A stretch of DNA of 64,000 bases, from positions 24,512 through 88,511 of the forward strand of contig CACWZZ010000002.1 in assembly GCA_902765485.1 (NCBI GenBank), in the 5' to 3' direction. Shown here piece by piece: positions 1 through 64,000 of this stretch; the first letter of the stretch is position 1, and each line of letters begins with the position of its first letter. The stretch comes from an uncultured Bacteroidales bacterium (lineage in GTDB: Bacteria; Bacteroidota; Bacteroidia; Bacteroidales; Paludibacteraceae). The translations under genes and the position numbers were made by a program. The notes beneath the pieces were generated by a model. It did no database searches and was not told the DNA's origin. It saw nothing but the letters and a program-made list of their open reading frames with translations.

Positions 1-1146
1 ATCCGCATTCGCAAGGGATCGTTTTTTCGCTGCCACATATTCGGTTGCGTCTGCACTCACATGCACATAGGCTGGGTTCATAACTATCGCTTCGTAGTCT
101 ATCACTTGCATATCCTGGGAAATGATACATGCTTCCCTCAAATCTTGTAATACGCGATCAAACCATTGTTCCGGTTGCACTTTTGCGTCTTTGGCAAAGC
201 CCAGCTCAACATATAGCGAACACTGATTTGCGCTCAATATATTACTATAAAATCCCACTCTGTAGAAACAATATTTATTTTCCGGGAAATAGATCCAATG
301 GTTCTTGGTGTCCAGCCCTTGTCGGTCAAAACCGATGTTGAACACCAATACCTTATTCCATGACAATGATGGGTTAGCCGGTTCTCCTGTCAACTCCATT
401 AATGCCGGAAATGGTATCGTAGAAATCAAGCGATCATATTGAATTTTCTCTCCAGAATGAAGGGTGACAAGATGTGCATGCGGGTCGATCGAAGTAATTG
501 TATTATTCAACCGGATAGCCTCTTTATTCACATGGGAAGCCATGGAATCCACATATTGAACGGCACCATGCTTCGGATAGACGAATGTTGCATTATAAGT
601 ATCATTGTTCGCTGCTTTGAAATTGCGGATGATCTGAGCCTTCTCCGCATAGGGAAAGAAACGACCCATTGCGTCCTTATCCAATATGTTCAAATCACAT
701 GCATATAACTTTGTATTATATGGAATAAGGAATTTATCTGCAATGGATTTTCCGAATTTGGCATAGAGCATTTCCTTAAAGTTCGTATAGGATGTCGTCG
801 GATTGACAAACAGATCATATATACAATCAATAAACTCTTGTTGCGGCAGTTGATGGATATTCATTTGAAAGGGGTAGTCTATTAACCTGTCCTTATAACG
901 AATTTGGGTGTTTTTATGAATAGTCAATATATCTTGTGCCGGAATACCACTCACCACAAACTGCTCTATATCTTTGTCTTTGAAATGGAAAAAGTGACCA
1001 GAGTAATCCCATACAAAACCATTCCGTTCCGTGGTTTTGCAATATCCGCCAATTTTGTCAGCTTGCTCTAAAATCAAATAGTCCTTATGTCCGCAGAATG
1101 CGGCGTAACTCAATCCGCTCATTCCGGCACCGATAATTATATCCAT
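1..1146 (-). CDS. FAD-dependent oxidoreductase, protoporphyrinogen-oxidase/UDP-galactopyranose-mutase-like (3' end outside window)
   Basis: The reading frame is open from the ATG at 1146 to the window edge, so the C-terminus is missing (about 382 codons seen). The N-terminus reads MDIIIGAGMSGLSYAA, a Rossmann dinucleotide-binding GxGxSG motif. An acidic residue (LILEQAD) ends the second strand, followed by GGYCKT and YSGHFFHF, as in FAD-binding amine-oxidase-fold proteins of polysaccharide clusters. Such proteins include UDP-galactopyranose mutase and protoporphyrinogen-oxidase-like enzymes; the exact substrate cannot be told. It is the last visible gene of the leftward polysaccharide operon, 4 bp after the glycosyltransferase gene, so a role in making or modifying a nucleotide-sugar or glycan is inferred. 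Family confidence is good; the reaction is unknown. Confidence 0.75.
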   Translation of the reverse strand, partial: MDIIIGAGMSGLSYAAFCGHKDYLILEQADKIGGYCKTTERNGFVWDYSGHFFHFKDKDIEQFVVSGIPAQDILTIHKNTQIRYKDRLIDYPFQMNIHQLPQQEFIDCIYDLFVNPTTSYTNFKEMLYAKFGKSIADKFLIPYNTKLYACDLNILDKDAMGRFFPYAEKAQIIRNFKAANNDTYNATFVYPKHGAVQYVDSMASHVNKEAIRLNNTITSIDPHAHLVTLHSGEKIQYDRLISTIPFPALMELTGEPANPSLSWNKVLVFNIGFDRQGLDTKNHWIYFPENKYCFYRVGFYSNILSANQCSLYVELGFAKDAKVQPEQWFDRVLQDLREACIISQDMQVIDYEAIVMNPAYVHVSADATEYVAAKKRSLANAD

Positions 1147-1150
1147 TGTT

Positions 1151-2281
1151 TTATTTATTTACTAATTCATTAAACAACGTATTCCATTGTGCAGCAACCG
1201 TTTGGGGCGCGAAACGCTTAATGGAACTTTCTACATTTTCCAACATTTTTCTGCGCATCTGTTCGTTATTCATCAACTCTGTCAGTCGAGCCACATATTG
1301 CTGTTCATCACCCTCCTTCACAACAAAGCCGTTTTCTCCATCTGTCACTATATCCGGCAAGGAGGAAAATGTATTAAATACGATTGGAACACAACCGCAT
1401 TGCCGCGCTTCAAGAATTGTCATCGGAAGACCTTCGCAAGAAGATGTCATGATAAAAATACTTGCTTCGTTGTAATATGGAATTGGGTTTTGTTGTCCTT
1501 CAAAGGAGATGTCAGACATGTGCCATTTCTTCATTAACCATTTGTAATAGTCTAAGTCCTCTCCTTTGCCTAGTATTTTCAATTGCCATCCGTCATGAGG
1601 TGTGTTGCTCCAGATTCGCAAGGCCAATTTAATACGTTTTTGCCGTTCTTCCATGCGCGAAACAAGCAACACTATTTTCTTTTTCGTTCCGGTGTATGGT
1701 TTTATTTGAAGTGGAAGCATATTGGGTATTGCTTCAAATTTATCCTCATTCACACCCGCTATGCTACAATACTCTGGTATATATCGACTGGAAAGAAGCA
1801 CTATTTTGTCAGCATAATCATAAGGAATACGGTATTTTTTTCGCAGGTGGTTTTGCACCGCCTTTCGGGTTATGGGGAGAGAGAGTTGCATAGCAAGCTG
1901 TTGCAAATTGGCTTTTATATCTATTCCATGGATAATACGGTTAAACAATGCAGTATAATCCATTGTTATCAATTCCACACCCGGATTGCTATGGAAAACA
2001 AAAAGCAAAACTATCTTACGTTCTGCACGATTGACTATGTGCCTAAGCATGGGCAATAGTTGTGTGATTCGCTTGTTGGCTCCTTGCGCCACAATGACAT
2101 CTATTGCTTGCTCCAATATATAGTTTTCCCACTGCTGTTCTGTATAACCATCTTCAAGACTGCGGAAATAGCATACATGTCCATGATAAGTAAGTAATGC
2201 TTGTGAGAGCGCATATGTTGTGCGCTCTATACCTCCATTAAGGGGCTGAACTTCTGAAGGTGTTATAAAAAGTATATTCAT
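1151..2281 (-). CDS. Glycosyltransferase family 4 (GT-B fold)
   Basis: A 376-residue protein with the two-domain GT-B layout. The N-terminal acceptor domain begins with ITPSEVQPLNGGIERT, a glycine-rich loop. The C-terminal nucleotide-sugar domain has KIVLLVSRMEERQKR, then LKILGKGED and the GT4 signature EGLPMTILEARQCG, whose two glutamates bind the donor. It probably transfers a sugar from a nucleotide donor to a growing surface glycan at the inner membrane face. It lies 5 bp downstream of the licD-like gene and 4 bp upstream of the flavoprotein gene, so all three are likely co-transcribed. Donor and acceptor cannot be read from sequence. Confidence 0.88.
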   Translation of the reverse strand: MNILFITPSEVQPLNGGIERTTYALSQALLTYHGHVCYFRSLEDGYTEQQWENYILEQAIDVIVAQGANKRITQLLPMLRHIVNRAERKIVLLFVFHSNPGVELITMDYTALFNRIIHGIDIKANLQQLAMQLSLPITRKAVQNHLRKKYRIPYDYADKIVLLSSRYIPEYCSIAGVNEDKFEAIPNMLPLQIKPYTGTKKKIVLLVSRMEERQKRIKLALRIWSNTPHDGWQLKILGKGEDLDYYKWLMKKWHMSDISFEGQQNPIPYYNEASIFIMTSSCEGLPMTILEARQCGCVPIVFNTFSSLPDIVTDGENGFVVKEGDEQQYVARLTELMNNEQMRRKMLENVESSIKRFAPQTVAAQWNTLFNELVNK

Positions 2282-2286
2282 AACCC

Positions 2287-3093
2287 TTAAAATACATCTA
2301 TTATTCCTAAATGAATAGCTCTTTTTTCTTTCGGTGGAACTTGCATATAGTTTCCATACATTACGGTAAGGTATGCATCATAGTTATGCGGCATTGGAAA
2401 TACACCATCTTCGAATTGCATATTAATGGTCGGAACGACCCAACTGCGATGGCGCGTTGCATATTGTGCATATCCTTTACCTGCACCGTACGAATTAACA
2501 CATTTGTCCTTCGATATAAACAAGGTCGCTATCTTAGCACAGCCAAGCACTAAAAGTGCTAACGGATATAGTGCATAGGCGATAACTTTTTTATGTTTGA
2601 TATCCTCAAGATTATGTATCTGACGGAAACAACGACCATAAATTGGTTCCACTATTTTCCTAATAGGACGATTCCCATGTATCATTGGGAAAATATCCAC
2701 CCATAAACCTGTAATACCTGCACGAGGTGTCCATTCATCCTCTGCTTGCTCCACGTAGCTGCGAGAATCTACCACTTTTGCAAAATTAAAAGCGAAGTTT
2801 TTGTTATTACTTGGACTCTCAACTCGATATTGTGGAGGTAATTCTTCTCTCAATACCGCCAATAGGTGTTCATAATCTTCTTCAAATATTGCTATGTCTA
2901 AATCATCATCCCATGGAATAAACCCTTTATGTCGCACACAACCTATCATAGTACCTCCGTCAAGCCAATATATGATATTGTGTTTTTTACAGATGTAATC
3001 GATAACTTTTAAGATTTCCAACATCCGCAGTTGCGCAGCACGTAACCGAGTTCCTGGAGCATTATAATATGATATGTCTTCTTGTTGCTGCAT
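2287..3093 (-). CDS. LicD-family phosphosugar/phosphoalditol transferase
   Basis: A 268-residue protein from the ATG at 3093. A TTG at 3135 would extend it, but would overlap the upstream gene by 40 bp. The LicD signature is clear: WLDGGTMIGCVRHKGFIPWDDDLDI, with the DDD metal-binding cluster about 65 residues in. Founding members attach phosphocholine; the related eukaryotic fukutin and FKRP transfer ribitol 5-phosphate from CDP-ribitol. The gene directly upstream (2 bp gap) encodes a two-domain enzyme that looks like a CDP-ribitol synthase, so ribitol-phosphate transfer onto a glycan is the favoured inference. Phosphocholine transfer is less likely because no choline uptake or licA/licC-like gene is visible. 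Confidence 0.87.
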   Translation of the reverse strand: MQQQEDISYYNAPGTRLRAAQLRMLEILKVIDYICKKHNIIYWLDGGTMIGCVRHKGFIPWDDDLDIAIFEEDYEHLLAVLREELPPQYRVESPSNNKNFAFNFAKVVDSRSYVEQAEDEWTPRAGITGLWVDIFPMIHGNRPIRKIVEPIYGRCFRQIHNLEDIKHKKVIAYALYPLALLVLGCAKIATLFISKDKCVNSYGAGKGYAQYATRHRSWVVPTINMQFEDGVFPMPHNYDAYLTVMYGNYMQVPPKEKRAIHLGIIDVF

Positions 3094-3095
3094 AA

Positions 3096-4472
3096 TTAAG
3101 ATAATTTTTTTACATCTATTACTTCTCCTGTACAATCAGCTACTAAGGTATTTAGCGAAGCTATTGCGACCTGCTCTGCTTTGAGTAGTGTATCCTCCGG
3201 TTCGTTACCAAAATTAGATACTCGCATTGGCGTTTTAGTACGTTCCGGATTAATGCAATTGATGCGGATATGATCATTAGACCACTCTTCCGCTAAAGCC
3301 TGCACTAAATTGACTACTGCGGCCTTGGTCGCAGAATAGATGCTGTACATCATTCTTCCGCGAGTATAACTGCTACTTGTATATGCTAATAACGAACCTT
3401 TCGTTTGCGCTAAATAGGGGTAAGACGCTTTCGCCACATTAATAATACCCAACATATTCACGCTAACAGATTGCTGTATTCGCTCATATTCCATTGAAGA
3501 TAATGCTTCTTTCACCAAAATTCCCGCCGTGTTCACCACATAATCAATTTTTCCCTCTTTCTCTGACACCTCGCGCAACGCCTTCTCCACTTGTTCTATA
3601 TGACCCACATCCACGCCGTTTAAGGAACGGCTGAAACTGTAAACCTTTGCGCCGCACTCTTGTGCCAGGCGTGCCACATCGGCACCGATACCATAACTGC
3701 CTCCAAATACAACCAACACTTTGCTTTGTAACTGTTTTCTTGTCCTTTCAGTCAATACTTCTTGGTTACCCTCCTGACTTTTCAGCTGGAAAAGTTTATC
3801 CACCAAGAACAAGTCTTCCTTATAGGTAATCTTCATATTGAAGACTTCGCCTTTCACTACATATACCGGCGTCTCGGGCTGGTATTTACGTACTACGCCG
3901 CAGTCGTCCGTGGTTACGAAATTCGGATCTTGCATGGCTATTTCGTACGCCTTGTATATAACACCTCGTTTGAAACACTGTGGTGTCTGACCGCTTCGGA
4001 GCAAAGAACGAGTGGGTATTGCATTTATACAATCTGCATCATCCACTTGGATTATTGTGTCTGCCACTGGAATAGCAACATCTACGGCATCATATTCTTT
4101 TAGGGCTGCTATACAATCATTGATAATCCTATCATTCACCAAAGGACGCACTGCGTCATGAAAAATCAGATTATCGCTATCATCCGTATAGGCATTGATG
4201 GCAGAGAGGCTGGAATGGTATCGTTCCTTTCCGCCGACTAAGATCTTGCGGACTTTCCCATAATGATTATTGATAACCAATTGCTCTACATCAGATATGA
4301 ATTCCAAACGGGTTACTACTGCTATCTCGTCTATCAAATCATTATGTTCAAACACATCTATCGTATGCTCGATCACTTTTTTTCCTGCTACTTTGAGGAA
4401 CTGCTTGGGCAGGTCACGACCAAACCGTGAACCACTACCACCTGCTAATATGACTGCAATATTTTTACTCAT
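3096..4472 (-). CDS. Bifunctional CDP-ribitol synthase-like protein (cytidylyltransferase + SDR reductase)
   Basis: 458 residues in two domains. Residues 1-235 are an IspD/TarI-type cytidylyltransferase (VILAGGSGSRFGRDLPKQF, HDAVRPLV, TPQCF, NMKITYKEDL). Residues 250-458 are a short-chain dehydrogenase (VVFGGSYGIGADVA for NADP, NTAG, TSSS, and YSIYSATKAA with the catalytic Y-x3-K). This is the architecture of Haemophilus Bcs1/Acs1, which reduces ribulose 5-phosphate to ribitol 5-phosphate and activates it with CTP; TarI and TarJ do this as separate proteins. It starts 12 bp after kpsF stops and is followed at 2 bp by the LicD-family gene. The assignment rests on domain order and motifs. Specificity for another pentulose phosphate is possible. 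Confidence 0.85.
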   Translation of the reverse strand: MSKNIAVILAGGSGSRFGRDLPKQFLKVAGKKVIEHTIDVFEHNDLIDEIAVVTRLEFISDVEQLVINNHYGKVRKILVGGKERYHSSLSAINAYTDDSDNLIFHDAVRPLVNDRIINDCIAALKEYDAVDVAIPVADTIIQVDDADCINAIPTRSLLRSGQTPQCFKRGVIYKAYEIAMQDPNFVTTDDCGVVRKYQPETPVYVVKGEVFNMKITYKEDLFLVDKLFQLKSQEGNQEVLTERTRKQLQSKVLVVFGGSYGIGADVARLAQECGAKVYSFSRSLNGVDVGHIEQVEKALREVSEKEGKIDYVVNTAGILVKEALSSMEYERIQQSVSVNMLGIINVAKASYPYLAQTKGSLLAYTSSSYTRGRMMYSIYSATKAAVVNLVQALAEEWSNDHIRINCINPERTKTPMRVSNFGNEPEDTLLKAEQVAIASLNTLVADCTGEVIDVKKLS

Positions 4473-4484
4473 CGTCTTAGAAAT

Positions 4485-5519
4485 TTAATGATAAAAACGT
4501 GTGCCGGGGAGGCAGGAGAAGGAATCGATGACGCCGACGACGTGAGGGGAATTTGACATTTCATCAACTACAATCAAGGTGTGGATGGAGTGATGGTTCA
4601 TCTTCTCGCCGGCTTCGACGATCTTGGCATCCTTGGAGATCGTTTTGGGATCGCGGGACATGATCTCCGATACCGGGGTATCAAAGAACGAAGCACCGAG
4701 CCGCTGCATCGCACGGCGGATGTCTCCGTCGGTAATGATACCGACTAATTGAGAATTGAGAATGGAGAATTGAGAATTGAGAATGGAGAATTGAGAATTC
4801 TCCGTTTGATCTACCACGATGCCGATTCCCAGAGTACCTTTGGTGACGATTTCGATCGCTTCGCGCATCGGCATTCGGGGCGAGAGGAAGGGCAGGTTTT
4901 CGGTAAACATGACGTCCTCCACTTTGGCAAGCAGTTTGCGTCCAAGGTCACCTCCGGGATGCAAAGCGGCAAAGTCGGTCGGCTGGAAATGGTTCGCTTC
5001 CACCAGCGCACATGCCAACGCATCGCCCATAGCGAGGGTGGCGGTGGTAGAGGCTGTGGGGATCAAGTTCAGCGGATCAGCTTCTCGCGAAACGGATATA
5101 TTCAGATGTACCGCGGCGTATTTGGCGAGGAGACTTTCTTCGTTGGACGACATGCCGATGATTTGTATTCCTTTCGCCTGAATGAGCGGCAGGAATCGCA
5201 GTAACTCTTCGGTTGCGCCGGAATAGGAGATTGCGAGGACAAGGTCTTCGGCGGAGAGCATTCCCAGGTCTCCGTGGTAGGCATCCAGCGGGTTTAGGAA
5301 GAATGCCGGTGTGCCGGTAGAAGCCAGCGTAGCGGCGATCTTCGAACCTATATGTCCGGACTTGCCCACGCCGGTAACAACGACCTTGCCTTTGCAGGCA
5401 CGTATCATTTCCACCGCCTGCAGGAAATGTTCGTCCAGCCGTTCCTGCAAAGCCGTAATAGCTGCTGCCTCGGTATGCAGACACTCCGCGGCTCTTTGTA
5501 TTATCGGATTTTCGTTCAT
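4485..5519 (-). CDS. kpsF: Arabinose-5-phosphate isomerase (SIS + two CBS domains) with a repeat insertion
   Basis: A 344-residue KdsD/KpsF/GutQ-family enzyme that interconverts ribulose 5-phosphate and arabinose 5-phosphate, the first step toward Kdo. The SIS domain fills residues 30-180 (VVTGVGKSGHIGSKIAATLAST, FFLNPLDAYHGDLGM, AISYSGATEE, LHPGGDLGRKLL), followed by two CBS domains (ITDGDIRRAM, HSIHTLIVVD). Between VVDQTE and LVGIITDGD in the first CBS domain the protein carries about 17 extra residues encoded by a degenerate tandem DNA repeat (4746-4803); family members have a short loop there. The start overlaps the upstream cytidylyltransferase stop by 4 bp (ATGA). Kdo synthesis fits the neighbouring KdsC-like phosphatase. 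Confidence 0.92.
   Translation of the reverse strand: MNENPIIQRAAECLHTEAAAITALQERLDEHFLQAVEMIRACKGKVVVTGVGKSGHIGSKIAATLASTGTPAFFLNPLDAYHGDLGMLSAEDLVLAISYSGATEELLRFLPLIQAKGIQIIGMSSNEESLLAKYAAVHLNISVSREADPLNLIPTASTTATLAMGDALACALVEANHFQPTDFAALHPGGDLGRKLLAKVEDVMFTENLPFLSPRMPMREAIEIVTKGTLGIGIVVDQTENSQFSILNSQFSILNSQLVGIITDGDIRRAMQRLGASFFDTPVSEIMSRDPKTISKDAKIVEAGEKMNHHSIHTLIVVDEMSNSPHVVGVIDSFSCLPGTRFYH
4746..4803. repeat. Degenerate tandem repeat inside kpsF
   Basis: Alternating units GAGAATTGA and GAATGGA run for about 58 bp and end in GAATTC. Read on the coding strand they give NSQFSILNSQFSILNSQ, in frame and without a stop. Confidence 0.9.
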
Positions 5520-6199
5520 AAGTCTCCTTTGTACGTTATTTTTCGGTTCGTTTCCTCGCCCTGCACGATGAATATCGGGTGTCGCGGTTCGTATTTGCGG
5601 ACGATTCCGGCGTCGTCGGTAGCGATGATCTCGTCCTCCGCGAGCGCTTTCATATAGGCGTCTGCTATCAAATCCAGATGGAACGCCTGGGGCGTCTGCG
5701 CGCGCATAAAGTCTTTGCGATCCGGAATCTCGCGCACTTTGCCGTCTTCTACGCGGTAGAGTGTGTCCGTGACGGGAATTGCCACCGTGACGGCTTCGTG
5801 TGTCTCCAGCGCGGCTGCTACGTCGGCTATGATCCGCTGCGAGACGAAGGGCCGCGCGGCGTCGTGGAGTAATAACCCCACCCCGTCCCTCCCTTCGGAG
5901 GGAGATAAGTCAAGGTATGCCAAGATGGCATGCCATGAGGACTCCCTTCTTTCGGAGCCGCCCGGGATGATTTTGGACAGTTTCTGCCATGTGTTCTTTT
6001 GGCATAATTTTTGCAGCGTATCAAGGTGGTCAGGATGTATTACCACCGCGATCTCATCAATTGACGGGGCCTGCTCAAAGGCATCAACGGAGTGCTCCAA
6101 GATCGAGCGTCCGTCATCGAGCGGAAGGAACTGCTTCGGAGTTTCACCTCCGATTCTACTTCCGGTTCCTCCGGCTAATATGATTGCTATATTGTACAT
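5516..6199 (-). CDS. IspD/TarI-family cytidylyltransferase with a palindromic insertion
   Basis: A 227-residue CTP-dependent cytidylyltransferase: AIILAGGTGSRIGGETPKQF (CTP loop), PGGSERRES, LLHDAARPFV, VAIPVTDTL, RAQTPQAF and NRKITYKGDL. By family it makes CDP-methylerythritol (IspD, isoprenoid pathway) or CDP-ribitol (TarI). Its place between the KdsC-like and kpsF genes suggests a glycan role, while dxr elsewhere in the window shows the methylerythritol pathway is present, so the substrate is open. Between AYLD and LLLHDAARP lie about ten extra residues (LSPSEGRDGVG) encoded by a GC-rich palindrome at 5874-5910. The chain ends right after KITYKGDL, roughly ten residues short of the usual C-terminal helix, at the ATGA overlap with kpsF. 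Confidence 0.82.
   Translation of the reverse strand: MYNIAIILAGGTGSRIGGETPKQFLPLDDGRSILEHSVDAFEQAPSIDEIAVVIHPDHLDTLQKLCQKNTWQKLSKIIPGGSERRESSWHAILAYLDLSPSEGRDGVGLLLHDAARPFVSQRIIADVAAALETHEAVTVAIPVTDTLYRVEDGKVREIPDRKDFMRAQTPQAFHLDLIADAYMKALAEDEIIATDDAGIVRKYEPRHPIFIVQGEETNRKITYKGDL
5874..5910. repeat. GC-rich palindromic element inside the ispD-like gene
   Basis: CCCTCCCTTCGGAGGGAG forms a stem with a TTCG-type loop, flanked by CCCCACCCCG. It belongs to the dispersed family also seen in thiL, sprA, mfd and several secreted-protein genes. It is translated in frame as LSPSEGRDGVG. Confidence 0.8.
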
Positions 6200-6243
6200 T
6201 GCTTGTTTTCTCCCGTTATTCTCCCGACGACGTCATACTAACA

Positions 6244-6283
6244 ACCCACTAATCACCCACTAATCACCCACTAATCACCCACT
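6244..6283. repeat. 11-bp tandem repeat between the kdsC-like and ispD-like genes
   Basis: Nearly four copies of CACCCACTAAT lie between the kdsC-like stop (6308) and the ispD-like start (6199). A related, less regular array occurs at 35000-35048. Confidence 0.9.
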
Positions 6284-6307
6284 CGTACACCGACAGTGGC
6301 ACGTAAA

Positions 6308-6829
6308 TTATTTAATTCCGTCTATTTCCGCCAGGATGGAATCTGTTATTTCTCTGATGGCTCCTTGTCCGCCGGGTGTGGCAAGGATTCGTATGTCCGC
6401 TTTGGCTCCGTTGGTCCGTGCTATGGCTTTCACTTCGGGTCGTGCGTTCGGCGGACAACAGGGATGACCTACAGCGGAGAGGAGGTCTATGTCGTTGATG
6501 TCGTCTCCGACGTAACACACTTCGTCGAGGGTGATGTTGAGTTGGGTGCAAATCTCCTGTGCCGCCTGCAGTTTCGTCTGGCAGTCGGGATTGACCTTGC
6601 TGCCTACACCAAGGTAGAGAAAACGCAGTTTCAGTTTCTCCGCACGCGCTTTGACGACAGGCGACAGCTCGGAAGTGAGGATGCCGCACGGGATTCCCGC
6701 CTGCTGGAGACAGACCATTCCCATGCCGTCATAGACACAGAAACGCTTCATGGTTTCTCCTTCGGCGGTATAATACATGCCTCCATCGGTCATACAGCCG
6801 TCCACATCGGTGAGGAATAATTTAATCAT
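6308..6829 (-). CDS. kdsC: 3-deoxy-D-manno-octulosonate 8-phosphate phosphatase-like HAD protein
   Basis: A 173-residue HAD-superfamily phosphatase of the KdsC type, with no cap domain: LFLTDVDGCMTDGG (catalytic DxD), GILTSE (motif II), VGDDINDIDLL (motif IV) and a conserved glycine-rich end (PGGQGAIREI). It removes the 8-phosphate from Kdo-8-phosphate before CMP activation. The ATG at 6829 is chosen because the domain begins there and a good promoter lies 28 bp upstream; an upstream in-frame start would include non-conserved, low-complexity sequence. It is the first gene of the leftward polysaccharide operon. A related sialic-acid-type phosphatase cannot be excluded, but kpsF in the same operon favours Kdo. 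Confidence 0.85.
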   Translation of the reverse strand: MIKLFLTDVDGCMTDGGMYYTAEGETMKRFCVYDGMGMVCLQQAGIPCGILTSELSPVVKARAEKLKLRFLYLGVGSKVNPDCQTKLQAAQEICTQLNITLDEVCYVGDDINDIDLLSAVGHPCCPPNARPEVKAIARTNGAKADIRILATPGGQGAIREITDSILAEIDGIK

Positions 6830-6856
6830 TTTCACATTGGGGCACAAAATACTGTG

Positions 6857-6887
6857 CAAAATTAGTAAAAAGTTTTTATTTGTGCAA
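6857..6887 (-). promoter_or_regulatory. Bacteroidetes-type promoter for the kdsC-led operon
   Basis: On the minus strand, TTG (6885-6887), an exact 20-bp spacer and TAATTTTG (6857-6864) match the TTG-N19-21-TAnnTTTG consensus. The expected start lies about 20 nt before the kdsC ATG. Confidence 0.8.
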
Positions 6888-6923
6888 ATAAAAAGGATGA
6901 AACCAGATATTTTTTGCAAAAAT

Positions 6924-6954
6924 TTGCATATATGGAATAATTTTTGTAATTTTG
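6924..6954 (+). promoter_or_regulatory. Bacteroidetes-type promoter for the heptose/glycosyltransferase operon
   Basis: TTG (6924-6926), a 20-bp spacer and TAATTTTG (6947-6954), 26 bp upstream of the GTG start at 6981. It is back-to-back with the kdsC promoter. Confidence 0.8.
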
Positions 6955-6980
6955 CGCTCAAATTATAAATTAGCGTTATT

Positions 6981-8132
6981 GTGCGTATAGGAATATTAGG
7001 AACAAGTTGGCCTTACAGAGGTGGTTTGACCGCTTTCAATGAGCGTCTGGCGCGGCAGTTTGCGGCGGAAGGGCACGAGGTGGAGATTTTCACTTTCACG
7101 ATGCAATATCCGGATTTTCTTTTCCCGGGTAAGACACAATATTCGGACCTGCCTAAGCCGGAGGACTTGTCTATCACGCGCACGATGAACAGTATCAATC
7201 CTTTCACGTGGATTCGTACCGCGCGCAGGATCCAGAAAGCCGGCATTCAGCTGCTGGTGATCAAATTCTGGATTCCGCTGATGGCGCCATGTCTGGGCAC
7301 GATCGCGCGTCTATGCCGGAGAAAAGGAATCGAGGTGGTGTCTATCCTTGACAATGTGATTCCTCACGAGCCGCATTTCTGGGACAAATGGCTGATCCGC
7401 TATTATGTGGGCAGCGTGGATCGGTTCGTAGCCATGTCCGCGAGCGTACAAGAGGACTGCCGACGCTTCCTGCCGGAGGAACGCAAAGGGCTGGTAGCAC
7501 TATCGCCTCATCCGCTTTATGACAATTTCGGCGAGCCGGTAGCGAAGAGCGAAGCGCGGCGGATTTTAGGTCTGCCGGAGGACAAGACGATCCTGCTTTT
7601 CTTCGGTTTCATCCGCGATTACAAGGGTTTGGACCTGCTGATGAAAGCCTATGCGAAGGTACTAAGTGACCAAGGACCAAGGACCAAGGATTTGCTGCTG
7701 GTGGTGGCAGGTGAATTTTACAATAACGGCGAGCAATATACGGCGTTGGAGCAGGAGCTGGGGCTGAAGGGCAAGATTGTGTGGCATACGGATTTCATTC
7801 CGGATGAGCGCGTGCGGCTCTATTTCTCTGCGGCGGATTTGATTGTTCAGCCTTACAAATCTGCTACGCAGAGCGGCGTGACGCAGATCGCTTACCATTT
7901 CGAGCGCCCGATGTTGGTGACGAACGTGGGCGGTTTGGCAGAAATTGTGCCGGACGGCAAAGTGGGTTATGTGTGCCCGGTAGATGAGACGGCTGTGGCA
8001 AACGCGATCGGACGTTTTGCGCAGATGAGTACGGAGGAACGAGACGCACTGTTCCTGCCCAATATCCGAAAAGAAAAAGAGAAATATGCGTGGTCAAGGA
8101 TGACTAAAGTCATCTTGACATTTGAGATTTGA
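6981..8132 (+). CDS. Glycosyltransferase family 4
   Basis: 383 residues, starting at GTG: MRIGILGTSWPYRGGLTAFNERLA, a GT-B N-terminal domain with a glycine-rich loop. The donor domain contains LLFFGFIRDYKGLDLLMKAY and the region SAADLIVQPYKSATQSGVTQIAYHFERPMLVTNVGGLAEIV. An SDQGPRTKD loop near residue 232 is encoded by three GACCAAG units (7668-7689), a likely repeat insertion. The last residues (LTFEI) and the stop codon fall inside another repeat (8112-8154). It is the first gene of an operon that goes on to make GDP-heptose, so transfer in a core or surface glycan is inferred. Acceptor and donor are not known. Confidence 0.85.
   Translation: MRIGILGTSWPYRGGLTAFNERLARQFAAEGHEVEIFTFTMQYPDFLFPGKTQYSDLPKPEDLSITRTMNSINPFTWIRTARRIQKAGIQLLVIKFWIPLMAPCLGTIARLCRRKGIEVVSILDNVIPHEPHFWDKWLIRYYVGSVDRFVAMSASVQEDCRRFLPEERKGLVALSPHPLYDNFGEPVAKSEARRILGLPEDKTILLFFGFIRDYKGLDLLMKAYAKVLSDQGPRTKDLLLVVAGEFYNNGEQYTALEQELGLKGKIVWHTDFIPDERVRLYFSAADLIVQPYKSATQSGVTQIAYHFERPMLVTNVGGLAEIVPDGKVGYVCPVDETAVANAIGRFAQMSTEERDALFLPNIRKEKEKYAWSRMTKVILTFEI
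7668..7689. repeat. GACCAAG tandem repeat inside a glycosyltransferase gene
   Basis: Three copies of GACCAAG, in frame, giving a hydrophilic surface-type loop between two predicted strands. Confidence 0.75.
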
Positions 8133-8154
8133 CATTTGACATTTGAGATTTGAT
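8112..8154. repeat. GACATTTGAGATTT repeat spanning a gene end
   Basis: Alternating TTGACAT and TTGAGAT units carry the glycosyltransferase stop (8130-8132) and run to 4 bp before the hddA ATG at 8158. Confidence 0.85.
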
Positions 8155-8157
8155 AAT

Positions 8158-9183
8158 ATGATCATACGAAGTAAAGCACCTTTGCGGCTGGGATTAGCCG
8201 GTGGCGGGACGGACGTGTCGCCCTATTCAGATTTATATGGTGGAGCTATTCTGAATGCCACTATTTCGCTGTATGCCTATACGACGATCGAACCGCTGGA
8301 GGACGGCAAGATTGTTTTCTCTTCGCCCGACGCGGGTCTGGAAGAGGTGTATGATAGTTGCGAAGAGTTGGACACGAAGGGCTATTTTGTGCTCGCCAAG
8401 GGCGTTTATAACCGCGTGGTGAAGGACTTTGCGCACAAGCCGCTTTCGTTCCGCATCACGAGCCATGTCGATTCGCCTGCCGGAAGTGGTTTAGGTACGT
8501 CCAGTACGTTGGTAGTCAGTATATTAGGTGCTTTTGCCGAATGGCTGAAGTTGCCGTTGGGCGAGTACGATTTGGCACGGCTGGCATACGAGATCGAGCG
8601 GATTGATTTGCAGATGGCAGGCGGCAAGCAAGACCAGTACGCCGCGACGTTCGGAGGGTTCAACTATATGCAGTTTCTGCAAGACGACAAAGTGATCGTG
8701 AACCCCTTGAGGATCCGTCAGCGGTACCAAGACGAGCTGGCGCACAATTTGTTACTCTATTACACCGAGACGAGCCACGTCTCCGCCGAGATCATTCAAG
8801 GTCAGATTGACAATGTGAAGGCGAAGAACAACAAGTCGATCGAAGCCATGCACCAGTTGAAGGAGCAGGCCGTTTGGATGAAAGAGAGCCTGCTGAAAGG
8901 CGATATAGACGCGATCGGCGAGATCCTCCATTTCGGCTGGGAACACAAGAAAAAGACCGCTTCGGGTATTACGAACCCGCTGCTGGACGAGATATACAAA
9001 ACGGCTGTTGAGGCAGGTGCGACCGGCGGCAAAGTGAGCGGCGCAGGCGGCGGAGGATTTATGTTCTTCTACTGCCCGGGCACCAGCCGCTACGCTGTGG
9101 AGAAAGCGCTGTGCGAGAAATTCTCCGGTCAAGTGAAACGATATGAATTTACCCAAGAAGGACTGAAAACATGGACACTATAA
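8158..9183 (+). CDS. hddA: D-glycero-D-manno-heptose 7-phosphate kinase (GHMP family)
   Basis: 341 residues of the GHMP kinase fold: MIIRSKAPLRLGLAGGGTDV, the phosphate-binding loop SPAGSGLGTSSTLVVS, and the C-terminal motif KVSGAGGGGFMFFYC. The kinase puts the 1-phosphate on heptose 7-phosphate in the GDP-D-alpha-heptose route. That specificity is inferred from the next two genes, gmhA and a fused hddC-gmhB, which supply the other steps. The ATG at 8158 is chosen over a TTG at 8143 that lies in the upstream repeat. Its 3' end overlaps gmhA by 13 bp, which suggests translational coupling. Confidence 0.9.
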   Translation: MIIRSKAPLRLGLAGGGTDVSPYSDLYGGAILNATISLYAYTTIEPLEDGKIVFSSPDAGLEEVYDSCEELDTKGYFVLAKGVYNRVVKDFAHKPLSFRITSHVDSPAGSGLGTSSTLVVSILGAFAEWLKLPLGEYDLARLAYEIERIDLQMAGGKQDQYAATFGGFNYMQFLQDDKVIVNPLRIRQRYQDELAHNLLLYYTETSHVSAEIIQGQIDNVKAKNNKSIEAMHQLKEQAVWMKESLLKGDIDAIGEILHFGWEHKKKTASGITNPLLDEIYKTAVEAGATGGKVSGAGGGGFMFFYCPGTSRYAVEKALCEKFSGQVKRYEFTQEGLKTWTL

Positions 9184-9749
9184 GACGCTCGATCGAAGCG
9201 AGTATTGCGACGAAGCAAGAGATTTTAGCCACGCCAGCGTTGCTGGAACGCATTGAGACGGTGGCAGAAGTGATGGTGAAAGCGTTGCGCGAGGGCAAAC
9301 GGATCCTTTGGTGCGGCAACGGCGGCAGCGCAGCCGATGCGCAGCATTTGGCGGCAGAGCTGTCGGGACGTTTCTATTACGACCGCCCGCCGCTTAATTC
9401 GGAGGCGATGCATTGCAACACGTCGTACCTTACTGCGGTCGCAAACGACTACGGCTATGACCTGATTTATTCGCGCATGATCGACGGCGCGTGCCACCCG
9501 GGCGACGTGCTGGTCGGTATTTCGACGTCCGGCAATTCGAAGAATATTTGCAATGCGTTTCGCAAAGCGAAAGAGTTGGGCGTGATCACAATCGCCATGA
9601 CCGGAGCGAGCGGAGGCGAGATGAAAGAATTGGCAGATTTCCTGCTCAATGTGCCTTCGACCGACACGCCGCGCATTCAGGAGAGCCATATTATGCTCGG
9701 ACATATTATTTGCGAGATCGTAGAGGCTCGCATGTTCCCCCGTGTTTAG
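9171..9749 (+). CDS. gmhA: Phosphoheptose isomerase
   Basis: 192-residue SIS-domain protein that isomerises sedoheptulose 7-phosphate to D-glycero-D-manno-heptose 7-phosphate. Seen: ILWCGNGGSAADAQHLAAEL (substrate loop), GRFYYDRPPL, GISTSGNSKNI, and PRIQESHIMLGHIICEIVE near the end, with the E and H of the metal/catalytic site. The length is typical for GmhA. It overlaps hddA by 13 bp and the next gene by 8 bp, a tightly packed operon holding the full heptose activation pathway. Confidence 0.93.
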   Translation: MDTIRRSIEASIATKQEILATPALLERIETVAEVMVKALREGKRILWCGNGGSAADAQHLAAELSGRFYYDRPPLNSEAMHCNTSYLTAVANDYGYDLIYSRMIDGACHPGDVLVGISTSGNSKNICNAFRKAKELGVITIAMTGASGGEMKELADFLLNVPSTDTPRIQESHIMLGHIICEIVEARMFPRV

Positions 9750-10944
9750 CGAAGCTATCATATTAGCCGGCGGTTTCGGGACTCGTTTGAGCCACGTGGT
9801 GAGCAACGTCCCAAAGCCGATGGCGCCGGTGTACGGCAAGCCTTTCCTATGCTATCTGATGGACAGGCTCGTCGATGCCGGCATAGAGCGTATCGTGCTT
9901 GCCACGGGCTACAAACACGAGGTAATTGAGTCCTATTTCGGTACTTCGTACCGCGGCGTGGAGATCATTTATTCGCAGGAAGAGACACCCCTTTTCACCG
10001 GTGGCGCTATCGTGCAGGCGGCACGAAAACTGGAAACGGAGCATTTTGTAGTCCTCAACGGAGATACCCTTTTCGATATTGATTTTGAGGAACTTGCGCA
10101 GGCGCATGAGCGTCAGAATGCGTCTATCACGATTGCCCTTCGGGCGGTAGCAGACACAGCGCGTTACGGCGCGGTCAGTTGCGCAGAAGACGGACGAATC
10201 GCGGCGTTTAATGAGAAAGAGGCGAGCGCCGGAGCGGGAGTTATCAACGGCGGGATCTATGTGATCAACCGTGCGTGGCTTCTGGGGCAAGAGTTGCCGG
10301 GTAAGTTCTCTTTCGAGAAAGAGTTGCTGCAGCCGATGGCGGGCAAAGAAGCGATCTACGGCGTAGAGTTTCATTCGTATTTCATCGACATCGGTGTGCC
10401 GGAGGACTATTTCCGCGCGCAGCGGGAGTTCAAGGCGCTGTTCCCTGCCGATGAGTTTCTGTTTCTCGACCGCGACGGCGTGCTCAATGTGCAGATTCAC
10501 GGGGATTACGTTCGTTCATGGGGTCAATGGAAATGGATGGACGGTATGCCGGAGCAGCTTGCCCAATGGGCGAAGGAGTATAAGCGCGTTTTTCTGGTCA
10601 CGAACCAGCAGGGCGTGGGCAAAGGGCTGATGAGCGAAGCCGATTTAGCGGAGATCCACCGACACATGCTGGAGGAGGTAAAGGCGGCAGGCGGACGGAT
10701 CGACGGGATCTATGTCTGCACGGACTTGGAGGGCAGTCACAGCCCTTGCCGCAAACCCGCTATCGGCATGGCGCTGCAGGCGCAGAGAGATTTTCCTGAA
10801 GTGGATTTTCACCGCTCTATCATGATCGGCGACAGTGTATCCGATATGCTTTTCGCGCGCAACGCGCAAATGCGGGCGGTCTATATTTCTAAAAAAAATC
10901 CCGTGCCGGAGGAGGTACGGGATGTTACAGATTTAATTTTATAG
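9742..10944 (+). CDS. Fused heptose-1-phosphate nucleotidyltransferase / heptose bisphosphate phosphatase
   Basis: 400 residues, GTG start, 8-bp overlap with gmhA. Residues 1-230 are a sugar-nucleotide transferase of the HddC type (AIILAGGFGTRL, VPKPMAPVYGKPFL, LNGDTLFDID, GVINGGIYVI). Residues 235-400 are a GmhB-type HAD-IIIA phosphatase (FLDRDGVLN with DxD, LVTNQQGVGKG, CRKPAIGM, IGDSVSDM). Together they would remove the 7-phosphate and then add GMP. The usual GmhB zinc loop is shortened: VCTDLEGSHSPCRKP keeps two cysteines and a histidine only. With HddA and GmhA this completes GDP-D-glycero-alpha-D-manno-heptose. Specificity for GTP is inferred from the pathway. Confidence 0.88.
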   Translation: MFSEAIILAGGFGTRLSHVVSNVPKPMAPVYGKPFLCYLMDRLVDAGIERIVLATGYKHEVIESYFGTSYRGVEIIYSQEETPLFTGGAIVQAARKLETEHFVVLNGDTLFDIDFEELAQAHERQNASITIALRAVADTARYGAVSCAEDGRIAAFNEKEASAGAGVINGGIYVINRAWLLGQELPGKFSFEKELLQPMAGKEAIYGVEFHSYFIDIGVPEDYFRAQREFKALFPADEFLFLDRDGVLNVQIHGDYVRSWGQWKWMDGMPEQLAQWAKEYKRVFLVTNQQGVGKGLMSEADLAEIHRHMLEEVKAAGGRIDGIYVCTDLEGSHSPCRKPAIGMALQAQRDFPEVDFHRSIMIGDSVSDMLFARNAQMRAVYISKKNPVPEEVRDVTDLIL

Positions 10945-11031
10945 CTGTCAGCTATCAGCCTTCAGAAGTCAGCTATCAGCCGTCAGATGTCAGATGTCAG
11001 CTATCAGCCTTCAGAAGTCAGATTTCAGTTT
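10943..11031. repeat. TCAGCTATCAGC-type degenerate tandem repeat between convergent genes
   Basis: About 90 bp of TCAGCTATCAGCC, TTCAGAAG and GTCAGATG units fill the space between the hddC-gmhB fusion stop and the thiL stop. The same wording recurs in ruvA, the nadR-like gene and at 63878. Confidence 0.9.
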
Positions 11032-12077
11032 TCAAAGGCATTGAAGCCTTGCGCTTTGAGACCTATTTCTTCGCCGTTGCGACCGATGAGGTTGCAGCCG
11101 TATTCGGGTTTGGTAATATGCCCGATGATATAGAGGTCGTCGATCGGGATGAGCTTCTCGTAGTCGTTGATGGAGCAGGTGAAGAGCAGTTCGTAGTCTT
11201 CTCCGCCGTTGAGTGCACAAGTGACGATATTGAGGTTCATCTCCTCCGCCAGCGCGGCTGCTTCGTAGTCGATCGGCAGCTTGTCCTCATAGACGCAGCA
11301 CCCCACTCCTGATTGGGAGCAGATATGCAGTAACTCGGAGGAGAGCCCGTCGGAGACATCCATCATCGCGGTCGGCTTGACGCCCGCTTTGCGCAGGGCT
11401 TCGAGGATGTCACGCCGTGCTTCGGGTTTGAGTTGGCGCTCGAGGAGGTACTCTTTGCCCTCGAAAGCCCCCTCCGTCTCCCCCGTGGAGGGGGAGAGAT
11501 TAGTGCCATAGTTGGTAGAACGATGCACCATAAGTTCGCGCTCCAAGAGCTGGAGACCCATGTACGCCGTGCCGAGGTTGCCGGAGACGCAGATGAGGTC
11601 GTTCAGCTTGGCACCGTTGCGATAGACGATGTCTTTGGCAGCCGCCACGCCGAGGCAAGTGATGGAGATCGTCAGTCCGGTCATAGAGGAGCAGGTGTCG
11701 CCTCCGACGAGATCGACGTTGTACCGCTCGCAGGCAAGGCGGATGCCGGAATAGAGTGCCTCGATGTCTTCTACCGAGAAGCGCTTGGAGATACCGAGCG
11801 AGACGGTAATCTGGGTCGGTGTGCCGTTCATGGCGTAGATGTCCGAGAAATTGACCACCGCCGCCTTGTATCCAAGGTGCTTGAGCGGCACGTATTCCAA
11901 GTTAAAATGAATGCCTTCGAGCAGCATGTCGGTCGTCATGAGGACGCGCTTGGAGCCGAAGTCCATGACCGCGCAGTCGTCGCCCACGCCTTTTTTGGTG
12001 GAAGGCTGGACGTGTTTGAGATCCTTTGTCAGATGTTTGATGAGTCCGAACTCACCGTATTTGGAGATTTCAGTCAT
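11025..12077 (-). CDS. thiL: Thiamine-monophosphate kinase with a palindromic insertion
   Basis: A 350-residue ThiL/AIR-synthase-fold kinase that phosphorylates thiamine monophosphate to the diphosphate. Seen: GVGDDCAVMD (Mg/ATP), TTDMLLEGIHF, AVVNFSDIYAMNGTP, LVGGDTCSS, AMMDVSDGLSSEL and NGGEDYELLFT. Between LLERELMVHRS and EYLLERQLKPEARRD the loop is lengthened by about ten residues around NLSPSTGETEGAFEG, encoded by a GC-rich palindrome (11466-11500). It faces the heptose operon across a repeat array; its start is preceded by another tandem repeat (12079-12112). It may be read together with the secreted-protein gene upstream. Confidence 0.93.
   Translation of the reverse strand: MTEISKYGEFGLIKHLTKDLKHVQPSTKKGVGDDCAVMDFGSKRVLMTTDMLLEGIHFNLEYVPLKHLGYKAAVVNFSDIYAMNGTPTQITVSLGISKRFSVEDIEALYSGIRLACERYNVDLVGGDTCSSMTGLTISITCLGVAAAKDIVYRNGAKLNDLICVSGNLGTAYMGLQLLERELMVHRSTNYGTNLSPSTGETEGAFEGKEYLLERQLKPEARRDILEALRKAGVKPTAMMDVSDGLSSELLHICSQSGVGCCVYEDKLPIDYEAAALAEEMNLNIVTCALNGGEDYELLFTCSINDYEKLIPIDDLYIIGHITKPEYGCNLIGRNGEEIGLKAQGFNAFEN
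11466..11500. repeat. GC-rich palindromic element inside thiL
   Basis: CCCCCTCCGTCTCCCCCGTGGAGGGGGAG forms a CTCCCCC/GGGGGAG hairpin; translated in frame as LSPSTGETEGAFEG. Confidence 0.8.
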
Positions 12078-12078
12078 G

Positions 12079-12112
12079 AGAGTTGAAAGTTGAAAGTTGA
12101 AAGTTGAAAGTT
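12079..12112. repeat. GTTGAAA tandem repeat upstream of thiL
   Basis: Four copies of AGTTGAA in the 33-bp gap between the thiL start and the stop of the next secreted-protein gene. Confidence 0.9.
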
Positions 12113-13814
12113 AACGCTGTTTTATGCCTCTTACATCGTAGATTTGTCCTTCGTACATCAGCCAGAGTTGGCCATTTCGGAGGAGTTTAGAACCCCTCTC
12201 CGTCTCTCCCCTCAAGGGAGAGAGGGTGTTTTCAATGCCGGTGGCTGTATTCTTGCGCGCAAGGCGGATGGATGCAATGCCACCGTCGCCGCTGCTTTGG
12301 GCGGAGACGACAGAGAGCATAAAAGGTTGCTGTTGCTCCACGACTAAGGTGTTGCCGGCTACTAGCAACTTGGTTTTGGAGCCAAAGGCTTCTCCGTTGA
12401 TATAGAATTCCACTTCTCTTTCTTTACTCGCCATGGAGGTGAGGACGACGGTGTCACAGGCAGGGAGGAAGAGTTCAACGTGGGTCTTTCCCGCAATCTC
12501 ACGGCTGTAGTCCTCGTCAGTCTTGGAGAAGCGCCATTTCTTGGTCGCATCCCACCCGTAAGCACTCTTGACCCAACTGCTCTCGGAGCCATCAAAGACG
12601 ATCAGCGAGTCCGTGAAAGCGACAGGTGTTACGGGCTGAAAATCAGTAGTATAAGTAGCCGTTGAGCCGTTCAATGCCGTGATCGTAATTTCATTCCCGT
12701 TTTGGCTCCAAGCGGCTCTTTCGGAGAGGATGTAACTCTCCACCTCGGGCACAGGATCGCCCTGCATATACCATCCTCGGATGATGTTTTCTCCCTCGTT
12801 GATAAAGGCATAATAGCCGTTGGAGAGCACCACTTCGTTGATCGCTTTGGCAGCCGAGTCCACGGGTTGCGGTTCCACTTGGGGCTCACCGGGCGTAGTT
12901 GCGTTCCAGCGCGTGTATTGGTAGATCGGCGTGTCTTTTTTCGAATCGGAAGTGGTGTAGAAAACGGAGTCATTGAGCCAAGCAAGGGACTCACCCTGTT
13001 CCTCCTTCACATATGCCGCGATCTGGACCGGAAGACGGGTGGCAGTAGTTGCGAGCGACTCATTATTCAGGCGCTCCCAGAGGAGAATATAACTCTCATT
13101 CTTGATTGCCATCCATTTGCCGTCCGGCGAGATGTCGCCGCCGTTAGCAAGTTTGAACTTGCTGCCGTTGCCCAGCGCACAGACCTCCGTAAGACGTTGT
13201 ACACCGGAGCCATAGTCGGTGCGGAAAGGCAGTTTGTAAAGATGACACACGCCGTCCACCTTGTCCGCAATATAGAACATCTGCTCTATATTGTCGTACA
13301 TGAGTGTCTCTGTGTTATGGGCATTGTTGTCGGGGTAGCCGAAACAGATGGTATTGACCGTGACGGTCTGGGAGCCGGAAGTGATAGCGGGTTCCTCGAA
13401 ATAATAGATGTAGTATTGGTCGTTGAAAGCGAGATCGTTGTCTCCAATAGCCCCGACAAAGAGGTAGTTCTTGTTGTCATAAACACCGGTAGCGATGTCT
13501 TCCCAGTCGTCCCGTGAGTTATTGGGCGTCGTGAGGTTGAGGGTCATGGCGAGCGCGCCGGCAGGTGTGATGGCAATGATCTTGCGGTCCGAACCGGTGT
13601 TCTCGTCTCCGTGCGCCCAGAGGAAGCCGGGTGTGGTGCGCGAAGCAGCGAGCCCGCTGATCTCCTTCATGGTTTTCTTCAACTGAGTACCGCATTGGGT
13701 GCGTGTGAAATCATTGTAGAGCGTCAGCGAGTTGCCATCGTAATTGATGCCGCTTGCCGCCCATACTCCGCCACTCATGATGATGGCGATAAGAACCAAA
13801 CTAATCTTTTTCAT
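12111..13814 (-). CDS. Exported propeller-like protein with a shared C-terminal tail
   Basis: 567 residues from the ATG at 13814, where a clean signal peptide begins (MKKISLVLIAIIMSGGVWA). The N-terminal half has repeated strand-like blocks (ISGLAASRTTPGFLWAHGDE, KIIAITPAGALAMTL, DDWEDIATGVYDNKNYLFVG, GDISPDGKWMAIK). They suggest a beta-propeller related to SdiA-regulated or phytase-like esterase proteins, tentatively. The C-terminal third is unassigned. The last residues (LLRNGQLWLMYEGQIYDVRG) are a divergent copy of the tail found on the next ten secreted proteins; the linker before it comes from a palindrome at 12190-12229. Unlike the others it has its own promoter, right after the terminator of the LRR gene. 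Confidence 0.7.
   Translation of the reverse strand: MKKISLVLIAIIMSGGVWAASGINYDGNSLTLYNDFTRTQCGTQLKKTMKEISGLAASRTTPGFLWAHGDENTGSDRKIIAITPAGALAMTLNLTTPNNSRDDWEDIATGVYDNKNYLFVGAIGDNDLAFNDQYYIYYFEEPAITSGSQTVTVNTICFGYPDNNAHNTETLMYDNIEQMFYIADKVDGVCHLYKLPFRTDYGSGVQRLTEVCALGNGSKFKLANGGDISPDGKWMAIKNESYILLWERLNNESLATTATRLPVQIAAYVKEEQGESLAWLNDSVFYTTSDSKKDTPIYQYTRWNATTPGEPQVEPQPVDSAAKAINEVVLSNGYYAFINEGENIIRGWYMQGDPVPEVESYILSERAAWSQNGNEITITALNGSTATYTTDFQPVTPVAFTDSLIVFDGSESSWVKSAYGWDATKKWRFSKTDEDYSREIAGKTHVELFLPACDTVVLTSMASKEREVEFYINGEAFGSKTKLLVAGNTLVVEQQQPFMLSVVSAQSSGDGGIASIRLARKNTATGIENTLSPLRGETERGSKLLRNGQLWLMYEGQIYDVRGIKQR
12190..12229. repeat. GC-rich palindromic element in the tail linker
   Basis: CTCTCCCCTCAAGGGAGAGAG makes a stem; translated as NTLSPLRGETERG directly before the conserved tail. 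Confidence 0.8.
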
Positions 13815-13837
13815 CGTGTCAGAAAAGAAATTGCGCA

Positions 13838-13868
13838 CAAAGATACTGCTTTTTTTGCACATACACAA
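13838..13868 (-). promoter_or_regulatory. Bacteroidetes-type promoter
   Basis: On the minus strand, TTG (13866-13868), a 20-bp spacer and TATCTTTG (13838-13845), about 24 bp before the ATG at 13814. Its TTG is the end of the T-run of the preceding terminator. Confidence 0.8.
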
Positions 13869-13894
13869 AAAAAGCGCACAAAAAATGCGCTTTT
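13866..13894 (-). terminator. Rho-independent terminator after the 756-residue LRR gene
   Basis: On the minus strand AAGCGCA, a 7-nt loop and TGCGCTT are followed by a run of seven Ts. It lies about 107 bp after the LRR stop at 14001. Confidence 0.8.
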
Positions 13895-13929
13895 ACTATT
13901 TACAATTCCCAAATTAAGCCAATTAGGTA

Positions 13930-13997
13930 GTCAGCCCTGCATGGCTTGGGGGGAGACTAGTCTAACTAGTTTATCTAGTCTAACTAGTACAACTAGT
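13930..13997. repeat. Half-copy of the CCCTGCATGG hairpin plus an ACTAGT tandem array
   Basis: CAGCCCTGCATGGCTT keeps only the right arm of the hairpin that is complete at 21277, 27386, 29005 and 32351. It is followed by TCTAACTAGTTTATCTAGT units. Confidence 0.75.
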
Positions 13998-14000
13998 TTT

Positions 14001-16271
14001 TTATTGGACCTGTGCGCCTTGGGCGTTGTAGGTCTTGCCGTTGCGCTCGATGAGGAGTTGACCATCGCGAACGACCTTATTGGCTCTTCCCTTCAAGGAG
14101 GAGTCGGAGGTAGGCTGCTCGATGCCTTCCTTTGTGTCTTTAAAATATGCGATGAACGTTTGTGGCTCTGTAGAAGTAATAACCCTCGGGTTGTCGGTGT
14201 TACCGTCAGACCAATGGTCAAAAGCAAATCCGTCATTCGCTTCGGCATAAAGTACCGCCACAGAACTTGCGCAATCGCCGGAGAAAGTAACCGTAACTTT
14301 TCCTTTTATTTCATCTTCGCTTATACCTTGGATAGCCACAACTCCGGTAAAATTAGTGAAATGGTTCCACTCCGCGCGATAGGATTCCAAAGCGGAGCAA
14401 GGAACAGTTATTACCGCTGTTGTCGGAACATAATCAAACGCATCCTTGGCAGTACGGGGCGCGGTGGCAGGGTAAGCAATAATAGAAGATATTTTGTCAT
14501 TATTAGCAAAAGCTTCTTTCCCTATAGAGTCAACTGCTTCACCAATAGAAAGTTTGCTGATTGGGAGTCCGATAAAAGTTCGTCTACCTATGAATTTAAC
14601 AGAATTAGGGATTTGCAGTTCTCCTATTTTCTTGGTGTAAGAGCCGCAATAAGCAAATGCTTCGTCCGGGATTGTATCTAAATCGCTCAATATGATTCGT
14701 TCTGCTTGTACACACCAATAGAAAGCGTTTTTACCTATTTTCTTCACACCCTTGGGTAGATTGATAGCCCGCAGATTCACATTTTGTTGAAATGCTTCAT
14801 CGCCTATACAGACCAACGTATTGGGAAATACAACCGTTTCCAAAGAATCGGCATGAGAGAAAGCCGCCTCTCCGATTGTTTCGACGCCGTCCAAGAAAAT
14901 AACCGAGCGCAGGCTGTCACAATTCTGGAATGCTCCGGTTCCTATATTGGCAGCAGTAGTCAGTTCACGAACAGGCGCGCTAAAGAAAGCATAGTCCCCG
15001 ATTTGCTCGACTGTTTGCGGCATAGTAACGTCAACAAGGGATTCACATTCATCAAAAGCATAGTCCCCGATGGTTTGTAACTGTTCGCCGAGATAGGCCT
15101 TTCCCATTTGCTCGCAGCCATAAAAAGCTGATTCTCCGATTGACTTGAGCGAACGACCGGCGATAAACTCTGTCAATGCCGTATCATATCTAAAAGCCCT
15201 CGGATCGACATACTCCGCTCCATCCAAAAGGGTAACGGATGTTAGATTGTAACAATTCTCAAACGCACTCTCTCCAATAGATGCAGAGGTTGTCAAAGAA
15301 GCGATGCCGGTAGAATAAAATGCTTTGTTTCCAATTCGTTTGAGTGAAGACGGAAGTTCTACTTGTGCTAACTTATAGCAACTCTTAAAAGTCTCATCAC
15401 TTATTTCTTCCACGCCGTCGTGTACTGTCAGCGTCTGTAAGTTATCAAGTGCGCCAAAGAACACTTCTGGTTCAAGCACTTTGACTCCGCCACCAAAAGT
15501 AATGTTTGTCAGCGGACAATACGCAAAAGCCCGTTTCCCAAGAGAGGTGACGGCATCCGGGATAACGATCTCGTTCATTTTATTTGACGCAAAAGCCCCT
15601 ACTCCGATGGAATTAAGAGTTGAAGGCAATAAAACATCTGCAATATTGTTATCAGCAAATGCAGTACCTCCGATTTCGGTCAAACCTTCATTAAGAGTAA
15701 GCGAGATCATGTTATTTGCCTGAAATGCACTAACTCCTATGTGCTCGACCGAAGCAGGAATATTAACCATCGCGAGTTGATTGCTGAAGAAACTGAAATC
15801 TCCGATAGCTTTCAAACTACTGTTAAGCATAATAAGAGAATTTAGTTGACAGTTGTAAAAAGCATAGTCTCCGATAGAGTCCACCGACGCAGGAATGTCG
15901 ATCGATGTTATCGGTTCATCTTCCAAGATATGCGCACGCAACTTCTTCAAACCGGCAGGCAATGTAATAGATACCACTTGATTACTCATCACACCCAATA
16001 AATCCGTTACTATATAGGTCTTTCCATTTTTACTGACTGTGTTCGGAATAACAATGTTTAAATCTGTGCTTAGCGTATAACTAATTACTTGGTATTCTGC
16101 CGTCATGTCGTCATCGTAACACCAACAAACAGCATTAAAACCATCACCGGAAATGTAAATAGCTGTTGATAAACGCCCCTCATCGGTTGGACCACTATAA
16201 TCAATGCGTTCCGCCTGAACGGAGGTGATAGCCATAATGGCCGCTGCGATAAAAAGTAAAAGTTTTCTCAT
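14001..16271 (-). CDS. BspA-type leucine-rich repeat exported protein with the shared tail
   Basis: 756 residues from the ATG at 16271 (signal peptide MRKLLLFIAAAIMAITSVQA). Residues 90-620 are about twenty 22-24-residue LRR_5 repeats with the core I(G/P)xxAFxxCxxLxxVxLPxxVxxIG, as in BspA and Treponema surface adhesins. A C-terminal strand-rich module (GKVTVTFSGDCASSVAVLYA) follows. The tail VVRDGQLLIERNGKTYNAQG ends the chain and is preceded by EQPTSDSSLKGRAN, encoded by a palindromic element (14081-14118). The start is set by the signal peptide; the longer frame reads through leader DNA. A host or glycan binding role is usual for the family but not shown here. Confidence 0.85.
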   Translation of the reverse strand: MRKLLLFIAAAIMAITSVQAERIDYSGPTDEGRLSTAIYISGDGFNAVCWCYDDDMTAEYQVISYTLSTDLNIVIPNTVSKNGKTYIVTDLLGVMSNQVVSITLPAGLKKLRAHILEDEPITSIDIPASVDSIGDYAFYNCQLNSLIMLNSSLKAIGDFSFFSNQLAMVNIPASVEHIGVSAFQANNMISLTLNEGLTEIGGTAFADNNIADVLLPSTLNSIGVGAFASNKMNEIVIPDAVTSLGKRAFAYCPLTNITFGGGVKVLEPEVFFGALDNLQTLTVHDGVEEISDETFKSCYKLAQVELPSSLKRIGNKAFYSTGIASLTTSASIGESAFENCYNLTSVTLLDGAEYVDPRAFRYDTALTEFIAGRSLKSIGESAFYGCEQMGKAYLGEQLQTIGDYAFDECESLVDVTMPQTVEQIGDYAFFSAPVRELTTAANIGTGAFQNCDSLRSVIFLDGVETIGEAAFSHADSLETVVFPNTLVCIGDEAFQQNVNLRAINLPKGVKKIGKNAFYWCVQAERIILSDLDTIPDEAFAYCGSYTKKIGELQIPNSVKFIGRRTFIGLPISKLSIGEAVDSIGKEAFANNDKISSIIAYPATAPRTAKDAFDYVPTTAVITVPCSALESYRAEWNHFTNFTGVVAIQGISEDEIKGKVTVTFSGDCASSVAVLYAEANDGFAFDHWSDGNTDNPRVITSTEPQTFIAYFKDTKEGIEQPTSDSSLKGRANKVVRDGQLLIERNGKTYNAQGAQVQ
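14081..14118. repeat. GC-rich palindromic element in the tail linker
   Basis: CTTCCCTTCAAGGAGGAGTC followed by GGAGGTAGGCTG, the reverse form of the element in sprA (38532-38570). Translated as QPTSDSSLKGR. Confidence 0.8.
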
Positions 16272-16284
16272 AATGTTTGTTGTT

Positions 16285-16356
16285 TTAATGAGCCCAGGCT
16301 CGGTTAATATATGTTGTTTTTTTGTAACCCGGCGGAAAGCCAATCCCGCCGAGCTT
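16285..16356 (-). repeat. Duplicated leader module with two hairpins
   Basis: On the minus strand a CGGCGGGA-type stem is followed by an AACCGAGCC-GGCTC hairpin and AAAACAACAAAC before the ATG. Near-identical modules precede the genes starting at 17486 (17500-17572) and, in part, 20878. Confidence 0.7.
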
Positions 16357-16365
16357 AGAAGCCTA

Positions 16366-16450
16366 TCCTAGATCCTTCCCTAAGAGGAAGGACTTTTGCG
16401 CTTCCTGTTCCCAACACCCTTCCCTTCAGGGAGGGGGCGGGGGTAGGCTT
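16366..16450. repeat. Two palindromic elements between secreted-protein genes
   Basis: A TCCTTCC-GGAAGGA hairpin (16371-16393) and CCCTTCCCTTCAGGGAGGGG next to CGGGGGTAGGCTT (16416-16450). The second is an intergenic copy of the family inserted in sprA, mfd and thiL. Confidence 0.75.
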
Positions 16451-17486
16451 ATCTCACCTCAGCGCCTTGCGCGTTATAGGTCTTGCCGTCACGGAGGATG
16501 AGGAGGACGCCGTCTTTGATACATTTGAGGGCATTTGCGTCAACGGAAGTGTTGTCAAGAGCGGTGGCAGAAGCTTTAGCGGCTTTGATTCGATCGAAGA
16601 AAGTTATCATCTCATCGGTATAATCCGCATTAACGCCATGAGGACCATTGTGAGAAAAGTATTCACAATCAACGCCTGCATTTCTTAAATTATTATAAAA
16701 ATTCCCGCTCACACACGAAGGATACACCGCATCTTCCGATCCATGGAAGAGAATAGCCGGTGCATCATTTGCGTCGACATAAGTATTCGCAGAGGCTAAT
16801 GCCCATTTGTCAGGATTAGACGCCAACGAGCTACCGATAAAAGATTCAATAAATGGCACAATACTACCGGGAATGCTGCATCCTCCCTGGTCTCTCAATT
16901 CCAGCATGCCCGACCAAGAACACACCGCATCAACAGCACTGCTTTGGTTGATGTAGTTTCCAAGAGCGCCTTCGATATCCATAGTGACCGAACCAACGGT
17001 ATATTCCGTGATTCCTCCCGTAACCCCCATCAAAGCCGCTAAATGCGCCCCTGAACTAAAACCGGAAACAGCGATAAAAGAAGTATCAATACCCAAAGAT
17101 TGAGCATTGCCGTGCAAGTAACGAACGACGGCTTTTATATCCTGTATCTGCGCGGGGAAGATGGCATCGGCAGAAGAACGGTGATTCGGAGTAACAAAAA
17201 TATAGCCTGCCTCCAACGCCGCCACACCAACGGTATTCAAGTCTGCCGAACTTTTCAAATTATTCGAAGCCCACGCACTACCGTAAATATGAATAATGAC
17301 CGGATGAGTTGCTTTTTCATCATTCGGAAAATAGATGTCCAATTTGTGCCCGATGTGATTGTCTCCGACATAATCAATATTCGTCTGCGACTGATAATCG
17401 GGAAGGCTACTATTGCCTCCGAAACCTTGTGCCATCACTCCCATGTATATGAGCATCAGAGCAATAAAGAGTGTAATTTTTCTCAT
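16449..17486 (-). CDS. Exported alpha/beta hydrolase (esterase/lipase-like) with the shared tail
   Basis: 345 residues from the ATG at 17486 (MRKITLFIALMLIYMGVMAQG signal peptide). Seen: oxyanion region HPVIIHIYGSAW, nucleophile motif VSGFSSGAHLAALMG (GxSxG), the acid in FHGSEDAVYPS, and a histidine in HNGPHGV. This is the layout of carbohydrate-esterase or BD-FAE-like hydrolases; the substrate is unknown, though acetyl or feruloyl esters are plausible for a gut Bacteroidales. The tail CIKDGVLLILRDGKTYNAQG ends it; here the linker has no recognisable repeat. It shares fold and layout with the next gene, so they are probably a duplicated pair. Confidence 0.82.
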   Translation of the reverse strand: MRKITLFIALMLIYMGVMAQGFGGNSSLPDYQSQTNIDYVGDNHIGHKLDIYFPNDEKATHPVIIHIYGSAWASNNLKSSADLNTVGVAALEAGYIFVTPNHRSSADAIFPAQIQDIKAVVRYLHGNAQSLGIDTSFIAVSGFSSGAHLAALMGVTGGITEYTVGSVTMDIEGALGNYINQSSAVDAVCSWSGMLELRDQGGCSIPGSIVPFIESFIGSSLASNPDKWALASANTYVDANDAPAILFHGSEDAVYPSCVSGNFYNNLRNAGVDCEYFSHNGPHGVNADYTDEMITFFDRIKAAKASATALDNTSVDANALKCIKDGVLLILRDGKTYNAQGAEVR

Positions 17487-17499
17487 AATAGTTTGTTGT

Positions 17500-17572
17500 T
17501 TTAATGAGCCTTCGGCTCGGTTAATAGATGTTGTTTTCTTGTAACCCGGCGGGAAACCAATCCCGCCGAGCT
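17500..17572 (-). repeat. Second copy of the duplicated leader module
   Basis: A CGGCGGGA stem with a TTCCCGCCG partner and GAGCC-GAA-GGCTC hairpin upstream of the ATG at 17486; nearly identical to 16285-16356. Confidence 0.7.
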
Positions 17573-17638
17573 TAATGATAACCGCAAGCTCTGCTTGCAG
17601 CAATTGAGCTTTAGCTCGAAGCAATCATCAATTATCAC

Positions 17639-18643
17639 TTACTTCACTTCTGCGCCTTGTGCGTTATAGGTCTTGTCGTTGCGCTCGATGAGGAGCAGGC
17701 CGTTGCGGATGACTTTGGAAGCCTCTCCCGACCTCCCCTGAAGGAAAGGAGATTCGATGGCTTGCGACTGCTTGGCGGCGCGGACACGATGAACGAAATT
17801 TACCACCTTGGTTTGAAATTCATTTGGCAGTTGCTGCTCGGCGTGCCCTTTGTCGTGGGTATAGAACTCGCAATCCACACCTGCTGCCTGCAGGTTATTG
17901 TAGAAATTCTCAGCCACGCAATAAGGTACGACATTATCGCTTGTGCCGTGACTAATGAAGATCGGCGGAGCATCTTTGGTGATATAAGTATTCGCGCTTG
18001 CCAACGCCCATTTGTCCGGACAATCGGCATACGAACAGCCTATCATTTGCTGAGATAATGCGGCTATCTGGTATTCGTCTTGATTACACTCGCCTATATT
18101 CCGAAATTCCACACATCCGGAGAAGTCAATTACTGCGTCCACCGGGTAACTACCGGCTGCACCGTAAAAATCCCAGGTCTCGCTACCCACCGTGTACGAA
18201 TCGATGTTTTTTGTCAGACCCGCCATGGCAGCCAAATAACCGCCCATACTAAAACCAGATACAACCACAAACGTGGTGTCCAGCTTTCCCTTCTCAACAC
18301 CATAGCTAAGGAATCCTCTTATCGCTGCCCTGATTTCGTTAATCGGAAGAGGAAATGTTGTGCTTCCATAAGGTGCGGGCATGGTATAATTGATAGCCAC
18401 AAAGGCATACCCTTCCTTATCAAATATACTTTTGAGAGGAGTACTACCCAAAGCACCTGTTCCGGTACCACCCACAGCCGGCAGCAGTACAATAACCGGA
18501 GCAGGCATATACTTCTCGTCAGGTAAAGACACATCCGCCTTTATGTTCTTACCATCAACGTTAACAGACCATTGTATAGTCTCATAGGCGAACATCGGAA
18601 CGCAGCAGAGGGCTGCAAAGAAAAAAGTAATGATTTTTCTCAT
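17639..18643 (-). CDS. Exported alpha/beta hydrolase with the shared tail
   Basis: 334 residues with signal peptide MRKIITFFFAALCCVPMFA. Seen: VIVLLPAVGGTG, nucleophile VSGFSMGGYLAAMAG, acid SHGTSDNVVPY, and histidine in THDKGHAEQQ. Several blocks match the previous hydrolase (DKWALASANTY, ENFYNNLQAAGVDCE), which shows common origin. The tail VIRNGLLLIERNDKTYNAQG is preceded by SPFLQGRSGEASK, encoded by a palindromic element at 17719-17751. An exported esterase acting on dietary or host polymers is inferred; no specific substrate can be named. Confidence 0.83.
   Translation of the reverse strand: MRKIITFFFAALCCVPMFAYETIQWSVNVDGKNIKADVSLPDEKYMPAPVIVLLPAVGGTGTGALGSTPLKSIFDKEGYAFVAINYTMPAPYGSTTFPLPINEIRAAIRGFLSYGVEKGKLDTTFVVVSGFSMGGYLAAMAGLTKNIDSYTVGSETWDFYGAAGSYPVDAVIDFSGCVEFRNIGECNQDEYQIAALSQQMIGCSYADCPDKWALASANTYITKDAPPIFISHGTSDNVVPYCVAENFYNNLQAAGVDCEFYTHDKGHAEQQLPNEFQTKVVNFVHRVRAAKQSQAIESPFLQGRSGEASKVIRNGLLLIERNDKTYNAQGAEVK
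17719..17751. repeat. GC-rich palindromic element in the tail linker
   Basis: CCTCTCCCGACCTCCCCTGAAGGAAAGGAG, a variant of the dispersed family, translated as SPFLQGRSGEA. Confidence 0.7.
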
Positions 18644-18676
18644 AATATTTTAGTTATTAGTATTCAGTAATCAGTT

Positions 18677-20878
18677 TTATCGTACTCTCAGGCCTCTCAC
18701 GTCGAATACCTTGCCGTCGGGTAGGGCGATGTAGATCTGGCCGTTGATCATATATTTGCGAGCCTTGTCCTGCGGCACAGGGATCTGCTCGATGCCTTCG
18801 GGGTTATCCTCGAGCACGGCATCGAAGATCATATCTTCGGTGACGTAGTTATAGGCATCGTCGGCATATTCACCGCGTGCTTTCCATCCGCGGAATAGTT
18901 TGCCTTCCGGCACTTTGGCGATGACATCCGGCGGGGTAGCGGCTTCTCCGCAAGTGATCTCCTGCGGCTCATACTCGCCCGGATTATAAACCTGCTTTCC
19001 CGCCAGATAGAACGATACATGATGTTTCTCGCGGGAGACGGTGAGCAATTCCTCACCGCTACCTGCCGGCATGACAACCCAGTAGTCACCGGCATCCGCG
19101 TCTTGAAATATACTATTCCATTGGAACTTCAGGCTGCAAGCAGTCACCTCTGACACGGCACGGATGGTATCTTGCGGACGTGAATAGAGCGTTTCTCCAT
19201 TACCAGCCGTCATAGTTGTTCCGTTAGCGAGGTCGGATAGTGCCACGATATCACCACTGATAACAATCGGATAATAGGTATCTATGCGGCCGATGTTGAA
19301 ATAATAATCATGATTTGAGCCGCTAAGGCGAATACGCAGGCGGAAGTAGCGCGCACGGTGACCGTATTGAAGAGTGCCGGTAGGCAATACTGTTACATCG
19401 AGAGACTTGGTAGTACCTGCTGCAGCTTCTTCTTTTGAAAAATCAACTGTAGAAACGGCACTGCCAAAGTTTACTTCATCGGTCTCGTCATCAATCCAAG
19501 CAGCATCGAGGTAAGCGCGAGTAGCGATGGATGTCGGTGTCTTGACTCTTACATTGAAAGTGACTTTTTCTCCTTGCATGGCGATTGCACTTGTGCCTGT
19601 CAACTCCGCTTCTATACCTTCGTATTTATACCGCGCCCGAATCACTTGGCTGGTTCGGATATTGGTATAGGGCTTGTCCCATCCGGTGAAAGTCATGCCT
19701 GTGTGGGTCGGAGGAGTAGGAGGTGTAGCATCGCTGCCGCAGGCTACTTTCTCTGTTTTAAGAACGGTATTGTCATAATCGCGGAACTGCACGGTGTATT
19801 GCGTAGGCTGCTCGTTGAGCCACACGGCGCAAGCCGGCATCGTGAGCCGATAGTTCGCGCCCAGGTCCTCGAGCTGCACGGGAACATTATTGACCGTGCG
19901 CACGCTATACGCTCCGCAGTCGCTTTGGGGCACAGTGATCTGTTCGCCCGGGCTGTAATAAGCCGGTGTGCCGCTGTTGATCGTCAGCGGATATTGGAAG
20001 TTGAGCGACGTGGATTGCTCTCCCGCTTTGCCGTCCGGGAGCCATAGCGCCACGTGATAATACCGCGTAGCGGGCATGTCATCGTCGATGAAGGACTTAT
20101 GGTAGCTCACGACCTTGCCTGCTCCCGCCTCGCTTGCACTCAACGTATAGTCATAGATCACACGCTGGTTGCCGTCCGGCTGGTCGGACTCCGAGAAAAC
20201 GACCCGTGCCTGTCCCGCTGCCTGTACAGCACAGTTCAGCTCGATATTCTCGCCGTATTTGACAGTGCTGGCCGGCGTGGTGAGTTCAAAGGTCTTCACC
20301 TTCGGAAGGTCACACTCATAATAATTAATCAGATAGTAGTTATAGGCATGTGCTCCACCTGAAACTAAAGTAGTTGGTTCATCCGGGTAATAATAACTAT
20401 TATAGGTAGTAACGCCACTTATTTCATCCCTGGTGACGTATTTCGGATTTACAAAAATAATGATTTCCAGGATTCCCTTTTCAAGGGCTTTATTGATATG
20501 CTGACTTAAATCAACAGTTTGCACTCCGCCGTAACTATCTTCTGCCCAAATGGTTGCATTACTGGTTATTGCATGAAGGCTCCATATACAAAAACCATCC
20601 CAACCATTAGGATCCAGCCCATAGCCATAAGCACGAGAGCCCGATAGAATGGAAAATCGACATTCATCATGGTGGCGTGCATAGACAGAGATGAAATACT
20701 GACGATCGATGGCCATTGAGGTCTGGAAATTATCTACAAACCTGAATGTTCCGGTTTCCTGATTTAATCTCATGTCCGTCAGGTAGCGCGGCACAGGTAT
20801 AGAATCACCATAACAGGTCTGCGCCCAAGCACCGACCGCCATAAAGGCAGCGACGATAGAAAGTAAAAATTTTTTCAT
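18677..20878 (-). CDS. InlB-repeat exported protein, paralogue 1, with a divergent shared tail
   Basis: 733 residues with signal peptide MKKFLLSIVAAFMAVGAWAQ. After the motif DSIPVPRYLTDMRLNQETGTFRF come strand-rich blocks shared with the 1060- and 823-residue proteins. Two InlB B-repeat-like units follow (VQFRDYDNTVLKTEKVACG to MTFTGWDKPYTN, and the GKLFRGWKARGEYADDAYNY region). The end YMINGQIYIALPDGKVFDVRG is the most divergent tail after that of the 567-residue protein. InlB B-repeats are common in Gram-negative surface and secreted proteins and bind or space domains; no enzyme motif was seen. Probably surface displayed. Confidence 0.78.
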   Translation of the reverse strand: MKKFLLSIVAAFMAVGAWAQTCYGDSIPVPRYLTDMRLNQETGTFRFVDNFQTSMAIDRQYFISVYARHHDECRFSILSGSRAYGYGLDPNGWDGFCIWSLHAITSNATIWAEDSYGGVQTVDLSQHINKALEKGILEIIIFVNPKYVTRDEISGVTTYNSYYYPDEPTTLVSGGAHAYNYYLINYYECDLPKVKTFELTTPASTVKYGENIELNCAVQAAGQARVVFSESDQPDGNQRVIYDYTLSASEAGAGKVVSYHKSFIDDDMPATRYYHVALWLPDGKAGEQSTSLNFQYPLTINSGTPAYYSPGEQITVPQSDCGAYSVRTVNNVPVQLEDLGANYRLTMPACAVWLNEQPTQYTVQFRDYDNTVLKTEKVACGSDATPPTPPTHTGMTFTGWDKPYTNIRTSQVIRARYKYEGIEAELTGTSAIAMQGEKVTFNVRVKTPTSIATRAYLDAAWIDDETDEVNFGSAVSTVDFSKEEAAAGTTKSLDVTVLPTGTLQYGHRARYFRLRIRLSGSNHDYYFNIGRIDTYYPIVISGDIVALSDLANGTTMTAGNGETLYSRPQDTIRAVSEVTACSLKFQWNSIFQDADAGDYWVVMPAGSGEELLTVSREKHHVSFYLAGKQVYNPGEYEPQEITCGEAATPPDVIAKVPEGKLFRGWKARGEYADDAYNYVTEDMIFDAVLEDNPEGIEQIPVPQDKARKYMINGQIYIALPDGKVFDVRGLRVR

Positions 20879-21355
20879 AAATGTTTGTTGTTTTGTTGAG
20901 CCTCCGGCTCGGTTAGTATATGTTGTTTGTTTTGTTTTGATTTAGTTGTTTCAAAAAAACATTAATTGGATTACCGTTAAGGCATATTGCACCTTAAAAA
21001 GTGCAGTTTTGCTTCCATTTATCCCTCAATAAGTGCTTATTTGCATTAAAAATCTCCCTCAATGAGTGATTTTTTTAGCAAATTTATTTGCATATATCAT
21101 AAAAAAGCAGAACCTTTGCAGTTGGAAACCATAAATGTTTCACCAATTGAACATTTTTGATCACACTTTTGAACAATTTTGATTAGTATGATACAACGAT
21201 CTGAAATTAAAGAACTTACGGATTTTTTTCGGTAATCCAATATGTCAAAGAGCGATAAAGTTTTAAGCTTTTTTGTAGCCATGCAGGGTAATCAGCCCTG
21301 CATGGCTGAGGGAGCCTATCCTAAATCCTTCCCTAAAAGGAAGGACTTTTATGGC
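20879..21355. other. 477-bp AT-rich intergenic region with paired direct repeats
   Basis: No convincing gene. It holds a GAGCC-GGCTC hairpin (20898-20910), TCCCTCAATRAGTG twice (21022-21035 and 21055-21068, 33 bp apart) and TTGAACAWTTTTGAT twice (21147-21161 and 21169-21183, 22 bp apart). It also has a plus-strand promoter-like TTG-N20-AACCTTTG (21088-21118) and a minus-strand TAAATTTG (21079-21086). A 61-residue minus-strand frame at 21097-21282 has no recognisable features. Confidence 0.7.
21277..21307. repeat. CCATGCAGGG palindrome, copy 1
   Basis: AGCCATGCAGGG and CCCTGCATGGCT form a perfect 12-bp stem with a 7-nt loop. Confidence 0.9.
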
Positions 21356-23371
21356 TTAGCGCACTTCTGCGCCTTGCGCGTTATAGGTTTTGCCGTTGCG
21401 CTCGATATAGAGTACGCCGTCGCGGAGGAATTTATTGGTCATTTGTGATTGGTCATTTGTAATTTGTTCGATGCCGGTAGGCTCTTCCGACTTCTCCAGG
21501 ATAGTACCAAACAGTTTCCATCCGGTAGCATTTTGGTAAGCAGCGAGGACGGAGTGGTCTTCCGAGAAAGGTACATACAGGGTCTTATCTGTCGGGTCGA
21601 AGCCGTACCACTCGGAAGGCTCATATCCGCCTTTCTCAACGGAAACCTCAGGAGGAGTGGTAGCCTCCACCGTTATTGTCTGGATATTGGGGCAACCGGA
21701 GAAAGCAGTCATATGCACAAACTCCACATTGGCGCCAAGTCCCACTTTGGTAAGCGCATCGGATTGAACCAAATTGGCATCTATCGACTGCAAGGCGTCG
21801 GTAGCCTTTATCTCCGTAAGCGGGCAACCCGAGAACGCATATTCGCCCAGTGTCTGTGCGCCTCCGAGGTTGAGAGATATATAGTTGCATCCCTGGAACG
21901 CGCGCATCTCCACAGTCGTACAACTTTCCGGGATAACCAGTTCTGCATTTTTGCCTAAGTTGTAGTTGGAATAATGGAAGAAAGCACCTCCACGAATGGC
22001 CTTGAGGCCTTCCGGTAAGGTCAGCGATGTAATGTATGAATCATGGAGAGCCAGCGTATCGATCTCCTCGATGGTATATTCCACCTCGTCGTGCGTGATA
22101 GTGGCAGGAATAACCAGAGCACCGGAAGGAATGGTTGTGTTATAGTCATAAGCGTCCATGATAGTTCCCCAGAGAGAGCGGCTACCGGTCTGGTTGCAGA
22201 CAGCTACTTTGTGGTTTCCGGCATCCAGTATCTTGAAATACAGAGTCTGACCGGAAGGAACCGTTTCCGCGAAGTCATACGGGTGTGTCTTCTGCTCGTA
22301 GGTGAAGCTGAGCGTGGCATCCGCCGTTACAGAGAGGGTGGCCGTGTTTTCTGCGTTGAACTGATCTGTTACATCCGTCTCGCCGTAGAGAGCTTTTTTG
22401 ATGCCGTAGTAGGGGTTGCCAAAGTTCACCTGAATAGTGAACTCATCCCCTTCTGCGCGCTTGAAGGTGAAGTTTGTATTTGAGGCATAATCCAATCCGT
22501 CCACCGTGAAGCTGACTTGTTCCAACGAGGAGTATCCACCCGATACAGTGATATCATAGATAGGCAGCGTCTCTCCAATCTCAAGGATGTACTTGAAATC
22601 TTTCCATCCGTCCGCAGCTTTGTACGCGGCTTTAGAGCCTACCGGCACATATAAAATAGCGCGGTTCAGCAAGTCGGAGTAGAAACTGCCGTTGACCGTA
22701 GGAGGTGTCACAGTGTGGATCACCACGGTATCGATCGATGTCGTAGCGTAGTAAGGGGTGCTTTGGCCCAGCGAAGAAGCCTCAAATCCATCGGCAATCG
22801 CGTTGCCTAATTCTACGTATTTGACGGCGCTGCTAATGAAACAATCCACTCCGACGGCAGTGACGGCGTCGGGCAGAACCACGCGCTTCAGATAGGTACA
22901 CCATCCAAAGAGTCCTTCGGGAAGAGCAGATACTCCGGAGCCCAAAGTTATGTTACGTATACCCGTACCACGGAAAGCCTGGCCTCCGATGGAAGTCACG
23001 TTGTCCGGGATGACCAGCGACGGGAAGTCATAGCTGTCCATAAAGACGAAAGACATCGACTCGCTGATACCGATATGGGTAAAAGTAGCTTCCGTTGGGA
23101 AGGTCACAGAGGTCAGGTCGGGGCATGCCCGGAATGCACTGTTTCCTATACCGCTGACGGTGTAGGTAATACTCTCGTGCTCTACGGTTGCCGGGATAAC
23201 CAGGTCTCCGGTCGGTTTGGAGTTGCCGGCCACGACCACGCATACATGGTTTTCGGAGTCGGTGATGTTGAAATACAGAGTCTGACCGCTTCCGACTACA
23301 GCGGAGAAGTCATAAGCCCACGCACCGACCGCTATGCAGGCTGCGCATAAAAGAGTGAAAATTTTTCTCAT
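21356..23371 (-). CDS. BspA-type leucine-rich repeat exported protein with the shared tail
   Basis: 671 residues with signal peptide MRKIFTLLCAACIAVGAWA. Two LRR_5 blocks (about residues 35-250 and 370-600) flank a domain with YDITVSGGYSSLEQVSFTVDG. Each block opens with a nearly repeated phrase (SGQTLYFNITDSENH and SGQTLYFKILDAGNH), so the protein arose by internal duplication. LRR units read LxIPxxVTSIGxxAFxG. The tail FLRDGVLYIERNGKTYNAQG follows the linker EQITNDQSQMTNK, which is encoded by an ACAAATGACCAATCAC tandem repeat (21435-21467). It is probably a surface protein; its ligand is unknown. Confidence 0.83.
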   Translation of the reverse strand: MRKIFTLLCAACIAVGAWAYDFSAVVGSGQTLYFNITDSENHVCVVVAGNSKPTGDLVIPATVEHESITYTVSGIGNSAFRACPDLTSVTFPTEATFTHIGISESMSFVFMDSYDFPSLVIPDNVTSIGGQAFRGTGIRNITLGSGVSALPEGLFGWCTYLKRVVLPDAVTAVGVDCFISSAVKYVELGNAIADGFEASSLGQSTPYYATTSIDTVVIHTVTPPTVNGSFYSDLLNRAILYVPVGSKAAYKAADGWKDFKYILEIGETLPIYDITVSGGYSSLEQVSFTVDGLDYASNTNFTFKRAEGDEFTIQVNFGNPYYGIKKALYGETDVTDQFNAENTATLSVTADATLSFTYEQKTHPYDFAETVPSGQTLYFKILDAGNHKVAVCNQTGSRSLWGTIMDAYDYNTTIPSGALVIPATITHDEVEYTIEEIDTLALHDSYITSLTLPEGLKAIRGGAFFHYSNYNLGKNAELVIPESCTTVEMRAFQGCNYISLNLGGAQTLGEYAFSGCPLTEIKATDALQSIDANLVQSDALTKVGLGANVEFVHMTAFSGCPNIQTITVEATTPPEVSVEKGGYEPSEWYGFDPTDKTLYVPFSEDHSVLAAYQNATGWKLFGTILEKSEEPTGIEQITNDQSQMTNKFLRDGVLYIERNGKTYNAQGAEVR
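21435..21467. repeat. Tandem repeat in the tail linker
   Basis: TTGGTCATTTGTGA and TTGGTCATTTGTAA, two near-identical 14-bp units, translated as ITNDQSQMTN. Confidence 0.8.
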
Positions 23372-23390
23372 AATTGTATTGTTTTTAAAC

Positions 23391-24500
23391 TTATTTTATT
23401 TCTGCGCCCTGCGCGTTATAGGTCTTGCCGTTGCGCTTGATGAGGAGGATGCCGTTCTCAATACACTTTGTGGCTGTGATGGCGGTGGTAATATTGTCGA
23501 TAGCTTCTGCGGTTTCTGAAAGGACTATATCTCCGCCATTAGGAATAGCGTCAAAATACACATAGTCATCTCTCATCTGCAAGTTGATTTCATGACCGGC
23601 TTGGCTAACATATGCCGAATTCCAGCCATTTGGGAGGGGCACACGGAGAGACAACGGATAGTCATATTGGCAGAGATTGTCCGCAATATTATGTGTCAAC
23701 GAGTATGTCTTGCGAGAATTATCACCAGATACCTGAGTAAAACTGGTTGCCTGACGTTCCTTACAATACATTACCACATTTCTGAAGGTCGTTACCCATA
23801 TGTCGTTGTCATTATTCTGTGCCCACTGTAAAGCACCCCGGAGTGCATCAATAGGTGTCGGAGAGTATGATGCCATACCATTATTCTTACCCACAATGCC
23901 GTGTGTCATGAACACCACCCAACCTGCTTTTTGGACTGCTTGTTGAAGAACAGCTACAAATGCCTCAGCTGTGGTAGTTTGATACGTAACGTCGTTGCTT
24001 CCCGTGATGATTGCGCCCACTTTATACCAGTCAGCGGGGCCGTTTGTGTCCATTATCATTTCATTTCCATTACAAGTCCGAGCGGCGATATAATTGGCTC
24101 TCACCGCAGTAAAATCAGAAGGTGCGTTGCAATTCGGATATCCGACCGTATTACAATCCTGCCCCGTAATATGTGCATTAATAGAGTCTTTCGAGGATTT
24201 TTCTTCTCCTTGCATATTCTGCCCATGGGACTTGCTGTGGCTGCCTACCTCATGACCATTATCCACTAAGGCTTGAAAGCCTTCCCAATTCGGGTTCCAG
24301 TTGGTAACAAGAAAGAAGGTGGCCTTGTAACCATACTCATCAAACAAGGGTCCCACGTCTGTTATATGCGATGGGGCTCCATCGTCAAAAGTGAAGCTTG
24401 CGGCAGCCGTACGCCATCCTGACCAATTGGCAATTTCTTGCGCATTCATCCAACTTGCGCAGCAGATGGCAGCGCATAAAAGAGTGAAAAATTTTCTCAT
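23391..24500 (-). CDS. Exported polysaccharide deacetylase (NodB homology) with the shared tail
   Basis: 369 residues with signal peptide MRKFFTLLCAAICCASWMNAQ. The NodB domain covers residues 30-230. SFTFDDGAP supplies the catalytic and metal aspartates, NGHEVGSHSKSH the metal histidines (HxxxH), then RTCNGNE and VFMTHGIVG. Family 4 carbohydrate esterases remove N- or O-acetyl groups from chitin, peptidoglycan or xylan; the substrate is unknown. A beta-rich C-terminal part (SYSLTHNIADNLCQYDYPLS) may bind carbohydrate. It ends in the tail CIENGILLIKRNGKTYNAQG, with no repeat in the linker. It is 19 bp from the LRR gene downstream. Confidence 0.87.
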   Translation of the reverse strand: MRKFFTLLCAAICCASWMNAQEIANWSGWRTAAASFTFDDGAPSHITDVGPLFDEYGYKATFFLVTNWNPNWEGFQALVDNGHEVGSHSKSHGQNMQGEEKSSKDSINAHITGQDCNTVGYPNCNAPSDFTAVRANYIAARTCNGNEMIMDTNGPADWYKVGAIITGSNDVTYQTTTAEAFVAVLQQAVQKAGWVVFMTHGIVGKNNGMASYSPTPIDALRGALQWAQNNDNDIWVTTFRNVVMYCKERQATSFTQVSGDNSRKTYSLTHNIADNLCQYDYPLSLRVPLPNGWNSAYVSQAGHEINLQMRDDYVYFDAIPNGGDIVLSETAEAIDNITTAITATKCIENGILLIKRNGKTYNAQGAEIK

Positions 24501-24562
24501 AATGGTTGTTTTTTTATAGTTTGTTTTTATAGGTGAATCAATTTGAGTGCAATGGACCTTGG

Positions 24563-24582
24563 ACGTTACGTAGTGGTAACGT
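24563..24582. repeat. Small perfect hairpin
   Basis: ACGTTAC, six-base loop, GTAACGT in the leader of the deacetylase gene. Confidence 0.7.
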
Positions 24583-24618
24583 AAATGGGCTCATTTTAGA
24601 CTCATTTTGGGCGGATGT

Positions 24619-24700
24619 ATGACAGATGACAGATAAATTCCTTAAATATACACACCCACGCGCGTGTGTGATATATGTAAAAAGAACTGTCATCTGTCAT
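24619..24700. repeat. Inverted-repeat element with 14-bp perfect ends
   Basis: ATGACAGATGACAG (24619-24632) and CTGTCATCTGTCAT (24687-24700) bracket 54 bp. At its centre, CACACCCACG and CGCGTGTGTG are a second, imperfect inverted repeat. There is no reading frame inside. Confidence 0.9.
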
Positions 24701-24712
24701 ACTGTCATGGAT

Positions 24713-27334
24713 TTAACGCACCTCAGCGCCTTGTGCGTTATAGGTCTTGCCGTTGCGCTCGATGTAGAGGATGCCGTCGCGGAGAACCTTATTGGCTCTT
24801 CCCTTCAGGGAGGAGTCGGAGGTAGGCTGCTCGATGCCTTCATTTACCTTGACGTCACGCGCCGGGCGGACAGCATAGCCCATTTGAACCATGGCATCAC
24901 TGACTCTTGCAGGAGTATAGGCGGTAAAAGTCACCGCTTGCGCCATATCAGAATACTCAGATGATGGAGTAGGTGTCCAATAATAGCCATTTCCGGCTTT
25001 GATGGCGTTAATGCCTATACCATAGCGGTATCCTGCTGCGGGTAAGAACACCGCACCTGCCGCCTCCATCAGTTCCCAATCTCCCAACGTATATACATTC
25101 GTGGTGTAGTCGTTCGGGGTGGGGGTGAAAGTCAGAATCAAAGGGGTAGTCCAGTTGTCAGGAAGCAGTATATATCCCTTTATATCATTCACGACCGCTT
25201 GTCCTTTCAGGTTAGCTGCATTGGGGCGTGTGTTGAGCAGATAGTTCCATTCTTCAGCAGAGAGTGTGTACCATGTCTCGTTATTCCCGTTTACGATAGG
25301 GTTCGCTGTCCAATCTGAGTAAGAAGCATACGGCGCAGATTCTTTGGATGTTTCTACAGGATTGTTACCTGTTCCCCATCCGAAGAGGTCGATCCAGCCG
25401 GAGTAGTTGGCAGCGATATTTTCATTCTTATAACCTATCATACTATATTGGCTATTTGCGAATGACCATTCGTTAGAGGAGGCTTTGTATCGCAGATTAC
25501 CTTGCGAGAAGATAACTTGCTTATCAGCGGCAACAGAGAATCGACCTGTCAATGCTTTTGGCGCTACTTCTACTTCCTTAACCATACGAACGGCACTTCC
25601 ATATTTATAACTCAAAACCGCTGTGCTTGGCAGATTTACTTTGTCTGCATAGAAACTGACATGAAAGCCTCCCAATCCGTCTATGCCGTCAGAGGACCAA
25701 TAGCCTCCTCCAATGTTATCATCCAGTACTGCTTCATAAAATCCGAATAAAGCAGCAGGCAAAAATACCGCGCCTGCAGCTTCCATCAACCGCCATTGGT
25801 TGGTCGTATAGGAGTTGTCGTTAAAACCTGATTTGGTATCACTGCCGTACCGGTGATTTTCCTCGTCCCAATAGAAAGATGTAGAAGTGGCAGGATAGAA
25901 TACTGCCCCGCTTGGCAAACTCCATTCGTCAGGAAGCAAAATTAACCCGCTTATAGTACCTATTTTCCCCAGTCCAAACAGATTCTCTGCATTCTCTCTT
26001 CCACGGAACAAATATATCCATTCGTCCTTCGTCATGGTTCGCCATTCGTGTCCACCTCCGTTCTCAATGCCGCTTAGTCCCCATTCTGTAAAAGGTGCAT
26101 ATATATCGTCCTTATAAACAGGGTCATCTCCGGAACCCCATGTAAAAAGATCTATCCATGTATTGAGGGGAATTCTGCCACGGATATTCTCGTTTTCCTT
26201 ACCCAAAATATCGAATTGGTTCTCAGCAAACTGCCATGTGTTGACAGCAGGGTTGGTTGTCGGGTAGCATTGTAAATTGCCTTGTGAGAAATTAACCTTT
26301 GTTTCGTCACTTACAGAAAACACACCCGTTAAAGTCTTTTCTGAAGCAATATCTGGTTTCTCATGCGGAATATCTTGCGCTAAGCGAACAAAATAGCGTT
26401 TTGATTCGTTTTTCGTATCAGTCACCAATACTCTGGCAAAATAACTGTTCTTTACATCAAGATGCAGCATATTAGCACGATGATTAGCTTCATCGCCCGA
26501 TGTCCAATAGTCGCACCCTGTATATGCTGTTCCTGCAGCAGGTAAAAAGACAGCACCTGCGGCCTCTAATTTTTGCCATGCAACTTCATCATATACATTG
26601 TTCGCCCATTGATCTTTATCTTCCGTAAACGAAAGACCGTTAGGCAATTTGAAATTATCAGGGAATAATAATGCTCCGTTTACACCACAAACATATGCCA
26701 GGTTGCGTAATTTATCTGCATTTGGCCTTTTTGTTATTATATAGTCCCATTCCCAGCCAGATAGCGAACGCCACAAATCGGGCGCATTCCCGCCGTTTTC
26801 GATGGAATTATACACTCCCCAGTCGTAGTTTCGGCTCTGCCGGATAAGAGATGAGTATCTCATAATGTAAGCCGACGGACCATAACCAAAGGGATTGTAT
26901 TTGGCGGTCTCTGTAGGGTCGCCGATGTTGATGGTGTCAGAAGAGGTGTCCCATGGCTGGAAATGGATGGCACGAGGGTCATTGGCAGTGTTGTCATAAC
27001 CACTGGTTCCCCAACCAAAATTGTCAATCCAACCATTATAGTTCTCATCAACGAGTAAATTGTTGCATTTATTGCCACCCTCATATACACTTCCGATGGT
27101 AGCGTCTCCTACAAAGTCATATTGTCTTTCAGCAAACCGCCACGTTCCTTTAGCTGTAGTTCCATCTACACAAGAATGAGTGCCTTTAGCAGCATTAAAT
27201 TGCAAATTGCCTTTTGAAAAAACAACTTGGTCACCATATTTATTAATGGTAAACGCACCGGGCAGCGCGCCTTCGGTGGCATACATGGTTGCCGCTACTA
27301 TCGCAGCAGCTAACAGTGTAAAAAGTTTTCTCAT
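24713..27334 (-). CDS. Exported protein of three homologous repeats with the shared tail
   Basis: 873 residues with signal peptide MRKLFTLLAAAIVAATMYA. Three copies of a 260-290-residue module are visible. Each opens with V(V/N/I)FSQGNLQ-like text, then W.FAxxQ(Y/F)DxxG, GWIDLFGWGT, a W-x-L-S-x-x-EW block, LPDxWxLP, the strongly conserved EAAGAVFLPAA(G/L), and a closing AVRxxR/K motif. Similar modules occur in Bacteroidales and Fibrobacter surface proteins; no catalytic residue pattern is evident. The tail VLRDGILYIERNGKTYNAQG follows EQPTSDSSLKGRAN, from a palindromic element at 24793-24831. The linker and tail are almost the same as in the 756-residue LRR protein. Confidence 0.8.
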   Translation of the reverse strand: MRKLFTLLAAAIVAATMYATEGALPGAFTINKYGDQVVFSKGNLQFNAAKGTHSCVDGTTAKGTWRFAERQYDFVGDATIGSVYEGGNKCNNLLVDENYNGWIDNFGWGTSGYDNTANDPRAIHFQPWDTSSDTINIGDPTETAKYNPFGYGPSAYIMRYSSLIRQSRNYDWGVYNSIENGGNAPDLWRSLSGWEWDYIITKRPNADKLRNLAYVCGVNGALLFPDNFKLPNGLSFTEDKDQWANNVYDEVAWQKLEAAGAVFLPAAGTAYTGCDYWTSGDEANHRANMLHLDVKNSYFARVLVTDTKNESKRYFVRLAQDIPHEKPDIASEKTLTGVFSVSDETKVNFSQGNLQCYPTTNPAVNTWQFAENQFDILGKENENIRGRIPLNTWIDLFTWGSGDDPVYKDDIYAPFTEWGLSGIENGGGHEWRTMTKDEWIYLFRGRENAENLFGLGKIGTISGLILLPDEWSLPSGAVFYPATSTSFYWDEENHRYGSDTKSGFNDNSYTTNQWRLMEAAGAVFLPAALFGFYEAVLDDNIGGGYWSSDGIDGLGGFHVSFYADKVNLPSTAVLSYKYGSAVRMVKEVEVAPKALTGRFSVAADKQVIFSQGNLRYKASSNEWSFANSQYSMIGYKNENIAANYSGWIDLFGWGTGNNPVETSKESAPYASYSDWTANPIVNGNNETWYTLSAEEWNYLLNTRPNAANLKGQAVVNDIKGYILLPDNWTTPLILTFTPTPNDYTTNVYTLGDWELMEAAGAVFLPAAGYRYGIGINAIKAGNGYYWTPTPSSEYSDMAQAVTFTAYTPARVSDAMVQMGYAVRPARDVKVNEGIEQPTSDSSLKGRANKVLRDGILYIERNGKTYNAQGAEVR
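24793..24831. repeat. GC-rich palindromic element in the tail linker
   Basis: CTCTTCCCTTCAGGGAGGAG then TCGGAGGTAGGCTGC; same element and frame as at 14081-14118. Confidence 0.8.
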
Positions 27335-27385
27335 AATAGTTTGTTGGCGGTGTTATCCTGTTGCCTCTTCAGTTTAAATTTGTAA

Positions 27386-27412
27386 CCATGCAGGGTAGTC
27401 AGCCCTGCATGG
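27386..27412. repeat. CCATGCAGGG palindrome, copy 2
   Basis: CCATGCAGGG and CCCTGCATGG with a 7-nt loop, followed on the plus strand by CTTTTTT, opposite to the direction of the genes. Confidence 0.9.
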
Positions 27413-27429
27413 CTTTTTTGGGGGGGAAT

Positions 27430-27497
27430 TAGTCTAACTAGTTTATCTAGTTTATCTAGTTTATCTAGTTTATCTAGTCTAACTAGTTTATCTAGTT
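27430..27497. repeat. TTTATCTAGT tandem array
   Basis: About seven units of TTTATCTAGT/TCTAACTAGT end next to the stop of the 484-residue LRR gene. There are no spacers, so it is not a CRISPR. Confidence 0.9.
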
Positions 27498-27499
27498 TT

Positions 27500-28954
27500 T
27501 TATTGGATCTGTGCGCCTTGGGCGTTGTAGGTCTTGCCGTCCGGGCGGAGGATGTAGAGGACGCCGTTGCGGAGGAACTTACGGGATCCGCCAAATGTGG
27601 CGGATGCGTCGGTTTGTTCGATGGCTTGTGTTTCCGGGATAGCCTGAATGTTGGAGAAATACTCTCTCCATGCAGATGCGCTGTAGGTCTCCACGCTCTC
27701 TGCGGGCACATAGACGGGGATAGATGCATCCACGTATTGGAAAACATTCGCACCACTTAGTTCCGGAGGAGTAACGGCATGGCAGGTGAGGGAAGTCAGA
27801 GCGGAGCAGTTCCTGAATGCTTGATGTCCTATCTTACCCAGGCTTTCGGGAAGCGTTATTTTTTTTAGGTTCGTTGCTTTATAGAACGCGTAATTCGCAA
27901 TTGTCTCTACTCCCTCCGGCACGATATAGGCGGTATCACTTTTCGCTATAGGATAAGCCAGTAGTGTTTTCATATCTGCAGAGAAGAGCACTCCTTTCTG
28001 CACGGAAAAAGAAGTATTGAGGCCGCTGATCTGAAACTCCGTCAGGGGACAACTTCTGAAAGCGCTCTCACCGATAGTTGCCAGAGCCGCGGGAAGATAT
28101 ATATAGCTCAACCCGGCATCGGCGAAAGCGAAAGAGCCTATTTCCTCCAGATCGTTTGGCAAGTTGATGGTAGTAAGAGAGGAACAGTTAGAGAAGGCGT
28201 TACTTTCTATCTTGGTAATCCATCCTGTCAAAGTGACCGAGACAAGATTGCTGCAGCCCTCAAACGCTGCATTCTCTATAGAAGTCGGCTGTCCCCAGAA
28301 CTCCACTTTTGTTATCAATCCCCGATAGTCGTACCAGGGAGCATTCACCTCGCTATAGTACATGCTTCCCGTTCCGTCTATTGTCAGTACGCCGGTTTCA
28401 ATATCAAGTCTCCAAGTCATGTTCTCGCCGCAGGTGCCGTCATAGACCGTCGGGGCTGCCATCTCCTGAAAATTGGTAAAGAAACTCCAGAGCCCAGCCT
28501 CGGCATAAGTTGCTGCGGATCCTTGCGGAACATACACGGGAATGGAGGTGCTTATTTTTGCGAAACATTGCGCACCGGTGGAAGGAGGGGTAACGGCATG
28601 GCAGGTGATGGAGGTCAATCCTGTGCAGTTGAATAACGCCTGCTGCCCAATGCCGGTTACAGAGGCCGGAATCTCAATGGTCTTCATTGCCGTGCAATTA
28701 TAGAAAGCCTGCCTTGATATAGTAGTAGGCGAACCGGTGAACTGTACGGAGGTGATGCTTTCGCGGTACTCGTACCACGGGGCAAGGGAGGTATTGTTGT
28801 AAGTAGTCATCTGCCCTGTGCCATCAATGAGGAGCACGCCGGTTTCGGTGTCCAGCGTCCATGTGAGAGCAGCACCGCAGGTACCATTGTAGGTTGCGGC
28901 GTGCATTGCAACGGCGCATAAGGAGGCCGTTAATAGTGTAAAAAGTTTTCTCAT
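27500..28954 (-). CDS. BspA-type leucine-rich repeat exported protein with the shared tail
   Basis: 484 residues with signal peptide MRKLFTLLTASLCAVAMHA. Two halves each begin with YNGTCGAALTWTLDTETGVL / YDGTCGENMTWRLDIETGVL and continue into LRR_5 repeats (ISRQAFYNCTAMKTIEIPAS, IGESAFRSCPLTEF), a common opening of Bacteroidales LRR proteins. The tail FLRNGVLYILRPDGKTYNAQG follows ASATFGGSRK, encoded by a small palindrome (27586-27605). Its promoter-proximal leader is a near-copy of the leader of the 873-residue protein, so the two genes share a duplicated upstream segment. Confidence 0.83.
   Translation of the reverse strand: MRKLFTLLTASLCAVAMHAATYNGTCGAALTWTLDTETGVLLIDGTGQMTTYNNTSLAPWYEYRESITSVQFTGSPTTISRQAFYNCTAMKTIEIPASVTGIGQQALFNCTGLTSITCHAVTPPSTGAQCFAKISTSIPVYVPQGSAATYAEAGLWSFFTNFQEMAAPTVYDGTCGENMTWRLDIETGVLTIDGTGSMYYSEVNAPWYDYRGLITKVEFWGQPTSIENAAFEGCSNLVSVTLTGWITKIESNAFSNCSSLTTINLPNDLEEIGSFAFADAGLSYIYLPAALATIGESAFRSCPLTEFQISGLNTSFSVQKGVLFSADMKTLLAYPIAKSDTAYIVPEGVETIANYAFYKATNLKKITLPESLGKIGHQAFRNCSALTSLTCHAVTPPELSGANVFQYVDASIPVYVPAESVETYSASAWREYFSNIQAIPETQAIEQTDASATFGGSRKFLRNGVLYILRPDGKTYNAQGAQIQ
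27586..27605. repeat. ATCCGCCA palindrome in the tail linker, copy 1
   Basis: ATCCGCCA, AATG loop, TGGCGGAT. Other copies are at 29172-29191 (loop ATCT) and 32522-32541. Confidence 0.85.
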
Positions 28955-29004
28955 AATAATTGTCGGCGGTGTTATCCTGTTGCCTCTTCAGTTTAAATCT
29001 GTAA

Positions 29005-29078
29005 CCATGCAGGGTAGTCAGCCCTGCATGGCTTGGGGGGGGAGCCTATCCTAAATCCTTCCCTAGAGGGAAGGACTT
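29005..29078. repeat. CCATGCAGGG palindrome (copy 3) and CCTTCC hairpin
   Basis: CCATGCAGGG/CCCTGCATGG at 29005-29031, then a TCCTTCCCT-AGGGAAGGA hairpin ending in TTTTT on the plus strand. Confidence 0.85.
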
Positions 29079-29085
29079 TTTGGGG

Positions 29086-32000
29086 TTATTTCACCTCTGT
29101 GCCTTGGGCGTTGTAGGTCTTGCCGTCCGGGCGGAGGATGTAGAGTTGTCCATCGCGGAGGAACTTACGGGATCCGCCAATCTTGGCGGATGCATCTATA
29201 TTGTCGATAGCGGTAGCGCCGCCTTGGTTCTTGGTCATTTCGAAGACAGCAGTTACCGTCATGTCGGCGAGGATGTTGTTGAACTCGCGGTCCCAACCGA
29301 TGAAGGTATAGCCTTCTTTCGCCGGTTCGGCAGGAGCGGCAGCCGCTTCGCCGTAAGCCACCTGCTGCTCATCCAGCAGCGTGTGATCCCAGTTCTGGAA
29401 GGTCACCGTATAGGTGCGTGCGCTCTCGGCAAAGAGGGCATCGAAGGTCACGTCTTCCAGGATAGTAGCCACTTCGGGTGTCCAGCCGGAGAAAGTATAG
29501 ACTTTCGATTCGGTAGAAGCCTTTGCCGGCGTACCGAGCGGGTAATAGATGCTGGAAGCGTTCATGCCGTGTACGGCTTGGATAGTATAGGTCACTTCGC
29601 CTTCCACGCGGTAGGTGACGGTATAGAGCGTCTCGGTGAAGACCGCCTCTACGGTCACGTTCGCTGTGATATGGGTCATGTCCACATCGTCACCGGAGGT
29701 GTAATCACGCCATTTGACGAAGGTGTAGCCCTCGCGTGTAGCGATCACGCCTTGCGCAGCCTCGCCGTCGGTCACTTCCTCCGTACCGAGGTCAGCGCCG
29801 TCCCAGTTCTTGTAGGTCACGGTCCAAGTCTTGGTGTCCTCGCCGTAGAGGGCTGTGATGTCCACGTCGGCTTTGATGGTGGTATAAGGCTTGTCCCAGC
29901 CGGTGAAATGGAATCCGCTTACCTCAGGAGCCGTCGGCGGCGTAGCGTTCTGTCCTTCCTCGATGCTTTGTGTCTCAATCAGCGGCGAGCCGTCCTTGCC
30001 GTAGAAACGAACGGTGTATTGCGGCGCGGCAGGGATCTCATCCCATTGCGCCGTGAACTCCAGATAGGGGTCGCTGATAGCCGGAATTTTCAGGTAGGCG
30101 TCGTCGTCATACTCGGTCGTCGTCTCGTTCTTCCACCCGATGAACACATATCCGTCCATCTCGGGGTCAGCCGGCGGCAGCACACTCTCGCCCACTTTGG
30201 CAACGGCGGCATAGTAGCCGTTGTATTTGCCCATGCCTTGCGCGGAGAAGTCAAACTGCTGGGGATAGCCGTTTCCGTAAACGCCGTCGAACCAAACCAC
30301 TTTCTTTTGGGTGGTCACGTTTACCGTCTCCGTCATACCGGGTCCCAGCACATAGTGCAAGCCCTCGTCGGAGGTGCCGTCTTGTATGGAGGCGGGATGG
30401 CGTACGAAAGCAAAGTCCAGTCCTGCACCTTTGAAGCCCTGACGATCAAGGATGAAGATACGCTCGCCGGATTTGGCAGGGATAATGCTGCGTGTGCTGT
30501 TGCAATAGAACCCGCCTTCGTTGGTTAGTACTTGTACGGTCTGGTCGGATTCCACCAGCAAGGGGTAGTACAACTGTATCTCCATCGCCTCGGAATATAC
30601 GTTCTCGCCTGTGCCGGGTCCTGCTGCGTAGAAACGGTAGTAGCGTTCGGTCTGGAACGGCAGTTCGTTGTTATACTCTACGGCAGCCGTCACTTGGCGG
30701 TCAAAGGTCATCACTTTGTTTACGTCGTAGCCGGTTATCTCGCCGACCTTGGTGGCAGTGGTCCAACTGAGTTCGCCGTTGGTATTCAGTTGCCCCGACT
30801 GGAAATAGACGTTCACAGGGGTGTTGGTCTTGACGGACGCGCGGAAGGTGATGTTGTCGCCCGCCATCGCCATCGTCTTGTTGTCCTCGAATTTCGCCAT
30901 CGTCCACGAAGCGAATTTCCAGTCCTCGGTCCTGTTGCAGGTGTGGCTCACTACATCCATATCCATGTCCACATATACATCGTATTTAGCAAACACTTTG
31001 AGCGGTTTGTGTACGTTGGTGTAGTCCTTGCTCCAGCCGGTGAATGTACCTTTCTTAGCTTGCGGCGCACGGTTGGCAGCCGGAGCGTTCTGCGCGCCGA
31101 TGGCAGGCGGCGTAGCGTCCTCGCCGGCACTCACTTCTTCGGTCTTCAGCAGAGTAGCATCTGCGTCGTAGAAGTCCACTTTGTATGTCGGGGTGTATTC
31201 ATCAATCGATACAGGACAAGCCGGCATGGTCATTGATAAGTATGATTCTTTCTCCTCTACCTTAACAGGTAGGGCACTGGTGTACTTGAAATCGCGGCAG
31301 TCGGCAGGCTTCATATAGACAACTTCTTCGCCTGCGGTATGCCATTCTCTCCATAGTGATGTACCATTCTGGTCATAATAGGTACAAGGGTAAAGCGCAC
31401 GCACTTCTTGTACGGCTGTTGTGTCGCTATGAATCCATCCGTAAGGAGCCTCGTAGGACACAACGCGTGTGCGGAACCGGATACTCTCATGGTTGCCGGT
31501 AATGACACGCTGATAAGAAACCGTTACGCCCTCGCGAGCCTGAACAGCTGTCAGCGAACCAGACTTTTGGGTAGTCCAACTTACGCCACCATCATTGCTC
31601 TCCTGAATGTAGTATTTGCATTTATTGACAGCCTTGATAGTGCTCTTAATCACCATCGGATCGCCACCGTACTTAACCTCCGATGGAGCAGAGATGGTGT
31701 TTTTAGCAACATACGGAAGAGTAACATCTATGGAATTATTAAGATATTTCCCTGTCGTCATATATTGCCCGGTTTGCTCATCTGTCATGGTTTTATATTT
31801 GCTAGATATTGGATCTAGATACCAACCCTCAATTGCTATATGTACATTAGTCTCTCCTATAGCATAGCAGGAATCAGTCAAAGCATTGACATTGATTACT
31901 CTGTGCCCACCTGGTACATTATAAAACGACTTGCTTATATATGTTATGTCAGCTGAACGCGGGTGGTAACTATTGTCAATTGTTCCGTAAACGTACCCAT

Positions 32001-32268
32001 GCCCGGCAGGATTTAGAAAATAAAATAGATGTGCGCCATTTGAGCGACTATAAACTATTATCGCATACCGTCTATCCAAACTATACGAAGGACTAAAAGT
32101 ATCATCAAAAGACAATTCTCCTGTCTGCTTGTCGTACGATATATTTTGCATGTACGTAGGTGCTGGAATTGAATCTATGGGTCGGTAATCGTAATCGAAA
32201 CTATCCGCCCAGGCAGCACTTGTAGCCATAAAGGCTGCAATAATGAATAAAAAGAATCTGTGTTTCAT
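29086..32268 (-). CDS. Large InlB-repeat exported protein, paralogue 2, with the shared tail
   Basis: 1060 residues from the ATG at 32268 (MKHRFFLFIIAAFMATSAAWA). The paralogue motif DSIPAPTYMQNISYDKQTG follows the signal peptide. About six InlB B-repeat units are scattered: one near residue 350 (VDFYDADATLLKTEEVSAGE), then, toward the C-terminus, PQYTVRFYGKDG to FHFTGWDKPY, WTVTYKNWDGADLG, TVTYRVEGEVTY and YTVTFQNWDHTLLDEQQVA to YTFIGWDREF. No enzyme domain was recognised. The tail FLRDGQLYILRPDGKTYNAQG follows ASAKIGGSRK, from a small palindrome. The last 100 bp of the gene are nearly identical to the end of the next paralogue. Confidence 0.82.
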   Translation of the reverse strand: MKHRFFLFIIAAFMATSAAWADSFDYDYRPIDSIPAPTYMQNISYDKQTGELSFDDTFSPSYSLDRRYAIIVYSRSNGAHLFYFLNPAGHGYVYGTIDNSYHPRSADITYISKSFYNVPGGHRVINVNALTDSCYAIGETNVHIAIEGWYLDPISSKYKTMTDEQTGQYMTTGKYLNNSIDVTLPYVAKNTISAPSEVKYGGDPMVIKSTIKAVNKCKYYIQESNDGGVSWTTQKSGSLTAVQAREGVTVSYQRVITGNHESIRFRTRVVSYEAPYGWIHSDTTAVQEVRALYPCTYYDQNGTSLWREWHTAGEEVVYMKPADCRDFKYTSALPVKVEEKESYLSMTMPACPVSIDEYTPTYKVDFYDADATLLKTEEVSAGEDATPPAIGAQNAPAANRAPQAKKGTFTGWSKDYTNVHKPLKVFAKYDVYVDMDMDVVSHTCNRTEDWKFASWTMAKFEDNKTMAMAGDNITFRASVKTNTPVNVYFQSGQLNTNGELSWTTATKVGEITGYDVNKVMTFDRQVTAAVEYNNELPFQTERYYRFYAAGPGTGENVYSEAMEIQLYYPLLVESDQTVQVLTNEGGFYCNSTRSIIPAKSGERIFILDRQGFKGAGLDFAFVRHPASIQDGTSDEGLHYVLGPGMTETVNVTTQKKVVWFDGVYGNGYPQQFDFSAQGMGKYNGYYAAVAKVGESVLPPADPEMDGYVFIGWKNETTTEYDDDAYLKIPAISDPYLEFTAQWDEIPAAPQYTVRFYGKDGSPLIETQSIEEGQNATPPTAPEVSGFHFTGWDKPYTTIKADVDITALYGEDTKTWTVTYKNWDGADLGTEEVTDGEAAQGVIATREGYTFVKWRDYTSGDDVDMTHITANVTVEAVFTETLYTVTYRVEGEVTYTIQAVHGMNASSIYYPLGTPAKASTESKVYTFSGWTPEVATILEDVTFDALFAESARTYTVTFQNWDHTLLDEQQVAYGEAAAAPAEPAKEGYTFIGWDREFNNILADMTVTAVFEMTKNQGGATAIDNIDASAKIGGSRKFLRDGQLYILRPDGKTYNAQGTEVK
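29172..29191. repeat. ATCCGCCA palindrome in the tail linker, copy 2
   Basis: ATCCGCCA, ATCT loop, TGGCGGAT. The loop differs from the other two copies while the arms are conserved. Confidence 0.85.
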
Positions 32269-32350
32269 AATAATACCCTCGTATGTGTCGGGCACAACAT
32301 TAAAGTTAATAAATAGAGTTTATTGTATGTTGGTTTTATGTTGGTTGTAA

Positions 32351-32432
32351 CCATGCAGGGTAATCAGCCCTGCATGGCTTGGGGGGGGGAAAAGCCTATC
32401 CTAAATCCTTCCCTAAAGGGAAGGACTTTTTA
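32351..32432. repeat. CCATGCAGGG palindrome (copy 4) and CCTTCC hairpin
   Basis: CCATGCAGGG/CCCTGCATGG at 32351-32377, then TCCTTCCCTAAAGGGAAGGA followed by CTTTTT on the plus strand. Confidence 0.85.
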
Positions 32433-32435
32433 GGG

Positions 32436-34907
32436 TTATTGGACCTCTGTGCCTTGGGCGTTGTAGGTCTTGCCGTCCGGGCGGAGGATGTAGAGTTGTC
32501 CATCGCGGAGGAACTTACGGGATCCGCCAAATGTGGCGGATGCGTCTATGTTCTCGATGTCTTCGGGTATTTCCTCGTAGATGGCGTTGAGGGTGCAGTT
32601 GGAGGTGATTTGGGTATAACTGCCGTCCCATCCGATGAACTCATATCCGGGTCTGTAGGCATCCGGCGGGCAGGCGTTCTCTCCTTCCACTACGGTCTGG
32701 ATATCGAGAGTAGAGCCGTCCCAGTCCTTGAAGGTGACGATAAAGGTGCCCAGCGGTTGGAGGATAGCGTCGAACGCCATGTCTTCTGTTACGTTGAGAT
32801 ATGCGTCGTCGGCATATTCGCCGCGTGCTTTCCAGCCGTGGAAGAGTGCGCTTTTAGTCAGTTCCTCCTCTATCTCCGGCGGCGTGGCAGCACCACCGCA
32901 GAAGATCTCCTGCGGCTCATAGACACCATCTCCGTGGATGAGATTCCAATATCCGTCATGGTGTCCTTCTGCATAGAAGAGCACGGTATGTTTCTGTCGG
33001 TTTACGGTTATAGCGTTTTCACCGTATCCATCGGGTAGCACGATATAGGTTCCCAATTGATCCACTCCTGTCGTCTCCTCACCCATCCAGAGATCGAGGT
33101 CGAGCGCACAGACGTTCGAAGCAACTTCCTGTATCCAAACGGTGTCGAGCGGACGAGAGAGGATTGTTCCGTTGCCCAAGAGAGTGAAGTCATTCGTCTG
33201 CGTCCAGAGTGCGAGATCCTGACTATAAATATTCACCGGATAGAAGGTCTTGAAGCCTATCACATTGGAATAGATGAATTCGGAAGATTCATGCATCTGT
33301 ATTTTGAGCCGGAAATATACTGCGCGGTATTTATTCGTACCGTCTTTAATGAGCACATTGCTGAAGGTTTTAGTAGTACCGTTTTCAGCCTCCGCCACAG
33401 TATATACATAGTTATAGGTTGAGTTACCCCATGCCAATTCATCGTCGTCATGGGTCTGATAAGCGACTTGCAGATATACTTTGGCGGTATTAGGTGCCTT
33501 CAGATAGGCATTGAACGAGTATCTTTTTCCCATCGTGATATAGTTCTCCTCATAATCAACCATACTGAGTTCGGTTTCCACTCCTTCTATCTTATAGAGG
33601 GCAGTAAAGATGCAGTTGTGTTGGATATTGGAGTAGTCACCGTTCCAGCGGTCGAAGGTCATTCCTTCGTGTGTGGGAACGACCGGCGCATAGGCAGCAT
33701 GCCCCTCCTCCACCTGCTGGGTGCTGAGGAGCGTGTGGTCGTAGTCGTAGAACTTGACAGTGTACATAGGATAGGTCTCGCGGTAGAGCACATTGCATGC
33801 CGGCATGTCGAACTCTATACCGTTCTCGGTTGTGTCCGTGAGAACCGGGTAATCGGAAGAGAACGTGAATTGCTTTCCTTCTACAGGATTGCCCAAGATG
33901 ATATGGTGTCCGGCGGAGTAATAGGTCGATGAGAAATTGACCTTATCGAGGCGGTATTTGAAAGTGACGTCCACCGTGTTGGAGTAATAGATATTGCCGG
34001 TAAGGATGTCCTGTATCTTGAGCCGGTATGTCCGCGCAGCGGGATAGTCGTTGAGCATCACGCGCTTATAGGTATAGGTATAACCCTCCTGCGCCTGCGT
34101 GGCAGAGATCTCTCTCGCTTCCACGCCCTTCCAGGTCTGATCTTCTTGCTGGTATTGGAGCGTGATTTTGGTTTTGTTGGTTCCTTTGATTGTACCGGTG
34201 AGCGAGAAGTTCTCGCCGTATTTCACCTCGGCAGCGGAGGCAGAGAGATAGTGCTCTGTAACAGTGGGATAGGAGATGTCCACATAGTTGTTGAGGTATA
34301 GTCTTCTACCATTATCGTCAGTAGAACGTGTCTCGAAAGGCGCCCAAATCGAATAGAAAGGTCCGGCTGCGATTTCTCCAATTATAGCGACACGGAGGTC
34401 CGTATATCCTCTTGCGAGCATGGTATCCAGCGGGGCCGAGATATCCATCGTTTTCTCATAGGACACGACCAGCGGATCCAGCGTATTTTCCACCACTTCA
34501 GATTCCGAAAAATAAGAAGCATACCGCAAAGTCAATTTGCCTTCGTCGTTTGTTACCAGCTCACCATAGTTATAAGTACCTTCGGGCCATCCGTTGCCTG
34601 TTATTTTCCATGTGTGCGAATGGTCATAGGGCGCTCTGTTGAAAATAATTACCGTAAACTGGTGATTCAGAGCCGCTTCGTGCGGAAGGAAGGTATCATC
34701 CCCGGTAGTATAGGGGTTTCCGTCCTCATGAAAGACCGGGTTGTACACATCAAAAGTGACTGTTTTGGCATCCTTGTCCACCCGGATATTTCTAATGTAA
34801 CGGGGGTAAGGCAAAGAGTCCACTTGCTGGTACGATCGGCTGTTGAGCTCAGCCTGCATGTTAGCAGCAAAAAAAGCTGCGAACAAGAAAAGAAAGAACT
34901 TCTTCAT
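32436..34907 (-). CDS. InlB-repeat exported protein, paralogue 3, with the shared tail
   Basis: 823 residues with signal peptide MKKFFLFLFAAFFAANMQA. The paralogue motif VDSLPYPRYIRNIRVDKDAK follows, then strand-rich blocks shared with the 733- and 1060-residue proteins. InlB B-repeat units include VKFYDYDHTLLSTQQVEEG to MTFDRWNGDY and VTFKDWDGSTLDIQTVVEG to YEFIGWDGSY. The tail FLRDGQLYILRPDGKTYNAQG follows ASATFGGSRK from the 32522-32541 palindrome. It is the first gene of the leftward secreted-protein cluster, with a leader of about 275 nt from the activator-type promoter at 35188. Confidence 0.82.
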   Translation of the reverse strand: MKKFFLFLFAAFFAANMQAELNSRSYQQVDSLPYPRYIRNIRVDKDAKTVTFDVYNPVFHEDGNPYTTGDDTFLPHEAALNHQFTVIIFNRAPYDHSHTWKITGNGWPEGTYNYGELVTNDEGKLTLRYASYFSESEVVENTLDPLVVSYEKTMDISAPLDTMLARGYTDLRVAIIGEIAAGPFYSIWAPFETRSTDDNGRRLYLNNYVDISYPTVTEHYLSASAAEVKYGENFSLTGTIKGTNKTKITLQYQQEDQTWKGVEAREISATQAQEGYTYTYKRVMLNDYPAARTYRLKIQDILTGNIYYSNTVDVTFKYRLDKVNFSSTYYSAGHHIILGNPVEGKQFTFSSDYPVLTDTTENGIEFDMPACNVLYRETYPMYTVKFYDYDHTLLSTQQVEEGHAAYAPVVPTHEGMTFDRWNGDYSNIQHNCIFTALYKIEGVETELSMVDYEENYITMGKRYSFNAYLKAPNTAKVYLQVAYQTHDDDELAWGNSTYNYVYTVAEAENGTTKTFSNVLIKDGTNKYRAVYFRLKIQMHESSEFIYSNVIGFKTFYPVNIYSQDLALWTQTNDFTLLGNGTILSRPLDTVWIQEVASNVCALDLDLWMGEETTGVDQLGTYIVLPDGYGENAITVNRQKHTVLFYAEGHHDGYWNLIHGDGVYEPQEIFCGGAATPPEIEEELTKSALFHGWKARGEYADDAYLNVTEDMAFDAILQPLGTFIVTFKDWDGSTLDIQTVVEGENACPPDAYRPGYEFIGWDGSYTQITSNCTLNAIYEEIPEDIENIDASATFGGSRKFLRDGQLYILRPDGKTYNAQGTEVQ
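32522..32541. repeat. ATCCGCCA palindrome in the tail linker, copy 3
   Basis: ATCCGCCA, AATG loop, TGGCGGAT, in frame. Confidence 0.85.
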
Positions 34908-34999
34908 AATAGCATTTGTTTAAAGGGTTAATATGGTTGTTTGTTATAAAAAAGGTCTATTATGGCTCATTATTGTCCCTCTTGCGTCATAGGAATAAC

Positions 35000-35150
35000 C
35001 CCCTAATCACCCCTTAATAACCCCCTTATCACCCCCTAATCACCCCCTTTTGTAAGGAAAAAGGTGAAAGGTGAAAGGTGAAAGAGCACAAGCGAGCGGC
35101 ACAAGCGAGCGGCACAAGCGAGCAGCACAAGCAGCAGCACAAGCGAGCAT
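35000..35150. repeat. Three short tandem arrays in the cluster leader
   Basis: CCCCCTAATCA-like units, AAGGTGA units and GCACAAGCGAGCG units lie side by side within the presumed untranslated leader. Confidence 0.85.
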
Positions 35151-35188
35151 AAAAAAGCACCGCGATGAATTGTATCAAATCACGGTGC
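35151..35188 (-). terminator. Rho-independent terminator overlapping a promoter
   Basis: On the minus strand GCACCGTGAT, a 12-nt loop and ATCGCGGTGC (one G-T pair) are followed by TTTTTT. It is well placed to stop read-through from the regulator gene (stop at 35350). Its first base is the last base of TACCTTTG. Confidence 0.8.
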
Positions 35189-35266
35189 AAAGGTACATCT
35201 TTTTTTCGAAACAGCAGTCATCATTTTTCGTCATTTTTTAAGAAAATATCTACATTTTCAATCAAA
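35188..35266 (-). promoter_or_regulatory. Activator-type promoter of the secreted-protein cluster
   Basis: Minus-strand TACCTTTG (35188-35195) has no TTG at the expected distance. Instead, 22 bp upstream begin two related sites, TCATCATTTTT at 35218 and TCTACATTTTCAATCAAAA at 35249, 31 bp apart. The regulator gene's own upstream region has the same arrangement. Confidence 0.6.
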
Positions 35267-35349
35267 ATGCGAATATGAAGAAAAAAGAGAGCTGTATTGC
35301 GATGTATAAAAAATGACGGAATAGTAGAAAATTCGGCGTTTCGGGTCCA

Positions 35350-37005
35350 TTATTCGGTTTTACATTGGTCTCTCCATTTGGCGGGGGTGACGCCTGTGTC
35401 GCTCTGGAAAGCCCGGATGAAAGAGTTGACTTCCTTATAGCCGCACTGGGCAGATATTTCCTTGATAGTCAAGGTGGTAGAGGACAGAAGTTCTTTGGCT
35501 TTATTGATCTGTACGACGCGGACAAACATCTTCGGCGAACCCTTTGTGATTGCATACATTCTGCGGCGGAAGGTGGATGAAGACATGCAAAGGGACTCCG
35601 CCATTTCGTTAATACCGAGATCTCCATTAGGAAGATGTGCGGAAATATAATCAATCACCCTCGCCATGAAGAGATCGTCATCGGCTTCGGCGAGCAATTC
35701 CTTCTCTTCCGTTGCGGGTTCAGCCTTGGCGATGGCGTGCTTGACACGCTCGGCATGGCGGAGTTTCTGGACTTCGTTGAGCAGATGGCTGAAATGCTCC
35801 ACCTGTCTGCGTGTTCTGCGGCGATAACTGACATAGGTAGCGATCGTCATGAAGACGAAGATCGCGCTGATGACCGAGATCAGGATGATCGTCCGGATCT
35901 GCTGCTTCCGGTTGATCTGCCGGAGGATGTCGTTCTCCATCTCGGCAGCCAGCCGTGCGAGGTTGGCGTTCGATTCGCTATCATAGATAGAGTCTCGCAA
36001 GTGCTCAAAGCGGTCCCCGTGCTCGAGCGCGGCTTCGGGATCAATGCCCCGTAGTGTTTCGCGCAAGCCCTTGCGCGTGTGCGCTTCATTATAAATATCA
36101 TGCTGCTCCATGAAGATGGGCAGGGCTTTGTAATAGCAATCGGCTCCTTCGCGGTTTCGCCCTGTGATATAAAGGAGGTCTCCCAGATGGTTATAGGCGA
36201 TAGCGAGGGAGTGGTAATTGCCGGAGGCTTCGATGACAGGAATGGCTTCCCGCAAGATCGTTTCCGCTTCGTCGAACCGGTCCATAGCGATGAGCGCGGC
36301 AGCACGCTGGGTTTGGCGGATAGCCGCTTTGTCCGTACGCCCGAGCCGGGTCTCTATTTCCCAAGCGCGGGTGGCATAATCCAGCGTCTGCGGGAACTTC
36401 CTCTGATGCTGGTACACCTCGGACGCCATGCCGTAGATGACCGCTTTTCGCGGCAGATTATCCGTTTTCTCCACATATTCGATGGCGCGGAGGATATATT
36501 GCTCCGCTTCGGCAGGCTTTCGCATGGACATGTATATGCCCGCGAGGGTGTTATACGAGGAGGCGATGTTATTGGGATCTCCGCTCTCGATGTCCAGTTT
36601 GTTGCAGCGTTTGGCATAGAGCGCGGCTTTGTCGAAATCGCCGAGGCGCACATAGATCAGACCGAGGAGAGAGGCGCAGTCCGCCTCCATGGTCTTGTCT
36701 CCGATCGCTTCGCATAGGGGCAGGGCGCGTTCGCCATAGCCGGCAGAGCGGAGGAAATCCTGGGCGTCATAGTAATACTCCGCCGCCCAATACCATACCC
36801 AGGCGCAGAGGGTGTCATGCGAGGTGGTCTCAGAAACCACGATCGGTTCGTCGAGGAATTCCCGCTCCTCCAGGGCTGAGAAGAAAAGAGCAGCGTTAGC
36901 CGGCGTCACTTTCTTGTCAAAAGCCGCCAGCGAGGTTTCCGGATCAGCCGCCCACAGGGAGCAGCAGCCGAGCAAAAATGCAAGAAAAACAGATTTGCGT
37001 TTCAT
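35350..37005 (-). CDS. Membrane one-component regulator: periplasmic TPR domain, one membrane segment, AraC-type HTH
   Basis: 551 residues from the ATG at 37005. The N-terminus MKRKSVFLAFLLGCCSLWA is a signal peptide or near-lipobox. Residues 40-340 are TPR repeats (ADCASLLGLIYVRLGDFDKA, SLAIAYNHLGDLLYITGR). A membrane helix (TIILISVISAIFVFMTIATY) is followed by a basic coiled region, and residues 450-550 are an AraC/XylS DNA-binding domain (GINEMAESLCMSSSTFRRR, TIKEISAQCGYKEVNSFIRAF). A periplasmic signal would be passed to DNA without a kinase. It sits directly upstream of eleven secreted-protein genes and shares an operator pattern with them, so it is probably their activator and its own. 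The TTG start at 37071 is rejected because it would bury the signal peptide. Confidence 0.88.
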   Translation of the reverse strand: MKRKSVFLAFLLGCCSLWAADPETSLAAFDKKVTPANAALFFSALEEREFLDEPIVVSETTSHDTLCAWVWYWAAEYYYDAQDFLRSAGYGERALPLCEAIGDKTMEADCASLLGLIYVRLGDFDKAALYAKRCNKLDIESGDPNNIASSYNTLAGIYMSMRKPAEAEQYILRAIEYVEKTDNLPRKAVIYGMASEVYQHQRKFPQTLDYATRAWEIETRLGRTDKAAIRQTQRAAALIAMDRFDEAETILREAIPVIEASGNYHSLAIAYNHLGDLLYITGRNREGADCYYKALPIFMEQHDIYNEAHTRKGLRETLRGIDPEAALEHGDRFEHLRDSIYDSESNANLARLAAEMENDILRQINRKQQIRTIILISVISAIFVFMTIATYVSYRRRTRRQVEHFSHLLNEVQKLRHAERVKHAIAKAEPATEEKELLAEADDDLFMARVIDYISAHLPNGDLGINEMAESLCMSSSTFRRRMYAITKGSPKMFVRVVQINKAKELLSSTTLTIKEISAQCGYKEVNSFIRAFQSDTGVTPAKWRDQCKTE

Positions 37006-37024
37006 AGTTGTATGAATTACGCTG

Positions 37025-37102
37025 CAAAGGTACTGCTTTTTTTTGGAATATGAATCATCATTTTCAATCAATTTTCAAAAAAATATCATCATTTTCAATC
37101 AA
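37025..37102 (-). promoter_or_regulatory. Activator-type promoter of the regulator gene
   Basis: Minus-strand TACCTTTG (37025-37032) without a TTG box. Two perfect 18-bp copies of ATCATCATTTTCAATCAA (37054-37071 and 37085-37102) start 22 bp upstream and are 31 bp apart. Confidence 0.65.
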
Positions 37103-37147
37103 AAGCAAAAATAAAAGGTGGAAAAATCGTCAAAAATGCGTACATTC

Positions 37148-37178
37148 TTGCGTATTCGAAAAAAAAGTTGTACCTTTG
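37148..37178 (+). promoter_or_regulatory. Bacteroidetes-type promoter for a structured leader or RNA
   Basis: TTG (37148-37150), a 20-bp spacer and TACCTTTG (37171-37178). The next start codon (ruvA) is 324 bp away. Confidence 0.8.
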
Positions 37179-37182
37179 TGCG

Positions 37183-37380
37183 CTTTTTCGCGTACGGGGG
37201 GAAAGTATTTTACCTTCCCGCATGATCTTTGAAAAGTAAATAAACATAGATAAACACTTTTAAATGCTTTGAGCTTCGCTCTATGTGTATTTCGGGGCTA
37301 TAAACTCCTCGTGTGCAAGCACCCGGATAGTTTCTATCCACAAAATCCACACCCTGCGGGTAAAGCATTTAAAAGCCATA
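37183..37380 (+). ncRNA. Candidate structured RNA (or long ruvA leader)
   Basis: Downstream of a consensus promoter, a 14-bp perfect stem (CTTTTAAATGCTTT 37257-37270 with AAAGCATTTAAAAG 37362-37375) encloses about 90 nt. Inside are small hairpins: GAGC-TTC-GCTC, GTGC-AA-GCAC, GGATAG-TTT-CTATCC and ACCC-TGC-GGGT. A GGGAA/TTCCC hairpin lies near the presumed 5' end. No reading frame fits. The family is not recognised: it does not show SRP RNA, RNase P or tmRNA landmarks, and no clear terminator follows, so it may be an untranslated leader rather than a separate RNA. Confidence 0.55.
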
Positions 37381-37448
37381 AACAAAGATAAAATTATTTA
37401 GTTGGTCCAAAATTACCCAAAATTAAAGAAAATTTATTTACTTTTCGT

Positions 37449-37483
37449 TCACGAATTACACGAATTAAACGAATTTTAATTAC
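37449..37483. repeat. CACGAATTA tandem repeat upstream of ruvA
   Basis: Three 9-bp units, CACGAATTA, CACGAATTA and AACGAATTT, end about 20 bp before the ruvA start. Confidence 0.85.
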
Positions 37484-37501
37484 ACAAAGGGAAATATATA
37501 A

Positions 37502-38131
37502 ATGATTGATTATATAAAAGGCATATTGACGGAGCTGAATCCGACGGAAGCGGTGGTCGAAGCAGGGGGCGTGGGATACGCTATCGCTATTACGCTGCCA
37601 GGGTATAGCGCGATGGTGGGGAAAGAAGAGCCTTCAGCCGTCAGCCATCAGCCGTCAGAAGTGAAGCTCTATATCACGGAAGTCATACGCGAGGACGCGC
37701 ATGAGTTATACGGTTTCGTGGAGAAAAGCGAACGGCGGCTGTTTGAGCTGCTGATGACCGTGAGCGGCGTGGGTGCTTCTACCGCGCGCATGATCATGAG
37801 CGCGTTCAGCGCAGAGGAACTGCGGATGCTGATCGCCACCGGCAACGCCAAAGCGATGGCGAAAGTGAAAGGCCTCGGACCCAAGACCGCACAACGGATC
37901 ATCGTTGATCTGAAGGACAAAGCAATCAAGTTAGATCTCGGAGGCGACCCCACGGAGATACCGATGTTAGCTCCCGAGGCGGACACCGGCGTGCGCGCCG
38001 AAGCCATCAGCGCGCTGACGATGCTCGGGTTCGCTACGGCGCCCAGCGGCAAGGCGGTTGATAAGATCCTCAAAGGCGACCCGACACTCAAAGTGGAAGC
38101 GGTCATACGCGAGGCGCTGAAAATGCTATGA
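37502..38131 (+). CDS. ruvA: Holliday junction branch migration protein RuvA with a repeat insertion
   Basis: 209 residues. The N-terminal OB domain (MIDYIKGILTELNPTEAVVE) is followed by two helix-hairpin-helix motifs (LMTVSGVGASTARMIMSAFS, MAKVKGLGPKTAQRIIVDL) and a C-terminal RuvB-binding helix domain. RuvA holds the four-way junction while RuvB pumps DNA. In the OB fold, between MVGK and KLYITEVIREDAHELYGF, about twelve extra residues (EEPSAVSHQPSEV) are encoded by TCAGCCGTCAGCC repeats at 37631-37662. This enlarges a normally tight loop. The gene is followed by a structured element and sprA. Confidence 0.95.
   Translation: MIDYIKGILTELNPTEAVVEAGGVGYAIAITLPGYSAMVGKEEPSAVSHQPSEVKLYITEVIREDAHELYGFVEKSERRLFELLMTVSGVGASTARMIMSAFSAEELRMLIATGNAKAMAKVKGLGPKTAQRIIVDLKDKAIKLDLGGDPTEIPMLAPEADTGVRAEAISALTMLGFATAPSGKAVDKILKGDPTLKVEAVIREALKML
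37631..37662. repeat. TCAGCC-type tandem repeat inside ruvA
   Basis: CTTCAGCCGTCAGCCATCAGCCGTCAGAAG in frame, same wording as the intergenic array at 10943-11031. Confidence 0.85.
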
Positions 38132-38156
38132 GAAGATTTGAAGATTAAAAACGAAA

Positions 38157-38279
38157 ATGCGGCAGGACGGCTACTAATGTAGCCTAATGGGCACCGGCTT
38201 TTGCCCTCTTGTGAGCAAGCTCCCAGAGAGCAAAAACCAATACCCATTCCGCACGACTTCAATAAGTCGTCCGACTGCC
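38157..38279. repeat. Multi-hairpin structured element between ruvA and sprA
   Basis: Three nested hairpins. GGCTAC-TAAT-GTAGCC (38169-38184). A 24-nt arm pair 38186-38209 with 38225-38248; its five mismatches all become G-U pairs in the minus-strand RNA. ACGACTT-CAAT-AAGTCGT (38253-38270). TGCGG and CCGCA, or GGCAG and CTGCC, could close the structure. It overlaps the region where an extended sprA frame would start. Whether it is an RNA or a repetitive palindromic element is open. Confidence 0.65.
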
Positions 38280-38344
38280 TTACAAAAATAATAAAAAATA
38301 AGAAAAATATTTTTGTTACAACACGCTTGAAAGAAAATAGAAGT

Positions 38345-41300
38345 TTGAAAAATAGATATTTTTACATAGTACTGGTTAGTCTGTTGCTGTGGTTGCCGAT
38401 GGTGACTATGGCGGTTGATGCGCAGAACGACGGCGGCAAAAGGAAAAGCGGCGGCAAGAGTTTGAAAGAACTCGTGGCGGAAGAAAAGGCACGGAAGGAA
38501 GCGGAGAAAGCAGAGAGGGAAAAGAGGGAGCAGCCTACCCCCGACCCCTCCCTGAAAGGAGGGGAGGAAGGAGCCACCGTAAGCCCTGAAGCCGCAGCGG
38601 ATTATGTGACGGAGACGGACAGCGCTATCTGGGCGCCGACGAAAGTGAAGCAACTCGGCGTGCAGAACTTCGGCGAACTGGTGCAGCCGCAGAGTTCATT
38701 GGATCTACAAGATCCGGGTAATATATCCACCACCGTGGAATACCAGCCGGAGACAGGCATGTACGTGCTGCACACACGCATCGGCGAGACCGACGTCACG
38801 ACGCCGTATATGCTGACGCAAGACGAATATAACCATTACGCCGAGCGGCAGATCATGCACCGGTACTGGCAGCAGAAAATAGGCGAGGTGGAGCATAACA
38901 ACGAGTCCAAGTTCGACATCACCGACATGAAGTTCAACATCGGTCCGGCGGACAAAGTGTTCGGTCCGGGCGGTGTGCAACTGAAGATGCAAGGAAGCGC
39001 CGAGTTGCTATTCGGATTCAAGCACCAATACATCGCCAACCCGTCTCTTACTGTACGCGCGCGCAATAACAACATCTTCGATTTCGACGAGAAGATCCAA
39101 GCCAGCATACAAGGAAAAGTCGGTTCGAAACTCAATTTTAACATGAGTTACAACACCGAGGCTTCTTTCTCGTTCGACCAGCAGAACCTCAAACTGAACT
39201 ACAAAGGCGAAGAGGACGATATCATCCAGAGTATCGAAGCCGGTAATGTGACGATGGACCTGCCTTCGTCGCTCATCCGCGGCAGTCAGGCACTTTTCGG
39301 AATCAAGACGAACCTGAAGTTCGGCAAGTTCCGCATTCAGGCGCTCATCAGCCAGCAGAACAGCGAGGCGCAGACCGTGAGCAGCAAAGGCGGATCGCAG
39401 ATGACCAAGTTCGACATCAGCGGCGACAGCTACGACGAGAACCGACATTTCTTCCTGAGCCACTATTTCCGCGACCGCTACGAATCGGCGATGGCGAGTG
39501 TGCCGTATATCGCTTCCGGTATCACGATCAACAAGATCGAGGTCTGGATCACCAATAAACGCGGTAACTACGACCAAGCGCGTAACATCGTGGCTTTTGC
39601 GGACCTCGGCGAGAACAGCGACCACGTCTTTAACACCTCGTGGGGTGGCGCACCCGGTCTGGCACCGGACAACAACACCAACGGACTTTATGCCGCTATC
39701 CGCGCGACCGATTTCCGTAATCTGCAGCAGACCAGCCAAGTGCTGGAAGGGATGAACGGCATGGAGGGCGGAAATGACTTCGAGAAGATCGAGAGTGCGC
39801 GGCTGCTGACCAGCAGCGAATATACGCTCAACAGCGCGTTGGGTTATATATCGCTGAAGAGCGCGCTAAACCAAGACGAAGTCTTGGCGGTGGCTTACGA
39901 ATACACGTACAACGGCCGTGTCTATCAGGTCGGTGAGTTCTCGACGGACGGCAGCGAGGAGTTGCACGCGCCGAATGCGCTGGCACTGAAGATGCTGAAA
40001 AACAGCGCGAACGCACCCAACAAAAAAGGTCGCGGCACATGGGACCTGATGATGAAAAACATCTACTCCCTCGGCGCGACCAGCATCAACCAAGACAAGT
40101 TTGAGTTATACGTCACGTACCGCAACGACTCGGTGGGAACGGACGTGCAATACCTGAACGAAGGACCGGAGGCGATCAACGGCAAGCAGCTGCTGCGCGT
40201 GATGAACCTCGACCGTTTGGACCAGAAACATAACGCGTCCCCCGATGGACGGTTCGACTTCATCGAAGGACTGACCGTTTATGCCTCGTCCGGCAAGATC
40301 ATCTTCCCTGTGCTGGAGCCGTTCGGCAGCCACTTGGCAGACGCCCTGGGCAACGACCCGCGGCTGGTGAAGAAATACTGCTTCCCGGAGCTGTACGACT
40401 CGACGCTGATTGTGGCGCAGGAGCTGAGCGAGAAGAACAAATTCCACCTCACGGGTAAATACAAAGGCACGAACGGGAGCGAGATCCGTCTGGGCGCGAT
40501 GAACGTGCCGCGTGGTTCTGTGACCGTCACAGCCGGCGGTGCTACCTTGATCGAGAACGTCGATTACACCGTCGATTACACGATGGGAACAGTGACGATC
40601 CTGAACACCTCGATCCTGGAGAGCGGCACGAACGTGGATGTGAAGCTGGAGAACCAAAGCACGTTCTCGCTGCAACGCAAGAGCCTGTTCGGTGCACACT
40701 TGGAGTACGAGTTTAACAAAGACCTCGTCCTCGGCGGTACGATCATGCACTTGCGCGAGCGTCCTCTGACCACCAAGGTCAACACCGGATCGGAGCCGCT
40801 GGCGAACACGATCTGGGGCGTCAACGGCAGTTGGAAGACCGAGATGCAGTGGCTCACCAACGCCATCGACAAGATCCCTTGGATCAATGCCACCGCGCCT
40901 TCGACCTTCCAGATCAATGCGGAGTTTGCGCACCTCATCCCCGGACACACCCGCGATGTCGGAGCTGTCGGAACGGCGTATATCGACGATTTCGAGAGCA
41001 CCACGACCAACATTGACATCCACTATCCGAGTTATTGGTTCCTGGCTTCCACGCCGACCGTCTTCGACGAATCGAAAGAGATCAACCAACCCGGGTACAA
41101 CAAGAACAGAGCGTTGCTGTCATGGTTCCTCGTCGATCCTATTTTCGGTTACCCGCAGTCCAACACCCCGGCACATATCAAGAACGACTTAGCGGCGCTG
41201 AGCGACCACAGGACACGTATCGTTTACCAGGACGAGATTTACCCCAACCGCCAGGAGGCAAGCAACGTCGATACCAAGCTGCCGATCCTGAACCTCGCGT

Positions 41301-44300
41301 ACTACCCCGAGGAGCGCGGACAGTACAATATCTCCGCCAGCGAGATCGGTACGGACGGTAAGTTGACCAACCCCAAGAAACGCTGGGGCGGTATTATGCG
41401 ACGGCTGGACAACACCGATTTCGAGAAAGCCAATATCGAATATATCCAGTTCTGGCTGATGGACCCGGCGCTGACCAACCCCGAGGGTTACGACGGCGAA
41501 CTATATATCAACCTCGGCGACGTGAGCGAAGACATCTTGCGCGACGGCAAGAAAGCGTTTGAGCATGGTCTGCCGGTGAGCGCCGCCGACCAAGGTCGCG
41601 TGGACAGCACCGTCTGGGGTTACGTACCGAGGACGACCAGCACCGTAGTAGCCTTCAGCAACGAGACCGGATCCCGCGCTATGCAGGACGTCGGTCTGAA
41701 CGGTCTGAACAGCGAGCAGGAGAAGAATTGGCCTGCTTACCGTCAGTACCTGACGGAGCTGGAGAGCCGCGTCTCGCCCGATGTGTGGAACAGTTGGGAG
41801 AGTGACCGCTTCTCGCCGAGGAACGACCCTGCGGGAGATAATTTCCATTACTACAGGGGTTCCGATTTCGACCGCGAGGAAGTGCCTATTTTGGAGCGTT
41901 ACAAACACTACAACGGTACGGAGGGCAACTCGCCCGCGACAGAGCAGCAGAGCGAGAGTTACGGTACGGCTTCGACTCTGACACCGGATGTAGAGGACAT
42001 CAACCTCGATAACACCCTGAACGAATACGAGAAATACTACCAATACAAGGTCATCCTGCGTCCGGACATGATGGAGGTGGGAAGGCAGCATATCACGGAG
42101 AAGAAAGTGCGTAACGTGACGCTGCGCAACGGCGAGACGCAAGAGGTGACTTGGTACCAGTTCAAGATTCCTCTCCGCGGCGACAGCGCCAGCGTGCAGA
42201 AGATCGGTTCGATCCGCAACTGGAAATCGATCCGTTTCATGCGTATGTACATGACGGGGTTCGAGAAAGAGACGCACTTGCGTTTCGCTACGCTGGATCT
42301 GGTGCGCGGCGACTGGAGGCAGTACACGCGTGACCTGGCGCCCGTCGGGACACCGGTCAACACCGGTGCGTCCATCGACGTGCAGACCGTCAACATCGAG
42401 GAGAACAGCACCCGTACCCCGATCAACTACGTGCTTCCTCCGGGCGTGAGCCGTCAGACCGACCCGGGTCAGGCACAGCTGATTGCCCAGAACGAGCAAG
42501 CGATGGTGTTGCGCGTAGCGCACCTCAGCCCGCACGACGCCAGAGCGATGTATAAGAACTCCGGTTACGACATGCGGCAATACAAGAACCTGCAGATGTT
42601 CGTCCATGCCGAGCAACTGAGTACCGTCGATCCGGACTTGAAGGACGGCGACCTGAGCTGCTTCATCCGTCTGGGCTCCGACCTGCGCAACAACTACTAC
42701 GAATACGAGATCCCGCTGCATCTGACCGCACCGGGTCTGTATAACAACAACTCTGCTGCCGACCGAGAAATCGTTTGGCCCAAGGAGAATATGTTTGATT
42801 TTGCGCTGAAAGTGCTGACGGACGCCAAGACAGCGCGCAACAAAGCCAAACGGGCAGGCAACGAGGGGGTCAGCAACACGATCCCGTACGTGATCTACGA
42901 CGACGCGAACGACAAGCCGCAGAACAAGATCACCGTGCTCGGAAACCCGACGCTGGAAGACGTCAGCACGATCATGATCGGTGTGCGCAACAACGGCCAG
43001 CACGAGGCTTCGGGTGAGATATGGGTGAACGAGCTGCGTCTGAGCCAGTTCAACGAACAAGGCGGTGTGGCTGCGATGGCGAACGCCGCCCTCGCGATCA
43101 GCGACATCGCCCAGCTGAACGTAGCCGGACGGTTAGAGACCGCAGGCTACGGTTCGATCGAGTCGAACGTGCTGGACCGTAACATGGATAATTTCTACCA
43201 GATCTCGGTCAGCGCAGCCCTCGAAGGCGGACGTCTCTTCCCGGAGAAAGCGAAGATCCAGATGCCGCTCTATGTCTCCTACAGCAACGAGACCACCAGC
43301 CCGGATTACGACCCGCTGGACAGCGACGTCAAGCTCAGCGAGACACTCAGTACCTACGACACCAAAGAGGAACGCGACTCGATCAAACGGATGACCAACA
43401 CCGTACACGAGTCCACCTCATTCAGCGTCAGCAACCTGAAGGTCAACATCCACTCCAAGAAACGCGATATGTTCTACGACCCGGCGAACTTCTCGATCTC
43501 CGCTTCGTACAACAAACAGAATGAGCACTCGCCGGAGATGGAGACCAACTACACGACGGACCACAAGGGTTCGTTCCAATACGCCTATAGCTTCAATCCC
43601 AAACCCTGGGAGCCGTTCAGCAAGGTGGAGAAAGTGCAAAAAGTGAAATTCCTGAAAGAGATGAATTTCTACTACCTGCCCCAGTCCTGGGCATTCAACA
43701 CCAACATGCACCGTACCTTCAGCCACATGAAGATGCGTGATTTGGCAGGCGGTGCCAGCGATGCGATGGATCTGACCTACAGCAAGGACTTCACTTGGGA
43801 TCGGCATGTCGATTTCAAATACGACCTGACGAAAAATATGAAATTCAGTTTCCAGAGCGCAATGAACGCCATCATTGATGAAGGCAAATACACGCCGGAG
43901 ATCCTGAAAGGTCAGTATTTCGACCCGGAGTTCAACCACGATAAATACGAGGCATGGCGCGACACGATCCAGCGTTCGCTCGCCAAATGGGGTTCGCCTT
44001 ACACCTACCAGCAAGTCTTCACCGCCAGTTGGAATGTGCCTTTGAACCGCATTCCGGGTCTGGACGCGCTGACTGCGAACGGATCCTATAACGCGACCTA
44101 TAACTGGACCCGCACGGCGTCCTCTACGACGAACGGGGTGGACCGCGGTAACACCGTCAGCAGCCTGCAAAGCTGGCAAGTGGATGGAGGAATCAATTTC
44201 GAGACGTGGTACGGTAAGTCCAAGTACTGGAAGACGATGACGCAGCGCTACGGAGGACGTGGCGGGCGCCAGCGTGCCTTCAAACCCAAGACTTACACCC

Positions 44301-45952
44301 AGACCGTGACGCTGAAGAAAGGTGAAGCGGTCGAGATCACCCACCGGCTCAACAGTGAGCTGCTGCAAGTAGCTGTGACCGACTCGGCAGGCAGAGTTCT
44401 GCCCGTGAGCTTCCGTCCGGCGGGTAACACCAAAGTGACCATTACTCCCAAGCGCGACTGCGCGAACGCCGTCGTGACCGTGACGACCAAGGATCCGAAC
44501 CAGCGCACCTCCGCCCAGATCGCAGGCGATATGTTCGCCTATGTAGGAACGATGTTCCGAAGGCTGCAAGTGACCTACCGCGAGACGAACTCGCTGAGCG
44601 TACCGGGATTCATGCCCGAAGCCGGATTCATGGGTCAGCGCAAAGCCAACGGCGCCTACGCTCCGGGCTTTGATTTCGCCTTCGGTTTCATCCCGAATAA
44701 TTTTATGGAACGCGCGAAGACGCACGGCTGGCTCTCCGGCGATACCTCTATCGTGCAGCCTGCGACGAGGGCACACACCTCCGATCTGGACATCAAACTG
44801 ACATTAGAACCGCTTCCGGGATTCAAGATCCAGCTGAACGGCAAACGATACATGGCGCAATCCACCTCGATCATTTACAGCTACGGCGACCTGCAGGAAA
44901 ACATGACGGGTTCGTTCAACATCACCCAAGTAGCGATCGGAACGATCTTCAGCCGCGTCGGCAGCCAAGAGGAGAACTTCGCCAACAGCGCGTTCGACCG
45001 CTTCTTGGAGAACCGCGCGCTGTTGACCGACCGCGTGCAAGAGCAATACAACGGCATGACCCTGCCGAGCACCGGATTCATGAGCAACATTCCGCTCGGC
45101 ACCAAATATGACCCGACGAAACACGGCACCGTGAACCGCAACTCGGCGGACGTGCTCGTGCCTGCCTTCCTCGCGGCATACACCGGCAGAGACGCCGGAA
45201 GGATCGGTCTGAACCCGTTCTTGGGCATTCTGAAGATCCTGCCGAACTGGTCTGTGACCTACGACGGTTTAGGCAAGCTGCCGTGGATGCGCGACCATTT
45301 CAAATCCGTGACGCTGACCCACGCCTATACCTGTAAGTACGCCATCGGTTCGTACGGCAGCTACTCGACCTGGGTAGGCGGCGACGGCAATAACAAGATG
45401 CTCGGTTTCGTGCGCGACGTGACGACCGACGCTCCACGCCCCAGCTCGGCGTACGACATCAGCAATGTGACGCTGACCGAAGCTTTCGCGCCGTTGATCG
45501 GACTGAACTTGACGATGAAGAACTCGTTGAGCCTCAAAGCCGAATACCGCAAGCAGCGCAACCTGGCGCTGAACGTGACGAGCGTGCAACTGACCGAAGG
45601 ACATACATCCGAGTTCGTCATCGGAGCCGGATATACGATCAAAAACCTCAGTTTCATCGCCAAGAAGAAAGACGGCGGACAGCGAAAAGTGAGCAACGAC
45701 TTGAAGCTGCAAGTAGATGTGTCCTACAAGGACGTGAAGATGTTGCTCCGCAAGGTGGAAGAAGGTATCACGCAAGCTTCGTCCGGCAATAAAGTGCTGG
45801 CGATCAAGATCTCGGCGGACTATGTCCTGAGCCAGAAGATCAACCTGCAACTCTTCTACGACCACCAAGGTACTACACCGCTGATCTCGTCCTCTTATCC
45901 GGTGAAAGCTGACAATGTGGGATTGAATATCAAGTTGATGCTGACGAGGTGA
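38345..45952 (+). CDS. sprA: Type IX secretion system translocon protein SprA/Sov
   Basis: About 2535 residues, the usual size for SprA, the very large outer-membrane beta-barrel through which T9SS cargo leaves. Seen: a signal-like hydrophobic start (IVLVSLLLWLPMVTMA), an amphipathic strand-rich body, and conserved stretches such as KLNFNMSYNTEASFSFDQQNLKLNYKG, AYIDDFESTTTNIDI and GEIWVNELRLSQF. No ATG fits; the TTG at 38345 is chosen because it precedes the hydrophobic segment and follows TATTTTTG (38308-38315). The frame runs back to 38201 through a structured element and is probably not translated there. Near residue 70, QPTPDPSLKGGEEG is encoded by a palindromic element. It overlaps the next ATG by one base. 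Confidence 0.93.
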   Translation: MKNRYFYIVLVSLLLWLPMVTMAVDAQNDGGKRKSGGKSLKELVAEEKARKEAEKAEREKREQPTPDPSLKGGEEGATVSPEAAADYVTETDSAIWAPTKVKQLGVQNFGELVQPQSSLDLQDPGNISTTVEYQPETGMYVLHTRIGETDVTTPYMLTQDEYNHYAERQIMHRYWQQKIGEVEHNNESKFDITDMKFNIGPADKVFGPGGVQLKMQGSAELLFGFKHQYIANPSLTVRARNNNIFDFDEKIQASIQGKVGSKLNFNMSYNTEASFSFDQQNLKLNYKGEEDDIIQSIEAGNVTMDLPSSLIRGSQALFGIKTNLKFGKFRIQALISQQNSEAQTVSSKGGSQMTKFDISGDSYDENRHFFLSHYFRDRYESAMASVPYIASGITINKIEVWITNKRGNYDQARNIVAFADLGENSDHVFNTSWGGAPGLAPDNNTNGLYAAIRATDFRNLQQTSQVLEGMNGMEGGNDFEKIESARLLTSSEYTLNSALGYISLKSALNQDEVLAVAYEYTYNGRVYQVGEFSTDGSEELHAPNALALKMLKNSANAPNKKGRGTWDLMMKNIYSLGATSINQDKFELYVTYRNDSVGTDVQYLNEGPEAINGKQLLRVMNLDRLDQKHNASPDGRFDFIEGLTVYASSGKIIFPVLEPFGSHLADALGNDPRLVKKYCFPELYDSTLIVAQELSEKNKFHLTGKYKGTNGSEIRLGAMNVPRGSVTVTAGGATLIENVDYTVDYTMGTVTILNTSILESGTNVDVKLENQSTFSLQRKSLFGAHLEYEFNKDLVLGGTIMHLRERPLTTKVNTGSEPLANTIWGVNGSWKTEMQWLTNAIDKIPWINATAPSTFQINAEFAHLIPGHTRDVGAVGTAYIDDFESTTTNIDIHYPSYWFLASTPTVFDESKEINQPGYNKNRALLSWFLVDPIFGYPQSNTPAHIKNDLAALSDHRTRIVYQDEIYPNRQEASNVDTKLPILNLAYYPEERGQYNISASEIGTDGKLTNPKKRWGGIMRRLDNTDFEKANIEYIQFWLMDPALTNPEGYDGELYINLGDVSEDILRDGKKAFEHGLPVSAADQGRVDSTVWGYVPRTTSTVVAFSNETGSRAMQDVGLNGLNSEQEKNWPAYRQYLTELESRVSPDVWNSWESDRFSPRNDPAGDNFHYYRGSDFDREEVPILERYKHYNGTEGNSPATEQQSESYGTASTLTPDVEDINLDNTLNEYEKYYQYKVILRPDMMEVGRQHITEKKVRNVTLRNGETQEVTWYQFKIPLRGDSASVQKIGSIRNWKSIRFMRMYMTGFEKETHLRFATLDLVRGDWRQYTRDLAPVGTPVNTGASIDVQTVNIEENSTRTPINYVLPPGVSRQTDPGQAQLIAQNEQAMVLRVAHLSPHDARAMYKNSGYDMRQYKNLQMFVHAEQLSTVDPDLKDGDLSCFIRLGSDLRNNYYEYEIPLHLTAPGLYNNNSAADREIVWPKENMFDFALKVLTDAKTARNKAKRAGNEGVSNTIPYVIYDDANDKPQNKITVLGNPTLEDVSTIMIGVRNNGQHEASGEIWVNELRLSQFNEQGGVAAMANAALAISDIAQLNVAGRLETAGYGSIESNVLDRNMDNFYQISVSAALEGGRLFPEKAKIQMPLYVSYSNETTSPDYDPLDSDVKLSETLSTYDTKEERDSIKRMTNTVHESTSFSVSNLKVNIHSKKRDMFYDPANFSISASYNKQNEHSPEMETNYTTDHKGSFQYAYSFNPKPWEPFSKVEKVQKVKFLKEMNFYYLPQSWAFNTNMHRTFSHMKMRDLAGGASDAMDLTYSKDFTWDRHVDFKYDLTKNMKFSFQSAMNAIIDEGKYTPEILKGQYFDPEFNHDKYEAWRDTIQRSLAKWGSPYTYQQVFTASWNVPLNRIPGLDALTANGSYNATYNWTRTASSTTNGVDRGNTVSSLQSWQVDGGINFETWYGKSKYWKTMTQRYGGRGGRQRAFKPKTYTQTVTLKKGEAVEITHRLNSELLQVAVTDSAGRVLPVSFRPAGNTKVTITPKRDCANAVVTVTTKDPNQRTSAQIAGDMFAYVGTMFRRLQVTYRETNSLSVPGFMPEAGFMGQRKANGAYAPGFDFAFGFIPNNFMERAKTHGWLSGDTSIVQPATRAHTSDLDIKLTLEPLPGFKIQLNGKRYMAQSTSIIYSYGDLQENMTGSFNITQVAIGTIFSRVGSQEENFANSAFDRFLENRALLTDRVQEQYNGMTLPSTGFMSNIPLGTKYDPTKHGTVNRNSADVLVPAFLAAYTGRDAGRIGLNPFLGILKILPNWSVTYDGLGKLPWMRDHFKSVTLTHAYTCKYAIGSYGSYSTWVGGDGNNKMLGFVRDVTTDAPRPSSAYDISNVTLTEAFAPLIGLNLTMKNSLSLKAEYRKQRNLALNVTSVQLTEGHTSEFVIGAGYTIKNLSFIAKKKDGGQRKVSNDLKLQVDVSYKDVKMLLRKVEEGITQASSGNKVLAIKISADYVLSQKINLQLFYDHQGTTPLISSSYPVKADNVGLNIKLMLTR
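38532..38570. repeat. GC-rich palindromic element inside sprA
   Basis: GCCTACCCCCGACCCCTCCC followed by TGAAAGGAGGGGAGG. Translated as QPTPDPSLKGG, the same frame as QPTSDSSLKGR in two secreted proteins. Confidence 0.85.
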
Positions 45953-46431
45953 TGTACAAGGTAGGGATCATAGGACCGGAGAGCACAGGCAAAAGCGCGC
46001 TGGCGCGGTACCTCTCGAAACGGTACGGAGGCGTGCTGGTGGAGGAATACGCGCGGAGGTACGTAGAGGAGAAAGGCACGACCGAGGTGAGTTATGAGGA
46101 GCTATGCGAGATAGCAAGGCGGCAGATAGAGGAGATAAAAGCTGTCAGCTATCAGCTATCAGATATCAGTTTCTTCGACACCGAACTGATCGTGACCAAA
46201 GTGTGGTTTGAATATGCTTTCGGGCGTGTGCCGGAGTGGCTCAACGAAGCTATCAAAACCTACCCGATGGACGTCTATCTGCTGACCTATCCGGACATAG
46301 CGTGGGTACCCGACCCCGCACGCAGCAACGGATCGGACGAGATACGAAAAGAATTATTTGACCGCTATGAAGCGGAGATACAAGCGCTGGATGTACCGTA
46401 TTATATCATCCGGCACGAGGATAATGATTAA
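45952..46431 (+). CDS. NadR-like AAA/P-loop kinase
   Basis: 159 residues, with the ATG overlapping the sprA stop by one base (TGATG). Seen: VGIIGPESTGKSALARYL (P-loop GPESTGKS), VEEYARRYVEEKG, IARRQIEEIK, FFDTELIVTKVWFEYAFG and WVPDPARSNG. These match the C-terminal ribosylnicotinamide kinase-type domain of NadR, here without the adenylyltransferase or DNA-binding parts. It probably phosphorylates nicotinamide riboside, but this stand-alone family is not well defined. AVSYQLSDIS after IEEIK is encoded by a TCAGCTATCAGC repeat (46140-46172), a modest insertion. Confidence 0.82.
   Translation: MYKVGIIGPESTGKSALARYLSKRYGGVLVEEYARRYVEEKGTTEVSYEELCEIARRQIEEIKAVSYQLSDISFFDTELIVTKVWFEYAFGRVPEWLNEAIKTYPMDVYLLTYPDIAWVPDPARSNGSDEIRKELFDRYEAEIQALDVPYYIIRHEDND
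46140..46172. repeat. TCAGCTATCAGC repeat inside the nadR-like gene
   Basis: CTGTCAGCTATCAGCTATCAGATATCAG, in frame. Confidence 0.85.
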
Positions 46432-46437
46432 AGAATA

Positions 46438-49400
46438 ATGCAGATCGAGGATCTGAACATATTGTTTGCCCAACACCCGGAGATAGCATTAGCTCGACGG
46501 GAGATGGGAAAAGGAAAAGGGATCCACCTTCTTCTGAACGGCTTGCACGCGAGCGCACGCGCTTTCGCGCTCGCGCAACTGCGCGCGTCCTTATTCATTA
46601 TTATGGACAATGGAGAGGCGGCGCAATACCTCTACGGCGATCTCAGAAGCCTCCTCCCGCCTTCCCCTGAAGGAAAAGGAGAAGTGTATTTCTTCCCTTC
46701 CAGTATCCGCCGGCGCACTACCGACGAAGCTATGGCGATCCAGCGCACAGAGACCTTAGGTGCCCTCATGCGCGCGGATAAAAATAGTATAGTGGTGACC
46801 TACCCGGAAGCCATCGCGGAGAGCGTGCCCAGCCCCAAGACGCTGGAGAAGAGTAGCATGACATTGCGCGTAGGACAGGAGATTCCTCATTCGGAACTCA
46901 GCCGCAAACTAACGGAACTGGGCTTCGAGCACGTGGACTTTGTCTTCCAGCCCGGGCAATACGCCATCCGAGGAAGTATCGTAGATATATACAGCTACAG
47001 CCACGACATCCCCTACCGTCTGGATTTCTTCGGCGACGAGATAGACAGTATCCGAGAGTTCGACATCGAGGACCAACTGAGCAAGACCAAAGTGGAAGAA
47101 GCGGAGATAGTAGGTCAGTCCTCAGAAGCCGGCGACCAGCCGTCTGCCTCTATCATAGACTACCTGAACGACGAGTTTATATGGGTCAGCAACGAGTGGA
47201 GCGTCGTGAAGTATAAATTGGAGGGCTTAGGGGTTACCGGTGACGGGATACAGGAACGCAGGACGATCGAGATGGCGGAGAAGAGTTATTTCCCCACGCA
47301 TAGCAAGATCGCATTTGACACCCTCCCCCAGCCTGTTTTCCACAAGCAGTTTGACCTGCTGACCGAAGATATTCAAAAACACCAAGAGGAAGGTTATAAG
47401 ATCTATATCTTAGCCGAACAGAAGAAGCAGCTGGATCGCTTGCAGGCGATCTTGGGTGAGGACATCTTCATCCCGATCAACGCGACGATTCATGAGGGTT
47501 TCGTGGACAAGGGACTGAAGATTTGCTGCTATACCGACCATCAGATCTTTGAGCGTTTCCACCGCGTGAGAGTCTCCAGCGAGAATGCCCGCCGCGGCAA
47601 AGCGATCATCACCCTGCGGGAGATCAACCAACTGCAAATAGGCGATTATGTGGTGCATTCCGACCACGGTATAGCGCGGTTCGGCGGTCTGGTGACCACT
47701 CCGGTGAACGGCAAGCCGCAGGAAATGATCAAACTCAATTACCGAGACGGAGCGAATGTGTTTGTCAGCATTCATAACTTGCACCGGATCAGCAAATACA
47801 AGGGTCGTGAAGGCAGCGAACCGACCATTGCGCGTTTAGGCAGCGGTCAATGGGAACGACTCAAAGAGCGGACAAAGGACAAAGTCAAAGACATAGCGCG
47901 AGACCTGATACGGCTCTATGCCACCCGCAAGCAGCAGCAAGGCTACGCCTACTCGCCGGACGGATATATGCAGCACGAGTTGGAGGCTTCGTTCCTATAC
48001 GAAGACACACCGGACCAGGCGAAAGCCACGGCAGACGTAAAACGCGACTTGGAGAGCCCGATGCCGATGGACAGACTGGTATGCGGAGATGTCGGTTTCG
48101 GCAAGACCGAGGTTGCCATGCGAGCTGCCTTCAAAGTAGCGACCGACGGCAAACAAGTAGCGGTCTTGGTGCCCACGACGGTATTGGCACTACAGCATTA
48201 TAACACGTTCCGCGAGCGGATGAAGAACATGCCGGTGCGGATCGAATACCTCAGCCGACTCAAATCCGCCAAAGAGATCAAAGAACTACTCGCGGAACTG
48301 GAGGCAGGCAAGATAGACATCCTGATCGGCACCCATAAGATCATTGGCAAAAACGTCAAATGGCACGATTTAGGACTGCTGATCATAGACGAGGAGCAGA
48401 AATTCGGCGTAGCAGCCAAAGAGAAATTAAAGAGTCTCCGAGCGAACATTGATGTGCTGACCCTGACGGCGACTCCGATCCCTCGCACCCTGCAGTTCTC
48501 GTTGCTGGGCGCCCGAGACCTGAGCGTCATGACGACCCCGCCGCCCAACAGGTACCCTGTGCAGACGGAACTGATCACCATCGACGACGAAGATATTATC
48601 AAAGAGGCGATAGATCTGGAAATGGAGCGCAATGGTCAGATTTTCATCGTCAATAACCGCATTGAGATGTTGCCTCGTATCGAAAACCGCATCCGCAAGC
48701 TGTGCCCCGAAGCGCGAATTATCGTAGCACACGGTCAGCTACCGGCAGGCGAGATGGAGGAAAGGCTGGAGGCGTTTATCAATTACGACGCGGATATACT
48801 CCTCTCCACCACGATCATCGAATCCGGCGTGGATATACCGAACGTGAACACCATCCTGATCTTCAGCGCACACCAATACGGACTGGCAGACCTTCACCAA
48901 CTACGCGGACGCGTGGGACGGTCGAACAGAAAAGCTTACTGCTATCTGATCGCGCCGGAGAAAGAGCTGTTGACCGAAGATGCACGGCGGAGACTGGAGG
49001 CACTCAGCACATTCGCCGAACTCGGTGCGGGATTCAACCTCGCCATGCAGGACCTCGACATACGAGGAGCGGGAAACATGCTCGGCGCGGAGCAATCCGG
49101 ATTTATTGCCGACTTAGGATACGAGACCTACCAACGGATATTGAACGAAGCTGTCGAGGAGCTGAGAGAAGAGATGGGAGGAGAACTCAACGATGCAAAT
49201 TCGTCCAATCTTGACGGTACAATATTTCCGAATGACAGCAAGCGGACGTGGTGCAGCGATGCGCAGTTAGAGACGGACATAGCGGTATGCTTTCCGAACG
49301 ACTATATCGAGAATATATCCGAACGCATCACCCTCTACCGCGAGTTGGACAGTCTGCATAGCGAAGACCAGTTGTTAGACTACCGCAAGCATTTGATAGA

Positions 49401-49731
49401 CCGTTTCGGTCCGCTCCCGGAAGCCGCAGAGGAGTTGCTGGAGGTAGTACGGTTACGGTGGCTCTGCTGCCGGTTGGGAATAGAGAAAATATTGCTGAAA
49501 GGCGAGCACATGACCCTCTATCTGGTACAGAAAAAAGACGCGTACTGGCAGTCCAAAGAGTTCGGTAATATGATCCAATACGCCGTGACCAGACCCGAAC
49601 GGTGCATGATGCAAGAAGAGCGAGACAAGAAAGGGGTCAAGACCGGACGGCGGTACATGACCATCACGAATGTAAAAACGATCAACGGAGCAATGACTTT
49701 GCTCTCCAAAATAGAAAAAGGAGAATTATGA
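46438..49731 (+). CDS. mfd: Transcription-repair coupling factor Mfd
   Basis: 1097 residues. Residues 1-330 resemble UvrB (LLLNGLHASARAFALAQL, YFFPSSIRRR, PGQYAIRGSIVDIY). Residues about 400-460 are the RNA polymerase-interacting domain (IGDYVVHSDHGIARFGG). The translocase follows (CGDVGFGKTEVAMRAAF Walker A, IDEEQKFG, LTATPIPRTL, LHQLRGRVGRS), and the C-terminal TRCF domain binds UvrA. It removes stalled RNA polymerase and recruits the excision nuclease. Near residue 75, SLLPPSPEGKGE is encoded by a GC-rich palindrome (46648-46683) where relatives have a short loop before VYFFPSS. The stop overlaps kdsB by 4 bp. Confidence 0.96.
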   Translation: MQIEDLNILFAQHPEIALARREMGKGKGIHLLLNGLHASARAFALAQLRASLFIIMDNGEAAQYLYGDLRSLLPPSPEGKGEVYFFPSSIRRRTTDEAMAIQRTETLGALMRADKNSIVVTYPEAIAESVPSPKTLEKSSMTLRVGQEIPHSELSRKLTELGFEHVDFVFQPGQYAIRGSIVDIYSYSHDIPYRLDFFGDEIDSIREFDIEDQLSKTKVEEAEIVGQSSEAGDQPSASIIDYLNDEFIWVSNEWSVVKYKLEGLGVTGDGIQERRTIEMAEKSYFPTHSKIAFDTLPQPVFHKQFDLLTEDIQKHQEEGYKIYILAEQKKQLDRLQAILGEDIFIPINATIHEGFVDKGLKICCYTDHQIFERFHRVRVSSENARRGKAIITLREINQLQIGDYVVHSDHGIARFGGLVTTPVNGKPQEMIKLNYRDGANVFVSIHNLHRISKYKGREGSEPTIARLGSGQWERLKERTKDKVKDIARDLIRLYATRKQQQGYAYSPDGYMQHELEASFLYEDTPDQAKATADVKRDLESPMPMDRLVCGDVGFGKTEVAMRAAFKVATDGKQVAVLVPTTVLALQHYNTFRERMKNMPVRIEYLSRLKSAKEIKELLAELEAGKIDILIGTHKIIGKNVKWHDLGLLIIDEEQKFGVAAKEKLKSLRANIDVLTLTATPIPRTLQFSLLGARDLSVMTTPPPNRYPVQTELITIDDEDIIKEAIDLEMERNGQIFIVNNRIEMLPRIENRIRKLCPEARIIVAHGQLPAGEMEERLEAFINYDADILLSTTIIESGVDIPNVNTILIFSAHQYGLADLHQLRGRVGRSNRKAYCYLIAPEKELLTEDARRRLEALSTFAELGAGFNLAMQDLDIRGAGNMLGAEQSGFIADLGYETYQRILNEAVEELREEMGGELNDANSSNLDGTIFPNDSKRTWCSDAQLETDIAVCFPNDYIENISERITLYRELDSLHSEDQLLDYRKHLIDRFGPLPEAAEELLEVVRLRWLCCRLGIEKILLKGEHMTLYLVQKKDAYWQSKEFGNMIQYAVTRPERCMMQEERDKKGVKTGRRYMTITNVKTINGAMTLLSKIEKGEL
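46648..46683. repeat. GC-rich palindromic element inside mfd
   Basis: GCCTCCTCCCGCCTTCCCCT then GAAGGAAAAGGAG; a family member with imperfect arms, translated as LLPPSPEGKGE. Confidence 0.75.
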
Positions 49732-50477
49732 AATTTATCGGTATTATCCCTTCTCGCTACGGCTCTACCCGCTTCCCGGGCAAGCCACTGGCAGATATAT
49801 GCGGAAAGACGGTCATCCGCCGCGTGTATGAACAAGCGTCGAAAGCCTTGGACACCGTGGTCGTAGCGACGGACGACGAGCGGATATACGAGGCTGTAGA
49901 GCGTTTCAGCGGCAAAGTGGTAATGACCAGTCCGGATCATAAATGCGGCACCGACCGATGTCTGGAGGCATATAAAGCCATCACAACACCTACTTGGCGG
50001 GAGCAGAATGACACGGATACCATAGTGATCAATATACAAGGCGACGAACCCTTCATCCAGCCGGAGCAGATAGAGACACTCATGACGTGTTTCGACTCCG
50101 CAGACACCCAGATAGCGACCCTCGTTCGTCCCTTCACCGACGAAGACAGTAACGAAGAGCTGGAGGACGTGAACACGCCTAAAGTGGATTGGGATCCGGC
50201 GACGGGAAAAGCCAAGATGTTCTCCCGCAAGGTGATCGCTGCAGCGGACGGCAAGTATTACCGACATATCGGTATCTATGCCTACCGCGCAGATGTATTG
50301 GCACAGATCACCCGGCTGGATCAGAGTCCGCTGGAGATAGCTGAGAGGCTGGAGCAACTGCGGTGGCTCGAAAACGGCTACACCATCCGCGTCGGAGTGA
50401 CCGAGGTCCCTACAATCGGGATCGACACACCGCAAGACCTCGAAAAAGCAATAAACTGGTATAAATATAATGGATAA
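49728..50477 (+). CDS. kdsB: 3-deoxy-manno-octulosonate cytidylyltransferase
   Basis: 249 residues from the ATG at 49728, inside an ATGA overlap with mfd. Seen: FIGIIPSRYGSTRFPGKPLA (CTP/Mg loop), VVVATDDERIYEAV, GTDRCLEA, VINIQGDEPFIQPEQI, KVMFSRK-type region (KMFSRKVI), YRHIGIYAYRADVL and GIDTPQDLEKA. KdsB activates Kdo to CMP-Kdo for lipid A-core assembly. It complements the kpsF and kdsC genes in the first polysaccharide operon; KdsA is not in the window. A longer upstream frame lies inside mfd and is rejected. Confidence 0.96.
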   Translation: MKFIGIIPSRYGSTRFPGKPLADICGKTVIRRVYEQASKALDTVVVATDDERIYEAVERFSGKVVMTSPDHKCGTDRCLEAYKAITTPTWREQNDTDTIVINIQGDEPFIQPEQIETLMTCFDSADTQIATLVRPFTDEDSNEELEDVNTPKVDWDPATGKAKMFSRKVIAAADGKYYRHIGIYAYRADVLAQITRLDQSPLEIAERLEQLRWLENGYTIRVGVTEVPTIGIDTPQDLEKAINWYKYNG

Positions 50478-50507
50478 AAAATATTAACCTTTAAAAACAC
50501 AACAATT

Positions 50508-51221
50508 ATGGCAAAAGAAAATTGTCCTACTCCGCACATCGGTGCGCAGTACGGTGAGATCGCAAAGACAGTGATCATGGCAGGTGACCCTCTTCGCGCT
50601 AAATTAATGGCAGAGCGGTACTTGGAAAATCCGCGGCTGGTGACAAGCGTTCGCAATATGTTCGGCTTTACCGGCATGTACAAAGGGAAAGAAGTGTCCG
50701 TCATGGGTCATGGAATGGGTATTCCGTCGATCGGCATCTATACCTACGAGTTATTCAATTTCTATGACGTAGAGACCATCATCCGCGTAGGCTCGTGCGG
50801 TGCACGCCAGATGTATGTTCATCTGGGCGACCTGGTGATCGCACAGGGCTCTTGCACGGACAGCAACTGGGCAGAACAATACCAGTTGAATGGTACGTTC
50901 GCACCAATCGCTGACTTTGATCTCTGCCGCCGCGCAGTGGACGCATGCGAGAAATTCGGCTACACCTACCATGTAGGAAATGTCTTCTCGGCTGATAGTT
51001 TCTATTGCGAGGATCCCCGCAAGGCGAACTGGACCAAGATGGGGGTTCTGGCAGATGAGATGGAAGCTCCTGCACTGTATATGAACGCTGCCCGTTTTGG
51101 AAAGAAAGCTCTAGTGATCTGCACTGTGAGCGACCATATCCTGACCGGCGAAGCAACCACTGCAGAACAACGCCAGAACTCATTCACCAACATGATGGAT
51201 GTTGCATTTGATATTATTTAA
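50508..51221 (+). CDS. deoD: Purine nucleoside phosphorylase (hexameric DeoD type)
   Basis: 237 residues. Seen: PTPHIGAQYGEIAKTVIMAGDPLRAK (phosphate and ribose site), GHGMGIPSIGIYTYEL, IIRVGSCGARQ, DEMEAPALYMNA (the EMEA substrate motif) and CTVSDHILTGE with the catalytic aspartate. It cleaves purine nucleosides with phosphate to base and ribose 1-phosphate in the cytoplasm. It is 30 bp after kdsB and 9 bp before the outer-membrane protein gene, so it is co-directional and probably in the same unit, though unrelated by function. Confidence 0.96.
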   Translation: MAKENCPTPHIGAQYGEIAKTVIMAGDPLRAKLMAERYLENPRLVTSVRNMFGFTGMYKGKEVSVMGHGMGIPSIGIYTYELFNFYDVETIIRVGSCGARQMYVHLGDLVIAQGSCTDSNWAEQYQLNGTFAPIADFDLCRRAVDACEKFGYTYHVGNVFSADSFYCEDPRKANWTKMGVLADEMEAPALYMNAARFGKKALVICTVSDHILTGEATTAEQRQNSFTNMMDVAFDII

Positions 51222-51230
51222 TTTCTATCA

Positions 51231-51977
51231 ATGAGAAAACTAATTCTTATATTCGCACTCTTTCTTCTGCCTCTGAGCATGATAGCTCAGGAGCAGAAGG
51301 AGGATGGAGCGACCAGCACAGAGAGCCGCAAGACGACCAAGATCTACACCGGTTTTTCCGGAGGTATGCTGCTGCACGGCGGATATATGTTCTCTGACTC
51401 GCCGGACAAACTATTCAGCAATACCGGCTTGGGGAACGGAGAGTACCGGAAGAATCTCCCAAGAGACGGTTTCGCAGTCGGCTTGGGCGGCTTGCTGCGC
51501 GTACATTTCATCAATCATATTCACCTTGGCGCAGAGGGACATGTCAGCACCATGCCACTGATGCGGACGGGATCGAATGTCCGGACCGGATGGGGAGGTG
51601 CATTCGCCGATTTCTACGCCAACTGGGGCAAGACGCGCCCCTTGATAGGTCTCTCTGTGGGTGGAGGTACAATGAAACGACTCTATGTACCGGAACAAAA
51701 ACCCGTAGAGACACCGGGAGCAACACCCGAAGAAAACACTACTTACAACTCTTCATACGTCAAAACTCCATTCTTTTATATGGATCCATACGTAGGATTA
51801 GAAATCAGCTTAACCAACCATATTGCTCTCATGATCCGAATTGACTATATGTTACCTTTCGGACGGACCAGTAGCGGACTTACCAACCTCGGCAACGACG
51901 TCAAATGGAGCAATTTTATGACCCCGAGCGGTCCGCGTCTGTACGTAGGAGTAATGTTCGGGCAACTCAATCGCTAA
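51231..51977 (+). CDS. Predicted outer-membrane beta-barrel protein
   Basis: 248 residues with signal peptide MRKLILIFALFLLPLSMIAQ. The mature part alternates aromatic and glycine-rich strands (YTGFSGGMLLHGGYMFS, GFAVGLGGLLRVHFINHIHLGAEG, MDPYVGLEISLTNHIALMIR, GPRLYVGVMFGQLN), typical of a small 8-10-strand barrel of the kind common in Bacteroidetes. No named family was recognised. It lies between deoD and yidC. It could be a structural or porin-like protein; function is not known. Confidence 0.72.
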   Translation: MRKLILIFALFLLPLSMIAQEQKEDGATSTESRKTTKIYTGFSGGMLLHGGYMFSDSPDKLFSNTGLGNGEYRKNLPRDGFAVGLGGLLRVHFINHIHLGAEGHVSTMPLMRTGSNVRTGWGGAFADFYANWGKTRPLIGLSVGGGTMKRLYVPEQKPVETPGATPEENTTYNSSYVKTPFFYMDPYVGLEISLTNHIALMIRIDYMLPFGRTSSGLTNLGNDVKWSNFMTPSGPRLYVGVMFGQLNR

Positions 51978-52020
51978 TAATTGAAATAGAAATTAATAAC
52001 ATATATTTTACATCAACAGA

Positions 52021-53928
52021 ATGGATAAAAACACATGGATCGGCTTCCTTCTTATAGCCGCTATCGTAATTGGATTCACATGGATTCAGCGCCCGTCGAA
52101 AGAAGAATTGGCGGAGCGCCAACGCGTACAAGACTCTATTAACATTGCCCGTATGACCGCCGCAGAGGCGCAGAGGCTCTCCGACTCGCTGCAACTCGTT
52201 GCAGGTCAATCCGCTCAGGCGGAAACGGTTTCGCCAGAGCAAGTACAGGAGCGCATTCAAGCCGCCTACGGCACATTCGCTAATGTTGCACAAGGAGAAG
52301 AGCGCTTCGTCACTCTCCAAAACGAGAAAGTACGTCTCACCCTCTCTACTTTAGGCGGTGTGATTAAGCATGCCGAATTATTGGAATACAAGGCCTCTGG
52401 CGACACCGTTAATCCGCTGAGTCTCTTCCGCGGCGACGAGTCTGCCTTTGGACTGACCCTCATTACCGCCAATAACCGTATTATCCAGACCGGCAATCTC
52501 TTCTTTACCCCTATTACTTCGGAAGAGCCAAACAAAGCCATCATGCGCCTGCAGACGACCTCTGCGGATGCATGGCTAGACTTCGTATATGAGTTGTCGG
52601 ACAACTACATGGTACATCTCGCCATTGAACCGCATAACATGCAGACCGAACTGGCGCAAAACATCAATTCCCTGGAGTTACAATGGCGCCAGTTGATCCC
52701 CCAGCAAGAGCAAGGACGCAAATTCGAGGAGCGCTATGCGCAGTTGCAATACATGCTGGTAGGCGGCGACATCGAGAAACTGAGCGAGAGCAAAGATGAC
52801 AATACAAAAGAGAGCGCACGCGTCAAATGGATCGGATACAAAGACCAGTTCTTCTCTACCGTCCTGATCGCCGACGACGCCTTCTCCTCTTCGCAGTTCA
52901 CCTCTACGGTGCAGAGCAAACAGTCCGGCTATATCAAGGAATACAGCACCCAGACCTCTATCCCGTTTGACCTCTCGGGAAAGACTGCCACCGGGCTTCG
53001 TTTCTATTGCGGTCCGAACCATTACCACACGCTCAAAGCCTATGACGAGGGCGTAGAACGCAGCGAACGCCTGCATCTGAATACCTTGGTACCGCTGGGC
53101 TGGAAGATCGTCAGCTGGATCAACGAATGGCTGGTCATTCCGATGTTTGACCTCTTCACCGGATGGGGACTGCATATCGGTATTGTGATCCTGCTCATGA
53201 CAATTGTCATCAAACTGATCATTCTGCCATTCGTCTTCGTATCCTATAAATCCAGCGCCAAGATGAAAGCGCTGAAACCGCAGATAGACGCGATCAACGA
53301 GAAATATCCGGCGGAGAAAATGCAGGAGCGCCAGCAAGCAACGATGCAACTTTACCAGCAGGCAGGAGTCAGCCCGATGTCCGGCTGTCTGCCGATGTTG
53401 TTCCAGTTCCCTGTCTTGATGGCTATGTTCTGGTTCTTGCCTACCGCGATTGAACTCCGTGGCAAATCGCTCCTTTGGGCGGACGACCTATCCACCTACG
53501 ATGCCGTCTTCCATTGGGGATTCAATATACCTCTCTTGGGCGACCACCTCTCCCTCTTCTGCTTGCTAATGACGATATGTAACATCGGTTATACCTATAT
53601 CACTATGCAATCGCAAGCAACCGACCCGAACATGAAGTTTATGAAATACATGATGTACGCTATGCCGCTCATGTTCCTCTTCATATTCAATGACTATGCT
53701 GCCGGTTTGAGTTATTACTACCTCGTTTCGCTCTTCTTCACCATCCTCCAGACCATGATTTTCCGCTGGACGCTGAATGACGAAAAGATGTTAGCCGAGA
53801 TCGAAGCGAATAAAAAGAAAAAAGCCGGCAAACCCAAGTCCGGCTTTATGGCTCGATTAGAGCAGATGCAGCGCGAGCAGCAACGTTTAGCTCGCGAGAA
53901 CGCTAAGGCGGCTGGCAAGCGACGCTAA
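52021..53928 (+). CDS. yidC: Membrane protein insertase YidC
   Basis: 635 residues in the Gram-negative YidC layout. There is an N-terminal membrane segment (WIGFLLIAAIVIGFTWI), a large periplasmic beta-supersandwich (residues 30-360) and the conserved C-terminal five-segment insertase core. The core shows WGLHIGIVILLMTIVIKLIILPFVF, MQLYQQAGVSPMSGCLPMLFQFPVLMAMFW, and the end FNDYAAGLSYYYLVSLFFTILQ. It inserts proteins into the inner membrane alone or with SecYEG. A basic Lys/Arg tail follows, as in ribosome-binding YidC forms. Its last 42 bp overlap the convergent SGNH-like gene. Confidence 0.96.
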   Translation: MDKNTWIGFLLIAAIVIGFTWIQRPSKEELAERQRVQDSINIARMTAAEAQRLSDSLQLVAGQSAQAETVSPEQVQERIQAAYGTFANVAQGEERFVTLQNEKVRLTLSTLGGVIKHAELLEYKASGDTVNPLSLFRGDESAFGLTLITANNRIIQTGNLFFTPITSEEPNKAIMRLQTTSADAWLDFVYELSDNYMVHLAIEPHNMQTELAQNINSLELQWRQLIPQQEQGRKFEERYAQLQYMLVGGDIEKLSESKDDNTKESARVKWIGYKDQFFSTVLIADDAFSSSQFTSTVQSKQSGYIKEYSTQTSIPFDLSGKTATGLRFYCGPNHYHTLKAYDEGVERSERLHLNTLVPLGWKIVSWINEWLVIPMFDLFTGWGLHIGIVILLMTIVIKLIILPFVFVSYKSSAKMKALKPQIDAINEKYPAEKMQERQQATMQLYQQAGVSPMSGCLPMLFQFPVLMAMFWFLPTAIELRGKSLLWADDLSTYDAVFHWGFNIPLLGDHLSLFCLLMTICNIGYTYITMQSQATDPNMKFMKYMMYAMPLMFLFIFNDYAAGLSYYYLVSLFFTILQTMIFRWTLNDEKMLAEIEANKKKKAGKPKSGFMARLEQMQREQQRLARENAKAAGKRR

Positions 53929-54384
53929 CTCGCTGTTCACTAATGCCTCTCCGGCGGGAGAGAGCGATACTCCATCCTGGTCAAGCAACTCATCAAAATG
54001 GGTGCTTGACAGCATGGGGGAAGTGATGTCCACCAGATGCACACATTGTTGTGCTGCCAAGCGGAACAATGCCAAATTATACAACGCATGGATATTACGC
54101 AGACGCTCGATATTTCCTCCTAACCAGAAGAGAAGATTCTTGCGCTCCTGGGTAGTCATTCCACGCGTAATATAGGCGAAATAGCGGTTCTCGTCTATAA
54201 TTGGCAGACTCACCAGTACAGGCTCTTGCCCGCTTGCGCGCACTTGCGCGATCCTATTGGTATATAGCGCCTTATAAGCCACTAAATCTATTTGCGGCTC
54301 ATGACGGGCACTCGGGTTTGAAGCAATGGCCTTCCAATTGTACTGAAGACCGCTCTCAGGCTGAATTACAACTGTCTTGTCCAT
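53887..54384 (-). CDS. SGNH-hydrolase-like protein (partial domain)
   Basis: 165 residues. The second half reads like the end of an SGNH/GDSL domain: EPVLVSLPIIDENRYFAY, RLRNIHALYNLALFRLAAQQCVHLVDIT and FDELLDQDGVSLSPAGEALV. The last stretch matches the DGxHxxxxG block but lacks the catalytic histidine (DGVSLS). The N-terminal GDS serine block is missing, and there is no signal peptide. So it is either a non-catalytic relative or a truncated gene. It follows the 31-residue membrane peptide by 16 bp, under a consensus promoter, divergent from the LytTR gene. Its 3' end overlaps yidC by 42 bp. Confidence 0.6.
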   Translation of the reverse strand: MDKTVVIQPESGLQYNWKAIASNPSARHEPQIDLVAYKALYTNRIAQVRASGQEPVLVSLPIIDENRYFAYITRGMTTQERKNLLFWLGGNIERLRNIHALYNLALFRLAAQQCVHLVDITSPMLSSTHFDELLDQDGVSLSPAGEALVNSELASLASRLSVLAS

Positions 54385-54400
54385 AATGAATAGGATTTTA

Positions 54401-54496
54401 TTATAAGTGAATAACTAAATAGGCTATAATAGCCGGTAATTGAAGGCAATAAATTGCGACCAACAGGTCCAAACCAATACGTTTAATAGTTTTCAT
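54401..54496 (-). CDS. 31-residue single-span membrane peptide
   Basis: A small frame from the ATG at 54496 to TAA at 54401-54403: a basic start (MKTIKRIGLD) followed by one hydrophobic helix (LLVAIYCLQLPAIIAYLVI). It lies 16 bp before the SGNH-like gene and about 42 nt after the likely start of transcription of a consensus promoter (54545-54575). It is too short for usual gene finders. Support is positional and compositional: promoter, start, charge pattern and operon spacing fit. It could be a small regulatory membrane peptide, a toxin-like peptide or a processed signal for the LytTR regulator; none is shown. Confidence 0.55.
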   Translation of the reverse strand: MKTIKRIGLDLLVAIYCLQLPAIIAYLVIHL

Positions 54497-54544
54497 ATCT
54501 GTTATAATTGTTTTAGGTTATACAATCTTGTTTCAAATTCGACG

Positions 54545-54575
54545 CAAAATTACTGCTTTTGGCGCAGGCAGACAA
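54545..54575 (-). promoter_or_regulatory. Bacteroidetes-type promoter of the small-peptide operon
   Basis: On the minus strand TTG (54573-54575), a 20-bp spacer and TAATTTTG (54545-54552). Confidence 0.8.
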
Positions 54576-54580
54576 CTAAA

Positions 54581-54653
54581 AGTGATTAGGGACTAAAAAA
54601 TGTGACGATTTTGGTCAAAATGATGACTAAAACGCAAATATAGTGACGAAAAC
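54581..54653 (+). promoter_or_regulatory. Four phased direct repeats, candidate LytTR operator
   Basis: AGTGATTAGG (TGA at 54583), TGTGACGATTTT (54603), GATGACTAAAAC (54624) and AGTGACGAAAAC (54644) are spaced 20, 21 and 20 bp, one face of the helix. LytTR proteins bind pairs of short direct repeats about two turns apart. The array lies between the divergent peptide promoter and the LytTR gene. Confidence 0.6.
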
Positions 54654-54696
54654 AGACACTTTCCAATTTCATCACACTAAACAAGGAGACTAAATT

Positions 54697-55488
54697 ATGA
54701 CTAAAATTCCTGCTTCTATCCTCTCTGTATGGACCATGCTGGTGCATGTAATCACCATACCGGTATTCTTTTTAGGTTTTATCCTCCTATACGAGAGTCA
54801 ATGGATGGTCAAATTCATGAGTATAGGACACGGAGTGGTTTTTAATGCACTCATGTTGACCTGTATCTTGATCGGTGTGCTATGCGCCGTTCGCATTCCT
54901 CTTACTGCCGTTCGGAATAGACCTCATTTGACCTGGTGGCAGTATAGTCTTATCTCTTTTGCTGAAATAGTGGTCTTCTCATGCTTTGCAGCCCTGTACA
55001 TGGCTTTGGTTTATGGCAATATCGGCTATTTCCCTGCGTTAGGACACTGCCTGCGCATGGCATTTGCTATTTTGCCTTACCCCTATATTATCTATGCCAT
55101 CCTCTTTGCGCTTATTCGTCCTGACGAGCCCATGGCAGCCGAAGAGGATCTGGTACGCTTTGCCGACAATACCGGCAGGCTCAAACTGGTCATTGCCCAT
55201 GACGTGATATTATATATCGAAGCCCAAGAGAACTACGTCTCTATCCATTACATGGAAAATTCGCAAATGAAAGAATATTCTCTTCGCCAATCCATGCGGG
55301 GAATAGAGGAACTGATGGAGAAACATGGTATTATACGCTGTCAACGGTCCTATTTCGTCAATCCGCGCCACGTATCCGTACTACGCAGAGATAAAGAAGG
55401 AATGATACAGGCAGAACTGGATATAACAAATGCGAAACCTGTTCCGGTCTCGCCTAAATACTACGAGCAACTGAGTAAAATGCTGTAG
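54697..55488 (+). CDS. Membrane-bound LytTR transcriptional regulator
   Basis: 263 residues. Four hydrophobic segments (about residues 8-30, 44-68, 78-102 and 115-135; e.g. MLVHVITIPVFFLGFILLY) are followed by a LytTR DNA-binding domain from residue 165 (VILYIEAQENYVSIHYMEN, IIRCQRSYFVNPRHV, PVPVSPKYYEQL). There is no receiver domain or kinase, so it is a one-component membrane regulator like other four-span LytTR proteins of Bacteroidetes. The upstream gap holds four phased repeats that may be its binding sites, suggesting it controls itself and the divergent small-peptide operon. It converges on rlmN with 12 bp between them. Confidence 0.88.
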   Translation: MTKIPASILSVWTMLVHVITIPVFFLGFILLYESQWMVKFMSIGHGVVFNALMLTCILIGVLCAVRIPLTAVRNRPHLTWWQYSLISFAEIVVFSCFAALYMALVYGNIGYFPALGHCLRMAFAILPYPYIIYAILFALIRPDEPMAAEEDLVRFADNTGRLKLVIAHDVILYIEAQENYVSIHYMENSQMKEYSLRQSMRGIEELMEKHGIIRCQRSYFVNPRHVSVLRRDKEGMIQAELDITNAKPVPVSPKYYEQLSKML

Positions 55489-55500
55489 AGGGGTAACAGA

Positions 55501-56589
55501 TTACCGGTTAGAAGATAGGGAATTGACAAGCATACCGCAGGCAGCCAGAATATCCTCGCCTCTCGAACGGCGAATAGTGGTAGTAACGCCATTAGCGGTC
55601 AAATAATCCCGCAGCCATTCCATCTGTTTCTCGTCAGAGCCGGGGAAATGGCGTTCATCCTTATTCGTACGAGCCACATTCTCCACTCCTTCGTGAAAAC
55701 GTATCAGATTAATCCTGCAGTTCAATCCCTTGAGCAGGCGCAGTAGTTCTTTCGCATGACGAGGTGTGTCATTCTGTCCTGCCCAACAGATGTATTCGAA
55801 ACTGACTCGCCGTTGGTGGGACCAATCGTATTGTTTGAGGAGCGAAATGACTTCCGTAACAGACATGATCTTCTCTGCCGGCATGATCAAGGCCCGCTCA
55901 ATGCTGAACGGGTTGTGCAACGACACCGCCAGATGACATTCGCTCTTGTCCAGGAACCGCTTCATTGCAGGTACTCCTACGGTGGAGACCGTAATGCGTT
56001 TAGGAGACCAAGCGCAGCCGTAAGAGGCAGTCATGATCGTCAAAGTCCGTAACACCTCATCGATATTATCCATCGGTTCTCCCTCACCCATAAAGACGAG
56101 ATTAGAGAGCGCTTCGCGTCCGTCTGCTACTGCCATAGCGTCTATCTCGAAGACCTGATTCAATATCTCCGCAGCCGAGAGGTTGCCATGAAAGCCAAGC
56201 GTGCCTGTCATGCAAAAGCGGCATCCCATCTTACATCCCGCTTGGGTAGAGACGCATAGCGTTGCGCGATCCTCCTCAGGAATATAAACGCTCTCCACAT
56301 ACTGAGGCGCGCTTTGCGAGCCGGAGGCTCCTAAATCTGAGATTTCAAATAAGTATTTCCTTGTCCCATCGGCACTAACGGCTTCTCTCACCGGCGCATG
56401 GCGTCCTACTAAATAACGATCTTTCAGCGACTCGCGACCTTTGAGCGAGATATTACTCATCTCGTCGAAACTGTGCACCCGACGCACATAGAGCCACTCC
56501 GCCAGCTGTTTGCCGGCGAACTTAGGCAGACCTATTCCCATAGCCACGGCCTGCAGTTCCTCTAATGTTTTACCTAATAAGATTTCCAA
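55501..56589 (-). CDS. rlmN: Dual-specificity RNA methyltransferase RlmN with a repeat insertion
   Basis: 362 residues. A radical-SAM enzyme that methylates C2 of adenine 2503 in 23S rRNA and adenine 37 in some tRNAs. Seen: CVSTQAGCKMGCRFCMTG (CxxxCxxC cluster), FMGEGEPMDN, KRITVSTVGVP, LAVSLHNP, and the methyl-carrying cysteine in DILAACGML. Between KYLFEIS and YVESVYIPEEDR stand about a dozen extra residues (DLGASGSQSAPQ), encoded by AAATCTGAGATTTCAAAT plus a GAGCC-GGA-GGCTC hairpin (56318-56350). It is the last gene of the leftward run, 3 bp from the mscS-like gene. Confidence 0.95.
   Translation of the reverse strand: MEILLGKTLEELQAVAMGIGLPKFAGKQLAEWLYVRRVHSFDEMSNISLKGRESLKDRYLVGRHAPVREAVSADGTRKYLFEISDLGASGSQSAPQYVESVYIPEEDRATLCVSTQAGCKMGCRFCMTGTLGFHGNLSAAEILNQVFEIDAMAVADGREALSNLVFMGEGEPMDNIDEVLRTLTIMTASYGCAWSPKRITVSTVGVPAMKRFLDKSECHLAVSLHNPFSIERALIMPAEKIMSVTEVISLLKQYDWSHQRRVSFEYICWAGQNDTPRHAKELLRLLKGLNCRINLIRFHEGVENVARTNKDERHFPGSDEKQMEWLRDYLTANGVTTTIRRSRGEDILAACGMLVNSLSSNR
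56318..56350. repeat. GAGCC palindrome and ATTTGA-type repeat inside rlmN
   Basis: GAGCC, GGA, GGCTC form a hairpin next to AAATCTGAGATTTCAAAT. The same GAGCC-GGCTC palindrome lies in the leaders at 17505 and 20898. Confidence 0.75.
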
Positions 56590-56592
56590 GGG

Positions 56593-57600
56593 TTATTCGT
56601 TTGGGAGCATAGTAACGTCCATGTGCGGATATGCAAATGTGAAGCCTTGCTGCGGTAGTTCGGTATAGAATCGCTCTTGGAGAGCAAAGAACACATCCCA
56701 GTAATCATTAGCCCTCACCCACGCACGCACCACAAAGGTGATATCATTTGCATTGAGCGAACTCAGTCCTACGAAGGGCGCAGGAATAGCGTCCATTTGA
56801 TAATTGACTGTTGAGAGCTGATAATTGGAGATATTCAGCTCCTTGTACAGTTTCTTCATATTTGTCTTCTCCTGAAGCACCCGCTTGTCACTATTGACGA
56901 TTGCCAGTATTGCCTCCTTACACGCTCCCGCATCCACGCCATACGAGACGCTGACCGACCATTCCACGCGCCGCAGAGGACGTCCGTTGTAATTATGTAT
57001 CGTCCCATTGGAGAGCGCGCCGTTCGGCAGAATCACCACTTTGTTATCCGTCGTCAGGATCTTGGTTGCGGTTATATTGACCTCCACTACCTTTCCTGAC
57101 ACTCCTTGCGCCTCAATAAAATCGCCTGCTTTGAACGGTTTGAAAGCCAGAAGCATGATTCCTCCGGCGAAATTCTGTACCGTACCGGAAAGCGCCATAC
57201 CGATCGCCATACCTCCGGCGGCTAAGAGCGCCGCGAGAGAGGTGGTGTTCACACCCAGCGTACTAATCGAGATCACGACCAACAGAACGGTCATGGAGAT
57301 GGAGACGAAGGAGGAGACAAACGAAGCAATGGTCGGTTCGGTCTTGCGGCGGGCGAACGAACGCTTGAGGATATTCTGTACCCAGCGAATGAGTAACACA
57401 CCGATGGCAAAGATCAATAGTGCTGCCAGCACTTTGATCCCGAATTGCAACATGGACTGACCGACCTCTTGCCAGAAAGTATCCGGATTTTCCTTCGCAA
57501 GTTCAATCATTCTCATCGCATTGGCACGCGCTGAGTCTTGCCGCGCCTGTATTTCCTCTGCAGTAAGAGCCTGAAGGAGAATAGTAAGGAGTGTATTCAT
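56593..57600 (-). CDS. Small-conductance mechanosensitive channel (MscS family)
   Basis: 335 residues. Three membrane helices, the third glycine/alanine-rich and pore-lining (LAALLAAGGMAIGMALSGTVQNFAGGIMLL), are followed by the MscS beta domain (FKAGDFIEAQGVSGKVVEVNITATKI, VILPNGALSNGTIHNY) and a C-terminal domain. It opens under membrane tension to release osmolytes. In the C-terminal domain, KELNISNYQLSTVNYQMD before AIPAPFVGL includes about ten residues encoded by a repeat (56797-56829). It is 2 bp from the DUF4293 gene and probably co-transcribed. Confidence 0.92.
   Translation of the reverse strand: MNTLLTILLQALTAEEIQARQDSARANAMRMIELAKENPDTFWQEVGQSMLQFGIKVLAALLIFAIGVLLIRWVQNILKRSFARRKTEPTIASFVSSFVSISMTVLLVVISISTLGVNTTSLAALLAAGGMAIGMALSGTVQNFAGGIMLLAFKPFKAGDFIEAQGVSGKVVEVNITATKILTTDNKVVILPNGALSNGTIHNYNGRPLRRVEWSVSVSYGVDAGACKEAILAIVNSDKRVLQEKTNMKKLYKELNISNYQLSTVNYQMDAIPAPFVGLSSLNANDITFVVRAWVRANDYWDVFFALQERFYTELPQQGFTFAYPHMDVTMLPNE
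56797..56829. repeat. Degenerate repeat inside the mscS-like gene
   Basis: TTGATAATTGACTGTTGAGA and GCTGATAATTGG, near-copies of a GATAATTGA unit, in frame. Confidence 0.75.
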
Positions 57601-57602
57601 CG

Positions 57603-58055
57603 CTACCGTATTCTATCGGCTGCGCGCACGAGTGCCTCGTCTTTGAGAATCGCACGTGTCGCCATCAGGGTTAATATCATGCATACCAAAGGAATAGAAG
57701 CCCATGGGATCAAATGCCACTCCAGCCCCATACTCATCTTCGCCAGCCAGATATAAAGAGCCAGCACACCGTAATAACCGAGGCAAAGCATGACCGTGAA
57801 GATATTGAGCCGTGCCTGCAGGATGCGTTTCTTATAGAGGAAGATGTCCACGAGGGCAAGTAGCGGAATAAGCGCCGTGGTAAGCGTTAGCCCCCAAAGC
57901 CCCTTAAGAGGCGCACCTCCCAAGGCTGAAAGTTCAAATACTTGCAGTTCTGTAGCTTCTTCCGGCGAAACCAATTGCACTACCGGCATAAAAAGCAAAG
58001 TTATACCTAAGGCCACTACGACCAATAGATAAATAGTTTGTATTCTCTGTATCAT
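57603..58055 (-). CDS. DUF4293 family membrane protein
   Basis: 150 residues with four predicted membrane helices (IYLLVVVALGITLLFMPVV, LWGLTLTTALIPLLALVDIF, FTVMLCLGYYGVLALYIWLA, WASIPLVCMILTLMATRAI). The start MIQRIQTIYLLVV and the end DEALVRAADRIR are typical of DUF4293, a small family limited to Bacteroidetes with no known function. The stretch LGGAPLKGLWGL is encoded by GC-rich DNA somewhat like the palindromic family, but this is too weak to call. It lies between the acyltransferase and mscS-like genes. Confidence 0.85.
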   Translation of the reverse strand: MIQRIQTIYLLVVVALGITLLFMPVVQLVSPEEATELQVFELSALGGAPLKGLWGLTLTTALIPLLALVDIFLYKKRILQARLNIFTVMLCLGYYGVLALYIWLAKMSMGLEWHLIPWASIPLVCMILTLMATRAILKDEALVRAADRIR

Positions 58056-58085
58056 AAGCTCATTAACAATTTGGTCATTTACTAA

Positions 58086-58610
58086 TTACGGTTTCATAGC
58101 TTCTTCGAGGGAAGCGCATTTATCGCCATGCGCATTGACCCACCCAATCTGCCGCGCCGGATTTCCGACCATCAACGCATAAGCCGGCACATCCTTGGTC
58201 ACAACAGAACCGGCTCCGATGAGGCAATACTCTCCTAATGTATGCCCGCAAACGATGGTAGCATTGGCACCCACAGACACCCCGCGACGCAAGATCGTCT
58301 CGCGGTACTCATCCTTGCGCGAGACCGCCGCACGGGGGTTGATCACATTCGTGAAGACCATTGATGGTCCCAAGAACACATCGTCCTCGCACCGCACGCC
58401 AGTATAGACGGAGACATTATTCTGGATCTTGCAGTTACGTCCCAGCACCACATCGGGCGAAATAACGACGTTCTGACCGATATTGCAGTCCTCGCCGATC
58501 GTACACCCACTCATAATATGGCTGAAATGCCATATTTTTGTGCCCTTGCCGATCGTGCAGCCCTCATCCACATAAGAGGACTCGTGTACAAAATAATCTT
58601 TGTTTTCCAT
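58086..58610 (-). CDS. Left-handed beta-helix acetyltransferase, WbpD/WlbB-like
   Basis: 174 residues from the ATG at 58610, whose A is the last base of the rseP stop (TGATG). Hexapeptide repeats fill the chain (TIGKGTKIWHFSHIMSGCTIGEDCNIGQNVVIS, CKIQNNVSVYTGVRCEDDVFLGP). The active-site region GPSMVFTNVINPRA and the end NPARQIGWVNAHGDKC match the WbpD/WlbB group, which N-acetylates UDP-3-amino sugars during synthesis of 2,3-diacetamido-uronic acids. No aminotransferase or dehydrogenase partner is in the window, so the substrate is inferred only from family resemblance. Confidence 0.85.
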   Translation of the reverse strand: MENKDYFVHESSYVDEGCTIGKGTKIWHFSHIMSGCTIGEDCNIGQNVVISPDVVLGRNCKIQNNVSVYTGVRCEDDVFLGPSMVFTNVINPRAAVSRKDEYRETILRRGVSVGANATIVCGHTLGEYCLIGAGSVVTKDVPAYALMVGNPARQIGWVNAHGDKCASLEEAMKP

Positions 58611-60037
58611 CAGAAGAACCATTTCAAAATATCATTTCCGTTGGCGAATATCAGTAGCGCCAGCAGGAGCCAAAAACCGATCTCGTTGGCTTTCTCCAGG
58701 AACTTGTCGCTCGGTTTGCGGCGAGTAATAATCTCCACCAATAGGAATAGTATGTATCCGCCGTCCAAAGCCGGGATAGGCAGGAAATTCATGAAGGCAA
58801 GGATGATACTGAGGAATCCGGTCATGTGCCAGAACGCGTACCAACTCCAATAAGCAGGGAACATGGAACCGATAGCGCCGAAACCGCCTAGCGATTGTGC
58901 TCCCTCTTTGGTGAACACCAGACGGAATTGTTTCACGTACATCGCCAATATATCCCATCCGTATTGAATGCCCGCCGGAATGGATTCCAAGAAGGAATAG
59001 TCTTTGTGCGCAAACTCAAATATATTCCATTTGATTGCCACCCCTATCGTGCCTTGGTCTCCGATGAAGAGCCGCGCGGTTTGAAGTTCTCCTGCGCGGT
59101 AGAAATCAATCGCTACGGAGTCGCACGGATGACGTTGTAATTCCTCTGTCATCAGCACATTGCAGGGGGTCGGCACGCCATTCACAGCCACAATACTATC
59201 CCCCTTCAGAATACCGGCGTTGTATGCTGCATTGCCTGGGATTACCGAGTCCACGACAGCAGGAATCCATTCCGAAACCAGCACAAACCGCCGTTTCTGG
59301 TAGTTCTTGTCCGCACGGTGTTTCTCACGTTCGGATTTGTCGAACGCATTCTGCTGCGCCAGATAGCGCGTACCGAGATCTTCGCTCATGGTCAGTGCAA
59401 CCGTGTCCGCGCCGCGAAGCACCACTACATCGCGTTTGCCCTCAATTATGATCGATTGAACCACATCGCTCAGCGTCTGCGGCTCCACACCGTCAATCGT
59501 CAAAATCCGATCCTGCTGCTCGAAACCTTCATTGAGCATGATCTCCGAATAATACAGTCCGGTGGTCACATTCCGCAACGGGAGCGTGTCCTTGCCGTAT
59601 TGCCAGAGGAGCATCGAGAAAATGGCCAGTGCTCCCAGGAAATTCACTAATATACCACCGAGAATAATCAGCAGTCTCTGCCATGCCGGTTTAGAGCGAA
59701 ACTCCCATTCTTGCGGCTCGGAAGCCAAATCTTCGGTTGAATGGGTCTCATCCACCATACCGGCTATAGCGCAATAACCTCCGAAAGGCAGCCAGCCAAT
59801 ACCCCACTCCGTGTTCTCCGGATGAGCGTCCCACTCCGGATCTTCGTTCTTGGCAAAAAATTTCACATGCCATTTGCCCTCGTATTTCTTCAGTCGAAGG
59901 AGACTGAAACGGGGGTTAAAGAACATATAGAACTTCTCCACGCGCACATGGAAGATGCGCGCGAAGGTAAAATGCCCCAACTCGTGAATCAACACGAGAA
60001 ACGACAGGGCTAATATCAATTGGATTGCTTGTATCAC
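58610..60037 (-). CDS. rseP: Site-2 intramembrane metalloprotease RseP
   Basis: 475 residues. The first helix carries the zinc motif IHELGHFTFARIF (HExxH, residues 18-22). A PDZ region follows in the middle (GNAAYNAGILKGDSIVAVNG), and the last part has the conserved NFLPIPALDGGYILF with the third zinc ligand. RseP cuts anti-sigma factors and leftover signal peptides in the inner membrane. It lies 28 bp after dxr and overlaps the acyltransferase start by one base; the pair dxr-rseP is a common order in bacteria. Confidence 0.95.
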   Translation of the reverse strand: MIQAIQLILALSFLVLIHELGHFTFARIFHVRVEKFYMFFNPRFSLLRLKKYEGKWHVKFFAKNEDPEWDAHPENTEWGIGWLPFGGYCAIAGMVDETHSTEDLASEPQEWEFRSKPAWQRLLIILGGILVNFLGALAIFSMLLWQYGKDTLPLRNVTTGLYYSEIMLNEGFEQQDRILTIDGVEPQTLSDVVQSIIIEGKRDVVVLRGADTVALTMSEDLGTRYLAQQNAFDKSEREKHRADKNYQKRRFVLVSEWIPAVVDSVIPGNAAYNAGILKGDSIVAVNGVPTPCNVLMTEELQRHPCDSVAIDFYRAGELQTARLFIGDQGTIGVAIKWNIFEFAHKDYSFLESIPAGIQYGWDILAMYVKQFRLVFTKEGAQSLGGFGAIGSMFPAYWSWYAFWHMTGFLSIILAFMNFLPIPALDGGYILFLLVEIITRRKPSDKFLEKANEIGFWLLLALLIFANGNDILKWFF

Positions 60038-60065
60038 TATATTAATAAATAATGATTAATGAATA

Positions 60066-61220
60066 TTATATAAATTCCGCAGCAATGCGTCGTGCTTCGG
60101 CGTCGGTAGCTACATATTCTTCGTAAGTAGGTTTGGCGATAAACGACGTCTTTGCCATCGTTTCGGCTATAATTTCGCTCATCTGCAGGAACCCGCAGCG
60201 TCCTTCGCGGAATGCCAGGTTCGCCACCTCGTTGGCGGCATTCAGTACGCACGGCATATTGCCGCCTCGATGAGTCGCTTCGTACGCCAGACCTAAGTTC
60301 GGGAAACGATTCAAGTCCGGTTCCTCAAACGTCAGATTCTTAAGCGCCAACAGGTCTGCTCTGGGAAAATCGCTGGCGAGTCGTTCGGGGAAAGAGAGCG
60401 CGTATTGGATCGGCAGCCGCATATCCGGCGCGCCTAACTGCGCTTTGATGGCTCCGTCGGCAAACTGTACCGCCGAATGGACGATCGACTGCGGATGAAC
60501 CAGCACTTGGATCTTTTCCACCTCCACGCCGAACAGCCATTTGGCTTCAATCACCTCGAATCCTTTGTTCATCATACTGGCGGAATCGATGGTAATTTTG
60601 GCACCCATATCCCAGTTCGGATGTTTCAGCGCCTCCGCTGCCGTCACGCTGCGCATCTGTTCCGGCGAGAAGGTACGGAAAGGTCCTCCGCTGGCGGTCA
60701 GCAGGATCTTCTCGATCTCATTCCGGTCTTCGCCAACGAGAGACTGAAAGATCGCGCTATGCTCACTATCGACCGGCAGGATCGGCGTGTGGTATCGGGC
60801 AGCCAGTTCACAAATGATTTCTCCCGCCACAACAAGTGTCTCTTTGTTCGCCAAGGCGATCGTTTTGCCCGCCTTGATGGCTTCTATCGTCGGTCGCAAG
60901 CCGGCATAACCCACCATTGCGGCTACGACCACGTCCACCGAAGGCATCGCGACAACTTGCGCGATAGCGTCCGAACCTGCCCAGACTTTGATATCCGGAC
61001 TGATTGCTTCTATGCGCCGGTTCAGTTCCTCGTAGAGTCCCTCGTCCGCGATACACACGACCGCAGGACGGAACTCCTGCGCTTGCGCCACCAGCTTGTC
61101 TATGCTTCTGTGGGCGCAAAGGGCATATACTCCATACCGGTCCGGATGCGCGCGTGCGACATCAAGCGTCTGTGTACCGATCGAACCCGTCGAACCTAAT
61201 ATACATAATTGTTTTACCAT
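60066..61220 (-). CDS. dxr: 1-deoxy-D-xylulose 5-phosphate reductoisomerase
   Basis: 384 residues from the ATG at 61220. Seen: CILGSTGSIGTQTLDVA (NADPH), ALANKETLVVAGEI, PVDSEHSAIFQ (metal-binding D and E), TASGGPFR, MMNKGFEVIEAKWLF and HPQSIVHSAVQF. It makes 2-C-methyl-D-erythritol 4-phosphate, the committed step of the non-mevalonate isoprenoid pathway; fosmidomycin is its known inhibitor. The upstream TTG-led extension is rejected because it reads into the M23-like gene. It overlaps that gene's 3' end by 7 bp. Confidence 0.96.
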   Translation of the reverse strand: MVKQLCILGSTGSIGTQTLDVARAHPDRYGVYALCAHRSIDKLVAQAQEFRPAVVCIADEGLYEELNRRIEAISPDIKVWAGSDAIAQVVAMPSVDVVVAAMVGYAGLRPTIEAIKAGKTIALANKETLVVAGEIICELAARYHTPILPVDSEHSAIFQSLVGEDRNEIEKILLTASGGPFRTFSPEQMRSVTAAEALKHPNWDMGAKITIDSASMMNKGFEVIEAKWLFGVEVEKIQVLVHPQSIVHSAVQFADGAIKAQLGAPDMRLPIQYALSFPERLASDFPRADLLALKNLTFEEPDLNRFPNLGLAYEATHRGGNMPCVLNAANEVANLAFREGRCGFLQMSEIIAETMAKTSFIAKPTYEEYVATDAEARRIAAEFI

Positions 61221-62023
61221 ACGATCACCTCCTCCGGGTTGACATGTTTGCCTCCGTCCCATAACTCGATCTCTATATCGTGCTCACCGTCCGCCATGCC
61301 GAGCGACTCACCGCTCTCCACCTTGGCGCCTTGCGGTTTGAGCACACGTCCCACATGGCGATAAATCGTCACATAGGCACCGTCTTGTAATATCAGGGAG
61401 AATGTATTGTCCGCCATGCGTTCAACGGAGACGACGATGCCTCTTGTGGTAGCTAACAGGTTCTCGTTTTTCGTTGTATGAACGGTCACGCCATACATCT
61501 TCATATCCGGTCGCACGCTTTGCACGATCGTTCCTTTCACAGGGCGGTAAAGTTTGCGAATACCGGTCGGCATGACGTTCTCGAATAGCAAGAGCCGGTC
61601 GCGCTCTTTCTGCTCGTATTGAGCCATAAAAGCCTCCGTCGCCTCATTGCTCTGCGCAGCGATCTGCTCACGCTCGACCCGCTGCAAACTATCCAGACTC
61701 TTTACGCTATCCGTCTGAATATCGCCGGCTGCCACTTGGCGGATCACATCCAAATACTGCCGTTGCAACACCAGATCGGCTTGCAAGCTATCCACTCGCG
61801 CTGATTCTTGCACGAGTTGCTGCCTTAGACTTGCGCTATAGCCCGGCAGAATATTCCGCAGCGGCGTATAGACGATCAGAACCGATAGCAGCACGATCAG
61901 CGAGATGATGGCTATCGTAATGACGCTGATGGCGCCCAACATACTGACGCGGAAATGAAACACTTCGCGCAGCGTCAGGTCATCCAGCATCGCTAACCTA
62001 TATTTCCTTCTCTTTTCTCCCAA
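61214..62023 (-). CDS. Membrane-anchored M23-like (LytM) protein, probably non-catalytic
   Basis: 269 residues starting at TTG 62023. The basic segment KRRKYRLAMLDDLTLREVFHFRVS before the membrane helix is conserved in Bacteroidetes relatives (KYRL, EVWHIR-like), so the ATG at 61990 would cut into it. One membrane helix (SVITIAIISLIVLLSVLIVY) leads to a coiled segment (residues 65-150) and a LytM fold (VKGTIVQSVRP, RGIVVSVERMADN, YVTIYRHVGRVLKPQGAKVESGESLG). The expected HxxxD and HxH zinc ligands are not seen, as in EnvC/NlpD-type activators. The start codon lies at the edge of a CTCTAAA repeat. A role in regulating cell-wall hydrolases is inferred. Confidence 0.78.
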   Translation of the reverse strand: MGEKRRKYRLAMLDDLTLREVFHFRVSMLGAISVITIAIISLIVLLSVLIVYTPLRNILPGYSASLRQQLVQESARVDSLQADLVLQRQYLDVIRQVAAGDIQTDSVKSLDSLQRVEREQIAAQSNEATEAFMAQYEQKERDRLLLFENVMPTGIRKLYRPVKGTIVQSVRPDMKMYGVTVHTTKNENLLATTRGIVVSVERMADNTFSLILQDGAYVTIYRHVGRVLKPQGAKVESGESLGMADGEHDIEIELWDGGKHVNPEEVIVW

Positions 62024-62055
62024 CTCTAAACTCTAAACACTAAACTCTAAACTAC
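62018..62055. repeat. CTAAACTCTAAACTC tandem repeat
   Basis: ACTCTAAACTCTAAACACTAAACTCTAAACTAC lies between the fumarase stop and the TTG start of the M23-like gene and overlaps that start. Confidence 0.85.
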
Positions 62056-63689
62056 AAAATACTGCATCCCTCGCAAGGCTTGAGCATTTTAAAGAAGTCA
62101 TTTCCTTTATCGTCCACCAGAATGAACGCAGGGAAATCTTCCACCTCAATCTTCCAGATGGCTTCCATACCCAGTTCCGGATACTCGACGCACTCAATGC
62201 TCTTGATATTATTCTGCGCCAGGATAGCAGCCGGACCGCCGATCGAACCCAGATAGAAGCCGCCGTGTTTCTTGCACGCGTTCGTCACGTCGATCGACCG
62301 GTTGCCTTTCGCCAACATGATCAGCGAACCGCCGTTTTCTTGGAACTCATCTACGTACGGATCCATACGGCCTGCCGTGGTCGGACCCATCGAACCGCAC
62401 GCCATACCTGCCGGAGTCTTCGCCGGACCGGCATAGTAGATCGGATGATTCTTCAGATATTCCGGCATGGGCTCGCCTGCATCCAGACGCGCTTTGATCT
62501 TCGCGTGAGCTATATCACGCCCCACAATAATCGTGCCGTTCAGACTCAGACGCGTACCGATCGGGTATTGTGTCAGGATTGCACAAACATCTTTCATCGG
62601 CTGGTTCAGATCAATCCGTACTGCGTCGCCTTCGCCGGCTTCGCGCAATTCAGCAGGGATCAGCGAACCGGGATTATTGTCCAGTTTCTCAATCCATATA
62701 CCGTCCTTGTTGATTTTGCATTTGATATTTCGGTCAGCCGAACAGCTCACGCCCAGACCGATCGGGCAGCTGGCTCCGTGGCGCGGCAGACGAACCACAC
62801 GCACGTCATGCGCCATGTATTTGCCGCCGAATTGCGCACCAAGACCGATCTTGTATGCCTCTTTGAGCAACTCTTTCTCCAGCTCCACGTCGCGGAAAGC
62901 GCGTCCCGTCTCGTCGCCGCTCGTCGGCAGCGAGTCGTAATAATGCGTACTTGCCAGTTTCACGGTCAGCAGGTTCTTCTCAGCACTCGTTCCGCCGATC
63001 ACAATCGCGATATGGTATGGCGGACAAGCAGCCGTGCCCAAACTCTTCATCTTCTCCACCAGGAAAGGAATCAGCGTACCGGGGTTCTGAATACGCGCTT
63101 TCGTCTCTTGGTACAGATACGTCTTGTTCGCACTTCCGCCGCCTTTCGTCACGCAAAGGAAACAGTACTCCGCTCCCTCTGTCGCCTCGATGTCGATCTG
63201 CGCAGGCAGGTTGCATTTGGTATTCACCTCTTCGTACATCGTAAGCGGCGCGTTCTGCGAATAACGCAGATTGCACTCCGTATAGGTATTGAATACACCG
63301 CGGCTCAATGCCTCTTCGTCGGCGAAGCCTGTCCATACCTGCTGTCCTTTCTCGCCATGAATAATTGCCGTCCCTGTATCCTGACATAAAGGCAACTGGC
63401 CCTTGCAAGCCACTTCCGCATTGCGAAGGAATGTCAAAGCTACATATTTGTCGTTCGCAGAAGCCTCCGGATCGCGCAGAATCTTCGCTACTTGCTCGTT
63501 GTGAGCCCTCCGAAGCATGAAACTAACGTCATGAAAGGCTTGTTGTGCCATAAGCGTCAGCGCTTCCGGCGCTACTTTCAAAATCTCATGACCCTCAAAC
63601 TCGCTGACAGACACATAGTCTTTGGTCAGCAGATAATACTCAGTCTCGTCTTTTCCGAGCTGAAACATCGATGCGTATTTGAATTCCAT
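62052..63689 (-). CDS. fum: Class I fumarate hydratase
   Basis: 545 residues, the length of the FumA/FumB class, which uses an oxygen-sensitive [4Fe-4S] cluster to interconvert fumarate and malate. Seen: [19 protein letters not shown] (cluster cysteine), [69 protein letters not shown] and GSIGGPAAI. It ends in PCEGCSIL. In anaerobic Bacteroidales it serves the reductive branch to succinate. It has a consensus promoter 60 bp upstream and heads the leftward run of genes to rlmN. Confidence 0.96.
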
Positions 63690-63749
63690 ATCCTGTATTT
63701 ATTTAAATTCCATTATAGTGTGTTTTTTATTCCACACAATTTGCGGCTG

Positions 63750-63780
63750 CAAAATTACAACTTTTTTTTGATTCCTGCAA
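63750..63780 (-). promoter_or_regulatory. Bacteroidetes-type promoter of fum
   Basis: On the minus strand TTG (63778-63780), a 20-bp spacer and TAATTTTG (63750-63757). Confidence 0.8.
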
Positions 63781-63833
63781 ATATTTCTTTGTTTTATTGT
63801 CTCCAAATCGGATTTAGACACGGCTTTGGATGC

Positions 63834-63874
63834 AGAAAAAAGCCCTCGCGAGATTGTCGCGGGGGCTTTTTGAG
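63834..63874 (-). terminator. Rho-independent terminator, usable from both sides
   Basis: AAAAAGCCC/CGCGA pairs with TCGCG/GGGGCTTTTT around a GATTG loop. On the minus strand it is followed by TTTTTT and lies about 32 bp after the stop of the partial gene at the window end. Confidence 0.85.
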
Positions 63875-63877
63875 TGT

Positions 63878-63905
63878 TCAGCTATCAGCTGTCAGTATTC
63901 AGCGT
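63878..63905. repeat. TCAGCTATCAGCTGTCAG repeat
   Basis: The same wording as in ruvA, the nadR-like gene and 10943-11031. It lies between the partial gene's stop and its terminator. Confidence 0.85.
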
Positions 63906-64000
63906 TTACAGCTTCGAGGCTTTGTATTTCATCTTCTTCGGAAAGTTGAAGTGGTAAGCCACTTTCACTCCCGCGTCGAAATAACCGAGTTTGTCGGCAT
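63906..64000 (-). CDS. C-terminal end of an unidentified protein (5' part outside window)
   Basis: Thirty-one codons before TAA at 63906-63908, ending GYFDAGVKVAYHFNFPKKMKYK and a short basic tail. The alternating aromatic pattern VKVAYHFNF resembles the last strand of an outer-membrane barrel, but this is too little to assign. A terminator follows at 63834-63874. Confidence 0.6.
   Translation of the reverse strand, partial: ADKLGYFDAGVKVAYHFNFPKKMKYKASKL

Follow-up and report, generated by a model that had tools for sequence, protein, structure and literature searches.

REP/BIME- and RPE-like hairpin repeats between and inside genes of a Bacteroidales lineage

Described repeats of similar kind

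In-frame palindromic repeats are, in our view, mostly a Rickettsia matter and have been seen as a curiosity of small genomes. Porphyromonas gingivalis, whose repeats are compared below, is in the same order as the host of the family reported here. Rickettsia palindromic elements (RPE) are 105-146 bp long, and for one enzyme with an insert both translation and activity were demonstrated (passages of PMC2229807). The same passages describe ERIC/RU and Correia/NEMIS MITEs in enterobacteria and Neisseria that are fused in frame to genes. Excerpts of PMC3733652 describe GTAG- and CGTC-tagged REPs as mostly intergenic, with intragenic copies in several species, and count the shorter RPE-4 and RPE-6 among the CGTC REPs.

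The family that we found in a 64-kb stretch of Bacteroidales DNA (the window) and in the genome around it is REP/BIME- and RPE-like, in another bacterial group than Rickettsia. Like RPEs, it is a dispersed palindromic repeat that occurs both between genes and in frame in conserved genes. The likeness is one of description; RPEs belong to another phylum and are longer than the ~35-bp units and ~80-bp pairs seen here. ERIC/RU and Correia/NEMIS elements are also longer, and terminal inverted repeats and target duplications are features of many of them. The MITEs and BrickBuilt elements of P. gingivalis are likewise non-autonomous, but are annotated as intergenic, non-coding repeats (excerpts of PMC5771137).

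With the GTAG- and CGTC-tagged REPs, as portrayed in the PMC3733652 excerpts, the family shares a 20-40 bp hairpin, an unpaired end tag and a location behind coding regions; inverted dimers, which those REPs also form, have a counterpart in a few of its units. However, its tag is C-rich and variable, with no GTAG or CGTC at the end. GTAG occurs on either strand in just 16 of 98 host copies, and where it is part of the CCTAC subfamily (14 copies), it follows the hairpin on the 3′ side, read on its own strand; CGTC occurs in eight, never within 8 nt of an end. Unlike the mostly intergenic REPs of those excerpts, 51 or 67 of the 98 copies, depending on the method, are intragenic. Unlike for GTAG-REPs, no link to RAYT/Y1 genes was seen, either in the incomplete genomes of the host and its sister species G083 or, relative to copy number, among the genus genomes. 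By these features the family does not match the GTAG-tagged REPs (no GTAG or GTRG at the 5′ hairpin foot, no Y1 association seen, not mostly extragenic) or the CGTC-tagged REPs.

The initial annotation knew of no described equivalent for Bacteroidales, and we also found none in the full texts of open-access PMC papers. The family occurs in a gut lineage with ~2 Mb genomes at ~100 copies, half or more of them intragenic and many in conserved genes. Single loops can be followed through gain, loss and exchange thanks to the dozens of related species at hand. Two questions become testable, namely how a repeat spreads without an evident transposase, and what share of loop variation is owed to genome repeats.

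Copies in the window and the genome

A search with the profile R1 gave 13 matches in the window at E <= 2.5e-4, at least five of which match by construction, because they are among the 44 copies, partly from the host, that make up this profile. R1 is sequence-only, since RNAalifold gave no common pair on alignment A1. All nine initially annotated copies, eight coding and one intergenic, are among the matches, and the four further copies are all intergenic. Rfam 15 had no match in the window at gathering score.

In the gene at 5516-6199 (-), called IspD via an NCBIfam match barely above cut-off, the element occupies 5875-5904 (+), encodes LSPSEGRDGVGL and scores 20.5 bits with R1. The thiL copy (11465-11498, +; gene 11025-12077, -) encodes LSPSTGETEG. 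Together with the degenerate mfd copy (46647-46681, +; gene 46438-49731, +; LLPPSPEGKGE) it is the lowest-scoring in the window, at 18.4 and 18.0 bits, respectively. The sprA copy (38532-38566, +) lies near the N-terminus of the ORF at 38201-45952 (+) and encodes QPTPDPSLKGGE. The comparison of SprA with relatives that had been proposed extends only to one Mfd-neighbour relative and to G083, which carries a different subfamily at this site.

Four genes for secreted proteins have the element in a linker near the C-terminus, according to R1 and translation. These copies are at 12191-12224 (+), near the 3′ end of the gene 12111-13868 (-) and encoding LSPLRGETERG; at 14084-14116 (-), where an LRR_5 protein has its C-terminal linker (gene 14001-16343, -); at 17719-17751 (+), encoding ESPFLQGRSGEA close to the 3′ end of the gene for a BD-FAE-type hydrolase (17639-18643, -); and at 24796-24828 (-), in the C-terminal linker of a protein without a Pfam match (gene 24713-27334, -). 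The flank rule, which requires at least 30 codons on either side, left the 12191 copy out of the coding count and assigned the 17719 copy to an overlapping + frame, which we rejected in favor of the hydrolase gene. The frame is kept by all eight coding copies, as had been claimed. The linkers at 14084 and 24796 are about as long as element-free linkers in neighbouring paralogues, so here the element replaces the linker rather than lengthening it.

Among the intergenic copies, the one at 16416-16450 (-) adjoins the stop of the gene 16449-17624 (-) and is the right half of an inverted pair. The left half, at 16359-16392 (+), belongs to the CCTAT subfamily, as do the copies at 21313-21345 (+), 29043-29075 (+) and 32392-32425 (+). 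At the 29043 site, G083 carries a CTAGTTTAT-type repeat.

Each unit of ~35 bp combines a C-rich tag (AARCC[TC][ACT][CT]CCC) with a hairpin of ~7-9 pairs, the two being set apart by a short spacer; the left arm of the hairpin is pyrimidine-rich and the right arm purine-rich. The hairpin exhibits compensatory changes: on the R1-made alignment, with a helix register picked after viewing 12 registers, both sides were altered in 39 cells, versus 15.1 (sd 3.1) in shuffles, none of 500 of which was as high. Pairing amounts to 88.4%, versus 54.7-76.3% in slid controls; the two measures based on numbers of pairs or of pair types were not above shuffles (4 vs 4.9; 10 vs 10.9). Hairpin energies are -13.8 for coding and -13.5 for non-coding copies, against -9.6 when shuffled. 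Only 27 of 98 copies have a G4-like motif on the opposite strand, and we rejected a G-quadruplex as the conserved feature. Most units are single; of the 98 host copies, only those in the window and in hflX provide a close inverted pair, two pairs in all. A full inverted pair, forming a compound element, occurs in one Mfd loop in 5 of 80 relatives; the ends of compound units are imperfectly inverted. The high copy number, the 20-40 bp length and the compensatory hairpin are those of REPs/BIMEs in the broad sense.

The genome scan that had been suggested gave at least 98 copies in the host (2.1 Mb, 82.8% complete), a lower bound because 150 of 460 candidates were scored; 21 of 119 rows, with E of 0.01-0.05 and some of them opposite-strand echoes, were dropped. 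G083 (71% complete) has 70 copies in 768 kb, and G034 (97% complete) has at least 74. Occurrence above chance is confirmed. The core pattern with up to three mismatches has 80 forward and 71 reverse sites in the host genome, many counted on both strands because the pattern is near-palindromic, versus 4 and 9 when it is read backwards. A stricter tag-plus-hairpin scan found 62 sites in 1.65 Mb, a set including loci fetched for holding copies, and none in the reversed sequence. For Mfd, the matches closest to the host come from MAGs of uncultured Bacteroidales/Paludibacteraceae. Genus-wide counts used stricter filters and at most 17 or 150 scored candidates per genome; among up to 150 candidates, 9 of 41 genus genomes had no match at E <= 1e-3.

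Variation among relatives and mode of spread

G083 shares ~93% DNA identity with the host. We compared the 30 of 98 host sites that have both flanks in the fetched G083 stretches, and grouped them by eye. Sixteen agree, one of them with a further copy in tandem, six have another subfamily or variant and eight have other sequence; no clean empty site and no target-site duplication was seen among them. RimP has three slots, with a copy in 6 of 18 relatives, and one relative's RimP has three insertions that are partly or wholly absent from its own relatives. In the aligned loops, the model matches 3 of 30 ThiL loci and 5 of 30 IspD loci, one weakly, the alignments covering 30 of the 58 and 30 of the 57 genomes with a match. 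These loops and that of Mfd (80 relatives) were to be compared according to the initial annotation, and copies are present in some relatives and absent in others. As with RPEs, the insertions are in frame in conserved genes and differ in presence among relatives. One loop can carry different subfamilies, orientations or unrelated, heptamer-type repeats in different species.

Both neighbouring genes were called for 30 intergenic copies; in 25 cases the two genes point the same way, and 19 of these 25 copies are no more than 12 nt from a stop. Across 13 host contigs, copy orientation is unevenly distributed (permutation p 0.0006). It agrees with gene-strand-corrected skew for 51 of 70 copies in G083 (unit-flip p 0.003) and, only suggestively, for 61 of 98 in the host (p 0.11), with strand assigned on MAG contigs; another version of the test gave 34 versus 18. 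Orientation partly tracks GC skew, a hint that spread may be coupled to replication.

We think it probable that these are non-autonomous REP/BIME-like hairpin repeats of a mostly rumen-derived Bacteroidales/Paludibacteraceae genus, a few units being paired head-on. Copies would disperse through the genome, settle right behind stops or within genes, and be retained in those genes in which a loop can accommodate ~10-14 Pro-, Gly- and Ser-rich residues. More tentatively, because orientation tends to follow GC skew, new copies might arise through copying of the single-stranded hairpin during replication by a putative enzyme. A TnpA_REP/RAYT enzyme that has since been lost, or is missing from the assemblies, is an unlikely source, even though the tag and hairpin, some inverted pairs, the location behind stops and the strand bias are all REP-like. 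Bacteroidetes do have TnpA_REP subclasses, of which 2.6 has atypical hairpins (passages of PMC6006769), and Y1_Tnp matches exist in 22 of 61 genus genomes (18 above cut-off). However, Y1_Tnp was not found in the host, G083, G034, G000, G036, G006 or G021, and its presence is unrelated to copy number, with matches in 5 of the 14 genomes that have at least 10 copies and in 11 of the 27 that have fewer. The rarity of GTAG, and its position on the wrong side of the hairpin in the CCTAC subfamily, also argue against this source, and on present evidence we rejected Y1/RAYT as the mobiliser.

Rapid short-tract recombination that swaps loops and spacers within genomes or between species, with the repeats mainly as passengers, is a possible reading but clearly less likely than dispersal. 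It would suit the changed sites and lack of empty ones in G083, as well as the RimP genes of L033, L041 and L059, which share an identical 30-nt element with 90-100% identity in the 10-nt flanks; over flanks of 150 nt, L059 has only 69-75% identity with L033 and L041. Recombination alone does not account for ~100 copies at unrelated sites or for placement behind stops, but it may act jointly with dispersal. It is rather improbable that the element is retained for a function of its hairpin, as RNA or DNA, in ending or stabilizing transcripts, in translation or in binding proteins, and that the coding copies are a by-product. The compensatory changes, the similar energies inside and outside genes and the many copies directly behind stops speak for such a function; against it stand the two orientations and six frames within genes, the 14 of 30 sites that differ in G083 and the genus genomes lacking a match. 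Convergence of low-complexity Pro/Gly loops with no DNA element behind them is hardly credible. Although such loops are permissive, and unrelated heptamer-type repeats occur in them too, the coding copies match intergenic ones at the DNA level, in every frame and either orientation.

Beyond the dispersal of hairpin repeats, a speculative extension is that many protein loops could be reusable slots. Replication-coupled, strand-biased hairpin repeats without a known transposase and heptamer-type minisatellites would replace one another in the loops of conserved enzymes, as a main source of loop sequence and with occasional fusions of neighbouring genes.

Copies inside genes

Intragenic host copies number 51 of 98 by the flank rule and 67 by ORF calling, and 45 of 70 copies are coding in G083. 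By the flank rule, 71-72% of random positions are coding. One further analysis used host stretches chosen around element copies, a non-neutral sample. The genes include murD, murG, lpxD, lepB, rsmH, mnmA and ispD, with copies in both orientations and all six frames. The proposal of a dispersed, apparently mobile, RPE-like element in frame in conserved genes, in loops that differ from species to species, is supported, but it is incomplete in that a third to half of the copies are non-coding. An exact 16-mer is common to a non-coding copy in 33 of 51 coding copies, versus 181 of 20000 random 35-mers, which supports an origin of the coding copies from a DNA element. It had also been suggested that the element is selected for tolerance in three or more frames. 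About five of the six frames of a copy are open, yet its dinucleotide-shuffled versions are just as open, and the same holds for non-coding copies, so openness follows from composition and we rejected it as a selected trait.

Length differences between the host and G083 are divisible by three in 12 of 12 cases at coding sites and 1 of 5 elsewhere, so translation of the coding copies, apparently into additional loops of the proteins, is very probable. Alignments to solved relatives (PDB) have a gap at the element in LpxD, ThiL and MnmA, the ThiL element being extra residues relative to 1vqv. MurG has no gap in its solved relative, whose loop is as long as the host's, and MurD is ambiguous because the extra residues sit directly before the element. 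Mfd was modelled with AlphaFold on 48 sequences (mean pLDDT 69, pTM 0.42), and only the N-terminal part of the model was used. There the insert is predicted to lie between a helix (59-72) and a strand (83-85), with pLDDT 72 for block 71-80, the element loop, and 92 and 87 for the neighbouring blocks. Coding loops that hold the element also receive other repeat families.

Architecture of the element and its relation to known repeats

Read on one strand, the repeat unit consists of AA(A/G)CC and a variable C-rich tag, which a few spacer bases separate from a hairpin such as CCCTCCCCTCAAGGGAGGG; AGA often follows. Among the 98 host copies, the tag is CCCAC in 35, CCCCT in 15, CCTAC in 14, CCCCC in 13, CCTCT in 12 and something else in 9. 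As judged by eye in these copies, hairpin sequence and tag tend to covary, and subfamilies are recognisable. In an alignment built without structure, 88.4% of the seven central hairpin pairs are standard, versus 54.7–76.3% in slid controls, with the helix register picked after inspection. Two-sided changes in the central pairs account for 39 cells, compared to 15.1 (sd 3.1) after shuffling, and 0 of 500 shuffles were as high.

Inverted pairs are uncommon in the host, where two lie within 100 nt (one at 16359/16416 in the window); 5 of 80 relatives have a complete inverted pair in one loop of Mfd. A long variant, in which about 45 other bases replace the left hairpin arm, is present in the Mfd of several relatives. 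At two sites, one of the host and its sister species (genome G083) has the long form where the other has the short one.

The element resembles Rickettsia palindromic elements in its mode, both being in frame and tolerated, and REPs in its build. However, its tag fits the definition of neither GTAG- nor CGTC-tagged REPs, and it has no visible link to REP-associated transposases (RAYTs). A survey of REPs lists Bacteroidetes among the phyla carrying CGTC repeats, and reports several species with intragenic REPs (PMC3733652). We found no Y1 transposase in G083 or in the 2.1-Mb host genome (82.8% complete), which has at least 98 element copies, and Y1 transposases do not correspond to element copy number across genomes of the genus.

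Copies within genes

We called a copy coding when an open frame with a positive codon score occurs on both sides of it. This flank rule classes 51 host copies as coding and 36 as non-coding, with 11 ambiguous. Since 71–72% of random 35-mers score as coding, the element avoids genes only mildly. A simple ORF caller places 67 of the 98 copies within genes, and a similar caller 45 of 70 in G083. Coding copies occupy all six frames, with 6 to 14 copies in each. Of the six possible frames, 5.0 are open per coding copy and 4.8 per other copy, and 4.26 in random host 35-mers. Dinucleotide shuffles give closely similar values (5.06 and 4.87, respectively), so the openness is a by-product of composition.

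Thirty host sites could be compared with G083, and 17 of these are coding by the flank rule. Length differs at 12 of the 17, and each of these differences is divisible by three (probability 3^-12 under independence), versus one of the five length differences at the other 13 sites. This comparison of sequences argues for coding copies being read through as peptide, rather than bypassed or excised.

An NCBIfam scan covered 30 ORFs (29 genes, with hflX in two lengths) from among those hosting the 51 coding copies, and the window IspD. Matches above curated cut-offs identify murD, murG, rlmD (two copies), lpxD, hflX, lepB, gldG, pnuC, rsmH, mnmA and ispD, as well as the alanine racemase part of a murF-alr fusion that carries a copy. 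Four of the remaining ORFs have no match, and the rest match below the cut-off only. The three copies in hflX share one frame, and one is upstream of the first ATG, yet within the part that matches HflX.

In a predicted model of Mfd, the insert is flanked by a helix (59-72) and a strand (83-85) and has lowered confidence. In PDB alignments, the element falls opposite a gap in the solved relatives of LpxD, ThiL and MnmA; the MurG alignment shows no extra residues, and that of MurD is ambiguous at the element.

A single ORF at one locus (L134:18-3197, plus strand) appears to encode an RND efflux permease (1-593) and then, at about 611-1060, an outer-membrane efflux protein; the two matches are under curated cut-offs. 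A copy at about residue 594, also present in G083, may have fused two adjacent genes.

Gain, loss and exchange at individual loops

One ThiL loop matches our sequence profile of the element (built from 44 copies, partly from the host) at 3 of 30 loci, including the host. The three copies represent three subfamilies, and one is oriented opposite to the other two. ThiL loci without a match have different, mostly short loops. One IspD loop matches at 5 of 30 loci, with one weak match (E 0.03) and one in a different frame; in several further species this loop consists of heptamer-type repeats, and in others it is short.

RimP was identified by Pfam, although its C-terminal domain scores under the cut-off. 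Among 18 relatives, six carry the element in one or more of three slots. At locus L033 all three are filled and the protein has 198 residues; the copy in the third slot is a long variant that the profile missed. Its close relative L032 has a copy in slot 2 only, and L041 in slot 1 only. Six relatives without the element have 151–153 residues, and the remaining six owe their greater length to different inserts or to a start further upstream. In the RimP loop of L033:5650, L041:8475 and L059:6488, a 30-nt element is identical and the 10-nt flanks are 90–100% identical, while the 150-nt flanks of L059 share just 69–75% identity with L033 and L041. This pattern suggests short-tract transfer between species.

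Grouped by eye, the 30 sites in G083 contain the same element in 16 cases, another subfamily or variant in 6 and other sequence in 8, of which 5 are another repeat. None of the 30 is cleanly empty.

Distribution, orientation and neighbouring repeats

The best matches of the window Mfd are uncultured Bacteroidales and Paludibacteraceae MAGs, many titled after forestomach samples. In a sample of the genus, the element is matched at E <= 1e-3 in at least 32 of 41 genomes (including the host), and copy numbers run from 0 to at least 77. A pattern search allowing up to three mismatches gave hits in 20 of 37 genomes of the genus (including the host) and 1 of 24 from other families, and the backward pattern gave one hit altogether in these genomes. 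In a sample of the phylum, matches at E <= 1e-4 occur in at least 31 of 394 other genomes, mostly one or a few in each. Seven examples resemble the tag and hairpin type, so the family, or a look-alike, is scattered patchily over the phylum.

Orientation is unequal over the 13 host contigs with at least three copies (permutation p 0.0006). Plain GC skew matches the orientation of 72 of 98 host copies and 50 of 70 in G083. With third-position skew corrected for gene strand, 61 of 98 copies agree in the host (unit-flip p 0.11) and 51 of 70 in G083 (p 0.003). An earlier version of the skew test gave 34 versus 18 (p 0.036), with no agreement between orientation and majority gene strand (38 versus 32). 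Relative to their genes, intragenic copies are 28 same and 39 opposite in the host, and 32 same and 13 opposite in G083. The tendency to follow GC skew hints at replication-coupled copying, in which the hairpin would be copied as a single strand; selection acting on the G-rich strand would also account for this bias.

Other repeats occur nearby. Heptamer-type minisatellites (e.g., TCAGCTA, GGTGAAA, TCAAATC and CCAATCA) are found between genes (window 10943-11028, 37615-37672 and 46140-46176) and in protein loops that also hold the palindromic element, including IspD and Mfd loops of relatives and host sites in G083. Mfd loops of different species (L027-L106) have recurring DRPAxPDR, SASLQDANAT and VQNTDQITF segments, which look like further repeat families. 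Another palindrome-like repeat, about AATCGTGCCCTT(CA)GGGCTAAGAA, forms extra sequence at several sites (the L114 counterpart in G083, L031:13298 and L129:2181). Additional dispersed repeats at window 6203-6293, 6918-6955, 8115-8157, 12078-12112 and 21086-21121 have matches at several places in G083 or three other genus genomes (G034, G021 or G036; 20-kb search). Finally, a second hairpin, CCATGCAGGG...CCCTGCATGG, lies between secreted-protein genes at 21277-21305, 27386-27414, 29005-29033 and about 32350-32380.
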